Assembly: GCA_030562215.1 (NCBI GenBank)
Contig: JAUPFL010000002.1
Coordinates: 806,001 to 870,000, forward strand
Length of the DNA: 64,000 nt
Source: Peribacillus frigoritolerans
Lineage (GTDB): Bacteria; Bacillota; Bacilli; Bacillales; DSM-1321
Direction: 5' to 3'
Shown here: positions 1-64,000 of the stretch, one piece after another
How the letters are laid out: every line of letters starts with the position of its first letter
How positions within the stretch are numbered: the first letter of the stretch is position 1
Position numbers and translations under genes: made by a program
The notes under the pieces: model-generated
The model's input: only the letters and a program-made list of their open reading frames with translations
Told to the model about the DNA's origin: nothing
Database searches by the model: none

Positions 1-1
1 A

Positions 2-400
2 GGTAATTACTTTGAATACCAAGGCAAGGCATTGGAAGTGGAAAATCGGAAGGAACATAGAAATATGTTCTTGCATGATAAAGAACGTGAAAATAAATAC
101 CCGATTTATGAAGATGAAAATGGTACACATATAATGAGTCCGAATGATATGTGCATGATTGATGAACTTCAGGAATTGATTGAAGCGGAAATTGATTCAC
201 TGAAAATCGAAGGGTTATTACAAACACCGGAATATGTCATTGAAATGACAAAGTTATATCGGGAAGCGATTGACGTATGTGCTGAAGATCCTGACCGCTA
301 TGATGATATCAAATCGGAACTTTTTGAAAAAGTCAAAGCGGTTCAGCCGGATAACCGTGAGTTGGATACCGGGTTCTTCTTTAAAGAATCGGTTTATTAA
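2..400 (+). CDS. trhP1: tRNA hydroxylation protein TrhP1, peptidase U32 family (3' part)
   Basis: C-terminal about 132 residues of a U32-family protein; the reading frame is open at the left edge, so the start lies outside the window. In B. subtilis, TrhP1 (YrrN) and TrhP2 (YrrO) take part in hydroxylating U34 of tRNAs from prephenate, giving ho5U as precursor of mo5U. The visible part holds the end of the U32 domain, with the family-typical stretch MSPNDMCMIDELQELIEAEI followed by DSLKIEG, which recurs almost unchanged in the next gene. It is first in the trhP1-trhP2-udk run. Family and identity are firm from the paired context; enzymatic detail is family knowledge. Confidence 0.88.
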   Translation, partial: GNYFEYQGKALEVENRKEHRNMFLHDKERENKYPIYEDENGTHIMSPNDMCMIDELQELIEAEIDSLKIEGLLQTPEYVIEMTKLYREAIDVCAEDPDRYDDIKSELFEKVKAVQPDNRELDTGFFFKESVY

Positions 401-432
401 AGAAAAGGGTAAGAGAAAGAGGAGGAATAGCC

Positions 433-1703
433 TTGAATGCTATTGCTGATAAAATTTCAAGATCGTTGATGGAAAGAGAGTCATTGTAAAAAAACCGGAA
501 TTGCTGGCTCCGGCCGGCAACCTGGAAAAATTAAAAATTGCCGTCCATTACGGCGCGGATGCCGTGTTCATTGGCGGTCAGGAATATGGTCTTCGTTCGA
601 ATGCCGGCAACTTCACGTTTGAGGAAATGAAGGAAGGCGTCGAATTCGCTAGTAAGTATGGTGCCAAAGTATATGTAACCACGAATATCTTCGCACATAA
701 TGAAAATATCGATGGACTGGATGAATACCTGGAAGGTCTTCAGGAGGCTGGGGTTCATGGTATCATCGTCGCCGATCCATTAATCATCGAAACTTGTAAA
801 AGGGTCGCTCCGAACGTCGAGATCCATTTAAGCACACAGCAATCGCTATCGAACTGGAAGGCTGTTCAGTATTGGAAAGAGGAAGGCTTGGAGCGTGTTG
901 TTTTGGCACGTGAGACGAGTGCTGATGAAATCCGTGAAATGAAAGAGAAGGTCGATATCGAAATCGAGGCTTTCGTTCATGGGGCCATGTGCATTGCCTA
1001 TTCTGGACGCTGCACCCTTTCGAACCATATGACGGCGCGTGATTCGAACCGCGGCGGCTGCTGCCAGTCTTGCCGTTGGGATTATGATTTATATGAGTTG
1101 GGTCAAGACGGGGAAAAGGCTTTATTCGATAAAGAAGATGCTCCATTCGCAATGAGTCCAAAGGACTTGAAGCTGATTGAATCACTGCCGGGCATGATTG
1201 AAATTGGAATAGACAGCTTGAAAGTCGAAGGAAGAATGAAGTCCATTCACTATATCGCAACGGTTGTCAGCGTCTATCGTAAAGTGATTGATGCGTATTG
1301 TGCCGATCCGGACAATTTCAAGATTAAACAAGAATGGCTGGAAGAGCTTGATAAGTGTGCGAACCGTGAGACGGCATCATCGTTCATGGAAGGGGAAATT
1401 CCTGGGTATAAACAGCAAATGTTCGGGAATCATACCGTAAAGACTCGCTTCGACTTCGCAGGATTGGTGCTTGATTACGACGAGGAAACTAAAATCGTTA
1501 CCATGCAGCAACGCAACTTCTTCAAGCCTGGGGATGAAGTGGAGTTTTTTGGACCGGAAATCGAAAATTTCACTCAAAAAATCGGTACGATCTGGGATGA
1601 GTCAGGTAAGGAGCTGGAGGCAGCCCGCCATCCGCTTCAAATTGTCCGCATTCAAGTAGATAATAGAGTTTATGTGAACAATATGATGCGGAAGGAGAAT
1701 TGA
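433..1703 (+). CDS. trhP2: tRNA hydroxylation protein TrhP2, peptidase U32 family (one frame break)
   Basis: U32-family protein acting with TrhP1 in tRNA U34 hydroxylation. The body ([18 protein letters not shown] onwards) contains the family cysteine cluster at about residues 170-200 ([17 protein letters not shown]) and the [11 protein letters not shown] motif. The start is TTG at 433, with GGAGG about 8 nt upstream. The first ten codons (NAIADKISR) are out of frame with the rest; restoring one A near 460-463 gives [18 protein letters not shown], the expected N-terminus. Without the repair, the downstream ORF first offers an ATG-like start only inside the conserved domain. Stop overlaps the spacing to udk (1 nt gap). 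About 423 aa after repair. Confidence 0.9.
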
Positions 1704-1704
1704 C

Positions 1705-2343
1705 ATGACAAGAAAGAAACCAGTGGTCATCGGAGTTACCGGAGGGTCGGGATCAGGTAAAACAAGTGTTACCCGTTCCATTTTTGAATTCTTTCAAGGA
1801 CATTCCATCTTGATGATCGAACAAGATTATTACTATAAAGATCAAAGTCATCTGCCTTTTGAAGAACGCTTGAAAACGAACTATGATCATCCGCTTGCAT
1901 TTGATAATGATTTGCTAATCGATCACATTAACGCATTGCTGCGCTATGAAACGATAGAAAAACCCGTTTATGATTATTCGATCCATACGCGTTCGGAAGA
2001 AGTCATCACAGTTGAGCCCCAGGATGTCATCATCCTTGAAGGGATTCTTGTACTGGAGGATGAGCGCCTCCGAGACCTGATGGATATGAAGCTATATGTT
2101 GATACGGACGCAGACCTGCGGATCCTTCGCCGGATGACCCGTGATATTAAAGAACGCGGCCGTTCCATAGATTCCGTCATCGAACAATACATCAGTGTCG
2201 TCCGTCCGATGCATAATCAGTTCATAGAACCGACGAAGCGTTATGCCGACATCATCATTCCAGAAGGCGGTCAGAACCATGTGGCGATTGACCTTATGGT
2301 GACAAAAATTCAAACAATCCTTGAACAAAAGTCTTTTTTGTAA
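1705..2343 (+). CDS. udk: Uridine kinase
   Basis: Phosphorylates uridine and cytidine to UMP and CMP with ATP or GTP; cytosolic pyrimidine salvage. The P-loop [13 protein letters not shown] is at residues 9-21, followed by the family features EQDYYYKDQ and NYDHPLAFD (about 40-65) and [13 protein letters not shown] (about 135-150). Length 212 aa equals the family norm. ATG at 1705 has GAAGGAG close upstream and lies one base after the trhP2 stop, so it is probably co-transcribed with the trhP genes. Intact. Confidence 0.96.
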
Positions 2344-2465
2344 TAACATAGCATAAATAATGATAGGTGCCATTTTCCTCCGTTTATTAAAATAATCCCA
2401 TTTATTTATTGGGAAAGACTGGACAAATGTTGGAAAACGCAATACTCTATTCTTGATACAGAACG

Positions 2466-2546
2466 AACCGGCTGCTCACCGCAGTCGGTTTATATACTAA
2501 GGAACGGATTGTTTCTTAGTATCGAAGCGCGACTTTTTAGTCGCGC
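2466..2546 (+). other. Three consecutive hairpins between udk and greA
   Basis: Three inverted repeats follow one another: AACCGGCTGC/GCAGTCGGTT (2466-2490), ACTAAGGAA/TTCTTAGT (2496-2520) and a perfect 8-bp stem GCGCGACT-TTTT-AGTCGCGC (2527-2546). None has a long T run directly after it. The first probably ends or processes the trhP-udk transcript; all lie upstream of the greA promoter. The remainder of the 301-nt gap holds that promoter and the greA ribosome binding site. Confidence 0.5.
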
Positions 2547-2557
2547 AATTATATATT

Positions 2558-2586
2558 TTGACTCGTTTTAGGTTAAGCACTATATA
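2558..2586 (+). promoter_or_regulatory. Sigma-A promoter of greA
   Basis: TTGACT (2558-2563), a 17-nt spacer and TATATA (2581-2586) form a near-consensus vegetative promoter about 60 nt before the greA start. Confidence 0.75.
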
Positions 2587-2644
2587 GTACATAAACTTGT
2601 CACAGCGAATGCTTGCTGTAAAGAATTTGAAGGAGTGAAGGGTT

Positions 2645-3121
2645 TTGGCAATTGAAAAAGAATATCCAATGACTAATGAAGGTAAGTTAAAGCTTGAACA
2701 GGAACTGGAACAATTAAAAACGGTTAAACGTAAAGAAGTGGTGGAAAGAATCAAAATCGCCCGCAGTTTTGGGGACCTTTCCGAGAACTCAGAGTACGAT
2801 TCCGCAAAAGAAGAGCAGGCTTTCGTTGAAGGACGTATTACAACAATCGAAAACATGATCCGTAATGCAAAAATCATTGAAGGCAATGATTCGGATACAG
2901 ATACAGTTTCACTTGGAAAATCGGTAACATTCGTGGAACTTCCAAATGGTGACGAAGAAACATATTCCATCGTAGGAAGCGTTGAAGCGGACCCATTCGA
3001 AGGGAAAATCTCCAATGATTCCCCGATCGCGAAAAGCCTGATAGGGAAAAGGGTCGGCGATAAGGTATCGATCATGACTCCTGGCGGCGAAATGAGTGTC
3101 AAGATTGTTTCCATCGACTAA
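2645..3121 (+). CDS. greA: Transcription elongation factor GreA
   Basis: Binds the RNA polymerase secondary channel and stimulates cleavage of backtracked RNA. The N-terminal coiled coil spans about residues 5-75 ([14 protein letters not shown]; the acidic tip [15 protein letters not shown] at about 45-58), followed by the C-terminal FKBP-like domain. 158 aa, the usual length. The start is TTG at 2645 with GAAGGAGTGAAG upstream; this start yields the standard N-terminus [14 protein letters not shown]. Monocistronic: own promoter, own terminator. Intact. Confidence 0.96.
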
Positions 3122-3130
3122 ATAAAATGC

Positions 3131-3163
3131 AAAAGAGGGTGTCCTTGGGGGCATCCTCTTTTT
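3131..3163 (+). terminator. greA terminator
   Basis: AAGAGGGTGTC and GGCATCCTCTT pair around a short loop and are followed by TTTTT, ten bases after the greA stop. Confidence 0.85.
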
Positions 3164-3247
3164 AGCGGAAAAGTGCCGCGTTAAATTTGTTCCCATAATT
3201 GTTTAAAAATTCGCACCTCGTCAACAATGGTTACCGAGGTGTATTTT

Positions 3248-4997
3248 ATGAAAAAGAAACGAATGAGGTTGCTGGCTCTTTTTTTGACCACTTTTATGCT
3301 GATGCTCATAGGCAGGCTTGCCTACATCCAACTTGTATCGACAGAATCTTTTTCAAAGCATGATGTGAACCTGTTAGAAGCAAGCGTGAATCAGCGTTCA
3401 CAGATATTAAAGATTGATGATGGACGCGGAAAGTTTTATGACAGAAATGGAGAACCGCTTGCACATGAAGAAATCCCGACGCTCGTCCTATTTCCATTTT
3501 TAAAGAAAATGACATGGCCCATAGATGAAGTGGCCTCGATAATAGGGAAATCGGAAGCGGAGTTAAAACGTGCGATAGAAGAAGCGGATGAACCTTTCGT
3601 ATTTGGCGGTGATGACCCGATAGAGTTGACGTCCAGCCAATCGAAGGCAATCAATGAATTGAAGATTCCCGGGGTCTTTGCCGTGAATGAGAAATTATAT
3701 CATGATCAAACGCCTGCAGCGCAATTGATCGGGACGACGAACATATCAGATGCGGAAAAGAAAAACGTTATCCGGACATGAACTTATCTCCTGAGACGAA
3801 AATAGGCAATACAGGACTGCAAAGGACCTTCGATGAGTTCTTGCTTTCCAATGGGGAATCGAAGCTCGTTTTTCACGTGGACGCCAGCGGAGGACCAATG
3901 TTCGGTGTCGATGTTAAATATGTGGAACCTGCAAATCCGCTTTACCCGGTGAAGGTCATGACGACGATCGATAAAGAAATTCAGGAGAAAGCGGAGAAGC
4001 TCGTCGATGAACGCGGAATAAAAAAAGGCGGCCTCGTACTGATCGATATCGAAAAAAGTGAAATCGTTGCCATGGTATCACGTCCGGCGCTTAATATAAA
4101 AGATCCGAATGGCGAAGGGGCCGTCAATATGATGCTGACTCAAAAAACGCCGGGATCCGTCTTTAAAACGGTCACGGCAGCAGCGGCCATCGATTATGAA
4201 GCCGCTAGTCCCACCCGGACATTTAATTGTAATTTGACGATAGACGGCAAAACGGATAAACAAAGGGAACTGGGCGTACTTAATTTTGAAAATAGCTTTG
4301 CCCAAAGCTGCAATAGGACGTTTGCCGAATTGTCACAGGAAATAGCAGAGAAGGATCCGGACTTTTTGGACAAATATGCAAAAATGTTAGGGCTGGTTGG
4401 TGAAACGGGCTGGCAAGGGGACGTATATCACACTGAAGTCACTCAGTTGCATCATGAACAAACAGGGAAGGTCTGGCATGATGACGATTTAAAAAAAGAT
4501 CCCAAAATGATTGCCAAAACGGCAATTGGCCAGCAGGATGTCCAAACGACACCGCTCGCGATCGCGAATATGATGGCAACGATTGCCCGCGGCGGCAAGA
4601 AGGAACAGGTCAAAGCCGTTTCAAAGGTCGAATTTAACAATAGTACGACCGTTGTCGATTTTCCCAATAAAAGTATTGGCGGCGCGACACTTTCTCCATA
4701 TACAACGATGAAGATGCAGCATCTTCTTAGGAAGGTCGTGACGGAAGAGAAAGGGACGGGCGCTTCCTTGAGAGATTTGCCTGTGGAGGTCGCCGGCAAG
4801 TCTGGAACAGCTCAGACCAATATCGAAAAAGGGGAGCTCAATAAATGGTTTGCAGGCTACTTCCCATATAAAGATCCCCAATATGCTCTTGTTACCGTAA
4901 GTTTTGAAACGAAGGAAAACAGTTCCAGCATGACGCCTCTTTTTCAGATATTGTAAAAGTCCTGTACTCCAAGGACCAGGACAAGAGCGAGAATTGA
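3248..4997 (+). CDS. pbpI: Penicillin-binding protein PbpI, class B transpeptidase (two frame breaks)
   Basis: Peptidoglycan transpeptidase, counterpart of B. subtilis PbpI (YrrR). N-terminal membrane anchor at about residues 8-25 (LLALFLTTFMLMLIGRLAYI), then a dimerisation part and the transpeptidase domain with all three motifs: SxxK in GSVFK, SxN in QSCNRT and KSGTA near the C-terminus. The start ATG 3248 has GAGGTG 8 nt upstream; an ATG at 3227 lacks one. Two one-base losses: an A in A5 at 3761-3765 (true reading DAEKKKRYPDMNLSP) and a T in T5 at 4940-4944, which truncates the tail; restored, the protein ends LFSDIVKVLYSKDQDKSEN. Next gene yrrS is its usual partner. About 583 aa after repair. 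Confidence 0.9.
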
Positions 4998-5084
4998 CGA
5001 AAAGTGTAGGAAACCCTTCCCTTCTATCTCTGGCTAAATCATGTTAAAATGAGGCAGTAAGAAATGGTAAGGGAGGAATGGACC

Positions 5085-5791
5085 TTGGGCTCACGTTTCA
5101 ATCAGAGAGATCAAAAAAGAAAAGTAAATAAAATATATAATATTGCAATCACCATCGTTTCCATTTTAATCGTCATTGTCGCAGTCTCGATTTTCTTAAG
5201 TGATGATGGCACCGAATCAAAAAAGCCACGACTGAACCAAAGCAAGTCGCCGAGACAGAAAAGGGGAAAGTAGTGGACAAACCTTCTGGCAAAGAGGAAG
5301 AAACGGATTCAGAGAAGGAAGACGCAGTAGGTGATAGTGAAGCAACAGAAGAAGATGCCGAAAAAGAAGATAGTAAAGCAACAGAGGAAGATGCAGAAGA
5401 GAAGGCTGAAGATGATGCAGATCCAGAAAAAGCAGGAGATGCCGAACTTGTGGAAGTGGAAGGCAGCGGCGATGGCAATGTTGCGGCTACATATACAAGT
5501 GAGGGCTGGAAACCAGTAGGAACGGAGCAATCCGGGGAGCACACTACTAGCTTTGAAAAGGGCTCGGTCGATTGGAATGAAATGAGTAAGGCGATAGCAA
5601 GTGGAGCTGGAATCGATGAAGGCAACATGAAGCTATGGTGGCTGCAAAACGGCGGTTCGCCCACCACAGCAATCGGTACCGTTTCTGAAGGGGATAATCC
5701 TAAAACCTTCCGGGTTTATATTGAATGGGTGGACGGATCAGGTTGGAAACCTGTAAAAGTCGAAGAGCTGAAGACAAACGATAAAAGGTAA
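5085..5791 (+). CDS. yrrS: YrrS, DUF1510 membrane protein (one frame break)
   Basis: Single-pass membrane protein: short cytoplasmic N-terminus (MGSRFNQRDQKRKVNK), a transmembrane helix at about residues 18-40 (IYNIAITIVSILIVIVAVSI), a long Glu/Asp/Lys/Ala linker, and a C-terminal globular DUF1510 part (ATYTSEGWKPVGTEQSGEHT to the end). Start TTG 5085 with GGGAGG at 5071-5076. One A is missing in A6 at 5219-5224; restored reading is ESKKATTEPKQVAETEKGK. It follows pbpI as in B. subtilis, where YrrS is linked to PbpI function; its own activity is unknown. About 235 aa. Confidence 0.88.
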
Positions 5792-5811
5792 TGGTCATAA
5801 ATGTATAAACG

Positions 5812-5850
5812 AAAAACCCCCGAAAGGAATTCCGCTTTTCGGGGGTTTTT
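5812..5850. terminator. Bidirectional terminator between yrrS and yrzA
   Basis: AAAACCCCCGAAA and TTTTCGGGGGTTTTT form a strong stem with A- and T-tracts on both sides, between convergent genes. Confidence 0.92.
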
Positions 5851-5858
5851 CATGGTAA

Positions 5859-6071
5859 TCATTTTTTTGCTTTAAAGTGGACGACTGCACTATAAAAACG
5901 TCTGCCCTCTTCACTTACATGCATTTGGTGTGACACGGATTCCACCTGAAGCATGATCGCTTTATTGATTTCAATTTGTGATTGAATTTTTTCTTCAAGA
6001 TTCTTAATGCTTTCTGCCTCGAAAAATTCTATTTTATCTTCGAATAAGTTTAAGTCGAGTTGAAAACTCAT
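5859..6071 (-). CDS. yrzA: YrzA, DUF2536 small protein
   Basis: 70-aa cytosolic protein, MSFQLDLNLFEDKIEFFEAE and on, matching the DUF2536 family; function unknown. The start at 6071 is chosen because GAGGGGAAC lies just upstream, whereas a longer frame to 6155 has no binding site and a non-family N-terminus. Rich in Glu and Lys, mostly amphipathic helix. It lies between yrrS and yrrT, as in B. subtilis. Confidence 0.85.
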   Translation of the reverse strand: MSFQLDLNLFEDKIEFFEAESIKNLEEKIQSQIEINKAIMLQVESVSHQMHVSEEGRRFYSAVVHFKAKK

Positions 6072-6225
6072 GACTGTTCCCCTCCAACATTCAGATACTG
6101 TTAGTTTAACACCATTTTGGCAGAATCTGAACCTAATGAATTTGCCTAAAAACAAGAACTGTTTCTCTGTTCATTTCATACTATACTTATAGGTTTTATT
6201 ATCTTATTATAAAAGGTGATTAAAA

Positions 6226-6864
6226 ATGGGCAGAGAATTTATAGATTTATTTGAAGAATGGTCGAAATCGTATGATGATACCGTTGGTGGACACGATATT
6301 GAGTATCAAGAGGTTTTTAAACATTATGATGGCATATTGGACAGCGTCACAGATCGGGCTTTTGGTCATGTGCTGGAGTTTGGAGTAGGTACCGGGAATT
6401 TGACGGAAAGGCTTTTGAAGAAAGGCCTAAAGGTATCGGGAATAGAACCTTCACCTGCGATGAGGGAAATAGCGGTAAGCAAGCTGAGCGGAACAACGGA
6501 AATTGTAGATGGCGATTTTATTGATTTTCCGAAGCCGGAACAGGTTGATTCGATCGTGAGTACGTACGCGTTTCATCATTTAACCGATGAAGAAAAAGAA
6601 AAAGCGATAGTCAACTATGGAAAGTTACTGAATACTGGTGGTAAAATAGTGTTTGCGGATACGATGTATCAATCAAAGGAAGCGCATGAACGAGCGATTC
6701 AAGATGCAAAGCAGGCAGGCTTTCATAATTTGGCGAACGATTTGCAAACGGAATATTATACTACGATTCCTTTTTTGGAAAAAGTGCTTGAAGATAATGG
6801 ATATAAAGTGAACTTCGAGCGCTGCAATCAATTTGTCTGGATTATGGAGGCGGAAAAATTATAG
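6226..6864 (+). CDS. yrrT: SAM-dependent methyltransferase YrrT
   Basis: Class I methyltransferase; SAM motif [16 protein letters not shown] at about residues 45-59, acidic residue of motif II in GIEP. 212 aa, the family norm. First gene of the yrrT-mtnN-mccA-mccB-yrhC run, whose other products recycle S-adenosylhomocysteine and turn homocysteine into cysteine; a SAM-dependent methyltransferase at its head would supply SAH. The real substrate is not known. Start ATG 6226 with AAAAGGTG upstream. A TATACT box at 6183-6188 is a possible -10, but I saw no convincing -35. Intact. Confidence 0.9.
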
Positions 6865-6880
6865 GAAGAGGTTTTTACTA

Positions 6881-7570
6881 ATGAAGGTAGCCATAATCGG
6901 AGCAATGGAAGAAGAAGTTACGATTTTACGTGATAAATTGGAAGGTTTGGAGCAGGTGACCATTGCCGGTTCCGAGTTCAATACAGGCACACTGAATGGT
7001 GTCGAGGTCATTTTGCTTAAATCGGGTATCGGTAAAGTGAATGCGGCAATGTCCACTGCAATCCTGTTGGAAAAATTCAAACCGGATGCGGTCATCAATA
7101 CCGGCTCTGCCGGCGGGTATCATCCAGAACTGAATGTAGGGGATGTGGTCATATCCACGGAAGTACGGCACCATGATGTCGATGTGACGATTTTTGGATA
7201 TGAATACGGTCAAGTACCTCAGCTGCCTGCAGCTTTCACACCTGATGAAAAGCTTTTTGCAATCGCAGAAGAAGCAGCAAAGGAAATCGAGGATATACAA
7301 GTTGCTAAAGGGTTGATCGTGACGGGGGATTCTTTCATGAATGATCCTGACAGGGTTGAATTCGTCAGAGGGAAATTCTCTGGTTTATACGCGGTGGAAA
7401 TGGAAGCGGCAGCCATTGCACAGGTAGCCTTCCAATTCAAAACACCTTTTGTCATCATTCGTTCCCTTTCGGATATCGCAGGTAAGGAGTCCAATATTTC
7501 CTTTGATAAATTCCTGGAAACTGCGGCTCTTCATTCAGCGTCACTGATTTTGAAAATGGTTGAAAAATGA
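6881..7570 (+). CDS. mtnN: 5'-methylthioadenosine/S-adenosylhomocysteine nucleosidase
   Basis: Hydrolyses SAH to adenine and S-ribosylhomocysteine, and MTA likewise; cytosolic. N-terminal [13 protein letters not shown] carries the catalytic Glu (about residue 12); the catalytic Asp is in RSLSDIAGK (about 198). 229 aa. Start ATG 6881 with GGAAGAGG about 9 nt before it, 16 nt after the yrrT stop; the reading frame is open further upstream but overlaps yrrT without support. Intact. Confidence 0.95.
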
Positions 7571-7583
7571 AATGAATGGTAAG

Positions 7584-7618
7584 TGATCAGCGGAAGCCTT
7601 TCTGCTGATCATTCTTTA
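7584..7618 (+). terminator. Hairpin between mtnN and mccA
   Basis: TGATCAGC (7584-7591) and GCTGATCA (7604-7611) form a perfect 8-bp stem followed by TTCTTT. It lies inside what is normally one operon, so it is probably a partial terminator or processing site. Confidence 0.6.
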
Positions 7619-7669
7619 TTGCATAATCCTCATTAAATTGGTAGGATAACTATGAAAGGATGTCCGAAT

Positions 7670-9726
<2,057 letters not shown>

Positions 9727-9839
9727 TCGTGGATGGACCGCCTCATAGCTGACTGCCATTATTTACACCCTGTCATTTGGAATAAATATGGTAGAATGAG
9801 ATATCGGTATCTTATTAGCTTGAAAGAAGGTGGAATGGC

Positions 9840-10106
9840 ATGAAAAACCGCAAAAAACAAACGGCGTCAATGCTGCGTTCGAAAATGGTCGATTTTAAAC
9901 AGTTTGCGATCACTTTGTTATGTGTGGGTTCGTTCTTCTATATAGGAACCATCCTTCCCTCTGGCGACAAAGCGATGATAGACACATATGTCTATATGGG
10001 AGCGACAATAATGTTCCTGGGCATATCCATAGTATTTTTCTCATTATCCAAAAAATACAAGAAGATCTTGGCCGAAATGGATGACCAGGATACTTTACAA
10101 CAATAG
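9840..10106 (+). CDS. yrhC: YrhC-family membrane protein
   Basis: 88-aa protein with two transmembrane helices (about residues 23-42 and 48-68) and charged ends; matches the YrhC family that closes the yrrT-mccB operon in Bacillus. Function unknown. ATG 9840 with AAGGTGG upstream. A strong terminator follows. Intact. Confidence 0.85.
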   Translation: MKNRKKQTASMLRSKMVDFKQFAITLLCVGSFFYIGTILPSGDKAMIDTYVYMGATIMFLGISIVFFSLSKKYKKILAEMDDQDTLQQ

Positions 10107-10110
10107 AAGC

Positions 10111-10144
10111 AAACCTGATTCTTTAAAAGAATCAGGTTTTTTTA
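10111..10144 (+). terminator. Terminator after yrhC
   Basis: AACCTGATTC-TTTAAAA-GAATCAGGTT followed by TTTTT; ends the yrrT-to-yrhC operon. Confidence 0.93.
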
Positions 10145-10266
10145 TTTTTCTAGTGTTGTTGCCCATCAAGGGGCAGATTCATCATACTTCTTGCCTCCTT
10201 CATTTAATAAAAGCTCTTGAAAGTGGGTAAAAAGATCGAAATTTTCAAATAAATAGGCAAAAGCCG

Positions 10267-10295
10267 TTTACAAATATCGAATTTGTGGATATACT
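10267..10295 (+). promoter_or_regulatory. Probable sigma-A promoter for the small-gene cluster
   Basis: TTTACA (10267-10272), 17 nt, TATACT (10290-10295), 41 nt before a small ORF with a full Shine-Dalgarno. The stretch 10145-10266 before it shows nothing else. Confidence 0.6.
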
Positions 10296-10335
10296 TACCA
10301 AGTAATAAAAAATATTCCAAAGGAGGTCGAAGAAA

Positions 10336-10431
10336 ATGACATTGTATCTACATGGAGTCGTCGCAATCAGCCGGTCCGTTTCAATTGACAATCACATAAC
10401 ATTCGACCTGTGCCAAGCGGAATATTTCTAA
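10336..10431 (+). CDS. Hypothetical 31-aa peptide
   Basis: ATG 10336 preceded by a full Shine-Dalgarno AAAGGAGG about 9 nt upstream and by a good promoter. Sequence begins MTLYLHGVVAISRSVSIDNH and ends CQAEYF. I do not recognise it. The promoter, binding site and terminator hairpin 37 nt after the stop make expression likely. It could be a stand-alone small protein or a leader peptide for yrzI downstream. It starts MTL like YrzI but shows no further similarity. A lost base cannot be excluded, as its neighbours have them. Confidence 0.5.
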   Translation: MTLYLHGVVAISRSVSIDNHITFDLCQAEYF

Positions 10432-10467
10432 AGCAATTTGGCTTTATTAATCATTCAGACATAGCGG

Positions 10468-10502
10468 CCGCAGGGAGAAGTGTTTTATCCTGCGGTCTTT
10501 TT
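10468..10502 (+). terminator. First of two tandem terminators before yrzI
   Basis: CCGCAGG (10468-10474) pairs with CCTGCGG (10489-10495), followed by TCTTTTT. Confidence 0.75.
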
Positions 10503-10518
10503 ATATTCTCAAAAAAAC

Positions 10519-10551
10519 CCGCAGGAGGACGTAACTTTCTGCGGCCTTTTT
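10519..10551 (+). terminator. Second of two tandem terminators before yrzI
   Basis: CCGCAG (10519-10524) pairs with CTGCGG (10539-10544), followed by CCTTTTT. The stem sequence copies the first hairpin, and the loop holds AGGAGG. Confidence 0.65.
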
Positions 10552-10592
10552 ATGCCTTTTTGTTGGGCCGCTCCCTTAAAGGAGGTGATATT

Positions 10593-10741
10593 ATGACACT
10601 GAATATGCTTTTTTCACAATCACGATTAAAATGAAAAAAATGACTGCCGAGGAATGTTTGCAACAGGAGAGAATCCACAAGATTCGAGAAGAACATCTAG
10701 ATAAAGCGATGAAGCATCGTCCTTTTTCTAAAAACATATGA
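10593..10741 (+). CDS. yrzI: YrzI-family small protein (one frame break)
   Basis: As read, ATG 10593 gives a 13-aa peptide. Restoring one T in T6 (10609-10614) gives a 49-aa protein starting MTLNMLFFTITIKMKKMTAE with a charged helical second half (KIREEHLDKAMKHRPFSKNI), which fits the YrzI small-protein family: a hydrophobic N-terminal TITIK segment followed by a Glu/Lys helix. Shine-Dalgarno AAAGGAGGTGAT directly upstream. Function unknown; the family has been listed among putative sporulation-related small proteins. Confidence 0.75.
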
Positions 10742-10789
10742 GGTAGGTATCCCGTTCATAAAAAAATTTTAAGAAAGGTGGAGGTTAAA

Positions 10790-10932
10790 ATGTTGAATTT
10801 GTTTTACGTAAAAGGGGAGAAGCGTTGCTATTGGCAGGAGAAGGATACCGGCTAACGGATTTGCCGGTGCATTGCCAGCATTGTCATGGTTTGTATGTAT
10901 ATGGACAGCGGAAAATGCGATTGGAAACATGA
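10790..10932 (+). CDS. Hypothetical 47-aa protein with CxxCH motif (one frame break)
   Basis: ATG 10790 with AAGGTGGAGG upstream. As read it stops after 21 codons; adding one A to A4 (10810-10813) gives 47 aa: MLNLFYVKRGEALLLAGEGY, then RLTDLPVHCQHCHGLYVYGQ and RKMRLET. The CQHCH pair could hold half a zinc site. No family recognised. The repair is supported by the same error type in neighbouring genes and by the good binding site, not by homology. About 125 nt without a gene follow. Confidence 0.45.
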
Positions 10933-11014
10933 TAAATTGAAGGTTTGTTGACATGATGGTTTTGACGCTGATCAACTAGGAACTGCAACGTTAGAAATGA
11001 ATATGTAAAATGGG

Positions 11015-11046
11015 AAAACTCGGCACTCGGGCCGAGTTTTTTTTTC
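11015..11046. terminator. Bidirectional terminator
   Basis: AAAACTCGGC-ACTCGG-GCCGAGTTTT with a T9 run on the plus strand and TTTT on the minus strand; sits between the small-gene cluster and the convergent YjcZ-like gene. Confidence 0.88.
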
Positions 11047-11056
11047 TTTGCCTGAA

Positions 11057-11245
11057 TCAGCAGCACGGACCTGATCCCCCATAACCAAATCCACATCCCG
11101 GCAACCACCAAAACCCGAAAATGAGCAATAATATCAGGAGGACAATAAACAGGCCATAACCAAAGCCGTAACCGGACCCTGCATAACAAGGCGCAGGAGC
11201 CGGATAACCATAGCTGCATCCGTATGGTCCATAGTTATATCCCAT
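11057..11245 (-). CDS. YjcZ-like small Gly/Tyr-rich membrane peptide
   Basis: 62-aa peptide starting MGYNYGPYGCSYGYPAPAP, with one strongly hydrophobic helix (GLFIVLLILLLIFGFWWLP) and a GFGYGGSGPCC tail. This Gly/Tyr/Cys-rich start plus a single hydrophobic segment is typical of the YjcZ-type sporulation peptides of Bacillus. Start at 11245 has AAAGGGG about 9 nt upstream; a frame reaching 11281 lacks one. Exact role unknown. Confidence 0.7.
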   Translation of the reverse strand: MGYNYGPYGCSYGYPAPAPCYAGSGYGFGYGLFIVLLILLLIFGFWWLPGCGFGYGGSGPCC

Positions 11246-11390
11246 CGTAAAAACCCCTTTCCCTAAAAAATTCCCTATCATTATATGAACATTTGCCTTC
11301 GTTCGTTTGTGAATTCATCCAGGCTGGTTTGAACATTTGACACTTTCTTGATTTCTTTTAGTGGGACAGACACGAACAAGCCCACTGTTG

Positions 11391-11405
11391 CATAGGTATG
11401 AATAG
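11391..11405 (+). promoter_or_regulatory. Possible sporulation promoter element before sigK
   Basis: CATAGGTATGAATAG, 44 nt before the sigK start. The same 15-mer with one change occurs 39 nt before spoIIP (29787). It resembles a sigma-E -10 (CATA), but I see no good -35. Confidence 0.35.
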
Positions 11406-11434
11406 GGAAACCAAAGAAACGGGGGATGAAGCCA

Positions 11435-12157
11435 ATGCCCGGAATACTTACAGTTGTCGGTTATATTATTAAAGAATTTTACTTATTTGTTTCCTATGTG
11501 AAAAACAACGCTTTTCCCCAGCCCTTGTCATCTCAGGATGAAAAGAGATATCTGAAGCTTATGAGTGAAGGGGACGGTGATGCCCGCAACATCCTGATCG
11601 AACATAATCTCAGGCTTGTTGCCCATATCGTCAAGAAATTCGAGAATACGGGCGAAGATACAGAGGATTTGATTTCGATCGGGACAATTGGTTTGATAAA
11701 GGCCATTGAGAGTTATTCGGATGGTAAGGGTACGAAGCTTGCCACATATGCGGCGCGATGCATTGAGAATGAGATTTTGATGCATTTACGAGCGACAAAG
11801 AAAACGAAGAAAGATATTTCCCTGCATGATCCGATCGGTCAGGATAAGGAAGGTAATGAAATCAGTTTAATCGATGTGCTGAAATCGGAATCGGAAGATG
11901 TCATCGATACGATTCAGCTCAATATGGAAATTGAAAAGGTGAAAAAGTATATTGATATTTTGGATGAACGCGAAAAGGAAGTCATTGTAGGCAGGTTTGG
12001 ACTGGATTTGAAAAAGGAGAAAACCCAGAGGGAAATCGCTAAAGAGCTTGGCATTTCCCGCAGTTATGTATCAAGGATCGAAAAACGCGCTTTGATGAAG
12101 ATGTTCCATGAATTTTACAGGGCAGAAAAAGAGAAGGAAAAGAAAGCTAAAGGATAG
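11435..12157 (+). CDS. sigK: RNA polymerase sigma factor SigK precursor
   Basis: Late mother-cell sigma factor of sporulation. The N-terminal pro-sequence ([20 protein letters not shown], cleaved by SpoIVFB before YVKNN in B. subtilis) is followed by region 2 (about 45-115, [20 protein letters not shown]) and region 4 with the [23 protein letters not shown] (about 200-220). 240 aa. Start ATG 11435 is spaced about 10 nt from GGGGG; ATG 11426 is too close. The gene is continuous: no skin-type element interrupts it, unlike B. subtilis 168. Intact frame. Confidence 0.96.
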
Positions 12158-12170
12158 GAATGGTAATCAA

Positions 12171-12206
12171 AGAGAGTGCGGGGAAATTTCCCCGCACTCT
12201 TTTTTA
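12171..12206 (+). terminator. sigK terminator
   Basis: AGAGTGCGGGGAAA and TTTCCCCGCACTCT pair with almost no loop, followed by TTTTT. Confidence 0.93.
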
Positions 12207-12320
12207 ATATTTATTTCTGATCAAATCTGCAAATGCATGATAAATCTCGATTCCTTGAAAAAGGAACAGACGTGAAGCGGTTAAAGAAAAAACCCCTATC
12301 ATAATTAGTCGAAACCACAT
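12204..12320 (-). CDS. Hypothetical 38-aa membrane-associated peptide
   Basis: ATG at 12320 (minus) preceded by GGAGG; sequence MWFRLIMIGVFSLTASRLFL then FQGIEIYHAFADLIRNKY. One N-terminal hydrophobic segment and an amphipathic tail. No family recognised. Its stop touches the sigK terminator, which would also serve this strand. Supported only by binding site and composition. Confidence 0.45.
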   Translation of the reverse strand: MWFRLIMIGVFSLTASRLFLFQGIEIYHAFADLIRNKY

Positions 12321-12367
12321 ATGAATCACTCCTCCATTTTATTTTTGTAAAATGTCAGAGCGTGAGG

Positions 12368-12646
12368 CTACGTAATTCGCCTGAAAAAAACCGGACTGAG
12401 ATATCGTCGCCGAAGATTAGAGTGAAAATAAAGAAAGCCCAAGATGGAAAATTCGAAAATGAGAATAACGATAAGTGACTGCCAGGAACTAAAGGAAGGC
12501 ACGAAAGGCTGTTTCTTGTCGGCCTTATCCCAATGATGAACATCGGTATGTTCTTCAATGGTTAGCTGCTGTGCATGATGGTGGAACTGTATGGGCAGTG
12601 TCCAAAGGAGCAGGATGATGGCAGACATGTGAATAAAGAATTTCAT
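12368..12646 (-). CDS. Hypothetical small membrane protein with His cluster
   Basis: 92-aa protein with an N-terminal signal or anchor (MKFFIHMSAIILLLWTLPIQ), a His-rich segment right after it (FHHHAQQLTIEEHTDVHHWD), and a second hydrophobic helix (about 60-80) with an Arg-rich tail. Start at 12646 chosen for GGGTGG upstream. The clustered His residues on the outer side could bind metal (inference). No family recognised. In series with the 38-aa peptide on the same strand, 47 nt apart. Confidence 0.55.
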   Translation of the reverse strand: MKFFIHMSAIILLLWTLPIQFHHHAQQLTIEEHTDVHHWDKADKKQPFVPSFSSWQSLIVILIFEFSILGFLYFHSNLRRRYLSPVFFRRIT

Positions 12647-12808
12647 ATGAATCATCCACCCCTTTCCCGAGAATATATTCATCATAACATGCTTTTAATC
12701 TGGGATATAGAAAAATGTTCCGACAAAATACTGAAAATTCCTTTTAATTAGAAAAATATTGAATTAACCTCTATAATGGGATTAGTGATAAAAAGGGGGC
12801 AATGCAGG

Positions 12809-14596
12809 ATGGGATATTCTTTAACATGGGATTTGGATATCTTTTTTAAAGGAGGAAGCTCTTCTAAGGAGTTCCTGATTTTTTTAGATGAAATCAACGA
12901 GGAGGTAAAAGAATTAGACCGACTTGTAAGCAATTTCAATCCGGTAGGAAATGATGAAATCAGTTTAATCCAGGCATTGGATCTTTTTAAAAATACAAAT
13001 ATGAAATCTTCGCAGGCAGGTGCTTTCATTGGATGCCTGGAAGCTCAAAATGCGCAGGATAAAAAGGCTGGACAGCTACGGGTCAAACAAATGAAGATAG
13101 TCGCTTCACTAAAAATGGTGTTAAGCAAGTTGGATGAAAAGTTGATACAGCTTGATGATGCATTTTTAAAAAAATCCTCGAAAAAGAACCATTGAATGAA
13201 ATTAAATTCGTATTGAATGAACGTCGGGAAAAGGCAAAGGAAAAGCTTTCCGTGAAAGAAGAATCATTAATCACCCAATTGGCCATGGACGGTTTCGAAG
13301 GTTGGAGCCAAATGTATGATACGATCGTCGGTTCAATGACCATCCCTTATAAGGGTGAAAAGCTTTCAGTTGGCCAAGCGGCGAATAAATTTTCTGATCC
13401 TGATGAAAGGGCCCGGAAAGAATTATTTACTGCGTGGGAACAGGCTTGGGAGGAAAAAAGTGACCTTTTTGCCCGGACTTTGAACCACTTGGCTGGCTTC
13501 CGTCTCAGTGTGAATGAAAAAAGGGGCTGGGATGATATTTTGAAAGAGCCTCTTGAAATAGGGAGGATGAAAAAGAAACCCTCGAAAGCATGTGGAATGT
13601 AATTGCCGATCATAAGGAACCGCTTGTGAGGTTTTTAAAAAGGAAAGCGGAATTACTGGATATGGATAAATTAAGTTGGGCGGATCTGGATGCACCGCTC
13701 GCTGTTACAGCAGAGTCCAAAGTAATGGATTATCAAGAAGGTGCAGATTTCATCATACAGCAATTCTCTAAGTTCGGCTCTCAATTGGCGAACTTCACCC
13801 AAAAGGCTTTTGAAGACAGCTGGATTGAAGCTGAGGACAGGCCAGGTAAGAGACCAGGCGGTTTTTGCACCGGCTTTCCATTAAATAAGCAGTCAAGGAT
13901 TTTCATGACGTATTCGGGCACCCCATCCAATGTATCGACATTGGCTCATGAATTGGGACATGCATTCCATTCTTATGCGATGAGGGATATCCATCCATTG
14001 AATCGGTCATATGCAATGAATGTGGCTGAAACCGCCTCCACTTTTGCTGAAATGGTCGTAGCGGATGCAGCTGTGAAGGAAGCGGCCAGTGAGGAAGAAA
14101 AGCTGGTGCTTTTAGAAGATAAAATTCAGCGTTCCGTGGCATTATTGATGAATATCCATGCCCGCTACTTATTCGAAACAAGGTTTTATGAAGATAGGAA
14201 GCAAGGATATGTCAGTGCCGAACGGTTGAGTGAACTGATGGTCGATGCACAAAAGAAGCTTATGGCGATGCTTTGAGTGATTATAATCCAACGTTCTGGG
14301 CTTCAAAGCTCCATTTTTATATTACAGGAGTGCCATTTTATAATTTTCCGTACACATTCGGATACTTATTCTCATTAGGCATATACGCGAATGCCCTGAA
14401 AGAACCTGCAGGATTCGAAGAAAAATATATCGCCCTATTAAAGGATACCGGTTCCATGAAGGTCGAGGATTTGGCGGAGAAACATTTAGGAGTCGATTTA
14501 AAGACCCGGGATTTTTGGGAAGAAGCAGTTAATGCCTGTATGGAGGATGTAGAAGAATTCATGCGTTTGACCGACCCATTAGTCCGAAAAGCATAA
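12809..14596 (+). CDS. M3-family oligoendopeptidase (three frame breaks)
   Basis: Cytosolic zinc metallopeptidase of the PepF/M3B type, which trims oligopeptides. The HEXXH zinc motif HELGHAFHSY is at about residues 381-390, and the third ligand Glu lies in NVAETASTFAE about 25 residues later. Family N-terminal domain starts at about residue 110. Three lost A residues: A7 13168-13174 (restored FLKKILEKEPLNEI), A5 13570-13574 (restored MKKETLESMWNVI) and A4 14251-14254 (restored AQKEAYGDALSDY). About 596 aa repaired. Start ATG 12809 with AGGGGG upstream. Monocistronic by position. Confidence 0.9.
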
Positions 14597-14621
14597 GATG
14601 GGTTCAGGCTGGAATATGAAC

Positions 14622-14662
14622 GAAAAAAGCGGATGTCCGGTTTAGGACATCCGCTTTCTTAT
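14622..14662. terminator. Bidirectional terminator between pepF-like gene and pssA
   Basis: AAGCGGATGTCC-GGTTTA-GGACATCCGCTT with T-rich ends on both strands, between convergent genes. Confidence 0.92.
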
Positions 14663-15201
14663 TAAACTTTCTTCAGTTTAAATGGACTGACCATAAGTAA
14701 TGATAATATAATCATGAGGGATAAGAAAAAGACCGGATGGAAATACGGGATGGCTAGATAACTTAAAGTAGCGATGCAGCCCGCAACCGTAATTGGCACT
14801 CCTGTAAAATATCCATTGCTTTCACTTATATTGAAGCGGGCGAGACGAAATGCGCCACAGCCAATATAGAAAACCGTGAAGAGTGTGCCAGGTGCTCCGA
14901 ATTCTATCAATATTCCTTGGTATAATAATAGAGCCGGTGCGACGCCAAAGGATATGATGTCACACATGGAGTCAAGTTGCTTACCCAATTCCGATTCAAT
15001 GTTGAATTTCCGTGCAACCATACCGTCAAAGCGATCTGCAAGGGCAGCCAGGAAGATTAAAAGCAGGCTTAAATTCAATTGGCCGTGCATCACGGCAATT
15101 ATCGCAAATCCACCAAGGGATAAATTAATTAAAGTAAGTATATTTGCTGTTTGTGCTTTCACTTTTTTAATGGTTTGATCTAGGGCGTGTAATAAAAACA
15201 T
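14662..15201 (-). CDS. pssA: CDP-diacylglycerol-serine O-phosphatidyltransferase
   Basis: Membrane enzyme making phosphatidylserine from CDP-diacylglycerol and serine. Carries the CDP-alcohol phosphotransferase signature D-G-x2-A-R-x8-G-x3-D-x3-D, seen as DGMVARKFNIESELGKQLDS plus MCD (about residues 38-60). Several transmembrane helices follow. 179 aa, normal length. Start at 15201 with AAAGGAGTG upstream. Divergent from psd, which uses its product. Intact. Confidence 0.94.
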   Translation of the reverse strand: MFLLHALDQTIKKVKAQTANILTLINLSLGGFAIIAVMHGQLNLSLLLIFLAALADRFDGMVARKFNIESELGKQLDSMCDIISFGVAPALLLYQGILIEFGAPGTLFTVFYIGCGAFRLARFNISESNGYFTGVPITVAGCIATLSYLAIPYFHPVFFLSLMIILSLLMVSPFKLKKV

Positions 15202-15336
15202 CTTTTCACTCCTTTCAAATGAAACAAATTAAAACAAAATATAGTAAACATAAGTATTTATTATATAATAATATTTTATTTAACACAATTTATGCAAGGG
15301 ATTTTAGAATAATTTTACAATTTGGAGTGGTTTTAT

Positions 15337-16121
15337 TTGTTTCAGTCTTTGTATCGCGTTCTTATTGAACTGACGAATGGTCAGTATTCATCAGGTTTAT
15401 TAAAACACTTTAGCCAATCTCGTTGGAGCAGGCCCTTAATTTTATTTTATGTAAAAACATTCAACCTTAATCAAGAGGAATTTGGTAAGGAGTTAAAAGC
15501 ATATACCAATTTGCACGAGCTATTTACAAGGCAGTTAAAGGCGGACGCGAGGCCAATTACGGCAGTTCCGTCTGCGGTAGCTTGTCCCGTGGACGGTGTT
15601 CTTGAGGATTCAGGGGAGATACGCGCTGATAAAAAGATCGTCGTTAAGGGAAAGGTATATTCAATGGAGGAAATGCTCGGGGATGAGCTTTTTTGGAAAA
15701 GTACTTAGGCGGCAAATATCTCGTGTTATACTTAAGCCCGAGTCATTACCATAGGATCCATGCTCCAATCAAGGGTTCCGTAGTCAAACGTTGGACCCTT
15801 GGAAGGAAATCATATCCCGTTAATAAATGGGGGATGAAATATGGAAAAGAGCCTTTATCAAAAAATTATCGGACAATAACTGAACTTCAAAATGAAGCGG
15901 GAAATCTGGCAATGGTGAAAGTCGGGGCCATGTTCATAAATTCGATCGTCATTACTGATGAATCGGATGAATTGGAAAAAGGGCAGGAATTTTCTTATTT
16001 CAGCTTTGGGTCCACAGTCGTGCTTCTTTTTGAAAAAGGAAGTTTTGAACTTGAAGGGAACATATCCATTCCCGCAGATGTCCGTGTAGGTGAAACAATC
16101 GGATTCATGAGAGCCGTCTAA
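15337..16121 (+). CDS. psd: Phosphatidylserine decarboxylase precursor (one frame break)
   Basis: Converts phosphatidylserine to phosphatidylethanolamine at the membrane. The self-cleavage motif FGST is near residue 228 (FSYFSFGSTVVLLFEKG); the Ser becomes the pyruvoyl group. The conserved CPVDG (about 88) and HYHRIHAP are present. Start TTG 15337 with GGAGTGG 6-7 nt upstream gives MFQSLYRVLIELTNG, the family N-terminus. One T is lost in T6 (15689-15694); restored reading DELFLEKYLGGKYLV. About 261 aa. AT-rich gap to pssA (15202-15336) should hold both promoters. Confidence 0.92.
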
Positions 16122-16137
16122 CTTCAAATGAAAATAA

Positions 16138-16161
16138 GAGGCTGACATTTGATGTCAGCCT
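16138..16161. terminator. Terminator between psd and sda
   Basis: AGGCTGACA-TTTGA-TGTCAGCCT; the tail is TATGTATTT on plus and CTTATTTT on minus, so it can serve convergent psd and sda. Confidence 0.8.
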
Positions 16162-16173
16162 ATGTATTTCATA

Positions 16174-16314
16174 TTAAAATATGGATCGGATTTTATGTGT
16201 TAGGGATCTTCGATGAATTTCCGTTTCTATGAGGCGGATGAAATCGGTACTCAACTTTAAATTCTGTGCTTTAAAATAGGATTCAAGCAACAGGTCATCA
16301 GATAGTTTTTGCAT
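16174..16314 (-). CDS. sda: Sporulation inhibitor Sda
   Basis: 46-aa helical-hairpin protein that blocks the histidine kinase KinA (and related kinases) and so delays sporulation when replication is active or damaged. [20 protein letters not shown] then [20 protein letters not shown] matches Sda along its full length, including LSDxLLxESYFKA and DFIxLIExEIxRRSL. ATG at 16314 gives the standard 46 residues, but the only strong binding site GGAGGTGAG lies about 25 nt upstream; an ATA codon at a proper distance would add five residues. Start is therefore uncertain. A DnaA-box cluster lies upstream. Confidence 0.92.
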
Positions 16315-16450
16315 CAGAACGCCACTTATGGGCTGCTCACCTCCAGTAGGGATTGCGAGGAATAATTTAGTGTTTACTTGCATATATTGATAAGTCTTCC
16401 TTGATGTACCCCTACTGTATCAGAAATAAACGTGGAGAACAATCGTTCTG

Positions 16451-16549
16451 TTATCCACAGATAAAAGTGGATAACCTGTGGTTAAGTTGTTTACAAGATG
16501 AACGGAATGGTGCACATCAGTATGGAAAATGTTAGTAAAGTTATCCACA
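16451..16549. promoter_or_regulatory. DnaA-box cluster upstream of sda
   Basis: Two perfect DnaA boxes TTATCCACA (16451-16459, 16541-16549) and two one-mismatch boxes in the reverse sense, AGTGGATAA (16466-16474) and TGTGGTTAA (16477-16485). In B. subtilis, DnaA binds upstream of sda and couples its transcription to replication state. Rest of the 397-nt gap (16384-16780) is AT-rich and shows only a probable yqeG leader. Confidence 0.88.
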
Positions 16550-16780
16550 GGTTGAATAAATGAAATTTTTGTCGAAATCTTTTAGGAATAATTAGTTCTT
16601 TGGTTCTGGTCTGCCTGCAAATTTCCCATTATTTAATGAAAAATGCCTTTCCATATCAGAAAACATACATTATGATGTTTCTTTACCGTCAGCCATTCTT
16701 TCCTAATTTTTTTTGAAAGTGGGCTGAAAATTCGATATGATGGAAACGGTAAATTTTAATGAAAATATAGAGGTGCCAAT

Positions 16781-17301
16781 ATGCTTAAATTATTTTTGCC
16801 GAGTGAACATGTTAAAAGCATTTTTAATATAGATCCTCAAGAATTGAAAAAAGAGGGATTAAGGGCGTCATTACCGATTTGGATAATACTCTCGTTGAAT
16901 GGGACAGGCCAACTGCCACCCCCGATTTAATCAAATGGTTCGACAATATGCGGGAACATGGGATTTTAGTGACGATTGTGTCCAATAATAATGAAAATCG
17001 GGTTCGGGCTTTTTCCGATCCGCTTCACATTCCGTTCATCTTCCAGGCCAGAAAACCGATGGCAAGGGCTTTCCATAAAGCCCGTAAGACAATGGGGCTG
17101 AAATTAGAAGAAACGGTGGTAATCGGCGATCAGTTATTGACGGATGTATTGGGAGGGAACAGAGGCGGATTTCATACGATCTTAGTGGTCCCTGTCGCAC
17201 AAACCGACGAATTCAGAACAAGGATCAATCGTTATTTTGAAAGAAAGATCATGGCGTTTTTTAAACGAAAAGGAATGATAGAATGGGAGGATCAAAATTG
17301 A
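16781..17301 (+). CDS. yqeG: YqeG, HAD-family phosphatase (one frame break)
   Basis: HAD IIIA-type hydrolase; catalytic motif I DLDNTLVEWD near residue 32, motif II SNNN (about 67), motif III with GDQLLTDVLGGN (about 115). Substrate unknown. ATG 16781 with GAGGTG upstream. One G is missing in GGG 16855-16857; restored reading KKEGIKGVITDLDNTL. About 173 aa. First gene of the yqeG-to-yqeM operon and overlaps the start of yqeH by 4 nt. Confidence 0.9.
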
Positions 17302-18406
17302 ACAATCATCAAGAATTAGTGTGCATCGGCTGCGGTGTGAAGGTCCAGACTGAAGATCCGAACGAGTTGGGCTTTGCCCCTAAATCGGCTCTGGAAAAAG
17401 AAAGCATCGTTTGTCAGCGCTGCTTTAAATTGAAACATTATAACGAAGTTCAGGATGTATCCTTAACAGACGATGACTTCTTGAAAATCTTGAATAAAGT
17501 AGGCGAAACCGACTCTTTAATCGTCAAAATCGTCGATATTTTTGATTTCAATGGAAGCTGGCTGCCTGGCCTTCATCGATTTGTAGGAAGAAATGATGTT
17601 CTTCTGATCGGAAATAAGGTCGATTTATTGCCTAAATCCGTAAAACCGAACAAGTTGATCAATTGGATGAGGCAATCGTCCAAGGAATTGGGTCTTAACC
17701 CGGTCGATGTCCTGCTTGTCAGTGCGGAAAAGGGAAAGCACATACTTGAAGCGGCGGATGCGATCGAGCGGTATCGCAGAGGAAAAGATGTCTATGTGGT
17801 GGGCTGTACGAATGTAGGAAAATCGACTTTCATCAACCGTCTTATAAAAGAAGTGAGCGGTGAAAGTGATATCATCACGACTTCCCACTTCCCTGGGACT
17901 ACTTTGGATATGATCGAAATTCCTTTGGATGATGAACAGGCATTGATCGATACACCAGGAATCATTAATCATCATCAAATGGCTCACTATGTGGACAAAC
18001 GGGACTTCAAGGTGATTATGCCGAAAAAGGAAATCAAGCCGAGAGTGTACCAACTGAATGAAGGGCAGACGCTATTTTTCGGAGGGCTCGCCAGGTTGGA
18101 CTATGTTTCAGGCGGAAGGCGTTCATTGACTTGCTACCTTTCGAATGAATTGAATATTCACCGTACGAAACTGGAAAAAGCCGATGAATTGTATAAAAAC
18201 CATGCCGGGGAATTACTGACGCCTCCACGGCCAGAACAAATCGAGGAGTTTCGAAGCTGATTCCACATGAATTCTCCTTGAAAGATGGTAAAATGGATAT
18301 TGTGTTTTCTGGTCTTGGCTGGGTGACGGTCAATGAGCCAGGAGCGAAAATCGTCGCACATGTTCCAAAGGGCGTCAATGTGATCGTTCGCAAATCATTA
18401 ATCTAA
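17298..18406 (+). CDS. yqeH: Ribosome biogenesis GTPase YqeH (one frame break)
   Basis: Circularly permuted GTPase needed for 30S assembly. N-terminal zinc finger CIGCG...CQRC (about residues 10-45); then G4 NKVD (about 108) comes before G1 GCTNVGKST (about 170) and G3 DTPG (about 215), the hallmark of the family. C-terminal RNA-binding part follows. Start TTG 17298 with GGGAGG 7 nt upstream. One T is lost in TTT 18249-18251; restored tail runs EEFSKLIPHEFSLKDGKMDI and ends VNVIVRKSLI at TAA 18404-18406. About 369 aa. Confidence 0.93.
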
Positions 18407-18426
18407 ATATAGGGGTCGTCTAGACT

Positions 18427-19268
18427 ATGAAAAAGATATATGGGGTAATGGGAGATCCAATTGCACATTCGATGTCACCGGACATTCATAATGATGCATT
18501 TGAAAAAGAAAATATAGAAGCGGTTTATCACCATTTTCATGTGACGAAAGAAGGTTTGAACGATGCCGTGAAAGGCATGAAAGCCCTTGGTATAGAAGGG
18601 TTTAACATCACGATTCCTCATAAGACTTCAATCATCCCTTTCCTGGATGAAGTGGATGAACTGGCCCTTGCAATCGGGGCTGTAAATACGGTTGTTAACA
18701 AAAATGGTCGGTTTATAGGGTATAATACAGACGGAAAAGGATTTTTCAAATCTTTATGCGATGAAATATCAGGTGACATCAAGGCTAAAAAACGTTAGTG
18801 ATCGGAGCGGGCGGTGCTGCGCGTGCGATTTATTTTACCCTCGTGAAAGAAGGGGTAAAGCAAGTTGATATTGCAAACCGGACAAAGGAAAGAGCGGCCC
18901 AGCTTGTTTCTGATTGCCCATATGATAAAGTATCGAAGGCACTCTCGATTATCGAAGCGGAAGAAAGCTTATCACAATATGATTTAATCATCCAAACGAC
19001 TTCTTCTGGAATGAGTCCTGAATTGGATCATTCACCGTTAAAGGTCGACCAGCTTAAAACCGGTGCAATTGTCAGTGACATCATCTATAACCCTCTGCAA
19101 ACCAAGCTTCTGCGTGAAGCTGGGGAAAAAGGGGCCGAAACGCAAAATGGTCTGGGGATGTTCATCAACCAGGCCGCGCTCGCATTTGAGATATGGACAG
19201 GCATTATGCCGGATACAGCAAGAATGACAGATATTGTCTTGAACAAACTAGGAGGTAACACATGTTAA
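18427..19268 (+). CDS. aroE: Shikimate dehydrogenase (one frame break)
   Basis: Reduces 3-dehydroshikimate to shikimate with NADPH in the chorismate pathway. Shikimate-binding SMSP (about residues 15-18), catalytic Lys in NITIPHK (about 66) and Asp in NTDG (about 102), NADP loop GAGGAARA (about 127). One A lost in A6 18787-18792; restored reading IKAKKTLVIGAGG. About 280 aa. Overlaps yqeI by 7 nt. Confidence 0.94.
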
Positions 19269-19552
19269 CAGGAAAACAGAAAAGATTTTTACGATCAAAG
19301 GCCCATCACCTCAATCCAATTTTTCAAGTTGGTAAAGGCGGAGTCAATGATAATCTCATCAAGCAAATTGGTGAGGCGCTTGAAGTACGTGAATTAATCA
19401 AGGTCAGCATCCTGCAAAACTGTGAAGAGGACCGCAATGATGTGGGGCTTACTTTATCAAAAGGTGCACGGGCGGAATTGGTTCAGATTATCGGCAACAC
19501 AATTGTGCTGTATAAAGAATCAAAAGAAAACAAACAACTTAAATTACCTTAA
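19262..19552 (+). CDS. yqeI: RNA-binding protein YqeI (YhbY, CRM domain)
   Basis: Small CRM-domain protein associated with ribosome assembly. [20 protein letters not shown] and the [13 protein letters not shown] loop (about residues 27-39) fit the family. 96 aa. ATG 19262 with AGGAGG upstream, overlapping the aroE end. Intact. Confidence 0.94.
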
Positions 19553-19563
19553 GGAACCTATCT

Positions 19564-20131
19564 ATGAAAAAATTGGAATTCTTGGCGGTACATTCAATCC
19601 TCCGCATATCGGGCATTTAATTATAGCCAATGAAGTGCTGGATGCCCTTGAGCTAGATGAAATCAGGTTCATGCCAAATCACGTTCCCCACATAAGGAAA
19701 AATCGGAGGAAGTAACCGATATGGACAGGCTGGCCATGTTGGAAAACGCGATAGCCGGAAACCCATCTTTTTATATTGAGGGTATTGAAATAGAAAGAAA
19801 AGGCACATCTTATACGTATGACACGATAAAATTGCTGAAAGAACTTGAGCCAACCAATGAGTTCTATTTCATAATTGGCGCAGATATGATTGAATACTTA
19901 CCGAATTGGCACCGTATCGACGAGCTGGTGCATATGGTCAATTTCGTCGGGGTGAAGCGCCCTGGATACAATGAAAAGACCTTATACCCAATCACGATGG
20001 TGAAAGTCCCCCAGATGTTCATTTCGTCTTCCATGATACGAAGGAAGTTAAGAACGGGGAAAACCGTGAAATATTTAATAGCAGATCCAGTGGTGAAGTA
20101 TATTAAAGGGAATGGTTTATATGAATCGTGA
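19564..20131 (+). CDS. nadD: Nicotinate-nucleotide adenylyltransferase (two frame breaks)
   Basis: Makes deamido-NAD from NaMN and ATP. Nucleotidyltransferase motif [11 protein letters not shown] (about residues 7-17) and ISSSMIRRK near the C-terminus. ATG 19564 opens the gene, but an A is lost immediately in A6 19567-19572 (restored [18 protein letters not shown]), and a C in CCCC 19686-19689 (restored [16 protein letters not shown]). About 189 aa. The gene is essential in B. subtilis, so both breaks must be sequence errors. AAGGAACC precedes the start. Confidence 0.93.
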
Positions 20132-20693
20132 GAAAGCATTGGCGCTGGTCAAAGAACAAATCACCGAGCGCAGGTACATTCATACCTTGGGTGTGGTCGA
20201 GTCAGCAATTGAACTTGCTGAACGGTATGGTGCCGACGTCAAAAAAGCGGAACTGGCAGCCATTTTCCATGATTATGCAAAATTTCGTCCAAAAGAAGAA
20301 ATGGAGCAAATTATAATCGCTGAAAAAATGGACCCGGCATTACTTGAATACAATATGGAGCTGTGGCACGCTCCTGTCGGGGCTTATTTGGTGAAAAAGG
20401 AAGCTGGCATTCAGGACGCCGAAATCTTGGATGCGATTGCCTATCACACGTCTGGCAGGGTTGGCATGAGCCTTTTGGATAAAGTCGTATACCTTGCTGA
20501 CTATATCGAGCCGGGACGTTCTTTTCCCGGTGTCGACGAAGTCAGGCAGACAGCAAAGCAAAATTTGGACCATGCTGTCATCCAGGCTTTAAGGAATACA
20601 GTTGTTTTTTTAATGAAAAGAAATCAGGCAATTTACCCTGACACATTTAAGACATATAATGATTTGATCATGAATTTGAAGGAGAAGATGTAA
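20121..20693 (+). CDS. yqeK: YqeK, HD-domain Ap4A hydrolase
   Basis: HD-domain phosphohydrolase; family members split diadenosine tetraphosphate symmetrically. HD pair in IFHDYAKFRP (about residues 52-61), with upstream His RYIHTLGV and downstream YHTSGR and DYIEPGRS. ATG 20121 gives [11 protein letters not shown], the family start; an ATG 9 nt earlier lacks conservation. 190 aa, overlaps nadD by 11 nt and touches rsfS (TAATG). Intact. Confidence 0.93.
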   Translation: MNREKALALVKEQITERRYIHTLGVVESAIELAERYGADVKKAELAAIFHDYAKFRPKEEMEQIIIAEKMDPALLEYNMELWHAPVGAYLVKKEAGIQDAEILDAIAYHTSGRVGMSLLDKVVYLADYIEPGRSFPGVDEVRQTAKQNLDHAVIQALRNTVVFLMKRNQAIYPDTFKTYNDLIMNLKEKM

Positions 20694-21049
20694 TGACTGA
20701 ACGTGAACTTCTTGTAATTGCAGCAAAAGCGGCGGATGATAAAAGAGCGGAGGATATCGTGGCATTGAACATGCAAGGTATTTCCCTTGTAGCGGATTAC
20801 TTTTTGATCTGTCACGGTAATTCCGAAAAACAAGTACAAGCAATAGCTCGTGAAATGAAGAGTAAAGCTGATGAATCAGGAATCGATGTAAAGCGTCTTG
20901 AAGGTTTTGACGAGGCGAAATGGGTGCTTGTGGATCTTGGCGATGTAGTGGCACACATTTTCCATAAAGATGAAAGAAACTACTATAACCTCGAACGTTT
21001 ATGGGGAGATGCACCTTTTGAAGATCTAGAGAGTGAACTGACTTCATGA
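20693..21049 (+). CDS. rsfS: Ribosomal silencing factor RsfS
   Basis: Binds ribosomal protein L14 and hinders subunit joining in stationary phase. DUF143 features: LNMQGISLVADYFLICHGNS (about residues 25-44), EAKWVLVDLGDVVAHIF (about 78-94) and RNYYNLERLWGDA. 118 aa. Start overlaps the yqeK stop in TAATG. Intact. Confidence 0.96.
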   Translation: MTERELLVIAAKAADDKRAEDIVALNMQGISLVADYFLICHGNSEKQVQAIAREMKSKADESGIDVKRLEGFDEAKWVLVDLGDVVAHIFHKDERNYYNLERLWGDAPFEDLESELTS

Positions 21050-21789
21050 CTTACGAACGCTTTGCCTATGTATACGATGAATTGATGAAGGACGCACCTT
21101 ATGAAAAATGGCTGATGATCCTTACGGCGAAGCTGGAACAGTATGGAGTTGGTGGAAGGAAAGTCCTGGATTTAGCGTGTGGAACCGGGGAAATGACCGT
21201 TGAATTGGCGCAGCACGGATTCGAAGTCACCGGCGTGGATTTATCTGATGAAATGCTTCTTGTCGCTAATGAAAAAGCGGTTAAGCTTGGATTATCGATT
21301 CCGCTTTTCCAGCAGAATATGGCAGAACTTGAAGGACTTGGCCAATTTGATTGTGTCACGATTTTTTGTGATTCGCTGAACTACCTTCGCGGTGAAGAGG
21401 ATATAGTCAAGACGTTCAGCCGGGTTCATGAGCATTTGAAGGATGGCGGATTGCTTCTATTTGATATCCATTCCATTTATAAAATGGAACAAATCTTTGG
21501 TGATAATACGTTTGCTGTCAATGGTGAAGAAGTATCCTATATATGGGATTGCTTTCCGGGTGAAGAACCTTACAGTGTGGAACATGATTTAAGTTTTTTC
21601 GTAAGGGACGATGAAAGCGGTCTTTATGACCGTTTTGATGAGTTGCATTATCAACGGACCTATCCGGTTGAACAATATAAAAACTGGTTGGAGCAAGCAG
21701 GTTTCAAGGTTTCTGAAATTCTGGCGGATTTTGAAGAAGCACCGCTTGTAAAAGAAACCGAAAGAATCTTGTTTGTAGCCAGTAAATGA
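21046..21789 (+). CDS. yqeM: SAM-dependent methyltransferase YqeM
   Basis: Class I methyltransferase; motif I VLDLACGTGEMTVEL (about residues 40-54), acidic residue in GVDLSD. 247 aa. Substrate unknown. The ATG overlaps the rsfS stop by 4 nt, so translation is coupled. Last gene of the operon, followed by a complex terminator. Intact. Confidence 0.92.
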   Translation: MTYERFAYVYDELMKDAPYEKWLMILTAKLEQYGVGGRKVLDLACGTGEMTVELAQHGFEVTGVDLSDEMLLVANEKAVKLGLSIPLFQQNMAELEGLGQFDCVTIFCDSLNYLRGEEDIVKTFSRVHEHLKDGGLLLFDIHSIYKMEQIFGDNTFAVNGEEVSYIWDCFPGEEPYSVEHDLSFFVRDDESGLYDRFDELHYQRTYPVEQYKNWLEQAGFKVSEILADFEEAPLVKETERILFVASK

Positions 21790-21860
21790 TAAAGAGGTCA
21801 AGATCCCCCGTTCGTACATCAGTCTGTACGAGTGGAGGTCTGACCTCTTCTTTTTTTTTG
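21790..21860 (+). terminator. Extended terminator after yqeM
   Basis: Outer pair AGAGGTCA/TGACCTCT encloses an inner stem TCGTACA/TGTACGA and is followed by TTCTTTTTTTTT. Confidence 0.85.
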
Positions 21861-21894
21861 CTTTTAGCAGGAATCGAGATCTTGATTACGAATA

Positions 21895-22725
21895 TTAATA
21901 AGGATGGCCGAACTGTTTTTCAACTTCGTGAAGATCCTCTGCAAACTTTTCATGTGTCGCTTGAAAAAGATGATGGAACATTTCCCCGGTTTCAGCTTCT
22001 AAAACCTTGATCCCCTCACCTGTTATTCCACCCTTTACACAAACCTTTTCCTGTAGGGTCGGCAATGTATAAACCCCTTTGCCGAGCAATTCCCCTAAGC
22101 CAACCAGCATATTCTCAGTCAAAGTCGTAGCCGTTTCTTTATCTATCTTCGTCGTTTGGCAAGCCGCGTCAATAAAAGCTTGAGCTAAATAGCTGAAAAA
22201 GGCAGGACCGCAGCTGACGATATCGGAAGCTACCCGGGTGATATCATTTTCAATGATGACCGGTGCCGATATGGCGGAGGCCAAATCAAATAAAGCTGAA
22301 ACTTTCTCCTTACTGCAGCTCTTGCTGAAACTCAGTAACGATACCCCTGAGCCCACACGGTTCGTTATGCTCGGGATAAAACGGGCACAGGGGGCATTCA
22401 CTGCCGATTCGAGCTGGGAGACTGAAACCGGGCTTGTGATGGAAATAACCAGCTGATCCCTTTTTATATGGTGTTTGATGCCTTGTAATAGGCTGTTAAT
22501 CTGCAATGGTTTTACACAGAGAAAAATAAAGTCCGCTTGTTCGACGATTTCGGCTGCGCTTTCCGCGACCTTGATATCCGAGTGTTTCTCCTTCAGCACC
22601 AATGCTTTGGAAAGCGTACGATTTGTAATGATTAGATCTGCCGGATTCAATATCTTTGCCTCCAGCCATGCCTCGATTAAAATGGTACCCATATTGCCGG
22701 TTCCGATAACACCGATTTTCTTCAA
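21895..22725 (-). CDS. comER: ComER, pyrroline-5-carboxylate reductase-like protein
   Basis: P5C-reductase family protein encoded opposite to the comE operon. Rossmann loop GVIGTGNMG at residues 4-12; C-terminal helical domain with SCGPAFFSYLAQAFIDAA. 276 aa. In B. subtilis it is linked to biofilm and sporulation control, not needed for competence; enzymatic role unproven. Start at 22725. Intact. Confidence 0.92.
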   Translation of the reverse strand: MKKIGVIGTGNMGTILIEAWLEAKILNPADLIITNRTLSKALVLKEKHSDIKVAESAAEIVEQADFIFLCVKPLQINSLLQGIKHHIKRDQLVISITSPVSVSQLESAVNAPCARFIPSITNRVGSGVSLLSFSKSCSKEKVSALFDLASAISAPVIIENDITRVASDIVSCGPAFFSYLAQAFIDAACQTTKIDKETATTLTENMLVGLGELLGKGVYTLPTLQEKVCVKGGITGEGIKVLEAETGEMFHHLFQATHEKFAEDLHEVEKQFGHPY

Positions 22726-22835
22726 TTCCGATCAACTCCTCTCACTTAAAGCGATTGATTCTCCTAAAAACACTATGTATTTTTAATCTGTCCTATGACA
22801 AAGTATCGTGCGAAATCCAATAAGGAGGTAAAGAA

Positions 22836-23470
22836 ATGGAAGGAATTTCAAAAAAGAAGATGACGTTGATAAGCGTTGCCGTGGCATTTCTGGCAGCAGG
22901 CATTTACTTTTTTTGCAACAAGGGGAAAGTCCGGCTGATACGGAAGATATATTTCCCGTAACTACAAAAGAAGCTGAAATGGAACAAAGTGTAAATGAGT
23001 CGGCTGCGGAAGCTGAGATCATTAAAGTAGACGTTAAAGGAGCGGTCAAGTCCCCGGGCATATTTACTGCACAGGCAGGTGACCGGGTGATTGATTTGAT
23101 TTCAGCTGCGGGCAGTTTTACGGACAAGGCTGATACGGATAAAGTGAATTTTGCCCAAATCGTCGAAGATCAAATGGTCATTTATGTTCCGGAAATAGGT
23201 GAAGAAGACAAAGGGAACTTGGAGAATATACAAGTCGGGTCGTCTGGTGATGCCGTCACTAAGGGGATGTCAGGAGGACAGGTGAACTTGAATACAGCCA
23301 CACTGGAAGATTTGGAAACCTTGACGGGAATTGGACCATCCAAAGCGAATGCGATCCTGGAATACAGGGAGACGGTAGGGAAATTCAAGGAGGTCGATGA
23401 ATTGAAGAAGGTTACGGGAATCGGCGATAAAACGTTTGAAAGGTTACGGGATTCCATTTCGGTGAAATGA
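22836..23470 (+). CDS. comEA: Competence DNA receptor ComEA (one frame break)
   Basis: Membrane-anchored double-strand DNA receptor for transformation. N-terminal anchor (about residues 9-27), acidic linker, SLBB-like part (IIKVDVKGAVKSPGIF), and the C-terminal tandem helix-hairpin-helix LNTATLEDLETLTGIGPSKA and KKVTGIGDKTFERL. ATG 22836 with AAGGAGG upstream. One T lost in T7 22908-22914; restored reading GIYFFLQQGESPADTEDI. About 211 aa. Gap to comER (22726-22835) holds both promoters; an AT-box pair AAAAA/TTTTT at 22765-22782 is only vaguely like a ComK site. Confidence 0.92.
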
Positions 23471-23547
23471 ATGATTGAATATGCTACACAAATGGACAGG
23501 AAGAGGGTAAAATTGAAGAAAATCATTTAGTGGTAAGGGGATACAAC

Positions 23548-24106
23548 ATGAACAGAATTAGTTGGGATCAATATTTCATGGCACAAAGCCATTTATTGGC
23601 TTTAAGAAGCACATGTACACGCCTCACGGTAGGGGCGACCATCGTCAGGGACAACCGAATCATTGCGGGGGATATAATGGGTCCATTGCAGGAGGGACGC
23701 ATTGTATTGATGACGGCTGTTATGTAATTGATAATCATTGTGTCAGAACGATACATGCAGAAATGAATGCACTTTTACAATGTGCGAAATTTGGGGTGCC
23801 TACTGATGGAGCGGAAATATATGTGACGCATTTTCCGTGTCTTCAGTGCTGTAAATCACTCATCCAAGCTGGCATAAAGGCTGTTTATTATGCCGAGGAT
23901 TACAAAAACCACCCATATGCCCTCGAATTATTTAAACAGGCTGGTGTCAAGACCGAGAAGGTTGAAGCAAAAGGGGCCATCGATGTTAATGGAAAACAAA
24001 AAAGGACTTTGTATTCTTATTGCTAGCTCAACTTGAACGAACAGGCCTGGGAAAAGAAGATTTATTGGAGCTGGAAAAACAGGCCAATCAGATATTTGAA
24101 AATTAA
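23548..24106 (+). CDS. comEB: ComEB, dCMP deaminase family (two frame breaks)
   Basis: Zinc-dependent cytidine/deoxycytidylate deaminase fold, MNRISWDQYFMAQSHLLALR onward. Zinc motif HAEMNAL (about residue 71) and FPCLQCCKSL (about 95-104). In B. subtilis dispensable for transformation, though ComEB was later reported to help localise the DNA-uptake apparatus. Lost G in G5 23667-23671 (restored IIAGGYNGSIAGGTHC) and A in A6 23998-24003, after which the frame continues to TAA 24104-24106 ending KQANQIFEN; as read the protein stops early at 24026. About 186 aa. ATG 23548. Confidence 0.9.
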
Positions 24107-24124
24107 ATAGGACGGAGGGCAGGC

Positions 24125-26430
24125 ATGGCCAGACAACTTATCTTACTGGCCGTTTCAGCCACCTTTGGTGTTACGGCCCATTCTCTTTTAAATGTAAGGC
24201 TGCTGATCATTATCCTTATTTTTCTCTGTTTCCTTTATTTTTCGGTGGGGTTAAGTGTGAAGGCCCTTGCTTTTCATTTGGTGATCATGGGGATATTTTT
24301 AGGGGCCGCCTCCTTCTCCGATCACCGAAACAAAACTGCCTATGATGGAACGGAAAGCCAATTTATCATCACGTTTACCGACCAACCGAATATAGATGGA
24401 AATTCATTAAAAGGTTTCATTGGCAGTGAGAAAGGCGAACGGTTAGTACTTCGTTATAAAATCACCACCGAATTGGAGCAGGAAAATCTGAGTAAGTTTC
24501 TGCGAATCGGTTTATCATGTCCGGCTGAAGGGACATTGCAAATTCCGGAGGATAACAGGAATGAAAACAGTTTCGATTACCAGCGTTATCTTTTCCGCCA
24601 AGGCATCCATTGGATATTCAAAGCGGATTCCATTTCATTTCAAGAATGCAAAGAGGGCGGAAGCTCGATTCTAGTTTCGATTCGTAATTTGCGCTTAAAG
24701 GGGATTTCATATATTAGAGAACACTTTCCTGAGGAATCGAGCGGTTTTGTCACAGCTCTCATATTCGGTGACCAGACAGATATAGATGAAGGCGACCTTA
24801 CTAATTATCAGCGGTTGGGTTTGGTTCATTTACTGGCGATTTCCGGTCTTCATGTCAGTTTTTTAACGGGGATGTTATTTTACATCGGCATCAGGGTTGG
24901 GAATACACGGGAAAGAATGATGGTGGCCATCTTACTCTTCCTTCCGGTTTACATGTTACTTTCAGGTGCCAGTCCATCAGTGGTGAGATCCTGTTTAATG
25001 GCTATGCTTTTCTTTCTGCTTCTGCTATTCAAGAAGCGGGTTTCGGCGGGAGCCGCAATCGGCTCGACTTATATGGCACTATTGTTTTTTCGGCCTAATA
25101 TGCTCTATGATATAGGTTTTCAGCTTTCGTTCGCGGTCACATTCTCCATTATCATGTCTTCAAGCATCTTCTTTCAATATCCGAAGAAAACGCTGCAGCT
25201 GTTCATCCTCAGTACCATCTGCCAATTGGCAGCCCTTCCGATTTTGCTTTTTCACTTTTTTGAAGTATCTTTCCTTGGCGTGTTTCTGAACGTATTGTAT
25301 GTTCCGCTTTATTCCATCATATTGCTGCCATTTTCACTGATTTCCCTCCTCATTCATTTATTACTGCCTTCCTTAGGACAACCTCTCATATCATTATTGA
25401 ATTTCACCTTCGTAGTCTGCAATCAAGCCGCGGATGCTGCATCGGATTTGCCGCTGGCCTCCATTCCGTTTGGAAAGCCACCCTTCCTCATGATGTCATT
25501 ACTTGTTATTTCCCTTTTAGGGTTGGGCATGACTTGGGAAGCATCCTTTGAAAAAAGTAAAATCTGGTGCGGAATAATAATTGTCCTTTTACTTTTGCAA
25601 TATAACTTACAAAGGTTCTCGCCTTTTGGTGAAGTGCAAATCATCGACGTTGGACAAGGTGACTCCATTTTAATTATCCTGCCTTTCAATCGCGGTAATT
25701 ATTTGATTGATACGGGTGGACAAATTACATTTCCAATCGATACATGGGCAATAAAGCGAAAGAAGTTCAACACGGCAGATGATATCATTATTCCATTATT
25801 GAAAAGTAAAGGAATCCACCAATTGGACAAACTGATTTTAACCCATCCGGATGCAGATCATATGGGGAGTGCAAAAGAATTAATAGAACATTTTAAAGTT
25901 GCGGAGATCATCATTGGAGGCTGGAGTGAAGAGCAATACAGGGATATGGATTTTGTATCCGTGGCAAGAGATAAAAAAATGAAAATGACTGTCCTGAAAA
26001 GGGGGACCATTGGGTTGCGGGCGGAGCGCCTTTTGCTGTGCTAAGTCCATTTGAGAAAGAAGAAAATAAGAATGATTCATCCATAGTTCTATTCACGGAG
26101 CTTGGGGGATTGTCATGGTTATTGACCGGCGATATGGGAGAAGTAGGGGAAAGGGAACTATTGAGAACATTTCCGCAGTTGCAGGCAGCTATCTTGAAGG
26201 TCGGTCACCATGGCAGTAAAACTTCTTCTTCCGTGCCCTTCCTTAAACAGCTGCAGCCGAAAGCGGCGCTTATTTCAGTTGGAAAAGATAACCGCTACGG
26301 TCACCCCCATGGAGACGTAATTGGGAATCTCGAGGGAAATGGCATAAAAGTGTTCAGGACGGACGAGGATGGTTCTATTATTTACAAGTATTACAAAAGC
26401 AGTGGAACCTTTCGGAAGACTCTCCCATAG
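24125..26430 (+). CDS. comEC: DNA channel protein ComEC (one frame break)
   Basis: Polytopic membrane protein forming the DNA uptake channel. N-terminal DUF4131 part, central Competence domain with many helices (QRLGLVHLLAISGLHVSFLT at about 232-251 is the signature), and a C-terminal metallo-beta-lactamase fold with THPDADHMGSAKEL (about 575) and KVGHHGSKTS. One G lost in G5 26001-26005; restored reading LKRGDHWVAGGAPFAVLSPF. About 768 aa. ATG 24125 with GGAGGG upstream. Last comE gene. Confidence 0.93.
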
Positions 26431-26506
26431 TATATAGAAAATCAAAAAGAAAGAGACTGCAGCGGCAGCCTCCATCAGGAAAAATAAGTGCATGTAATGA
26501 ATGAAA

Positions 26507-26641
26507 TCAGGATCCGACAGCTTTAATGACGACAGCTATGGTGAACATGGCAGCGAAAAATACAAAAGAACCGATGAATCCTATAGCGGAATCAGCGACG
26601 TCATCTGTTTTTGATTGAACATTCTTTTCGAATTCGTTCAT
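26507..26641 (-). CDS. yqzM: YqzM small membrane protein
   Basis: 44 aa: MNEFEKNVQSKTDDVADSAI then GFIGSFVFFAAMFTIAVVIK and AVGS. Single transmembrane helix; same length and N-terminus as B. subtilis YqzM, in the same place after comEC. Minus-strand AGGAGGGG precedes the ATG at 26641. Function unknown. Confidence 0.9.
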   Translation of the reverse strand: MNEFEKNVQSKTDDVADSAIGFIGSFVFFAAMFTIAVVIKAVGS

Positions 26642-26831
26642 TATTTACCCCTCCTATTTCTGCTAATAGTATAAAACATTACCAAAAAAAATCTACAGGC
26701 TTCATTCCTTCATTTCCTTTACTGACAAGAGTTGTCACAAATAGTTTGGGATTTTGAGGTCAAAATAGAAGTACAAACAAAGTAAGCGAAAAAGAAAAAT
26801 GCTCATTTGTTCTACATGAATACTCTACCCG

Positions 26832-26909
26832 CTTTCAAGGAAGATTACCCGGGCCTCTCTTGAAAGTGTTCATATAGATCCGGAATTAGCCCTTTTAAGG
26901 GCTAGTTCC
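26832..26909 (+). other. Hairpins in the yqzM-holA gap
   Basis: Inverted repeat CTTTCAAG (26832-26839)/CTTGAAAG (26859-26866) is followed by a stronger 11-bp stem GGAATTAGCCC/GGGCTAGTTCC (26882-26909) closed by TTTTAA. No T run follows. In the rest of the 340-nt gap (26642-26981) I see no gene. Confidence 0.45.
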
Positions 26910-26981
26910 CTTTATAGCTTGTCAAATGGTCCATCCACCTATACCATTAGAGAAGAATACATAGTAAAGAGGCGGATTCTA

Positions 26982-27993
26982 TTGGTATTAGACGTTTGGA
27001 AAAGTATAAAAAAGGGCAATTCGCGCCAGTATACTTGTTATATGGGACGGAAGCCTATCTAATTAATGAAACAAAGCAGCTATTGATCGAGAATGTCCTT
27101 CACGAAGATGAGATGGATTTTAACTTTTCTCAATTTGATTTAGAAGAGACGCCTGTTGAAACTGCGCTTGAAGATGTCGAAACCCTTCCGTTTATTGGGG
27201 AAAGGCGCCTTGTTTTCATGCAAAACCCATTTTTTTGACAGCTGAAAAAACGAAGTCAAGAGTTGAACATAATGTGAAAAGACTGGAAGCGTATTTGGCT
27301 GACCCGGTTCCATATTCTATTGTCGTATTGACCGCACCTTATGAGAAGCTGGATGAACGGAAAAAAATCACCAAGGAACTGAAGCGTAAGGCGGTTCTCG
27401 TTGAAGCGAAGAAGCTTGGTGATCATGAGTTAAAGGGGTGGGTGAAGGAGAGGGTCGAAGCTTCTTCAGTCCGAATAGATGAGCAGGCTACAGAGCTTTT
27501 ACTTGAACTTGCAGGAACGAATCTGATGATGCTGACGAATGAACTGGATAAAATGGTGCTTTATACGGAAGCTGATAAACACATTACAGTCGAGGTAGTG
27601 GAAAAGCTGGTCGCTAAATCCCTTGAACAGAATATCTTCACACTTGTTGATCATGTGTTACAGCGGAAGATGGAGAGTGCCATGACGATACTGCACGATC
27701 TTCTCAGGCAGAATGAAGAGCCGATCAAGATCTTGAGTGTCATGGCAGGACAGGTCAGGCTCATGTATCAAGTGAAGGAGCTTTCCCGTCAGGGCTATAG
27801 CCAGCAAAAAATTGCAGGTCAACTGAAGGTGCATCCTTACAGGGTAAAGCTGGCACTTGAAAAGACGGGGAAATTCCAGGAACGCGAGTTGTTGAGCATC
27901 ATGAACGACTTAGCGGAAGCTGATTATAAAATGAAGACCGGCCAAGCAGATAAGGCAATCACGCTTGAGCTGCTGCTTTTAAAAATTAGATGA
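26982..27993 (+). CDS. holA: DNA polymerase III delta subunit (two frame breaks)
   Basis: Clamp-loader subunit that opens the sliding clamp; AAA+-like without a working P-loop. Restored N-terminus is MVLDVWKSIKKGQFAPVYLL then YGTEAY, the family start, from TTG 26982 (AGAGGCGG upstream). Lost A in A6 27009-27014 and lost T in T7 27230-27236 (restored MQNPFFLTAEKTKS). The conserved LEQNIFTLVDHVLQRK and QNEEPIKILSVMAGQ are in the C-terminal half. About 337 aa. Essential gene, so the breaks are sequence errors. Confidence 0.93.
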
Positions 27994-27996
27994 TAA

Positions 27997-28028
27997 AAAA
28001 GGTGGCAGATATCCTGTCACCTTTTTTA
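27997..28028 (+). terminator. holA terminator
   Basis: AAAGGTGGCAG-ATATC-CTGTCACCTTT followed by TTT. Confidence 0.9.
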
Positions 28029-28042
28029 TGCAAAAACGGCAC

Positions 28043-28070
28043 AAAAAAACGATCCGATTGGATCGTTTAA
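28043..28070 (-). terminator. rpsT terminator
   Basis: On the minus strand AAACGATCCAATCGGATCGTTT followed by TTTT, ten bases after the rpsT stop. Confidence 0.88.
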
Positions 28071-28080
28071 TTTTTTGTCA

Positions 28081-28347
28081 TTATGCGTTAAGAGCGTTAA
28101 GTCTTTTCGCTAAACGAGATTTTTTACGGGCTGCCGCATTTTTATGGATTAATCCTTTAGATGCAGCTTTGTCTAATTTCACAGCAGCTGTTAAAAGAGC
28201 TTCTTTAGCAGCTTCAACGTTTTCACCAGCTAATGCAACTTCAGCGTTTTTCACTGTAGTACGCATAGTTGATCTAACAGTAATGTTATGAACGCGTTTT
28301 TTGTCGTTGATTTTTACACGTTTAATAGCAGATTTAATGTTTGGCAT
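28081..28347 (-). CDS. rpsT: 30S ribosomal protein S20
   Basis: Binds 16S rRNA in the 30S body. MPNIKSAIKRVKINDKKRVH and the Lys/Arg/Ala-rich helices (ASKGLIHKNAAARKKSRLAK) are standard. 88 aa. Start at 28347 has GGAGGTG upstream; an ATG nine bases earlier is not used in the family. Opposite to its neighbours, as in B. subtilis. Intact. Confidence 0.97.
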   Translation of the reverse strand: MPNIKSAIKRVKINDKKRVHNITVRSTMRTTVKNAEVALAGENVEAAKEALLTAAVKLDKAASKGLIHKNAAARKKSRLAKRLNALNA

Positions 28348-28621
28348 TCCGTTCACCTCCTACAAAGAAATCGAGATTATATGAACTCGACTTTTCAAAT
28401 CCATATCAAATAGCACAAGTGATATTCTATCAGACTGCTCATAAATATGCAATACTTCAGATTGAGAATCGAAAAGGAATTATAATTTCGGGAAAAAATT
28501 CATCTCGTCATCACTCATTGTACCAAAAAAATGAATAATAAAAAAGCAAAAACGACAGAATGTTTAAGAGAGACTATTGAAAATACTAGATTAGATACAA
28601 TTCAAACATCAGGAGGCCGTT

Positions 28622-29739
28622 ATGGAAAATAATTTGGACCTTAGTGAATACGGAATTCGTACAGATTTGGCGATTGAAGCAAAGGAGATAGCCCTTGAAC
28701 ATAAAGGTGTAGTAGAGGAAGTGGATGTATCCCGTATTGAAGGGGTCATTATTAAGGAAAAAGAAGTGGATGATCTGAAGGTATCCTTAGTCGAGGTCAC
28801 GGCTGAGGGAGAAAAAGAAATCGGTAAGAAACAGGGCAGTTATTTGACCATCGAGGTGCAGGGAATCCGCCAGCAGGACACGGATACGCAGCAACGGGTG
28901 GAAAAGGTGTTCGCCAACGAGCTGGCTTACTTCTTGAAAAGAAATAAAATCACCAAGGAAAGCAGTTGTTTGGTCGTCGGCCTTGGTAATTGGAATGTTA
29001 CCCCGATGCTCTGGGACCTGCAGTCGTTGAGAACCTTGTAGTCACAAGACATTTGTTCGAATTGCAGCCTGAATCCGTCAAGGAAGGCTATCGGCCGGTC
29101 AGTGCGATTTCCCCCGGTGTTATGGGGATTACGGGAATCGAGACGAGTGACATCATAAAAGGAGTCATCGAAAAAAGTAACCCTGATTTCCTGATCGTCG
29201 TTGATGCATTGGCTGCCCGTTCGATCGATCGTGTGAATGCAACGATTCAAATTACGGATACAGGGATCCATCCAGGGTCTGGTGTAGGAAATAAACGTAA
29301 AGAATTAAGTCAGGCTACACTGGGAGTTCCAGTTATAGCAATTGGAATACCTACCGTCGTAGATGCCGTATCGATTGCAAGCGATACGATTGATTATATT
29401 TTGAAGCATTTTGGCAAGGAAATGAATGAAGGGGACAGACCATCACGTTCACTGGCACCTGCTGGATTCAGTTTTGGAAAGCGGACAAAGCTGACCGAAG
29501 AGGATATGCCAGGTGAAAAGGAACGCCAAACCTTCTTGGGAATGATAGGTGTCCTCCCTGATGAAGAGAAGAGGAAATTGATCTATGAGGTGCTTTCGCC
29601 ACTTGGTCATAATTTAATGGTTACACCAAAAGAAGTCGATGTTTTCATCGAGGATATGGCCAATTTGATAGCCAATGGTTTAAATGCAGCCTTGCATCAT
29701 TCAATAAATCAAGATAATGCCGGCTATTATACCCGTTAA
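28622..29739 (+). CDS. gpr: Spore germination protease GPR precursor (one frame break)
   Basis: Degrades small acid-soluble proteins early in spore germination; atypical aspartic endopeptidase made as an inactive zymogen in the forespore. N-terminal propeptide [13 protein letters not shown] is followed by TDLAIEAKE, the usual processing region. One C lost in CCCC 29001-29004; restored reading [20 protein letters not shown], a conserved core. About 372 aa. ATG 28622 with CAGGAGG upstream. Followed by spoIIP as in B. subtilis. Confidence 0.94.
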
Positions 29740-29786
29740 ATCACTTTCAGTGCCCAAAAATGGTGTTCTACCCTTTCTAGCAAAGT

Positions 29787-29801
29787 CATAGGTATTAATA
29801 G
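29787..29801 (+). promoter_or_regulatory. Possible sporulation promoter element before spoIIP
   Basis: CATAGGTATTAATAG, 39 nt before the spoIIP start and differing by one base from the element at 11391 before sigK. Confidence 0.35.
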
Positions 29802-29825
29802 ACAAGCTATAGAGAGGGTGGAAGG

Positions 29826-31023
29826 ATGAAAAGAAGAAATTCCCCAGGAATCATAACAGCCATTCACGGATCAACGATTATAAAAACTTTTCTAGGTATT
29901 CTCGCCTTGCTTCTTTTTGTTTTTTCAGTCAGTGGGGTCATGACTTCCCTAAGACCGGAGTATCGGATATCTTCTAACTCCGTACATACTGTAGCCAATC
30001 AATTCTCGGGAAAAATGCTGTTTTCGATGCTGGCCAATGAAAATCATTATCTTTTTAATGCCCTGCCGGAAGGTAAGCAGGAATCGATCATCACGAATCA
30101 ATTGATAAAAGTCTCGACCAACATTTCATTGGAGGACCCGCGAAGTTTACTGGGAAGGGAGCTTCCTGGCTTTTCGATTTTTGATAATGAGATCCTCGTT
30201 GCTGGGGAAGGAACGAATTATACGAATATGCCGTATGAATCCTCACCGCCAATGGATGTCCTGAATGAAGAAAGGGATGCATCCCTGCAAAACCTGGATG
30301 AGATTGAAGAACCGGATAAAGGAGTGGCCAATCAGCCGAATCAAACGACCAATGGACGGAAAGTGGTCGAGATTTACCATAGCCATAACCGGGAATCGTA
30401 TCTTCCTTATTTAAAGGGCGTGACCGAACCGGACCTAGCCTACCATTCTAAAATCAATATTACGAAACTCGGGGAACGGATGGTTGAAGATTTGGCTGAT
30501 AAGGGGATCGGTTCATCGCTCGATAAAACGGATATCATGGGAAATCTCAATAATAAAGGATTGAATTATGCCAAATCCTATCAAGAGTCTCGGAAATCCG
30601 TACAGACTGCGTTGGCTACCAACAAAGATCTAGAATATATCATTGATATCCATCGTGATTCTAAACGAAAAAAGATACGACCATTAACATTAGCGGTAAA
30701 GATTATGCCAAGATTGCCTTCGTGGTCGGGGGCAATAACCCGAACTTCGAAAAAATGCAGCGCTTGCCAATAAGCTTCATAAAGCTTTGGAGAAAAAATA
30801 CCCTGGCATTTCACGAGGGGTTATGAAACAAGGCGGAGCGGGGCAGAATGGAGTATACAATCAGGATTTGTCAAGCAATGCCATGCTCATAGAAATTGGC
30901 GGTGTTGATAATACTTTCGAGGAAATGTACTTGACCGTTGATGCCTTTACCGATGTTTTCAGTGAATTTTACTGGGATGCCAAAGCGGTTGATAAAACGA
31001 CTGGGGAATCGGAAGCGAAGTAA
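29826..31023 (+). CDS. spoIIP: Stage II sporulation protein P (two frame breaks)
   Basis: Peptidoglycan amidase/endopeptidase of the SpoIIDMP engulfment machine, anchored in the mother-cell membrane. Transmembrane helix at about residues 18-40; catalytic region with IYHSHNRESYLP (about 185) and IIDIHRDS (about 270). Lost A in A6 30668-30673 (restored KRKKDTTINISGKDYAKIAF) and in A6 30750-30755 (restored FEKNAALANKLHKALEKKYP). About 399 aa to the stop at 31023. ATG 29826 with GGGTGGAAGG upstream. Confidence 0.94.
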
Positions 31024-31044
31024 TTTGAAAGGAGTTCTCTTATC

Positions 31045-31367
31045 ATGGTTCGATTTTGGTTGAAATGTACAGGGATTGTGCTCGTATTATTTTTAGGTGT
31101 TCTGATCGGGATGCAGCAAGCGAACGACGGCATGAAAAAATGAAGGGGTATGAAGATCCCTCTTTGAATAGTGCATTCATCATTAACCAATCGGACCAAG
31201 GGGAGATGGAAGCGGATATCCTTGGTGAAAAAGTAACGAGTCATGATTTGGAGACGAAAAAAGAAAAGCTTGAAGAAATGAAAGCCTTCAACTTTTTCTC
31301 ATCGATCGGCAAAACGCTTGGAGAGACTATATCAGGTGCCTTTCAAGCACTTATTGATATGATTTAG
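31045..31367 (+). CDS. yqxA: YqxA, DUF3679 membrane protein (one frame break)
   Basis: One N-terminal transmembrane helix (MVRFWLKCTGIVLVLFLGVL) and a charged soluble tail ending TISGAFQALIDMI. One A lost in A6 31135-31140; restored reading GMKKMKGYEDPSLNSAFII. About 107 aa. ATG 31045 with AAAGGAG upstream, 21 nt after spoIIP. Same position as B. subtilis yqxA; function unknown. Confidence 0.88.
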
Positions 31368-31395
31368 GTATGAAATGAGTTGAGTGTACCCTGAC

Positions 31396-31433
31396 AAAAG
31401 GCTGCATCCGAATCCTGGATGCAGCCTTTTTTA
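31396..31433 (+). terminator. Terminator after yqxA
   Basis: AAAGGCTGCATCC-GAATCCT-GGATGCAGCCTTT followed by TTT. Confidence 0.92.
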
Positions 31434-31473
31434 TCCTTTGCCCTGCAATGATGCTTCTTTTGTAACTATTCTG

Positions 31474-31502
31474 TTGAATCTTGCATTTTCTATTGATATA
31501 AT
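31474..31502 (+). promoter_or_regulatory. Sigma-A promoter of lepA
   Basis: TTGAAT (31474-31479), 17-nt spacer, perfect TATAAT (31497-31502), 41 nt before the lepA start. Confidence 0.8.
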
Positions 31503-31542
31503 AAAAAATAGTGTATTGTGTCGACTAGTGGGAGTGAACGTC

Positions 31543-33381
31543 ATGAATAGAGAAGAAAAATTAAAAAGACAATCAAAAATTCGTAACTTTTCCATCATCG
31601 CTCATATCGATCATGGTAAATCAACATTGGCGGATCGTATCATTGAAAAAACGAACGCCATGACTCAGCGTGAAATGAAGAGTCAGCTGTTGGATTCCAT
31701 GGATTTAGAGCGTGAGCGTGGAATTACGATTAAATTGAATGCGATTCAATTGAAATATAACGCGAAAGATGGAGAAGAATACATCTTCCATCTCATTGAT
31801 ACACCGGGACATGTCGATTTTACGTATGAAGTGTCACGAAGCCTTGCAGCTTGTGAAGGCGCTGTCCTTGTTGTCGATGCGGCACAGGGAATTGAGGCCC
31901 AAACGCTTGCAAATGTGTATTTAGCTTTGGACAACAACCTGGAAATCATTCCGGTCATCAATAAAATTGATTTGCCGAGTGCAGATCCGGAACGGGTGCG
32001 CGGAGAAATCGAGGAAGTGATCGGATTGGATGCTTCCGATGCAGTTTTGGCTTCGGCTAAAGCCGGAATCGGAATCGAGGAGATTTTGGAACAGGTCGTT
32101 GAATTGGTTCCAGCTCCGAAAGGTGATCCGGATGCTCCTTTCAAGGCGCTTATTTTCGATTCACTGTTTGATGCGTATCGCGGTGTAGTTGCCTATATCC
32201 GTGTTGTTGAGGGTTCGGTTAAAGTGGGCGACAAAATCAAAATGATGTCCACTGGAAAGGAATTCGATGTCACCGAATTGGGTGTCTTCAATCCTAAGAC
32301 CCAGCTTCTGGATGAACTGAACGTCGGTGATGTAGGTTTTCTTACGGCATCCATTAAAAACGTTGGTGATACGACTGTTGGTGATACGATTACAAGTGCC
32401 GTGAATAGTGCGACAGAACCCTTGCCGGGTTACAGAAAGATGAATCCGATGGTATATTGCGGTTTATACCCGATTGACGCATCGAAATTCAATGATTTAC
32501 GGGATGCATTGGAGAAACTGGAATTGAACGATTCAGCGCTGCAGTTCGAAGCGGAATCATCGCAAGCATTGGGCTTCGGTTTCCGTTGCGGATTCCTTGG
32601 ACTCCTTCATATGGAAATCATCCAGGAACGGATTGAACGTGAATTCAAAATCGATCTGATCACCACTGCACCGAGTGTTATTTATGATGTGGTGCAAACG
32701 GACGGAACGGTCCTGCAAGTGGATAACCCGTCCAATATGCCCGATGCTCAAAAGATCGAACGTGTCGAGGAGCCATACGTCAAAGCGACAATGATGGCAC
32801 CGACGGAGTTTGTCGGGGCAATCATGGAAATCTGTCAAAATAAACGCGGTAACTTCATTGATATGGAATATATCGATGAGACTCGTGTGAGCATTCATTA
32901 TGAAATTCCATTATCGGAAATCGTGTATGATTTCTTCGATCAATTGAAATCCAATACAAGAGGCTATGCTTCATTCGATTATGAGTTGATCGGCTACAAA
33001 CCGTCCAAGCTTGTGAAGATGGATATCTTACTGAATTCTGAAACTGTCGATGCTTTAAGTTTCATCGTTCATAAGGACTTTGCTTATGAACGCGGTAAAG
33101 TCATTGTTGAAAAACTGAAGAAATTGATTCCAAGGCAACAATTCGAAGTGCCGATCCAAGCGGCGATCGGGCAAAAAATCATCGCCCGTTCTTCGATTAG
33201 TGCAATGCGCAAAAACGTATTGGCTAAATGTTACGGCGGCGATATTTCCCGTAAACGTAAGTTGCTCGAAAAACAGAAAGAAGGTAAAAAGCGGATGAAA
33301 CAAGTAGGTTCCGTTGAAGTTCCGCAAGAAGCTTTCATGGCTGTTTTGAAAATGGATGATACGACACCAAAAAATAAATAA
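31543..33381 (+). CDS. lepA: Translation factor LepA (EF4)
   Basis: Ribosome-binding GTPase, proposed to act on stalled elongating ribosomes or in biogenesis. G1 AHIDHGKST (about residues 18-26), G3 DTPGH (about 83), G4 NKIDLP (about 136), and the LepA C-terminal domain with [17 protein letters not shown]. 612 aa, exactly the usual size. Start ATG 31543 with GGGAGTGA upstream and its own promoter; the open frame to 31384 runs into the terminator and is not coding. Intact. Confidence 0.97.
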
Positions 33382-33466
33382 AATAAACGATAGTTAGAAA
33401 AAAGAGGGTAGAGGGGATCTAGCCTCTTTTTCTATCGACTCATTCGATTAAAAGGTTGTGAACACA

Positions 33467-34617
33467 ATGATCAAAAGCGCCTACCTCCATATACCATTTT
33501 GTGAACATATTTGTCACTATTGTGATTTCAATAAAGTATTTTTGCAGGGACAGCCGGTCGACGAATATTTACAGATGATGAAAAGGGAAATGGTGATGCA
33601 GCTTTCCAAATACCCGACTGCAGGTTTGGATACGGTTTTCGTCGGTGGAGGGACACCGACCTCACTGGATGAAAAGCAGCTTGCATTCTTATGTGAAGCA
33701 ATCAATGAAACCCTCCCCTTTGATCCCATGAAAGCTGAATATACATTCGAAGCCAATCCCGGGGATCTTTCAAGGGAAAAACTCGAGATCCTTTATGATT
33801 CAGGGGTCAATAGACTTAGCTTTGGGGTGCAAAGCTTCAATGATGAATTATTAAAGCGGATTGGCCGGACTCACCGGGCATCTGAAGTCTATGAAACGAT
33901 TCATTTGGCTCAAGAGGTTGGCTTTACGAATATAAGCATCGACTTGATTTATGGATTGCCGGGCCAAACGATGGAAGATTTCAAGGATACGCTGGATAAA
34001 GCGATTGCCCTTCAATTGCCGCACTATTCCAGCTACTCACTGATCGTTGAGCCGAAGACGGTTTTTTATAATCAGATGCGAAGGGGTAAATTAAACCTGC
34101 CGCCGCAGGAGCTCGAGGCTTCGATGTATGAGAGGCTGATGGAAGAGATGGAGAAGCATGGTCTGCATCAATATGAAATCAGTAATTTTGCCCGAGCTGG
34201 GTTTGAAAGCAAGCACAACCTGACATATTGGGATAATGTGGAGTATTATGGGATTGGTGCCGGTGCACATGGCTATACTGGAGGTAAAAGGGTGGCCAAT
34301 CATGGGCCTGTGAAGAAATATATCACTCCGTTGCTGGCGAACGAGCTGCCTGTGTTGGAAGAACACCCAGTTCCGCTTCATGAACGGATGGAAGAGGAGA
34401 TGTTTTTGGGTCTCCGGAAAACGGAAGGAGTTTCATTGGAAATCTTCAAGAATAAATTTTTGTAGAAATGACGGAGATTTTCAGGAAACCGCTCGAAGAA
34501 GGATCGGCAAAGGGTTTGCTTAAGGTGGAAGGCGGGTTCGTGCGCTTGACTGAGCGGGGCAAACTTCTAGGAAATGAAGTGTTCCAAACATTTTTAGGCG
34601 TGATTGATCCCGACTGA
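33467..34617 (+). CDS. hemW: Heme chaperone HemW, radical SAM (one frame break)
   Basis: HemN-like radical SAM protein; Bacillus copies are named HemN or HemW. The iron-sulfur motif CxxxCxxC is seen as CEHICHYC (about residues 13-20), followed by FVGGGTPT (about 60). The family lacks the extra cysteine of true coproporphyrinogen dehydrogenases, so heme transfer is more likely than oxidation (family knowledge). One T lost in T5 34457-34461; the restored tail runs to TGA 34615-34617, ending LGNEVFQTFLGVIDPD. About 383 aa. ATG 33467 chosen over GTG 33458 on family N-terminus (MIKSAYLHIPFCEH). Confidence 0.92.
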
Positions 34618-34661
34618 AGGAAATCAGTGTTATTTTAACGATGAATTAGCGGTTTTCATTG

Positions 34662-34690
34662 TTGACATCATAAGCTGCATTTGATAATTT
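34662..34690 (+). promoter_or_regulatory. Sigma-A promoter of the hrcA operon
   Basis: TTGACA (34662-34667), 17 nt, TAATTT (34685-34690), with CIRCE starting ten bases after the -10. Confidence 0.75.
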
Positions 34691-34699
34691 ATTAGTATA

Positions 34700-34726
34700 T
34701 TAGCACTCGATGAGACAGAGTGCTAA
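34700..34726 (+). promoter_or_regulatory. CIRCE operator
   Basis: Perfect TTAGCACTC-N9-GAGTGCTAA at the expected transcription start region; binding site of the HrcA repressor made by the next gene. Confidence 0.97.
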
Positions 34727-34741
34727 CAGAGGTGATCATAC

Positions 34742-35768
34742 ATGCTAACTGATCGTCAATTATTGATTCTACAAGTGATAATCGAGGATTTCATCCATTC
34801 TGCCCAGCCAGTCGGGTCACGAAGCTTGTCGAAGAAAGATGAAATTACGTTCAGCTCTGCCACAATTCGCAACGAAATGTCTGATCTTGAAGAAATGGGA
34901 TTTTTAGAAAAACCCATACTTCTTCCGGTAGGATCCCCTCTGAAAAAGGGTATAGATATTATGTGGATCATTTACTTTCTCCTCAAGCTCCGAAAAAGAA
35001 TGAAATGAAGATATTAAAATCCGTTTTTGTAGAACGAATTTATGAATTGGAAAAGATCGTTCAGAAGTCAGCGAAAATACTTTCGGAACTGACGAATTAT
35101 ACGGCAATTGTACTCGGGCCAAAAGTGAATGAGCATAAGCTGAAAAAAATCCAGATCATTCCTTTAAGTCCTGAAACGGCAATAGCCATCATTATTACGG
35201 ATACAGGTCATGTGGAAAATCGAATGATTTCCTTACCGCCTTCTTTTGATATAAATGAAATTGAAAAGATGGTAAACATTTTGAATTCCCGTTTGGTCGA
35301 TGTTCCGCTAGTTGATCTAAAGGATAAGATCTATAAGGAAGTGGCAGTTCTATTGAGCCGCCACATTCATAACTATGGATCGATGGTCTCGATCCTTGCG
35401 GAGACCCTGACGGACACAAAGCCCGAAAAATATTTTTCGGCGGGAAAACGAATATGTTGAGGCAGCCGGAGTTCCATGATATTGCTAAAGTAAGTACGCT
35501 TTTATCGATGATTGAGCAGGAACAGGGATTTTATGATCTAATTACTCAAAATCCATCGGGCATCCACGTCAAGATCGGCCGTGAAAATCAAAACACAGTG
35601 CTCGATGACTGCAGTTTGATTACGGCAACCTACTCAATCGGGCAGGAGCAAGTTGGCACATTGGCCATATTGGGTCCAACGAGAATGGAATATTCGAGAG
35701 TGATCAGTTTGCTTTCGTTTTTCTCGAAAGATTTAACGGCCCTGATGACAAAACTGTATCAAAAATAG
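34742..35768 (+). CDS. hrcA: Heat-inducible transcription repressor HrcA (two frame breaks)
   Basis: Represses the dnaK and groE operons by binding CIRCE; folds with the help of GroEL. N-terminal winged helix ([20 protein letters not shown], then [20 protein letters not shown]), then GAF-like dimer domain. Lost A in A5 34908-34912 (restored [20 protein letters not shown], a family signature) and in A5 35426-35430 (restored [14 protein letters not shown]). About 343 aa. ATG 34742 with AGAGGTGAT upstream. Confidence 0.94.
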
Positions 35769-35776
35769 TAGCAAAG

Positions 35777-35827
35777 GTAATATTGTTAAGGTGGCGGAGG
35801 AGTATATTCCGCGGCCTGGCATATTAC
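35777..35827 (+). other. Long hairpin between hrcA and grpE
   Basis: GTAATAT (35777-35783) pairs with ATATTAC (35821-35827), enclosing GCGGA/TCCGC (35794-35812). No T run, so it fits an mRNA processing or stability site; cleavage between hrcA and grpE is known for the B. subtilis operon. Confidence 0.55.
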
Positions 35828-35867
35828 TTTAGCATAAATTGTATTACCCTTTTAGGGAGGTGAGATT

Positions 35868-36458
35868 GTGACAGAAAATAAAAACGAAGAACAAACATTG
35901 GAAAATGAAACAATCGAGGAAAGCGCTGCAGAAGCAGTTTTCGCTGAAGAAGAAATTCCAGCGGAAGAAAACGATGGTCCGGTTGAAAAAGATGAACTTC
36001 AATTGGCTCAAGAAAAGATTGCCGAACTTGAGGCGAAAATCGAGGAAATGGATAACCGTTATCTTCGTCTGCAGGCCGATTTTGATAATTCAAGACGCCG
36101 TGCCAAGCTTGATATGGAGGCGGCTCAAAAATATAGAGTTCAAAGTATTGCTAGTGATTTAGTGGAGGCTCTTGATAATTTTGAAAGAGCTACAAAAATC
36201 GAAGCGGAAAATGAACAAACGAAATCCTTGCTATCTGGCATGGAAATGGTCTACAAAGCGATTACTGATGCATTGGCTAAAGAAGGCATCGAACCGATCA
36301 GTTCGGTTGGCGAAGAGTTCGATCCGCGTTTGCATCAAGCGGTCATGCAAGTTCAAGATGAAAACTTCGGTTCGAATATCGTCGTCGAGGAATTCCAAAA
36401 AGGATACCTTCTTAAAGACCGTGTGATTCGACCTGCAATGGTAAAAGTGAACGAATAA
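35868..36458 (+). CDS. grpE: Nucleotide exchange factor GrpE
   Basis: Exchanges ADP on DnaK. Acidic disordered N-terminus (about residues 1-45), long coiled coil ([20 protein letters not shown]), then the beta domain with [18 protein letters not shown] and [13 protein letters not shown]. 196 aa. GTG start at 35868 with GGGAGGTGA upstream. Intact. Confidence 0.96.
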
Positions 36459-36477
36459 GATTTTTACATATAAATAA

Positions 36478-38424
<1,947 letters not shown>

Positions 38425-38624
38425 TGAATGGAATCATTGTCGTGAAGTGTTGCAATCACTGATGGGGAATCGTGGGATTTTAGGGAAAAATGTGTGCAAA
38501 TTGGGCCAGGCAATGCCATTTGCAAAAATGTGTTAAAGCCGTTTGTACTTTTCTAGTTGATTATTATCTTCGTTCAGTGATAATATTACCTTTATGTGAA
38601 TCGAATCGGGAGTGGATTTTAGAT

Positions 38625-39741
38625 ATGAGTAAACGCGATTATTATGAGGTGTTAGGCCTTTCGAAAAGTGCTTCGAAGGATGAAATCAAAAAAGCGTATC
38701 GTAAGCTCTCCAAACAATATCACCCTGATATTAATAAAGCGGACGATGCTGCGGATAAATTCAAGGAAATCAAGGAAGCTTACGAAGTATTGAGTGACGA
38801 ACAGAAAAAAGCCCATTATGACCAATTCGGACATACAGATCCCAATCAGGGCTTTGGCGGTCAGGACTTTGGCGGTTTCGGCGGTTTTGAAGATATTTTC
38901 AGTAGCTTCTTTGGTGGCGGCGGACGCAGGAGAGATCCTAATGCACCGCGTCAAGGAGCGGATTTACAGTATACGATGACACTTTCGTTTGAAGAAGCTG
39001 CATTCGGAAAAAGATACTGAGATCGAAATTCCGCGTGAAGAGAATTGTGGCACTTGTAAAGGTTCGGGTGCCAAACCAGGTACAAAGGTGGAAAACTGTT
39101 CACATTGTCATGGAACCGGTCAATTAAATGTTGAACAAAACACAGCTTTCGGAAGGATTGTGAACCGGAGAGCATGTCACCATTGTCAAGGAACAGGAAA
39201 AATCATTCCTAATAAATGTTCAACATGCGGCGGCGACGGAAAAGTCCAAAAACGTAAAAAGATCCAAGTCAAGGTGCCAGCAGGAATTGATGATGGACAG
39301 CAGTTGCGCGTAACCGGCCAAGGCGAGCCAGGAATCAATGGCGGCCCGGCAGGAGACCTCTATGTAGTCTTCCATGTGCGCAGCCATGAATTCTTTGAAC
39401 GGGATGGCGATGATATTTATTGTGAAATGCCGGTTACTTTTGCCCAGGCAGCATTAGGCGATGAAATAGAAGTTCCGACGCTGCATGGAAAAGTGAAGCT
39501 GAAGATTCCTGCAGGTACACAAACGAGCACCCGTTTCCGTTTAAAAGGCAAAGGGGTTCCGAATGTCAGAGGATATGGCCAAGGAGATCAGCATGTGGTC
39601 GTATTAGTGGTCACGCCTAAGAAATTAACGGAAAAACAAAAGGACTTGCTTCGTGAGTTCAGTGAAATCAGCGGACAAGGTGTAGATGAACAAGATGATG
39701 GCTTTTTCTCAAAAGTAAAGCGTGCTTTCAAAGATAGGTGA
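38625..39741 (+). CDS. dnaJ: Chaperone DnaJ (one inserted base)
   Basis: Hsp40 partner of DnaK. J domain with HPD in YHPDINKAD (about residues 33-41), Gly/Phe region (about 75-110), four CxxCxGxG repeats ([32 protein letters not shown]; about 145-210) and the C-terminal beta domains. Unlike most breaks here, the frame change needs removal of one base, an extra A in A5 39008-39012; restored reading [20 protein letters not shown]. About 372 aa. ATG 38625 with GGGAGTGG upstream. Confidence 0.94.
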
Positions 39742-39777
39742 ATAAAAGTAAAAGAACAAATTGGGAGTTGGTAGATT

Positions 39778-40719
39778 ATGAAGTGGTCTGAATTTGCAAT
39801 CCAAACAACGAATGAAGCGGTTGAACCTGTTTCGAATATTCTTCATGAGGCAGGTGCGAGCGGTGTTGTCATTGAGGATCCTCTAGAATTAGTCAAGGAA
39901 CGTGAAAATGTTTTTGGCGAAATCTACCACTTGAACCCAGATGATTATCCGGATGAAGGTGTAGTCATTAAGGCTTATCTGCCAGTTAACAGCTTCCTTG
40001 GCGATACTATTGATGCTATTAAGGAATCAATCAATAATCTCCTTCTTTTGATATAGATCTTGGTAAAAAATGTTGTTTCAATTAGTGAAGTGAATGAAGA
40101 AGAGTGGGCGACGGCTTGGAAAAAATATTATAACCCCGTCAAGATATCCGAACGTTTTACCATCGTGCCAACGTGGGAAGACTACACTCCAGTAAGCAGT
40201 GACGAATTGATCATTGAACTTGATCCAGGCATGGCCTTCGGAACGGGAACACACCCGACGACGGTCATGTGCATCCAAGCGCTGGAACGTACTGTATCGC
40301 CTGGGGATTTAGTCGTTGATGTAGGAACTGGTTCTGGTGTTCTAAGCATTGCAGCTGCATTATTGGATGCAAAACGAATCCAATCCCTTGATTTGGATGA
40401 AGTGGCAGTACAGTCAGCCAAACAAAACGTGGAAATAAATAACGTGCAGGATAAAGTGTCCGTGTCACAAGGCAATTTATTGGATGGTGTGAATGAACAA
40501 GCGGATATCGTCGTGGCTAATATTCTTGCCGAAGTGATCATGCGTTTTACGGATGATGTAGCGAAAGTCGTTAAACCTGGCGGACATTTCATCGCTTCCG
40601 GAATCATTCAAACTAAGAAACAAGATGTGAAGGAAGCGATTATAGCATCTGGTTTCACTGTTGAGGAAACGATCTTGATGGAAGATTGGGTGGCAATAAT
40701 CGCGAAAAGAAATGCTTAA
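39778..40719 (+). CDS. prmA: Ribosomal protein L11 methyltransferase PrmA (paired frame errors)
   Basis: Trimethylates ribosomal protein L11. N-terminal substrate domain ([20 protein letters not shown]), then the methyltransferase core with [12 protein letters not shown] (about residue 145) and [18 protein letters not shown] (about 175). A T is lost in TTTT 40046-40049 and an A gained in A6 40065-40070, so frame is restored after about seven codons; corrected reading [20 protein letters not shown]. As read a TAG splits the gene at 40056. About 313 aa. Confidence 0.93.
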
Positions 40720-40726
40720 TTGGAAA

Positions 40727-40772
40727 AGTTACTCTGATTATCGGGTTTTTTGATAGTCAGAGTACCTTTTTT
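40727..40772 (+). terminator. Terminator after prmA
   Basis: ACTCTGATTATC and GATAGTCAGAGT pair across GGGTTTTTT and are followed by ACCTTTTTT. Confidence 0.85.
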
Positions 40773-40856
40773 AGCTTGAATCTTTGCACGGCTTGCATTC
40801 TGGATTCCTGACTGTTAGCCTGTGAGTTTTTTAGACTAGACGAAGTAGGTGGCAGT

Positions 40857-41608
40857 GTGCAACGGTATTTTCTTAACGAAGTAGATATCAATGGAAACAC
40901 GGTGACGATATCAGGTGATGATTTTCACCATATCGCCAGGGTGATGAGAATGGGACCAGGGGAACGGATCATCACGGTGAAAAGTAATGGCATGACAGCT
41001 ATCGCGGAAATTTCAGAAATTACTGATGATGCTGTAATAGGTACTGTAGCCGAATGGAAGAATGAAGAAAAGGAACTTCCTGTAAGGGTTGTGATTGCGA
41101 GCGGTCTGCCTAAAGGGGATAAGTTGGAATATATCGTTCAAAAGGGTACTGAACTGGGTGCCGTTGAATTTATCCCTTTTATTGCTGCTCGTTCGGTGGT
41201 AAAATGGGACCACAAAAAGGTAGGTAAGAAATTGGAGAGGCTCCAGAAGATTTCAAAAGAGGCGGCTGAGCAATCTCACCGCACGGTTATCCCTGCCATC
41301 AAGGAACCGATGACGGCAGATCAACTAGCTGGGTATGCTTCCGGTTTCGATCATAAATTAATCGCTTTTGAAGAAGAGGCAAAACGGGGGAAACTTCTGT
41401 ACTCGCTTCTGTCTTGAAAGGTATTACTGCTGGGCAATCCATCCTATTCGTTTTTGGGCCTGAAGGTGGTTTAGCAGATAAGGAAATTGATAAACTGACT
41501 GATGCCGGTTTTATGGCTTGCGGTCTTGGACCAAGAATATTAAGAACTGAAACAGCACCTTTATATGCACTTTCCGCTGTTTCTTATCATGTAGAACTTT
41601 TGAGGTGA
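40857..41608 (+). CDS. rsmE: 16S rRNA m3U1498 methyltransferase RsmE (one frame break)
   Basis: SPOUT-class methyltransferase for 16S rRNA U1498. MQRYFLNEVDINGNTVTISG and HHIARVMRM start the PUA-like part; the knot holds FVFGPEGGLADKE and GLGPRILRTETA. GTG start 40857 with AGGTGG upstream. One G lost in G5 41386-41390; restored reading EAKRGETSVLASVLKGITAG. About 250 aa. Confidence 0.93.
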
Positions 41609-41614
41609 TGAAAA

Positions 41615-42952
41615 ATGGCAACGGTCGCTTTCCATACATTAGGCTGTAAAGTGAATCATTATGAAACAGAGGCTATATGGCAATTATTCAAAACTGGGGG
41701 ATATGATCGTGTTGAGTTTGAAAATACATCAGATGTATATGTCATCAACACATGCACGGTGACAAACACTGGCGATAAGAAAAGCCGTCAGGTCATCCGT
41801 CGTGCCATTCGTAAGAATCCGAATGCCGTCATCGCGGTAACGGGATGTTACGCACAGACATCGCCGGCAGAAATCATGGCCATACCAGGTGTGGATATTG
41901 TTGTAGGAACACAAGACAGGGTTAAGCTCCTTGATTACATCGAGCAATTCAAGGTAGAGCGTGAACCAATCAATGCCGTAGGAAATATCATGAAAAACCG
42001 TGTCTATGAAGAGTTGGATGTACCTGCTTTCACAGACCGGACACGCGCTTCACTTAAGATTCAGGAAGGTTGCAATAATTTCTGCACTTTCTGCATCATC
42101 CCTTGGGCACGTGGCTTGATGCGTTCCCGCGATCCAAAAGAAGTCGTTCACCAGGCTGAACAGCTTGTCGAGGCAGGCTATAAAGAGCTAGTCCTTACCG
42201 GAATTCATACTGGCGGCTACGGGGACGATTTGAAAGACTATAATTTGGCGATGCTGCTGCGGGACTTGGAAAAAGTCGATGGGCTGAAGCGTATCCGTAT
42301 TTCATCCATTGAAGCCAGCCAAATTACAGATGAAATCATTGAAGTGCTGACGAATTCGAAAAAAGTGGTACGTCATTTGCATATACCAATCCAATCGGGT
42401 TCCGATACAGTTCTAAAACGAATGAGACGTAAATATACGATGGATTTCTTCGGTGATCGAATCGAAAAGTTGAAAATTGCACTTCCGGGACTTGCTGTTA
42501 CATCTGATGTCATCGTAGGTTTCCCAGGTGAAACCGAGGAAGAATTCATGGAGACATATAACTTTATAGAAAAATATAAATTCTCCGAACTTCATGTTTT
42601 CCCTTATTCAAAACGAACAGGGACTCCGGCTGCCCGTATGGGAGATCAAGTGGATGAAGATATCAAAAATGAACGCGTCCACCGTCTTATAACGTTGTCG
42701 GATCAGTTGGCAAAAGAGTATGCCTCCCGATTCGAGGGGGAAGTTCTGGAAGTCATTCCTGAAACGAAGTTGGAAAATGGGCTTTATGAGGGCTACACCG
42801 ATAATTACATGAAAGTCGTCTTCCCGGCTTTGGAAGAAATGGTCGGTGAAATCGTCAAAGTGAAAATTACAAAGTCTGGCTATCCATTTAGTGAAGGTCA
42901 GTTCGTGACGGTCGTGAAGGATTTTCCGTTGCAACAAGCATCCAATATCTAA
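41615..42952 (+). CDS. mtaB: tRNA t6A methylthiotransferase MtaB
   Basis: Radical SAM enzyme turning t6A37 into ms2t6A37 in ANN-decoding tRNAs. N-terminal cluster-binding domain (MATVAFHTLGCKVNHYETEA, CTVTNTGD, GCYAQ), radical SAM motif CNNFCTFC (about residues 150-157) and a C-terminal TRAM-like part. 445 aa. ATG 41615 with TGAGGTGATG upstream, 6 nt after rsmE. Intact. Confidence 0.95.
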   Translation: MATVAFHTLGCKVNHYETEAIWQLFKTGGYDRVEFENTSDVYVINTCTVTNTGDKKSRQVIRRAIRKNPNAVIAVTGCYAQTSPAEIMAIPGVDIVVGTQDRVKLLDYIEQFKVEREPINAVGNIMKNRVYEELDVPAFTDRTRASLKIQEGCNNFCTFCIIPWARGLMRSRDPKEVVHQAEQLVEAGYKELVLTGIHTGGYGDDLKDYNLAMLLRDLEKVDGLKRIRISSIEASQITDEIIEVLTNSKKVVRHLHIPIQSGSDTVLKRMRRKYTMDFFGDRIEKLKIALPGLAVTSDVIVGFPGETEEEFMETYNFIEKYKFSELHVFPYSKRTGTPAARMGDQVDEDIKNERVHRLITLSDQLAKEYASRFEGEVLEVIPETKLENGLYEGYTDNYMKVVFPALEEMVGEIVKVKITKSGYPFSEGQFVTVVKDFPLQQASNI

Positions 42953-42979
42953 GACAGCGGTTAATCGCTGTCTTTTTTT
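42952..42979 (+). terminator. mtaB terminator
   Basis: AGACAGCG-GTTAAT-CGCTGTCT followed by TTTTTT, starting at the stop codon. Confidence 0.9.
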
Positions 42980-43097
42980 GATGTGTTTTCTTCGCTCTTT
43001 CGGGTAAAGACTATATATATCGTCAAAATGAATAAACTATGGTATCATGAGAGGTACGTACAACTAGTAATAGATTGTTTTTGAGGAGGATTTATTA

Positions 43098-43769
43098 ATG
43101 TCACAAAATGTAGCAGGTTTAATTGACCACACGTTATTAAAAGCAGATGCAACCAAAGAGCAAATAAAAGTATTATGCGAAGAAGCGAGAGAGTATAACT
43201 TTGCTTCAGTATGCGTAAACCCAACTTGGGTGAAATATGCAAGTGAACTTTTGGAAGGTTCAGAAGTGAAAGTTTGTACGGTTATCGGCTTCCCTCTAGG
43301 TGCAAATACACCGGAAACCAAGGCTTTTGAAACGAAAGATGCAATCGCCAATGGCGCTCACGAAGTCGATATGGTAATCAATATCGGCGCATTGAAGGAC
43401 AAGGATGATGAATTGGTAGAGCGGGATATTCGTGCTGTGGTAGCTGCATCCACTGGTAAGGCTCTTTCAAAAGTGATCATTGAAACTTCTTTATTGACCG
43501 ATGAAGAAAAAGTCCGTGCATGTGAATTGGCCGTAAAAGCCGGTTCGGATTATGTGAAAACATCAACTGGTTTTTCGACCGGCGGAGCGACAGTTGAAGA
43601 TATCACGCTTATGAGGAAAACGGTTGGCCCGGATATCGGTGTCAAAGCTTCAGGCGGGGTCCGCAACACAAGCGATGCCCAGAAAGTGATTGAAGCTGGT
43701 GCTACAAGAATTGGAGCGAGTGCAGGTGTCTCCATCGTAAAGGGCTTAACGGCTGATTCCGATTATTGA
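43098..43769 (+). CDS. deoC: Deoxyribose-phosphate aldolase
   Basis: Class I aldolase splitting deoxyribose 5-phosphate to acetaldehyde and glyceraldehyde 3-phosphate. Starts [20 protein letters not shown]; Schiff-base Lys in [11 protein letters not shown] (about residue 154), second Lys in GVKASGG. 223 aa. ATG 43098 with GAGGAGG upstream. Single gene followed by a strong terminator. Intact. Confidence 0.96.
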
Positions 43770-43803
43770 TATTGTAAGGACCTTATAATAAGTCCATGAA
43801 ATA

Positions 43804-43849
43804 AAACAGGCGGAGAAAAATGAATTATTTTTTCTCCGCCTGTTTTTTA
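43804..43849. terminator. Bidirectional terminator after deoC
   Basis: AACAGGCGGAGAAAA and TTTTTTCTCCGCCTGTT pair and are followed by TTTTA on plus; AT-rich tail also on minus. Its minus strand overlaps the 3' end of the remnant ORF below. Confidence 0.9.
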
Positions 43850-44019
43850 TTGATTCCAATATAAATCGGATTGTAATTCAACTGGTAATAGTCCATGCCT
43901 TTGTTCATTGCGCCTATTTCATTCATGAAAAAAAGAGGACCCGTATCATTTTTGGAACCCATAAATTCAAAAAATAAGTTTATTGCGGATTTAGGGGTAT
44001 CAAGCAGGAGTAAACGTGC
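43825..44019 (-). pseudogene. Possible 3' remnant of an unknown gene
   Basis: A minus-strand open stretch of 64 codons with protein-like composition but no proper start: LLLLDTPKSAINLFFEFMGS, then KNDTGPLFFMNEIGAMNKGM, then DYYQLNYNPIYIGINKKQAE-KK stop. The only ATG (43962) would give 45 aa and lacks a binding site. Family not recognised. Its stop is in the deoC terminator. Upstream an in-frame TAA cuts it at about 44022. Could be a decayed gene or a gene hit by base loss further upstream. Confidence 0.35.
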
Positions 44020-44082
44020 TTATGTTTAATCGGGTCTTATTTTCTTTATCATTAACACAATTTACGATGAGTGGTGAAATGC

Positions 44083-44205
44083 ATGGTGGAATTTTGGGTA
44101 TTTAATACTTTAATAACCGTTTTATTTCTAATGTCAGTAAGAAGGTTTGATCGTTTTGATACTAGCTGCTGTTATATTGAGTGGTTTGAGCTTATTAAAC
44201 CATAA
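44083..44205 (+). CDS. Hypothetical small hydrophobic protein
   Basis: 40-aa ORF, MVEFWVFNTLITVLFLMSVR then RFDRFDTSCCYIEWFELIKP, with one hydrophobic helix. If one T of the TTTT near 44153 is surplus, the frame gives 48 aa with a second helix (LILAAVILSGLSLLNHKTNY) ending at TGA 44228-44230. Upstream GTGGTGA is a weak binding site. Not recognised. The rest of 43850-44325 holds only the remnant above and AT-rich sequence. Confidence 0.3.
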   Translation: MVEFWVFNTLITVLFLMSVRRFDRFDTSCCYIEWFELIKP

Positions 44206-44325
44206 AACTAACTATAAAAAGATTTGCTGAAAAACCCCTCCCGTCAATCTTATCCTTTTATATCTGTTGCAGATATATATGATGTCCATTCTTCCCCAGG
44301 AGCTGCCCAGAAAGATGGACAGCCC

Positions 44326-45257
44326 TTATTTTTTTAAGAGTGGCCGATGCACCAAAAGAATGAGGTTGGAGAATTGCCGTGCGAATGGCAAGACGGCCAA
44401 AGAGGTCAAGATATTGAAAATGACACTGGCATGCGCGAGCTGTGTGCCTTTGTTTTCGGTGAAAAAGGCAGCAGTCCTTTCCAGGATGTCCACAAAAGGC
44501 AGGAATGCGGCAACCCCGATGACGTTCAGCCAAATATGTGCATAAGCTGTGAAGGCAGCTTGTCTGCCAGAACCGATGCTGGCCATGTATCCGGTGATGC
44601 AGGTGCCTATATTCGATCCGAGCATGATGATGATTGCCGAGGAGACAGATAACTCCCCATTCATCAAAAAGCTCATGGCAATCCCGATGGTTGCCGAACT
44701 GGAGTGGATGAGTGCCGTCAATAATATCCCGGCAAATAGGGCATAACTCATATGGCCCTCTATGTAATGGATGAGCGTTTGTATGGATGGATAGGCTGCA
44801 ATCGGTGTCGAAAGCGTTTTAAAACCGCTCATCGCCGCGAAGATGGATGATATTCCGATCAGGGACATCCCTATGCTTCTCGGTAATGCTTTTGGCATGA
44901 AGCAAAGGAAAGCGCCGCTTACGGCACCGGGAATGATCCAACGATCCAAAGAGAACGTCATGAACTCTGCTGTAAAGGTGGAGCCGATATTCGTTCCCAG
45001 AATAATCCCGATTGTTTGCGGGAATGTTAAGCTACCTGCGGAAACGAGGCCGACCGTCATGACCATGACCGCCGAACTGCTCTGCAGGATCCGGTAAAGA
45101 TGGTTCCGGCCAAGAAGCCTTTCCATGGCTTATCCGTAACCTTTGAGAGAAAAGTTTTTAATGCTGCACCGGACATATTGAACAGTCCGATTCGTAAAAC
45201 TGACATACCCGCCAAAAATATCGCAATGAATAAAATGAATAAAAATAGCTCATGCAT
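44326..45257 (-). CDS. yqeW: Na/Pi-cotransporter family protein YqeW (one frame break)
   Basis: Type II Na/phosphate symporter family membrane protein. Two inverted repeats each with the QSSS-type signature: GILQSSSAVMVMTVG and LIHSSSATIGIAMSF; about eight helices. Start ATG 45257 has AGAGGTG upstream; a GTG at 45266 is an alternative. One base lost at CC 45091-45092 (plus strand); restored reading FTGILQSSSAVM. About 311 aa. Encoded against its neighbours. Transported ion not proven. Confidence 0.88.
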
Positions 45258-45397
45258 GACTGTCACCTCTTAGTAAGCTTATGGCCCATCAACGGGAGAC
45301 ATGCTATAAATTGGATTTTCATGCAAGTTGAATCATCGTTTAGTGAAAAATTATGATAATAACATGATTATATTCAAAATAAGTTTGATTTTATTGG

Positions 45398-45426
45398 TTG
45401 ACCTGCTAAAGATGATATATTATAAT
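45398..45426 (+). promoter_or_regulatory. Sigma-A promoter of rpsU
   Basis: TTGACC (45398-45403), exactly 17 nt, perfect TATAAT (45421-45426). Confidence 0.85.
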
Positions 45427-45492
45427 TGTTTAGTACATGTATAACATGTTGACAACTTGAGTTAGTGTGTTGTTTTCGGAGGGAGGAAAGAG

Positions 45493-45666
45493 ATGTCTAA
45501 AACCGTCGTTCGTAAAAACGAATCGCTTGAAGATGCTCTTCGTCGTTTCAAACGTACTGTATCTAAAGCAGGATCGCTTCAGGAAGCTAGGAAGCGTGAA
45601 TTTTATGAAAAACCAAGCGTAAAACGTAAGAAAAAGTCTGAAGCTGCAAGAAAACGTAAATTCTAA
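45493..45666 (+). CDS. rpsU: 30S ribosomal protein S21
   Basis: 57 aa: [20 protein letters not shown], then [20 protein letters not shown], then [17 protein letters not shown]. Full match to bacterial S21, located near the anti-Shine-Dalgarno end of 16S rRNA. Very strong binding site GGAGGGAGG upstream. Strong promoter 67 nt before the start. Intact. Confidence 0.97.
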
Positions 45667-45680
45667 GAGAGGGTGGAAAG

Positions 45681-46124
45681 ATGAGTCTTCTCGAGCGTTT
45701 AAATAATGATATGAAACAAGCGATGAAGAACAAGGAAAAGGACAAACTATCTGTTATTCGGATGCTGAAAGCTTCTATTCAAAACGAAGCCATGAAGCAG
45801 AGACAAGATTTAACAGATGATGAAGAATTGACAGTGCTCTCTCGCGAATTAAAACAACGCAAAGACTCCCTCCAGGAGTTTGAAAACGCAGGTCGTTCAG
45901 ATCTCGTGGATAAAGTCCGCACCGAACTAGTATACGTAGAGGCATATATGCCTCAGCAACTTTCAGAAGAAGACATTTCTAAAATCGTTAAACAAACGAT
46001 TTTAGAAGTCAATGCAACATCCAAAGCAGATATGGGGCGAGTTATGGGAGCTTTAATGCCTAAAGTTAAAGGTAAAGCGGATGGTTCTCTAGTAAACAAA
46101 TTAGTACAACAACATCTATCTTAA
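45681..46124 (+). CDS. yqeY: YqeY, GatB/YqeY-domain protein
   Basis: 147-aa protein homologous to the tRNA-binding tail of GatB; likely tRNA-related role, unproven. [20 protein letters not shown] and the RADMGRVMG-like segment ([20 protein letters not shown]) are typical. ATG 45681 14 nt after rpsU, with AGGGTGG upstream. Intact. Confidence 0.95.
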
Positions 46125-46148
46125 ACTCTAAACTTAAAACTCGAAACC

Positions 46149-46177
46149 TAACCGCAGGCAACTTGCCTGTGGTTTTT
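46149..46177 (+). terminator. rpsU-yqeY terminator
   Basis: AACCGCAGGCAA-C-TTGCCTGTGGTT followed by TTT. Confidence 0.88.
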
Positions 46178-46257
46178 GTGTATTTCATGAATTTTATGCG
46201 TATATTATTGAAACGAAGCCAAGAAAATAGGGGCACTTTTAATTTTATTTGCTTTTT

Positions 46258-46283
46258 TGAAACCTTTTTCATATACATACGTA
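46258..46283 (+). promoter_or_regulatory. Sigma-W promoter of yqeZ-floA-yqfB
   Basis: TGAAAC (46258-46263), exactly 16 nt, CGTA (46280-46283): the consensus of the envelope-stress factor sigma-W, which drives this operon in B. subtilis. The rest of the 291-nt gap is a 130-nt leader with nothing recognised. Confidence 0.92.
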
Positions 46284-46415
46284 ATAACTAAAGAACAGGG
46301 TAAAGGGTTGCTTCATTTGCTCCTTATTCGAATTTTAGTTCCGGGCTGAATTTATTGGTAGGTTCCTGGGTATAGGGGCGCTTACCGCGTTTAATACGGG
46401 AAAGGGGGCGTTCCG

Positions 46416-47738
46416 TTGAAAATTTGGCGTTATTTATCTGTACTCTTATTTGGATTGCTGTTCACCATGTCTTCTTTTGGGGGTTCGACGGTATCTGCAA
46501 ACGAGAAGATCGTTTACCATGTACCAATTGAAGAGACGGTGGAAAAGGGGCTCTCGGCCTTTTTGGAACGCGCACTGACCACTGCTGAAGCAGCTGATGC
46601 AGATCTTGTCGTTTTCGAGGTGAATACCCCTGGAGGTGCTGTGGATGCAGCAGGGGAAATTGCAAAGTTACTGTCCGATTCACCAATCAAGACAGTTGCC
46701 TACGTCAATAACAGGGCTTTATCTGCTGGGGCATACATTTCTCTAAGTGCAGATGAGATCTATATGGTTCCGAGTGCCACCATGGGATCTGCGGCTGTTA
46801 TTGATTCAACGGGGAACGCTGCAGGTAAGAAAGCGCAATCTTATTGGTTGGCTGCCATGAAAACTGCTGCTGAACAAAATGGGCGTGATCCCATATACGC
46901 CCAGGCGATGGCGGATGTTGACATCGATCTACCAGAATATGGAGCTGAAAAAGGGAAGTTGCTGACATTTACAGCCGAACAGGCAAAAAAGGCTGGATAT
47001 AGTGAAGGCACCGTCTCTGGGAAAGCGGAGCTGTATAGTATACTTGGAGTTGAAGATGCTGATATTCGGTCAATCGAAGAAAGCTTTCCTGAGAAACTTG
47101 CCCGCTTTTTGACCAACCCGATCGTCGTTCCCATTTTATTGACGATAGCGGGAATCGGGATTGTGATGGAATTGTTTTCACCTGGTTTTGGAATTCCGGG
47201 GTCATTGGAATCACCAGTCTTGTCTTATTCTTCTATGGTCACCTTGTCGCCGGTATCACCGGATACGAATCGTTAGCGATGTTCATCATTGGGGTCATTC
47301 TCGTACTAATTGAATTTTTATCCCAGGGGGATTATCGGGCTGCTCGGGTTTACAGCGATAGTGGGGAGTCTGTTCCTTGCGACAGGTGATCCGGTCCATA
47401 TGACGATCTCCTTGCTAATTGCGGTCACCGTATCCATTTTGGTATTCATCCTACTTGTAAAGGTGTTTGGAAAACAGATGAAATTTTTCAGGAAAATGAT
47501 ATTAACCGATGCAACAAAAACGGAACAAGGATATGTCAGCAATCCGAATCGTTTGGATTTATTAGGTGCAGAAGGGAAGGCCCTAACAGATTTGAGGCCT
47601 TCAGGTACAGCTTTGGTCAAAGAAGAAAGAGTGGATGTCGTGTCCGAAGGAAGTTTTATTTCCAAAGGTTCGACAATCATTATCGTTAAAGTTGAAGGAT
47701 CAAGGGTAGTCGTCCGGGAAATTCCGGATTCAAATTAA
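46416..47738 (+). CDS. yqeZ: NfeD-family membrane serine protease YqeZ (three frame breaks)
   Basis: NfeD1b-type protein: signal peptide (about residues 1-28), ClpP-like serine protease domain with [11 protein letters not shown] (about 70) and the nucleophile region [10 protein letters not shown], four-helix membrane part, then a C-terminal OB-fold NfeD domain. Lost bases: G in GGGG 47198-47201, T in T5 47315-47319 and G in G5 47326-47330; restored reading [16 protein letters not shown]. About 441 aa. TTG 46416 with AAAGGGGG upstream. Partner of FloA in the membrane; acts in envelope-stress defence (family knowledge). Confidence 0.92.
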
Positions 47739-47770
47739 AATCAAAAGATACAGGAAGGATGAATCATTTA

Positions 47771-48778
47771 GTGATAACTTCAGGAACGATATTTATTGTA
47801 CTGGCAGTGATTGCTGCTATCATCGTATTGGCAGTGTTTTTCACATTCGTACCAGTAATGTTATGGATTTCTGCTTTAGCGGCAGGAGTCAAAATCAGCA
47901 TATTTACATTAGTTGGGATGAGGCTTCGCCGTGTTATACCAAGCAGGGTCGTCAACCCTCTTATCAAGGCCCATAAGGCTGGAATCAATGTTTCAACGAA
48001 TCAATTGGAGAGCCATTACCTTGCAGGCGGTAATGTCGATCGAGTGGTAAATGCATTAATTGCTGCAGAACGTGCCAATATCGTACTGCCTTTCGAACGG
48101 GGTGCAGCTATTGACCTTGCTGGCCGTGATGTACTGGAAGCCGTTCAAATGAGCGTTAACCCGAAAGTTATCGAAACTCCATTCATCTCTGGTGTGGCGA
48201 TGAATGGTATTGAAGTGAAAGCGAAGGCAAGGATCACGGTCCGAGCCAATATTGAACGCCTGGTCGGTGGTGCCGGTGAAGAGACGATCATTGCCCGTGT
48301 AGGTGAAGGGATCGTATCGACGATCGGTGCTTCGAAAATGCATACGGATGTACTGGAAAACCCCGATTTGATTTCAAGAACGGTTTTATCGAAAGGGTTG
48401 GATTCAGGAACGGCATTCGAAATTCTATCCATTGATATCGCTGAAGTGGATATCGGTAAAAATATCGGGGCCATATTACAGACGGACCAAGCCGAAGCCG
48501 ATAAGAAAATAGCCCAGGCAAAGGCCGAAGAACGACGTGCAATGGCTGTTGCGCTTGAACAGGAAATGGTTGCCCGTGTTCAGGAAATGAGAGCGAAGGT
48601 TGTACAATCCGAAGCGGAAGTTCCATTGGCCATGGCCGATGCACTGAAAAGCGGAAACCTTGGAGTGATGGATTATATGAATATCCAAAATATCACGGCC
48701 GATACGGATATGCGCGATTCCATCAGTAAAATATCAGACAATCCAAAAGATAACAACAACAACCATAATAATAATTAG
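47771..48778 (+). CDS. floA: Flotillin-like protein FloA
   Basis: Scaffold of functional membrane microdomains. N-terminal membrane-inserted hairpin (about residues 5-40, [20 protein letters not shown]), SPFH-like domain with [20 protein letters not shown], and a coiled-coil region ([20 protein letters not shown]). GTG 47771 matches the family N-terminus better than ATG 47759, which sits on the AGGAAGG binding site. About 335 aa. Intact; Asn/His-rich tail. Confidence 0.94.
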
Positions 48779-48800
48779 GTCAGGGAAGGAAGGTCTTTAA

Positions 48801-49295
48801 ATGGGAGATTTTATTGATTTCTTTCTCGAGAACCCATTCCTTATCATTGTCTTGATCGGTATTTTATCGTCCATGTTAGGAAAGAAAAAACAGCCTCAAG
48901 ATCCTAACACGCCTCCGAAAAAGAAATGGCAGGAGGTAATGCAGGAGCTTCAAGGTGAAATGCAGCAAGGGAATCAGCAGCAAAGACCTGCACCTGCTCC
49001 CGTAAGGAAAGTCGAACAGCAGGCAGCTCAGGCTGCAGAAGTGATCGATGAGACGAAGAACGAAGCGAACAAAAGGATTGCGGAGCTTAGACGGCTACAG
49101 CAGAAGTACGATCAAGAGCGTTTGCATCAAAAAGCGAAGACGGACCAACTTACATCAACGATTTCTGATAATAACAGTCCCGTCTATCGCAAAGGACCGT
49201 CTTTTGGCAAAAAGCAGCTGATTGATGGCATCATCATGTCAGAAGTGCTGGGACCGCCAAGAGCGAAGAGAAGTCTTCATAGGTCCAGAAGGTGA
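48801..49295 (+). CDS. yqfB: YqfB, third gene of the sigma-W operon
   Basis: 164-aa protein with one N-terminal transmembrane helix (about residues 12-27, NPFLIIVLIGILSSML), a Gln/Lys/Ala-rich middle, a coiled coil (about 75-110), and a conserved-looking end DGIIMSEVLGPPRAKRSLHR. Position after floA as in B. subtilis; function unknown. ATG 48801 with GGAAGGAAGG upstream. Intact. Confidence 0.82.
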   Translation: MGDFIDFFLENPFLIIVLIGILSSMLGKKKQPQDPNTPPKKKWQEVMQELQGEMQQGNQQQRPAPAPVRKVEQQAAQAAEVIDETKNEANKRIAELRRLQQKYDQERLHQKAKTDQLTSTISDNNSPVYRKGPSFGKKQLIDGIIMSEVLGPPRAKRSLHRSRR

Positions 49296-49298
49296 TTC

Positions 49299-49318
49299 GG
49301 AGCCCCGGGCTTTTTTTA
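49299..49318 (+). terminator. Weak terminator after yqfB
   Basis: Short GC stem GAGCCC/GGGCT with minimal loop, followed by TTTTTTT. Confidence 0.5.
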
Positions 49319-49375
49319 GACCGTCATTAAATGAGCATGAAAAAATAGACTTTCATTCACTTATAATTTTGTGCT

Positions 49376-49420
49376 AGAACCCTCTTTCATTTCATACATT
49401 GAGATGAAAGGGGTTCTTTT
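49376..49420 (+). promoter_or_regulatory. Hairpin covering the yqfC ribosome binding site
   Basis: AGAACCC+CTTTCAT (49376-49390, one bulged T) pairs with ATGAAAG+GGGTTCT (49404-49417): 14 bp with a 13-nt loop, followed by TTTTT. The 3' arm contains the AAAGGGG binding site 5-6 nt before the yqfC start codon. The loop holds CATACATT, similar to a sigma-E -10. Confidence 0.6.
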
Positions 49421-49422
49421 TT

Positions 49423-49707
49423 ATGGCACGCAATTGGGGAAAAAAAGTGAAACAGCTTATGACCAAAACAATGGACCTTCCGCAAGATGTCATGATGGAC
49501 CTGCCGCGAATTACAATGATCGGACAATTACATATTTATATTGAAAACCATCGTGGCTTATTGGCTTTCACAGACAGCGAAGTACGGTTGATGCTGAAAA
49601 ATGGGCAGTTGCTGATAAAGGGAAATGCCTTTGTCATAAAGACGATTTTGCCGGAAGAAATCATGCTCGAAGGCAAAATTGACAAGGTTTATTTTATCAA
49701 TGAATGA
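49423..49707 (+). CDS. yqfC: Sporulation protein YqfC
   Basis: 94-aa YabP/YqfC-family protein, MARNWGKKVKQLMTKTMDLP then PRITMIGQLHIYIENHRGLL; mother-cell sporulation gene in B. subtilis, exact role unknown. ATG 49423; its binding site lies in the hairpin just upstream. Followed by yqfD after 15 nt. Intact. Confidence 0.92.
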   Translation: MARNWGKKVKQLMTKTMDLPQDVMMDLPRITMIGQLHIYIENHRGLLAFTDSEVRLMLKNGQLLIKGNAFVIKTILPEEIMLEGKIDKVYFINE

Positions 49708-49722
49708 TCCCGGGAGGTCTCC

Positions 49723-50907
49723 ATGAAAAACCAATGGACAAACTATTATACAGGCTATGTAAAGGTGAAGGCTTATGGAAAAGGTGCAGAACGGTTGATT
49801 AATATGCTGACGAGAAGGGGGCTTCATATCTGGGATGTGAAGCGTGTCGGAAGTGAAGCCCTGATTTTCCATATGGATATCAGGGATATCCCCAAACTCC
49901 GTCAGGTCATGCGTAAGAGTGATTGTAAAGTAAAATTCATGCAGGGAAAGGGTTTCCCTTTCCTGATGAAGAGAGTCATGAAAAACAGCGGGTTTTTAGC
50001 GGGGATGATCGCTTTCCTGCTTTGCATATTCGTGCTTTCCAATATGGTATGGGGCATTGAGGTTCAAGATGCCAAACCGGCAACCGAGCATGCCATCCGG
50101 AAAGAATTGGACAAGATGGGCGTGAAGATCGGTAAAGTGCAATTCTTTGTTGATGATGTGGATACGATTCAGCGTAAGCTGTCGGACCGGATTGGTGCAT
50201 TGACATGGGTGGGGGTTGAGCTAAAGGGAACGACATATCATTTTCGGGTTGTGGAAAAACGGCAGCCTAAAGAGGTCGAGAAAACATCTCCACAGAATTT
50301 GGTAGCATCAAAAAAGCGATCATCACTGATATGTTCGTTGAAAAAGGACAATCTATTGTTAATGTGAATGATTATGTAGGAAAAGGACAACTTCTTGTAT
50401 CAGGGTTGATTGGAAAAGAGGATAAACAGGAAATTGTATCCGCAAAGGAGTAATAAAAGGGAAAACGTGGTATAAAGCGAAAGTGGAGGTTCCGTTAAAA
50501 ACCAAGTTTTCTGTTTTTAACGGGGATGAAACGAGCAAGCACTTTTTGAAAATGGGGGGCTTTTCCCTTCCGGTATGGGGTTTCAAGGATCCGGGATATG
50601 AAAAACAGGAAAAGGAAACGACAGTGAGGCCTTTTCACTTTCTTCAATGGGAATTGCCTATTTCTTATAAACAAGTGACCTTAAGGAGCAAGGAAGATAT
50701 TGTACGAAGTTATACGGAGAAAGAAGCCGTGGAGGAAGGCAGGAAAATGGCTAAAGCGGAATTAAAAAACATTTAGACGAAGAGGATGAAATCGTCGAGG
50801 AAAAAATTTTGCACGAAAGCATGGAGAATGGTAAAGTAAAATTATCTATACATTACCAAGTTATTGAAGATATAGCGATTGGACAGCCAATCATTCAAGG
50901 AGACTAA
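49723..50907 (+). CDS. yqfD: Sporulation protein YqfD (three frame breaks)
   Basis: Membrane protein with a soluble N-terminal part, one helix (about residues 87-107, [20 protein letters not shown]) and a long extracytoplasmic C-terminus. Lost A in A6 50310-50315 (restored [16 protein letters not shown]), lost G in GG 50447-50448 (restored [13 protein letters not shown]) and lost A in A6 50764-50769 (restored [16 protein letters not shown]). Stop at 50905-50907 after PIIQGD. About 395 aa. ATG 49723 with GGGAGG upstream. Confidence 0.91.
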
Positions 50908-50910
50908 CGA

Positions 50911-51872
50911 ATGGCAGATGATGTGAAAGTAATTAAGCTCGAAATCGAATCACCCAATGAGGCGATCGCTTTATTGGGCAATGGAGATTCAAATGTAAAA
51001 GTGCTCGAAGAGGAACTTGGCATTTCCGTCATAACCCGAGGCGAAGCGGTGAGTGTTGCCGGGGATATCGAGCGGGTAACGATGGGGAGGAAATCCTCAA
51101 GGCATTATTGACAGTGGTCAGAAAAGGAATTGCGATCAGTTCCAGAGATGTGCTTTATGCAATTGAATTGGCAAGAAAAGGCACATTGGAGTATTTCGGT
51201 GAATTATATGATGAGGAAATCGCTAAAACGGCTAAGGGGAAATCCATTAAAGTCAAAACAATCGGGCAGAGATACTATATCCAGGCAATAAAGAAACAGG
51301 ATCTTGTATTTGGAATTGGGCCTGCCGGAACCGGGAAGACCTATCTTGCTGTAGTGATGGCCATCAATGCTTTGAAAAATGGACATGTTAAACGGATCAT
51401 CCTGACACGGCCTGCCGTCGAAGCAGGGGAGAGCCTTGGCTTTCTGCCTGGTGATCTGAAGGAAAAGGTAGATCCTTATCTAAGGCCGTTGTATGACGCT
51501 CTCCATGACCTCCTAGGGATGGAACAGACGCAAAGGATGATAGAGCGCGGAACGATCGAAATAGCTCCCCTGGCTTATATGAGGGGGCGTACGCTTGAAG
51601 ATGCCTTTGTCATATTGGATGAAGCCCAGAATACGACGGAAGCCCAAATGAAGATGTTCTTGACCAGGCTTGGTTTCGGATCGAAAATGGTCATTACGGG
51701 AGATCGGACCCAGATTGACCTTCCAAAAGGTATGAAGTCAGGTCTTGTCCGGGTAGAAGAGATATTGAAGAATGTTAAAGGCCTTTCCTTTGTTTATTTT
51801 GAACAAAGTGATGTAGTAAGACATCCGCTTGTCGCCAAAATCATCACTGCTTACGAGCAGGCGAAGTCATAA
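50911..51872 (+). CDS. phoH: PhoH-family ATPase (one frame break)
   Basis: PhoH/YbeZ-type P-loop ATPase, often next to ybeY and era and linked to RNA metabolism. N-terminal part (about residues 1-110), Walker A GIGPAGTGKTYLA (about 132), Walker B FVILDEAQNTT (about 230), GDRTQIDLP. One G lost in GGGG 51084-51087; restored reading VTMGEEILKALLTVVRKGIA. About 320 aa. ATG 50911, 3 nt after yqfD. Confidence 0.93.
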
Positions 51873-51873
51873 G

Positions 51874-51905
51874 AAAAAATCCGCCATTTCAATCGGCGGA
51901 TTTTT
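51874..51905 (+). terminator. phoH terminator
   Basis: AAAATCCGCC-ATTTCAATC-GGCGGATTTT, followed by T and CG; A-tract before. The 189-nt gap to pgpH shows nothing else certain. Confidence 0.88.
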
Positions 51906-52061
51906 CGTGATGTGTCTAAATAAAAAACTTTATGGTGAAAAAGTGGATAGGAAATGACAGAACCTTTACATTTATCAATACGAAGGTGAAAATTCATATG
52001 AAAACTGTTATGATTTTACATATCTAGAATAATAAACATCATTTTTTTAGGAGGACCTTCC

Positions 52062-54224
52062 TTGAATCGTATCCAGAAATTTTTCACTCAAATAAAAGGG
52101 CTGTTGGTCCATCGCTTTTTCAAGTGCTTTTGTTCATCATTCTTGGTTTGTTTGCGTATGGTTTGATGTTCTCCAATGTTAAGCCGGAAAGGGTACAGGT
52201 AGAGCTTTTTAAGCCTGCTGAACAAACAATCCGTTCAACCAAGACTGTGGAAGATACCTATAAGACGGAACAGGAAAAAGAAGAGATTTCAAAACAGGTT
52301 GCGGATGTTTATTCTTTAAAAAAGAATATGCCAAAAATAAAGTCGATCTGATTTCATCCATTTTCGATTCAGCAATTGAGGTGAATAAAGAAACGGACAC
52401 CGATGAAGATCATAAAGAAGATGAGGATAAAAAAGAGACCGTAAAGACGGATGCTCAAAAAGTTTCCATACTAAAAGAAAAATTGACCGATGAAGTGAAT
52501 AAAAATATCGAGGAATCCGTTTTCCTAGCATTAGTGCAGGCGGATGAAGATGAGTTGAAAATAGCGAAGGATTCAACCATTACGGCAGTGAATAATGTGA
52601 TGAGCTCCCGAATCGCTGCAAGTGACGTTGAAAATGCCAAGAAAAAGGTAGTAGAGGAATTGGGTTATATGAGCATTAGCGGCGAAATGAAAAAGCCTCT
52701 ACTTCCCTTGCACGTACGGCAATCATCCAGAATGTATTTTTCGATAAGGACAAAACCGAGGAACAGCGAAGGAAAGCGGTTGAAAGCGTGGAGCCAATCA
52801 GGATCCTTCAAGGTCAGATTATCGTTGAAGAAAATCAATTAGTGGACAGGGATGTATATAGGCAGCTTGAACTGGCAGGCTTCTTGAATACGGAGTCTAC
52901 CATATACCCGTATATCGGCCTGCTGTTATTCATATTCCTGACTTTTGCCGCTTTTTATTACTATTTCTACTATTCCATTTCCAAAAAGGATAACAAGTAC
53001 AATCAGTTATTGATCTTCAGTCTTGTCTTTATCCTTTCAATGGCTACCATGAAAACGGTCAGCATTCTGGCAGACCTGAAAAACTCGAACCTGGAATACA
53101 TTTTCCCGGGTGCCATGGCGGCGATGCTCATCAAGATATTATTGAATGATAAGTTAGCGGTAGCAATGATCATATTGTTAGGTTCGTATGGTACGATTAT
53201 ATTTAATGGTGATACCCCTGGAAATCTGGATTTCTCGATGGGGCTGTATATCATTTTCGGGGGATTGACGGCAATCATCATTCTATCCAGGCCCAATTTC
53301 AAATCAAAGGTGCTGGTAGCGGGGCTGCTATTGTCTTTAATCAATATGGCATTCGTTTTTTCGCTCATCTTTATTATGGACAGCCATTATACTAGAATGG
53401 AGTACCTATATTATGCTGCTGCTGCCATGGGTTCTGGAGTGGGTTCAGCCGTTTTGACTATGGGACTGCTACCGTTTTTCGAGGCTGGTTTCGGGATTTT
53501 ATCATCGATTAAGCTTATCGAGCTCGCGAATCCCAATCATCCGCTATTGCGGAGGATCTTGATTGAGGCTCCGGGGACATATCATCATAGTGTAATGGTC
53601 GCCAATTTGGCGGAATCCGCTTGTGAAGCCATCGGCTCGAATGGATTGCTGGCAAGGGTCGGCAGTTATTACCATGATATCGGTAAAACGAAACGGCCGC
53701 ACTTCTTCATCGAAAATCAGATGAGTGAAGAGAACCCGCATGATCGGCTGCAGCCGGAAACGAGCAGGGATATCATCATTGCCCATGCAGTAGATGGCGG
53801 GGAGATGCTGCGCAGTCACAAATTCCCGAAAGAGATTGTGGATATTGCAGAGCAGCATCATGGAACCACATTATTGAAATTTTTCTACCACAAGGCAAAA
53901 AAACAGGATGAGTCCACACTCGAAGCGGCCTACCGATATCCAGGGCCGAGGGCGATAATGAAGGAAGTAGCCGTCATCGGCATAGCGGATAGTGTGGAAG
54001 CTGCAGTGAGATCGATGAAGCACCCAACTCCGGAGAAGATTGAAGAGCTGGTAAGTTTCATCATTCAGGACAGGATTTCTGATGGTCAATTTGATGAATG
54101 TGACATCACTATGAGAGAATTGAGTATCGTGAAGCATTCCTTATGTGAATCGCTGAATGGTATCTTCCACTCCAGGATTGAATATCCGGAGCCGGATAAA
54201 TTAGGACAGAAGGTGAAAGAATGA
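52062..54224 (+). CDS. pgpH: Cyclic-di-AMP phosphodiesterase PgpH (three frame breaks)
   Basis: 7TM-7TMR-HD protein (YqfF) that degrades c-di-AMP. One N-terminal helix, extracytoplasmic 7TMR-HDED domain, seven transmembrane helices, and a cytoplasmic HD domain with [16 protein letters not shown] and [14 protein letters not shown]. Lost G in GG 52106-52107 (restored [14 protein letters not shown]), A in A6 52318-52323 (restored [15 protein letters not shown]) and A in A5 52690-52694 (restored [15 protein letters not shown]). About 721 aa. TTG 52062 with AGGAGG upstream. Overlaps ybeY by 4 nt. Confidence 0.92.
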
Positions 54225-54697
54225 TTTTAGCTATCGATTTAATGGATGAAACGAATGAAGTAACGGAGGAAGCTCAGCAGCTTGTTGAAAGCATTCTGCA
54301 ATTTGCGGCAAGAAAAGAAAGCATTGAAAAAGACACCGAGCTGTCTGTCACATTTGTAGACAATGATAGGATTCAGGAAATCAATAAAGAATATCGTCAT
54401 AAAGATTCAGCTACAGATGTAATTTCCTTTGCGCTTGAAGAAATGGGCGAAGACGAAGTGGAAATTGTCGGAGCGGAAATGCCCCGCATGTTAGGGGATA
54501 TCATCATTTCCATTGAACGCACGAAAGAGCAGGCTGAAGAATATGGTCATTCATTTGAACGGGAACTTGGATTTTTAGCGCTGCATGGTTTTCTTCATTT
54601 ATTGGGATTCGACCACATGAATGAAGAAGATGAAAAAGTGATGTTCACAAAACAAAAGGAGATCTTGGAAGAATATGGACTTTCAAGAGAAGGGTAA
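54221..54697 (+). CDS. ybeY: Endoribonuclease YbeY
   Basis: Zinc-dependent RNase for 16S rRNA 3' maturation and ribosome quality control. Zinc motif H-x3-H-x5-H seen as [11 protein letters not shown] (about residues 125-135). 158 aa. ATG 54221 overlaps the pgpH stop. Intact. Confidence 0.96.
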
Positions 54698-55052
54698 AAA
54701 AAGGTATCCTTTATTAAAAAGTTTCTCTTTTGCCTGTCAGGGAATTTTGGAGGCTGTTCGGACTGAACGCAATATCAAGATTCATTTCGCGTTAACGGCA
54801 ATCGTCGTATTCTTTGGTTGGCACTTCTCATTGAATGGGATGGAGTGGCTTTTCATTTTGGCGGCCATAGCCGGTACGATTACGTTGGAGCTCGTTAATT
54901 CTGCGATCGAAAGGGTAGTGGACCTGATAACGGATCAAATCCATCCGCTTGCCAAGCAGGCAAAAGATATTGCAGCCGGAGCTGTATTCATATATGCTAT
55001 ATTTTCTATAATAGTTGGATTGATTATCTTTTTGCCTAAGTTTGGCCTGTAG
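54675..55052 (+). CDS. dgkA: Undecaprenol kinase (DgkA family)
   Basis: Small integral membrane kinase; Gram-positive members phosphorylate undecaprenol. Three helices; signature [14 protein letters not shown] (about residues 75-88) and [13 protein letters not shown]. 125 aa. ATG 54675 overlaps the end of ybeY by 23 nt. Intact. Confidence 0.94.
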
Positions 55053-56412
<1,360 letters not shown>

Positions 56413-56512
56413 TTAACAAAATTTACGCATCATGAAAGTTTGGAAAACGGTCAAGCTAATCATATGGTCGGATATTAATATTGCTAGTTAAAAATGAAAG
56501 GTGGGCTTTTAA

Positions 56513-56656
56513 ATGTTGGATTTTACCTGGGAATTATTCACTGAAACAGGTAATGTGGACACCTATTTGCTGTTTAAGGAGATAGAAGTCGAGAGACAGG
56601 AAGGACACTTGGGAATGAATGATGAGCTAGCAGAAATTGATTTTCCTGTTTCATAG
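56513..56656 (+). CDS. yqzL: YqzL small protein
   Basis: 47 aa: MLDFTWELFTETGNVDTYLL, then FKEIEVERQEGHLGMNDELA, then EIDFPVS. Matches the YqzL family found between era and recO. AAAGGTGGG upstream. Function unknown. Confidence 0.9.
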   Translation: MLDFTWELFTETGNVDTYLLFKEIEVERQEGHLGMNDELAEIDFPVS

Positions 56657-56689
56657 GTTAGCCTTGGCGAGCATGGGTGGTGTCTTGGT

Positions 56690-57442
56690 ATGCTCCAAAA
56701 ATGTGAGGGCATTGTCATAAGGCGTACTGCATATGGAGAAAATAACAAAATCATTACTATATATACCCGTGAGCTAGGAAAAATTGGCGTCATGGCTAGA
56801 GGAGCCAGTAAGCCTAATAGCAGGCTTTCTGCCGTCACACAGCTTTTTTGCTCCGGGTATTTTCTTGTAACTACATCAACCGGACTCGGCAGTCTTCAGC
56901 AAGGCGAAATGGTCGATTCACTCCGTTTCATAAGGGAGGATCTTTTTGCCACTGCTTATGCTTCGTATATTGTTGAATTGCTTGATAAAAGCGTCGAGGA
57001 TAAGAAACCGAATCCATATTTGTATGAATTGCTTTCGCAAACCTTGCATTACATAAACGAAGAATATGACGCAGAGGTTTTGAAATTCATTTTTGAAATG
57101 AAGATGCTGCCCGTCAATGGGATTAACCCAGTGCTGAATCAGTGTGCTGTATGTGGTGAAACGGAAGGGGAATTCTCCTTCTCGCTTCGGGAAGCGGGCT
57201 TTATCTGTCACCGCTGTCTGGGGAAAGACCCTTATCATTATAAAATTTCACCTGCAGCCGTCAAATTGCTTCGAATTTTTTATTATTTCGATTTATCAAG
57301 GCTCGGAAACATTTCAGTCAAGCCAGAAACGAAAAAAGAACTGCGGAAGATAATCGATGCATATTATGACGAATATTCCGGTCTGCATTTGAAATCAAAA
57401 AAGTTCCTGAAACAGATTGATACGATGAAAGATATGTTTTAG
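56690..57442 (+). CDS. recO: DNA repair protein RecO
   Basis: Recombination mediator loading RecA with RecF and RecR. N-terminal OB fold ([20 protein letters not shown]), helical core, and zinc finger CAVC...CHRC (about residues 148-180). 250 aa. ATG 56690. Intact. Confidence 0.95.
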
Positions 57443-57453
57443 GATCTGAACTA

Positions 57454-57482
57454 TTGACATTCCATGCTAGTTTGTATAAAAT
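57454..57482 (+). promoter_or_regulatory. Sigma-A promoter of glyQS leader
   Basis: TTGACA (57454-57459), 17 nt, TAAAAT (57477-57482), just before the T-box leader. Confidence 0.78.
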
Positions 57483-57489
57483 TCTAATC

Positions 57490-57704
57490 ATCAAAATAAG
57501 AAGATTGCGTTGATGGAAAAGAGTATCTGTCATTCTCCATAAAAAGCGAACCCGGGACGGTGGAAGCCGGGATATGGATTTACAGGGAAGGGCGTTCCGG
57601 AGCATGTTGCTTTGAAAAGAGGCCGTTTAATAAACGGCAATTAGGGTGGAACCGCGGGTATACTCTCGTCCCTATGCATTTCGCATAGGGACGGGAGTTT
57701 TTTG
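57490..57704 (+). promoter_or_regulatory. T-box riboswitch (glycyl-tRNA) of glyQS
   Basis: AG-box GATGGAAAAGAGTA (57513-57526), the GGTGGAAGCC apical motif of Stem I (57559-57568), a Stem III hairpin GCCGTTTAATAAACGGC (57622-57638), the T-box AGGGTGGAACCGCG (57643-57656) and a terminator CGTCCCTATGC/GCATAGGGACG plus TTTTTT (57665-57704). Uncharged tRNA-Gly should stabilise the antiterminator. GGC at 57591-57593 is a candidate specifier codon, but I could not place it with certainty. This fills the 332-nt gap before glyQ. Confidence 0.95.
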
Positions 57705-57774
57705 TTTGCCAAAATGTAATGAGTTCCGACCATTAATCTTAAAAAAGCCGTTTTAAATAACCTGGAGGTGTACG

Positions 57775-58674
57775 ATGAATATTCAAAATATGATTTTAAC
57801 GTTACAAAAGCATTGGTCTGAACAAGGCTGCATATTGATGAATGCTTATGATGTCGAGAAAGGGGCAGGAACGATGAGCCCATACACGTTCCTGAGAGCC
57901 ATTGGACCGGAGCCATGGAGCGTCGCTTACGTAGAACCTTCCCGCCGTCCTGCTGACGGTCGTTATGGTGAGAACCCTAATCGACTTTATCAGCATCATC
58001 AGTTCCAAGTGATCATGAAGCCGTCGCCTGACAATATCCAAGAGTTATATTTGGATTCATTACGCGCTTTAGGGATAAATCCGCTTGAGCATGATATTCG
58101 CTTTGTGGAGGACAACTGGGAAAATCCATCACTAGGGTGTGCCGGTCTCGGTTGGGAAGTGTGGCTTGATGGAATGGAAATCACGCAATTTACCTATTTC
58201 CAACAAGTGGGCGGTCTTGAGTGTAAACCGGTTTCCGTGGAAATTACATACGGGATCGAACGTCTCGCCTCTTACATTCAAGATAAGGAAAACGTATTTG
58301 ACCTAGAATGGACAGATGGATTCACAGTTCGGGATATATTCGGTCAGCCGGAATACGAACATTCGAAATATACGTTCGAAACCTCCGACCTTGATATGCT
58401 GTTTCAGCTTTTCACGATGTATGAAAAGGAAGCGCATCGCCAAATGGAAGAAGGACTTGTACATCCTGCATATGATTATGTTTTGAAATGTTCACATACA
58501 TTTAACCTTTTGGATGCCAAAGGTGCCATCTCGGTGACGGAAAGAACGGGTTATATAGCCCGGTGCCGTAACTTAGCGCGCGTAAGGTTGCCAAAACCTT
58601 CTATGAAGAGCGGGAAAAAATTAGGCTTCCCGATCCTGAAAGTGAAAGGGGAGAATACAAATGAGCAAGCGTGA
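57775..58674 (+). CDS. glyQ: Glycyl-tRNA synthetase alpha subunit (paired frame errors near the end)
   Basis: Class II catalytic subunit of the alpha2-beta2 glycyl-tRNA synthetase. Starts [20 protein letters not shown]; motif [20 protein letters not shown] (about residues 53-72) and [18 protein letters not shown]. Near the C-terminus about twelve codons are out of frame: the first error lies in 58560-58585, the second is an extra A in A6 at about 58616-58621. The corrected reading is [11 protein letters not shown] before [11 protein letters not shown]. About 299 aa, overlapping glyS by 14 nt. ATG 57775 with GGAGGTG upstream. Confidence 0.93.
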
Positions 58675-60729
58675 TTTGTTATTGGAGATTGGATTGGAAG
58701 AGCTGCCTGCCCGTTTTGTGACAGCATCAATGAAACAGTTGTCAGATAAAGTGCAGCAATGGCTAACGGAAAAAGCGATTGAATTCGGAACGGTTGAAGC
58801 TTTTTCCACACCAAGACGTTTGGCCGTATTGGTGAAGGACGTGGAAGAATCCCAAAAGGATATCGAAGAAGAAGCAAAAGGTCCGGCCAAGAAAATCGCT
58901 TTGGATAGCGAAGGCAACTGGTCTAAAGCTGCATTGGGATTCGTCAGGGGTCAAGGCATGACTTCAGAGGACATTTATTTTAAAGAACTCAAGGGTGTGG
59001 AATATGTCCATGTGAATAAATTCATAAAAGGACAGCAGACCGTTCAGCTTTTAACGGAGCTTGCTGAAATCATCAGTGGCATGACGTTCCCGAAAAATAT
59101 GCGCTGGGCCAATCAGGAGCTCCGCTTCGTCCGTCCGATTAAATGGCTGATTGCCTTATTCGGCAATGAAATAGTGCCATTCAGCATTGCTGATGTGGAA
59201 ACCGGCCGTGAAACAAAAGGTCACCGTTTCTTGGGCGACAGCGCCATCATCGAGCAGCCGGAACGGTACGAAGATGCGCTGAAAGAACAATATGTAATGG
59301 CGGATCCAGAAAAGCGCCGGCAAGTTATATTGGATCAGATTAAAGAGCTGGAACAGGAGAAAGGCTGGATCATCCCTGTCGATGAAGATCTGCTAGAAGA
59401 AGTAAATAATTTGGTAGAGTATCCAACGGTGTTATTTGGACATTTTGAAGAAGAATTCCTTGAGCTTCCTGCAGAGGTACTTATCACATCAATGAAGGAA
59501 CATCAACGTTATTTCCCTGTTAAAGATCAGGACGGGAACCTGCTTGCTTACTTTGTAACCGTGCGTAACGGCGATGACCGCCATTTGGATAAGGTTTCTA
59601 AAGGTAATGAAAAAGTATTGCGTGCCCGCTTATCGGATGCAGCATTTTTCTATAAAGAAGATCAGAAAAAGAGATTTCGGATGCTTTGAAAAAGCTTGAC
59701 AGCATCGTTTATCATGAAGAAATCGGTACATTAGCCGAGAAAACTGCCCGGGTAACTGAAGTGACCGGTGCCCTTGCGGATGCTTTGAATTTAAAGGCGG
59801 AAAAAGAAATGGCGCTTCGTACAGCGGCAATTGCCAAGTTCGATTTGGTAAGTAACATGGTTTATGAATTCCCTGAATTGCAAGGGTATATGGGTGAAAA
59901 ATATGCTCTCTTGAAAGGGGAGGCCAAAGAAGTGGCCGCGGCTATCAATGAACATTATATGCCAAGGCATGCGGATGATAATGTACCGCCTTCAATCATT
60001 GGAGCGGTAGTGAGTTTAGCTGAAAAAATTGATACTTTGTCTTCATTCTTCGCTATTGGCGTTATTCCGACAGGTTCCCAGGATCCTTACGCGTTAAGAA
60101 GGCAGGCGAGCGGTGTCGTCCAAATTCTAGCTGAGAAGAAATGGAATATTTCATTAGAGGAGCTTATTGCTTTAGGTCTTAAAGGACTGGAATCAAAAGG
60201 CATCTTAAAACGTGATCTTGAAGAAGTTAAAGCGGATATGTTCACATTCTTTAAGGCCCGTGTCAAACACCTGCTTCAAGAACAGCAAATCCGTTACGAT
60301 TTGATTGACGCAGTTTTGCACAATGAGATCGGTTATATCCACTCCATCGTGGAACGGGCACATGTATTGGATGCTAAAAAAGACGAAGCAGGCTTTAAAG
60401 AAAGCATGGAAGCTTTAAGCCGGGTCATGAACATTGCCGTAAAATGTGACAATAAGGTGACAGTAGACCCTGGTGCCTTTGAAAATGATCAAGAAAATGC
60501 GTTATACGTCAAATATCAAAAAGTGGCAAAGCGTTATAATGAATCTGAAGATGAGAATGAGCGGTTTGAACAGCTTGTTTCGCTTCAATCGGAAATAGAG
60601 CCATATTTCGAGAATACAATGGTCATGGCAGAAGATGAAGCGATCCGCAACAACCGTTTATCCTTAATGAAGGAAATCAGTGATTTGGTTGCAGGTTTTG
60701 CTGCCATGAATAAAATCATCCTTACATGA
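58661..60729 (+). CDS. glyS: Glycyl-tRNA synthetase beta subunit (one frame break)
   Basis: tRNA-binding subunit of glycyl-tRNA synthetase with HD-like and anticodon-binding domains. [20 protein letters not shown] at the start; [12 protein letters not shown] (about 281) and [20 protein letters not shown] (about 475) are conserved. One A lost in A5 59666-59670; restored reading [20 protein letters not shown]. About 690 aa. Essential, so the break is a sequence error. Confidence 0.95.
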
Positions 60730-60893
60730 TCGAAAGGATGTATGGTATCGGAAACACTTTGAATAAGGGTTTCCGATTTCTTAAAAAGATAAATGATCAA
60801 TAAATAGGCCAAAAATGCCCTAATTAAATAATTTAGTATATAATTATTAAATGAATAACTTTTGTTACTTTACTCTGCGAAAGCAGTGGGGTG

Positions 60894-61529
60894 GTGATTA
60901 TAATCCAATTGAATAAGCGTCAGGAACAAATTTTACAAATTGTAAAAGAAAACGGACCGATTACCGGAGAACATATTGCAGATAGATTGAACCTTACCAG
61001 GGCGACACTTCGTCCAGATTTAGCGATTTTAACGATGGCAGGTTTTCTTGATGCCAGGCCCAGAGTGGGGTATTTCTATACAGGCAGGTCAGGGACACAG
61101 CTTTTGACAGATAGCCTTAACCATCTTTATGTAAGGGACTACCAATCGATACCTGTCGTCGTTGACGAGGGCATTTCCGTGTACGATGCAATCGTCATGA
61201 TGTTTTTAGAGGATGTCGGAACGATGTTCGTCGTCGATAAGCATGCATTGCTTGTTGGTGTCTTATCAAGGAAAGACTTATTGCGTGCGAGTATTGGGAA
61301 ACAAGAGCTTAACTCCATTCCAGTCAATATCATCATGACTAGGATGCCCAATATTACAATGTGTTCAAAAGAAGACCTTTTGATTGATGTTGCCAAAAAA
61401 TTGATTGATAAACAAATCGACTCATTACCGGTCGTTAAAGACACAGAAAAAGGCTATGAAGTAATTGGAAGGATTACAAAAACCAATATTACGAAAGCAT
61501 TCGTAGCTTTGGCTGATGAAGGCTATTAG
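60894..61529 (+). CDS. ccpN: Transcriptional repressor CcpN
   Basis: Represses gluconeogenic genes (gapB, pckA) under glycolytic conditions. N-terminal HTH (about residues 8-60, QEQILQIVKENGPITGEHIA) and two CBS domains (about 80-135 and 145-205) sensing adenine nucleotides. GTG 60894 gives MIIIQLNKRQ, equal in length to the known start. 211 aa. Followed by yqfL, as in B. subtilis. Intact. Confidence 0.93.
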   Translation: MIIIQLNKRQEQILQIVKENGPITGEHIADRLNLTRATLRPDLAILTMAGFLDARPRVGYFYTGRSGTQLLTDSLNHLYVRDYQSIPVVVDEGISVYDAIVMMFLEDVGTMFVVDKHALLVGVLSRKDLLRASIGKQELNSIPVNIIMTRMPNITMCSKEDLLIDVAKKLIDKQIDSLPVVKDTEKGYEVIGRITKTNITKAFVALADEGY

Positions 61530-61556
61530 GGGCTTGCAAAAGGAATGACGGAGAAT

Positions 61557-62366
61557 ATGAACGGTTCTATTATATATGTTGTATCGGATTCAGTAGGGGA
61601 AACAGCGGAATTGGTCACAAAAGCCGCTGCAAGCCAGTTCTCGGGATCTGCTTTTTCCATAAAGAGAATTCCGTATATTGAAGATGAACAAAACGTGGAT
61701 GAAGTGATATCACTGGCTAAGCTGGATGGGGCGATCATTGCTTATACTCTGGTGAAGCCAGCTATTAGAGCGTATATGAAAGCACAGGTCGAGAAAGAAA
61801 ACCTGTCTGCTTATGACATTTTAGGGCCGCTCATGGACATCCTTCAGGAAAGGGCGCCGAAAGGGCCGCTTAATGAACCAGGTCTGGTAAGAAAGCTGGA
61901 TGATGACTATTTCAAGCGTGTGGAAGCCATTGAATTTGCTGTAAAATATGATGATGGACGTGACCCTCGGGGAATTTTACGTGCAGATATCGTCTTAGTG
62001 GGTGTTTCACGCACTTCCAAAACGCCATTATCACAATATTTAGCACACAAACGCTATAAAGTGGCGAACGTACCTTTAGTGCCTGAAGTGGAACCTCCAG
62101 AAGAGCTGTTCCTGGTACCTCCTGAAAAATGCATTGGTTTAAAGATCAGCCCGGAAAAGCTGAACCATATTCGTAAAGAACGATTAAAGTCACTTGGGCT
62201 CAATGATCATGCCATTTACGCAAATGTGGAGCGCATAAAAGAAGAATTGACATACTTTGATACAATCATATCAAGGTTGAACTGTCCAATCATTGATGTA
62301 ACCAATAAAGCTGTCGAAGAAACAGCCAATTTGATAATCAATATCCTTCAAAACAAAAACCGTTGA
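61557..62366 (+). CDS. yqfL: Putative pyruvate, phosphate dikinase regulatory protein YqfL
   Basis: DUF299/PSRP family: bifunctional kinase/phosphorylase of PPDK-type enzymes in other bacteria. P-loop-like [14 protein letters not shown] at about residues 150-163. B. subtilis YqfL affects CcpN activity. ATG 61557 ([12 protein letters not shown]) matches the family start; ATG 61545 is possible and AAAGGA lies between them in spacing. About 269 aa. Intact. Confidence 0.92.
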
Positions 62367-62387
62367 TCCTTAAAATTAACGAAAATC

Positions 62388-62427
62388 AAAATGTGAGCTA
62401 GACACTCTATGTGTCAGCTCACATTTT
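62388..62427 (+). terminator. Terminator after yqfL
   Basis: AAAATGTGAGCT and AGCTCACATTTT with inner GACAC/GTGTC form a long stem; the tail is AAT, so the T part is within the stem. Confidence 0.8.
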
Positions 62428-62851
62428 AATGCCAAGGCCGAATGAGGGAATAATAAGAATAAATTCAAAATAATTACATAAAATTCCTCTTAGTTTCCAA
62501 GTGTAAATCGATTGATTTGCATGAAAACATATTCGGAATTTAAATGTTGGCATCTTCTAGTCAAATAGACTATAATAAAAAATTGTGAGAAAAAGTAATC
62601 TTAAGGTTTAGACTTAATTAATAAGGAATAAACTAAAGGTTAATGAGATGTCAAGGTTTATATCATAAAAATAATTCGACATGTTCCGTATAATTCAGGA
62701 GGGGCTGGTCTTTTTCAAGGCAAAAGAGGTGCTTTCACTTAAATAAGCAGGTATTCTTTGAAGAATAATGTTTGCTCTTTTAGAGGGAACGCTCTGAATC
62801 AATTCTGGAAATTCACCATATCTTCATAAAGTTTAGGGGAGAAAAAGGATT
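62428..62851 (+). promoter_or_regulatory. AT-rich gap before yqxD-dnaG with promoter candidates
   Basis: No gene seen in 424 nt. TTGGCA (62547-62552)-N18-TATAAT (about 62571-62576) is a candidate sigma-A promoter; a second TATAAT occurs near 62689-62694 without a good -35. Expected to drive the yqxD-dnaG operon. Confidence 0.45.
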
Positions 62852-63334
62852 ATGCAGAAAGATGTAGAATTAGAAGGTATGAATAATAAACCTACGATAC
62901 ACGTCGATGCCGATGCATGCCCGGTGAAAGACGAAATCCTCCATTGTGCAAGTTTGCACGATGTTGAAGTCTGTTTTGTTGCATCATATAAAAATATGAT
63001 GAATAACCCTGAAGGTAAATGGGTATATGTCGATGCAGACAAAGAAGCGGCAGATCTTTATATAGTAAACTCAGTAAAAAAGGGTGATATTGTCGTTACT
63101 GCAGATATTGGTTTGGCTGGGACCCTGCTTCCTAAAAACGTTTATGTCCTCTCGCCAAGGGGAAAGGAATACACTGACGAGAATATTTTCATGCTCTTGG
63201 ATATGCGTTATCAGTCGGCGAAACTCCGCAGGCAGGGTAAGCATACGAAAGGGCCGAAAGCATTCACAAAGGAAGATCGTGCATGTTTTACAAATAAACT
63301 TATGAAAACATTGTCGAACATTGCAGGGAATTAA
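62852..63334 (+). CDS. yqxD: UPF0178 family protein YqxD (YaiI)
   Basis: PIN-like fold family of unknown function; IHVDADACPVKDEIL (about residues 16-30), VTADIGLA (about 82) and LSPRGKEYTDENI are typical. 160 aa. ATG 62852 with AGGGGAG upstream; ATG 62879 is an alternative. Directly before dnaG, as in B. subtilis. Intact. Confidence 0.92.
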   Translation: MQKDVELEGMNNKPTIHVDADACPVKDEILHCASLHDVEVCFVASYKNMMNNPEGKWVYVDADKEAADLYIVNSVKKGDIVVTADIGLAGTLLPKNVYVLSPRGKEYTDENIFMLLDMRYQSAKLRRQGKHTKGPKAFTKEDRACFTNKLMKTLSNIAGN

Positions 63335-63382
63335 GAAACAGTATCGAATAAGAAACTATCACCAATATTGCAAGGTGGAAAA

Positions 63383-64000
63383 ATGATAAATGGCCGTATA
63401 GAAGATGAGAAAATTAATCAAATTCGTGAAGCTGTTGACATTGTTGATTTAATTGGGGAGTATGTCCAGTTGAAGAAGCAGGGGCGCAATTACTTTGGCC
63501 TATGTCCTTTTCATGGTGAAAACTCGCCCTCGTTTTCCGTTTCAACGGAAAAACAAATCTTTCACTGTTTTGGTTGCGGGGCAGGCGGAAATATTTTTAC
63601 CTTCTTAATGGATATAGAAGGATACAGCTTCGTGGAATCTGCAAAAGTTTTAGCTGAAAAAGGAAATGTTCCTTTGGATGTTGAAATCAATAAGGATTCC
63701 AAGCGTTCCAACATGCCGGCAGGCGCTCAGCAAATGGTTGAAGCCCATGACCTTCTGAGGAAGTTTTATCATCATCTCCTCGTTAATACGAAAGAGGGGC
63801 AGGATGCTCTCGAATACTTACTTAAACGGGGGTTTACTGAAGAGACGATAGAAAAGTTCCAAATTGGCTACTCTTTGGATTCATGGGACTTCGTGTCCAA
63901 GTTTCTTTTAAAACGCGGGTTTCCAGCGGAATACATGGAGCAGGCAGGGCTTATTATTTACAGGGAAAAAGACGAGTCATATTTTGACCGTTTCAGAAAT
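63383..64000 (+). CDS. dnaG: DNA primase DnaG (5' part, runs off the window)
   Basis: Synthesises RNA primers at the replication fork. ATG 63383 with AAGGTGG upstream; the frame stays open to the right edge (206 codons), so the C-terminal toprim and helicase-binding parts are outside. [20 protein letters not shown], then the CHC2 zinc finger CPFH (about residues 40-43) and CFGCGAGGN (about 61-69). The start of the catalytic core follows. No frame break in the visible part. Confidence 0.96.

Follow-up and report, generated by a model that had tools for sequence, protein, structure and literature searches.

Frame breaks in the conserved genes

The window, i.e., the whole 64,000-nt stretch analysed here, comes from a Peribacillus assembly (G000; 5.38 Mb in three contigs) and carries conserved genes that range from nadD and holA to dnaK, glyQ and glyS (Table 1). 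A frame-changing event was found in 41 of its 69 conserved ORF models, a count in which one event is scored twice, in two overlapping genes. Dropping three antisense ORF models (two without a family match and an unsearched one of 63 aa) left 38. Judged by event position relative to the family match, eight of these are affected only at an end, in a leader or in a small ORF without family match (the U32-family gene, MTA/SAH nucleosidase, lepA, dnaK, rpsU, ccpN, ppsR and the ORF at 56494-56656). About thirty models thus remain, in line with the initial annotation, which had reported around thirty split genes, although some genes counted as hit are reached only at an end. The genes it had named (nadD, holA, glyS and the HDIG-domain gene, there called pgpH) all carry losses.

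Table 1 Features of the window with one-base or other length events.
Feature	Position	Strand	Events
U32 family gene	433..1703	+	1 loss (residue 8), upstream of family match; best match TrhP, below its cut-off
Penicillin-binding protein 2-like gene	3165..4997	+	2 losses; 2-base gain near start, possibly in leader; match below cut-off
Conserved ORF, no family match	5085..5791	+	1 loss near start
MTA/SAH nucleosidase	6881..7575	+	1 loss, last codons
Cysteine synthase family gene	7652..8591	+	2 losses near 3' end
Cystathionine gamma-lyase	8593..9726	+	3 losses
ORF with YrzI-like small protein in 3' part	10480..10731	+	3 losses; match below curated cut-off
M3 family oligoendopeptidase	12776..14596	+	3 losses
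Phosphatidylserine decarboxylase	15337..16121	+	1 loss
YqeG phosphatase	16781..17301	+	1 loss
YqeH GTPase	17283..18406	+	1 loss, in TCCNR context
aroE	18427..19268	+	1 loss
nadD	19564..20131	+	2 losses
comEA	22836..23470	+	1 loss, ahead of family match
comEB	23467..24106	+	3 losses; first ahead of family match
comEC	24125..26430	+	1 loss
holA	26919..27993	+	2 losses; first ahead of family match
gpr spore endopeptidase	28622..29739	+	1 loss
spoIIP	29826..31023	+	2 losses
Conserved ORF, no family match	31045..31367	+	1 loss
lepA	31384..33377	+	2 losses: one ahead of family match, one just past its end
hemW	33458..34617	+	1 loss
hrcA	34742..35768	+	2 losses
dnaK	36478..38326	+	1 loss, last codons
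dnaJ	38490..39741	+	1 gain
prmA	39778..40719	+	1 loss and 1 gain, 19 bases apart; frame cancels
rsmE	40750..41608	+	2 losses; first ahead of family match
Na/Pi symporter	44326..45266	-	1 loss
rpsU and leader	45467..45666	+	1 loss ahead of family match; coding part appears intact
SppA/ClpP-fold serine protease-like gene	46416..47738	+	2 events (1 and 2 bases lost); match below cut-off
Sporulation protein yqfD	49723..50907	+	3 losses
phoH-like gene	50911..51872	+	1 loss
HDIG-domain gene	52062..54224	+	3 losses
53-aa ORF, no family match	56494..56656	+	1 gain near start
T-box leader ahead of glyQ	57501..57676	+	1 loss
glyQ	57775..58674	+	2-base gain and 1-base gain separated by 39 bases; frame cancels
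glyS	58661..60729	+	1 loss
ccpN and ppsR	60891..62366	+	1 loss in overlap: last codon of ccpN, ahead of ppsR family match

One-base losses against four congeners

No relatives came up in a plasmid search. Four collinear congeners (G001, G004, G006 and G008; 89-97% identity to the window) served as references. In a strict test, where an event is scored only if an identical gap appears against at least three of the four relatives, the whole window showed 50 one-base losses, 7 one-base gains and 4 other gains. A multiple alignment with the same relatives, spanning positions 26-63976, gave 80 events, mostly one-base losses (65), together with 5 one-base gains, a single 2-base loss and 9 others. 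The strict-test losses compare with 4, 4, 19 and 21 in the four relatives, which are themselves not error-free standards and may hold true differences among their specific losses. The nearest relative, G001, has 4 losses of its own by the strict test (50 versus 4, P about 4 × 10−11) and 7 by the multiple alignment. About fifty breaks at one per 1.2 kb had been noted initially, and 50-65 losses at a spacing of 1.0-1.3 kb were found. The extra base expected in close relatives was seen at the 50 (strict test) or 65 (alignment) loss sites; the window also has a few gains.

Coding and non-coding sequence are affected at similar densities (53 losses in 54,985 bases versus 12 in 8,966, P = 0.28, with a few doubtful models included in the coding mask). 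Of the 51 specific one-base losses pooled over the four relatives, by comparison, only 6 fall in coding sequence. We show that the losses of the window bear no sign of purifying selection. Window-specific substitutions are not raised (494 versus 602 and 770 in relatives).

Run length and sequence context

In the window alignment, losses affect 0 of 463 runs of length 4, 3 of 177 of length 5, 10 of 49 of length 6 and 5 of 10 of length 7. The larger assembly sample gave loss rates of about 0.3, 1.7, 7.6, 20 and 34% at run lengths 4, 5, 6, 7 and 8, where run and motif denominators derive from whole G000 stretches (524 kb), 446 kb of which aligned to both relatives used. The remaining runs are mostly 5 to 7 long, and long A/T and G/C runs are rarer in G000 than in relatives; this depletion was not seen in stretch L059 of contig C3. 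The lost base in the window is A in 28, T in 19, G in 10 and C in 8 of 65 cases, so that A indeed comes first, as initially noted, although followed by T, G and C rather than by G, T and C. Runs of four or more bases hold 48 of the 65 losses, and the initial placement of nearly all of them in homopolymers needs correction for the other 17, which lie in runs of three or fewer. In the 446-kb sample, 123 of the 334 losses lie in such short runs. The short-run losses speak against an origin in consensus errors.

Among CC losses in the 446-kb sample, 22 of 23 lie at TCCNR, affecting 22 of 3,059 sites on one assembly strand versus 1 of 3,796 on the other, a one-sidedness not expected if simple homopolymer errors were the whole cause. 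In 133 kb of contig C1 with negative GC skew, aligned to one relative only, TCCNR losses occur at 3 of 967 plus-strand and 0 of 776 minus-strand sites. Across 380 kb of this C1 region, open frames of at least 600 nt cover 144,885 nt of the minus and 60,897 nt of the plus strand. The same one-relative judgement on contig C2 gave 21 plus-strand and 3 minus-strand cases. The sole minus-strand rRNA operon (L096) has no loss at CC, with too few sites to decide. A gene-strand or replication-strand origin was considered, and the C1 counts favour the assembly strand instead. Although numbers are small, the evidence points to TCCNR losses that track the assembly strand. That some of the non-homopolymer losses mark a chemically modified base is very unlikely; if true, the assembly would hold a hidden footprint of DNA modification in this strain.

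The rest of the assembly and its rRNA copies

Over 446 kb of G000, we counted 334 one-base losses versus 74 and 95 in two relatives, with losses far outnumbering gains, and 7,157 specific substitutions versus 9,609 and 15,300. The loss excess is clear on contigs C1 and C2 and modest on C3, where a single stretch was compared (13 losses versus 7 and 9). The C3 result and the absence of run depletion in L059 also speak against an origin in consensus errors. The completeness of G000 is 87.46%, versus 99-100% in the 12 congeners listed, and the same consensus errors are probably the cause of this low score.

Scattered one-base losses were seen in 16S, 23S and 5S copies within this one genome. The eleven 16S and eleven 23S copies, counted without L096, which was compared separately, hold 61 one-base losses and 9 gains, and 24 of the 61 losses sit at positions lost in just one to three copies. 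Seven of 13 5S copies are shorter than 116 bases. One 23S position is missing from every one of the twelve copies examined, a loss that may reflect a true difference. In the control genome, G001, the two rRNA copies show no length difference.

Origin of the frame breaks

As the initial annotation had proposed, the frame breaks are almost certainly consensus errors of a long-read assembly left uncorrected by accurate reads, and not gene decay. The surplus of losses in the window and over the 446 kb, the response to run length, the parity of coding and non-coding sequence, the rRNA copies, the unraised substitutions, the low completeness and the shortage of long runs all support this reading. 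In such a process, the base caller or consensus step would call one base too few at runs of identical bases, more frequently as the run lengthens, and single bases would thus be missing genome-wide, in genes, spacers and rRNA alike. We do not regard the frame breaks as a real biological feature, and we infer that the cells carry intact genes.

The platform was most probably nanopore, of an older R9-like kind. An origin in another long-read platform, such as low-coverage PacBio, is unlikely: PacBio circular consensus reads, too, err mainly by homopolymer indels (PMC12007338), and three large contigs are compatible with any long-read method, but losses that outnumber gains, and losses tied to a sequence context away from runs, would fit nanopore consensus better.

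Defective mismatch repair leads to slippage in runs, and a real mutator lineage accumulating one-base slippage losses would also show a loss rate that climbs with run length. This explanation is nevertheless extremely improbable, given that substitutions are not raised in the window or over the 446 kb, that losses far outnumber gains, and that nadD, glyS and the rRNA copies are affected. Gene decay would be expected to spare essential genes and rRNA, but nadD, glyS and rRNA copies carry losses. Real decay, or real breaks compensated at runs by slippage during transcription or translation, as known in some endosymbionts, has a next to negligible probability: most losses do fall in A and T runs, but losses of this kind also occur in rRNA, where there is no frame to break, non-coding sequence is hit as often as coding, the genome is full-sized, and the remaining runs, mostly 5 to 7 long, are shorter than typical slippage runs.

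Uncorrected long-read consensus bears on the use of this genome record rather than on biology. Automated annotation is likely to report as lost comEA, comEB and comEC (competence), gpr, spoIIP and yqfD (sporulation), and core enzymes. Assemblies of this kind can be checked without reads by a simple comparison of the rRNA copies within one genome.

Comparison with known assemblies

The closest known cases are the following. In nanopore-only bacterial assemblies (Homopolish, PMC8011154), losses exceed gains after some polishers, errors are mainly in homopolymers and many false pseudogenes arise. G000 shares the loss excess and homopolymer bias, although the true genome was known there and is here deduced from relatives and rRNA copies. 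Kastor (PMC12007338) reports one-base indels that split genes in long-read assemblies, with losses following long runs, as in G000, and an example in which correction raised completeness from 92.2 to 99.7%; its CCCA and TCCA contexts gain A, however, whereas TCCNR here loses C. PMC9262707, like PMC8011154 and PMC12007338, describes the picture found in G000. Finally, methylation-linked nanopore consensus errors (PMC6591954, PMC12506013) resemble the TCCNR losses as a short non-homopolymer context with an elevated error rate, and differ in that only 22 of 3,059 TCCNR sites are affected here, nearly all on one assembly strand.

One-base losses and run length

The window (G000:C2:806001-870000) belongs to an assembly, G000, of 5,375,132 bases in three contigs (C1, C2 and C3) with a completeness of 87.46%; completeness is 99-100% in the 12 Peribacillus congeners listed. 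Stretches of 80 kb from four Peribacillus relatives were collinear with the window, with identities in long aligned blocks of 96-97% (G001, the nearest), 95% (G004), 91-95% (G006) and 89-91% (G008). Under a strict pairwise test requiring an identical gap against at least three of the four relatives, the window had lost a single base at 50 places and gained one at 7, with 4 further gains of other kinds, and the same test gave one-base losses/gains of 4/8, 4/8, 19/19 and 21/26 for G001, G004, G006 and G008, respectively. Multiple alignment gave 65 losses in the window, 7 in G001 and 10 in G004. Both window counts bear out the initial annotation's estimate of about fifty one-base frame breaks. 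The 65 lost bases (as in G001) were A 28, T 19, G 10 and C 8, departing from the order A, G, T, C proposed there. Its claim that nearly all losses lie in homopolymers holds for 48 of the 65, in runs of at least four, and fails for 17, in runs of three or fewer; in a larger, 446-kb sample of the assembly, 123 of 334 losses fell in such short runs.

Scoring only runs on which all four relatives agree, and calling short those with one base fewer in the window, we found 0/463, 3/177, 10/49, 5/10, 1/2 and 1/1 short at lengths four to nine; 20, 7, 1 and 1 runs with changed bases at lengths four to seven were unscored. Loss rates in the larger sample were about 0.3, 1.7, 7.6, 20 and 34% at lengths four to eight (denominators approximate). 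Elsewhere in G000, 244 kb of sequence generally held fewer long runs than relatives did (A/T runs of at least eight: 9 vs 12-26 per 100 kb), with no depletion in the C3 stretch L059.

Strand-biased CC losses

T-CC-N-purine (TCCNR) accounted for 22 of the 23 CC losses in the 446-kb sample. Such sites were lost in 22/3,059 cases vs 1/3,796 on the opposite assembly strand, and T-CC-N-pyrimidine sites in 0/3,216 vs 4/4,947. For TCCNA the counts were 18/1,502 vs 1/1,818 (P ~7e-6, a value that is too small because the motif was chosen once the data were seen). A modified base could be marked by these losses, and consensus errors linked to methylation are known from the accessible parts of PMC6591954 and PMC12506013, but we regard modification as very improbable. 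A C1 stretch whose GC skew has the reverse sign also had its losses on the plus strand (3/967 vs 0/776). The strand pattern, this stretch included, fits a bias arising in the consensus step better than one in the cell.

Positions of individual features in the window
Feature	Position	Observation
CC loss	457	TCCNR context
CC loss	18251	TCCNR context
prmA	39778-40719	Two events, cancelling in frame
Unaligned segment	~43890-44320	Between two aligned blocks; no alignment with G001, G006 or G008; possibly a strain-specific spacer
T-box leader	57501-57676	Upstream of glyQ-glyS; one loss
glyQ	57775-58674	Two events, cancelling in frame

Selection, substitutions and rRNA copies

Losses in the window numbered 53 in 54,985 coding bases and 12 in 8,966 non-coding bases (P = 0.28), pointing to no selection; the four relatives pooled had 6 coding and 45 non-coding. 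No excess of substitutions was found in G000, either in the window region (494 specific to the window, 602 to G001 and 770 to G004) or in the 446-kb sample (7,157 vs 9,609 and 15,300 in two relatives). That sample held 334 one-base losses in G000 vs 74 and 95, and 65 one-base gains vs 54 and 118. On C1 and C2 the loss excess was clear; the sole C3 stretch compared had a modest one (L060: 13 vs 7 and 9).

The rRNA genes served as an internal standard. Thirteen 5S genes measured 114-117 bases, seven of them under 116, and in the alignment these shorter copies had truncated C or G runs at places where the relatives' copies (two from G001, one from G004) kept the full run. Eleven 16S copies spanned 1547-1552 bases (both G001 copies 1551) and eleven 23S copies 2927-2932 (both G001 copies 2933); the two G001 copies did not differ in length. 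Across these copies we counted 61 losses, along with 9 gains. Positions missing from no more than three copies accounted for 24 of the losses, four positions each missing from five to nine copies for 26, and a single position missing from all copies for 11. A twelfth operon, on the opposite strand, had 6 losses. At 23S alignment column 1224, an A present in both G001 copies was absent from 12/12 G000 copies examined, reflecting either a real sequence difference or an error that is systematic throughout.

Frameshift rescue cannot account for the rRNA losses, since rRNA has no reading frame, and was rejected. Gene decay was also rejected, as damage to nearly all rRNA copies would presumably be lethal. 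Run length, the lack of selection and of substitution excess, and the rRNA copies point to consensus error as the source of the frame breaks, upholding the earlier reading of an uncorrected long-read consensus. The platform was probably nanopore, whose consensus calls homopolymer runs too short.

Genes affected

A frame-changing event touched 41 of the 69 conserved ORF models, or 38 once three antisense models were excluded. In eight of these, events were confined to a gene end, a leader or a small ORF lacking a family match, leaving about 30 genes broken internally, as originally estimated. In glyQ and prmA, a brief wrong-residue segment is hidden within a full-length ORF, invisible to any pseudogene check. 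In Bacillus subtilis, nadD, holA and glyS are essential, and pgpH by itself is not known to be.

Relation to published long-read errors

As far as the accessible parts of the cited papers show, published work on long-read error describes an outcome like that in G000. Homologless polishing of R9.4 genomes left 151 to 5,298 pseudogenes, and losses increased following some polishing steps (PMC8011154). Correction lowered the pseudogene share from 23.3 to 5.6% and raised completeness from 92.2 to 99.7% (PMC12007338). R10.4 resolved most runs under 11 bases, its improvement on R9.4.1 lying mostly in homopolymers (PMC9262707).
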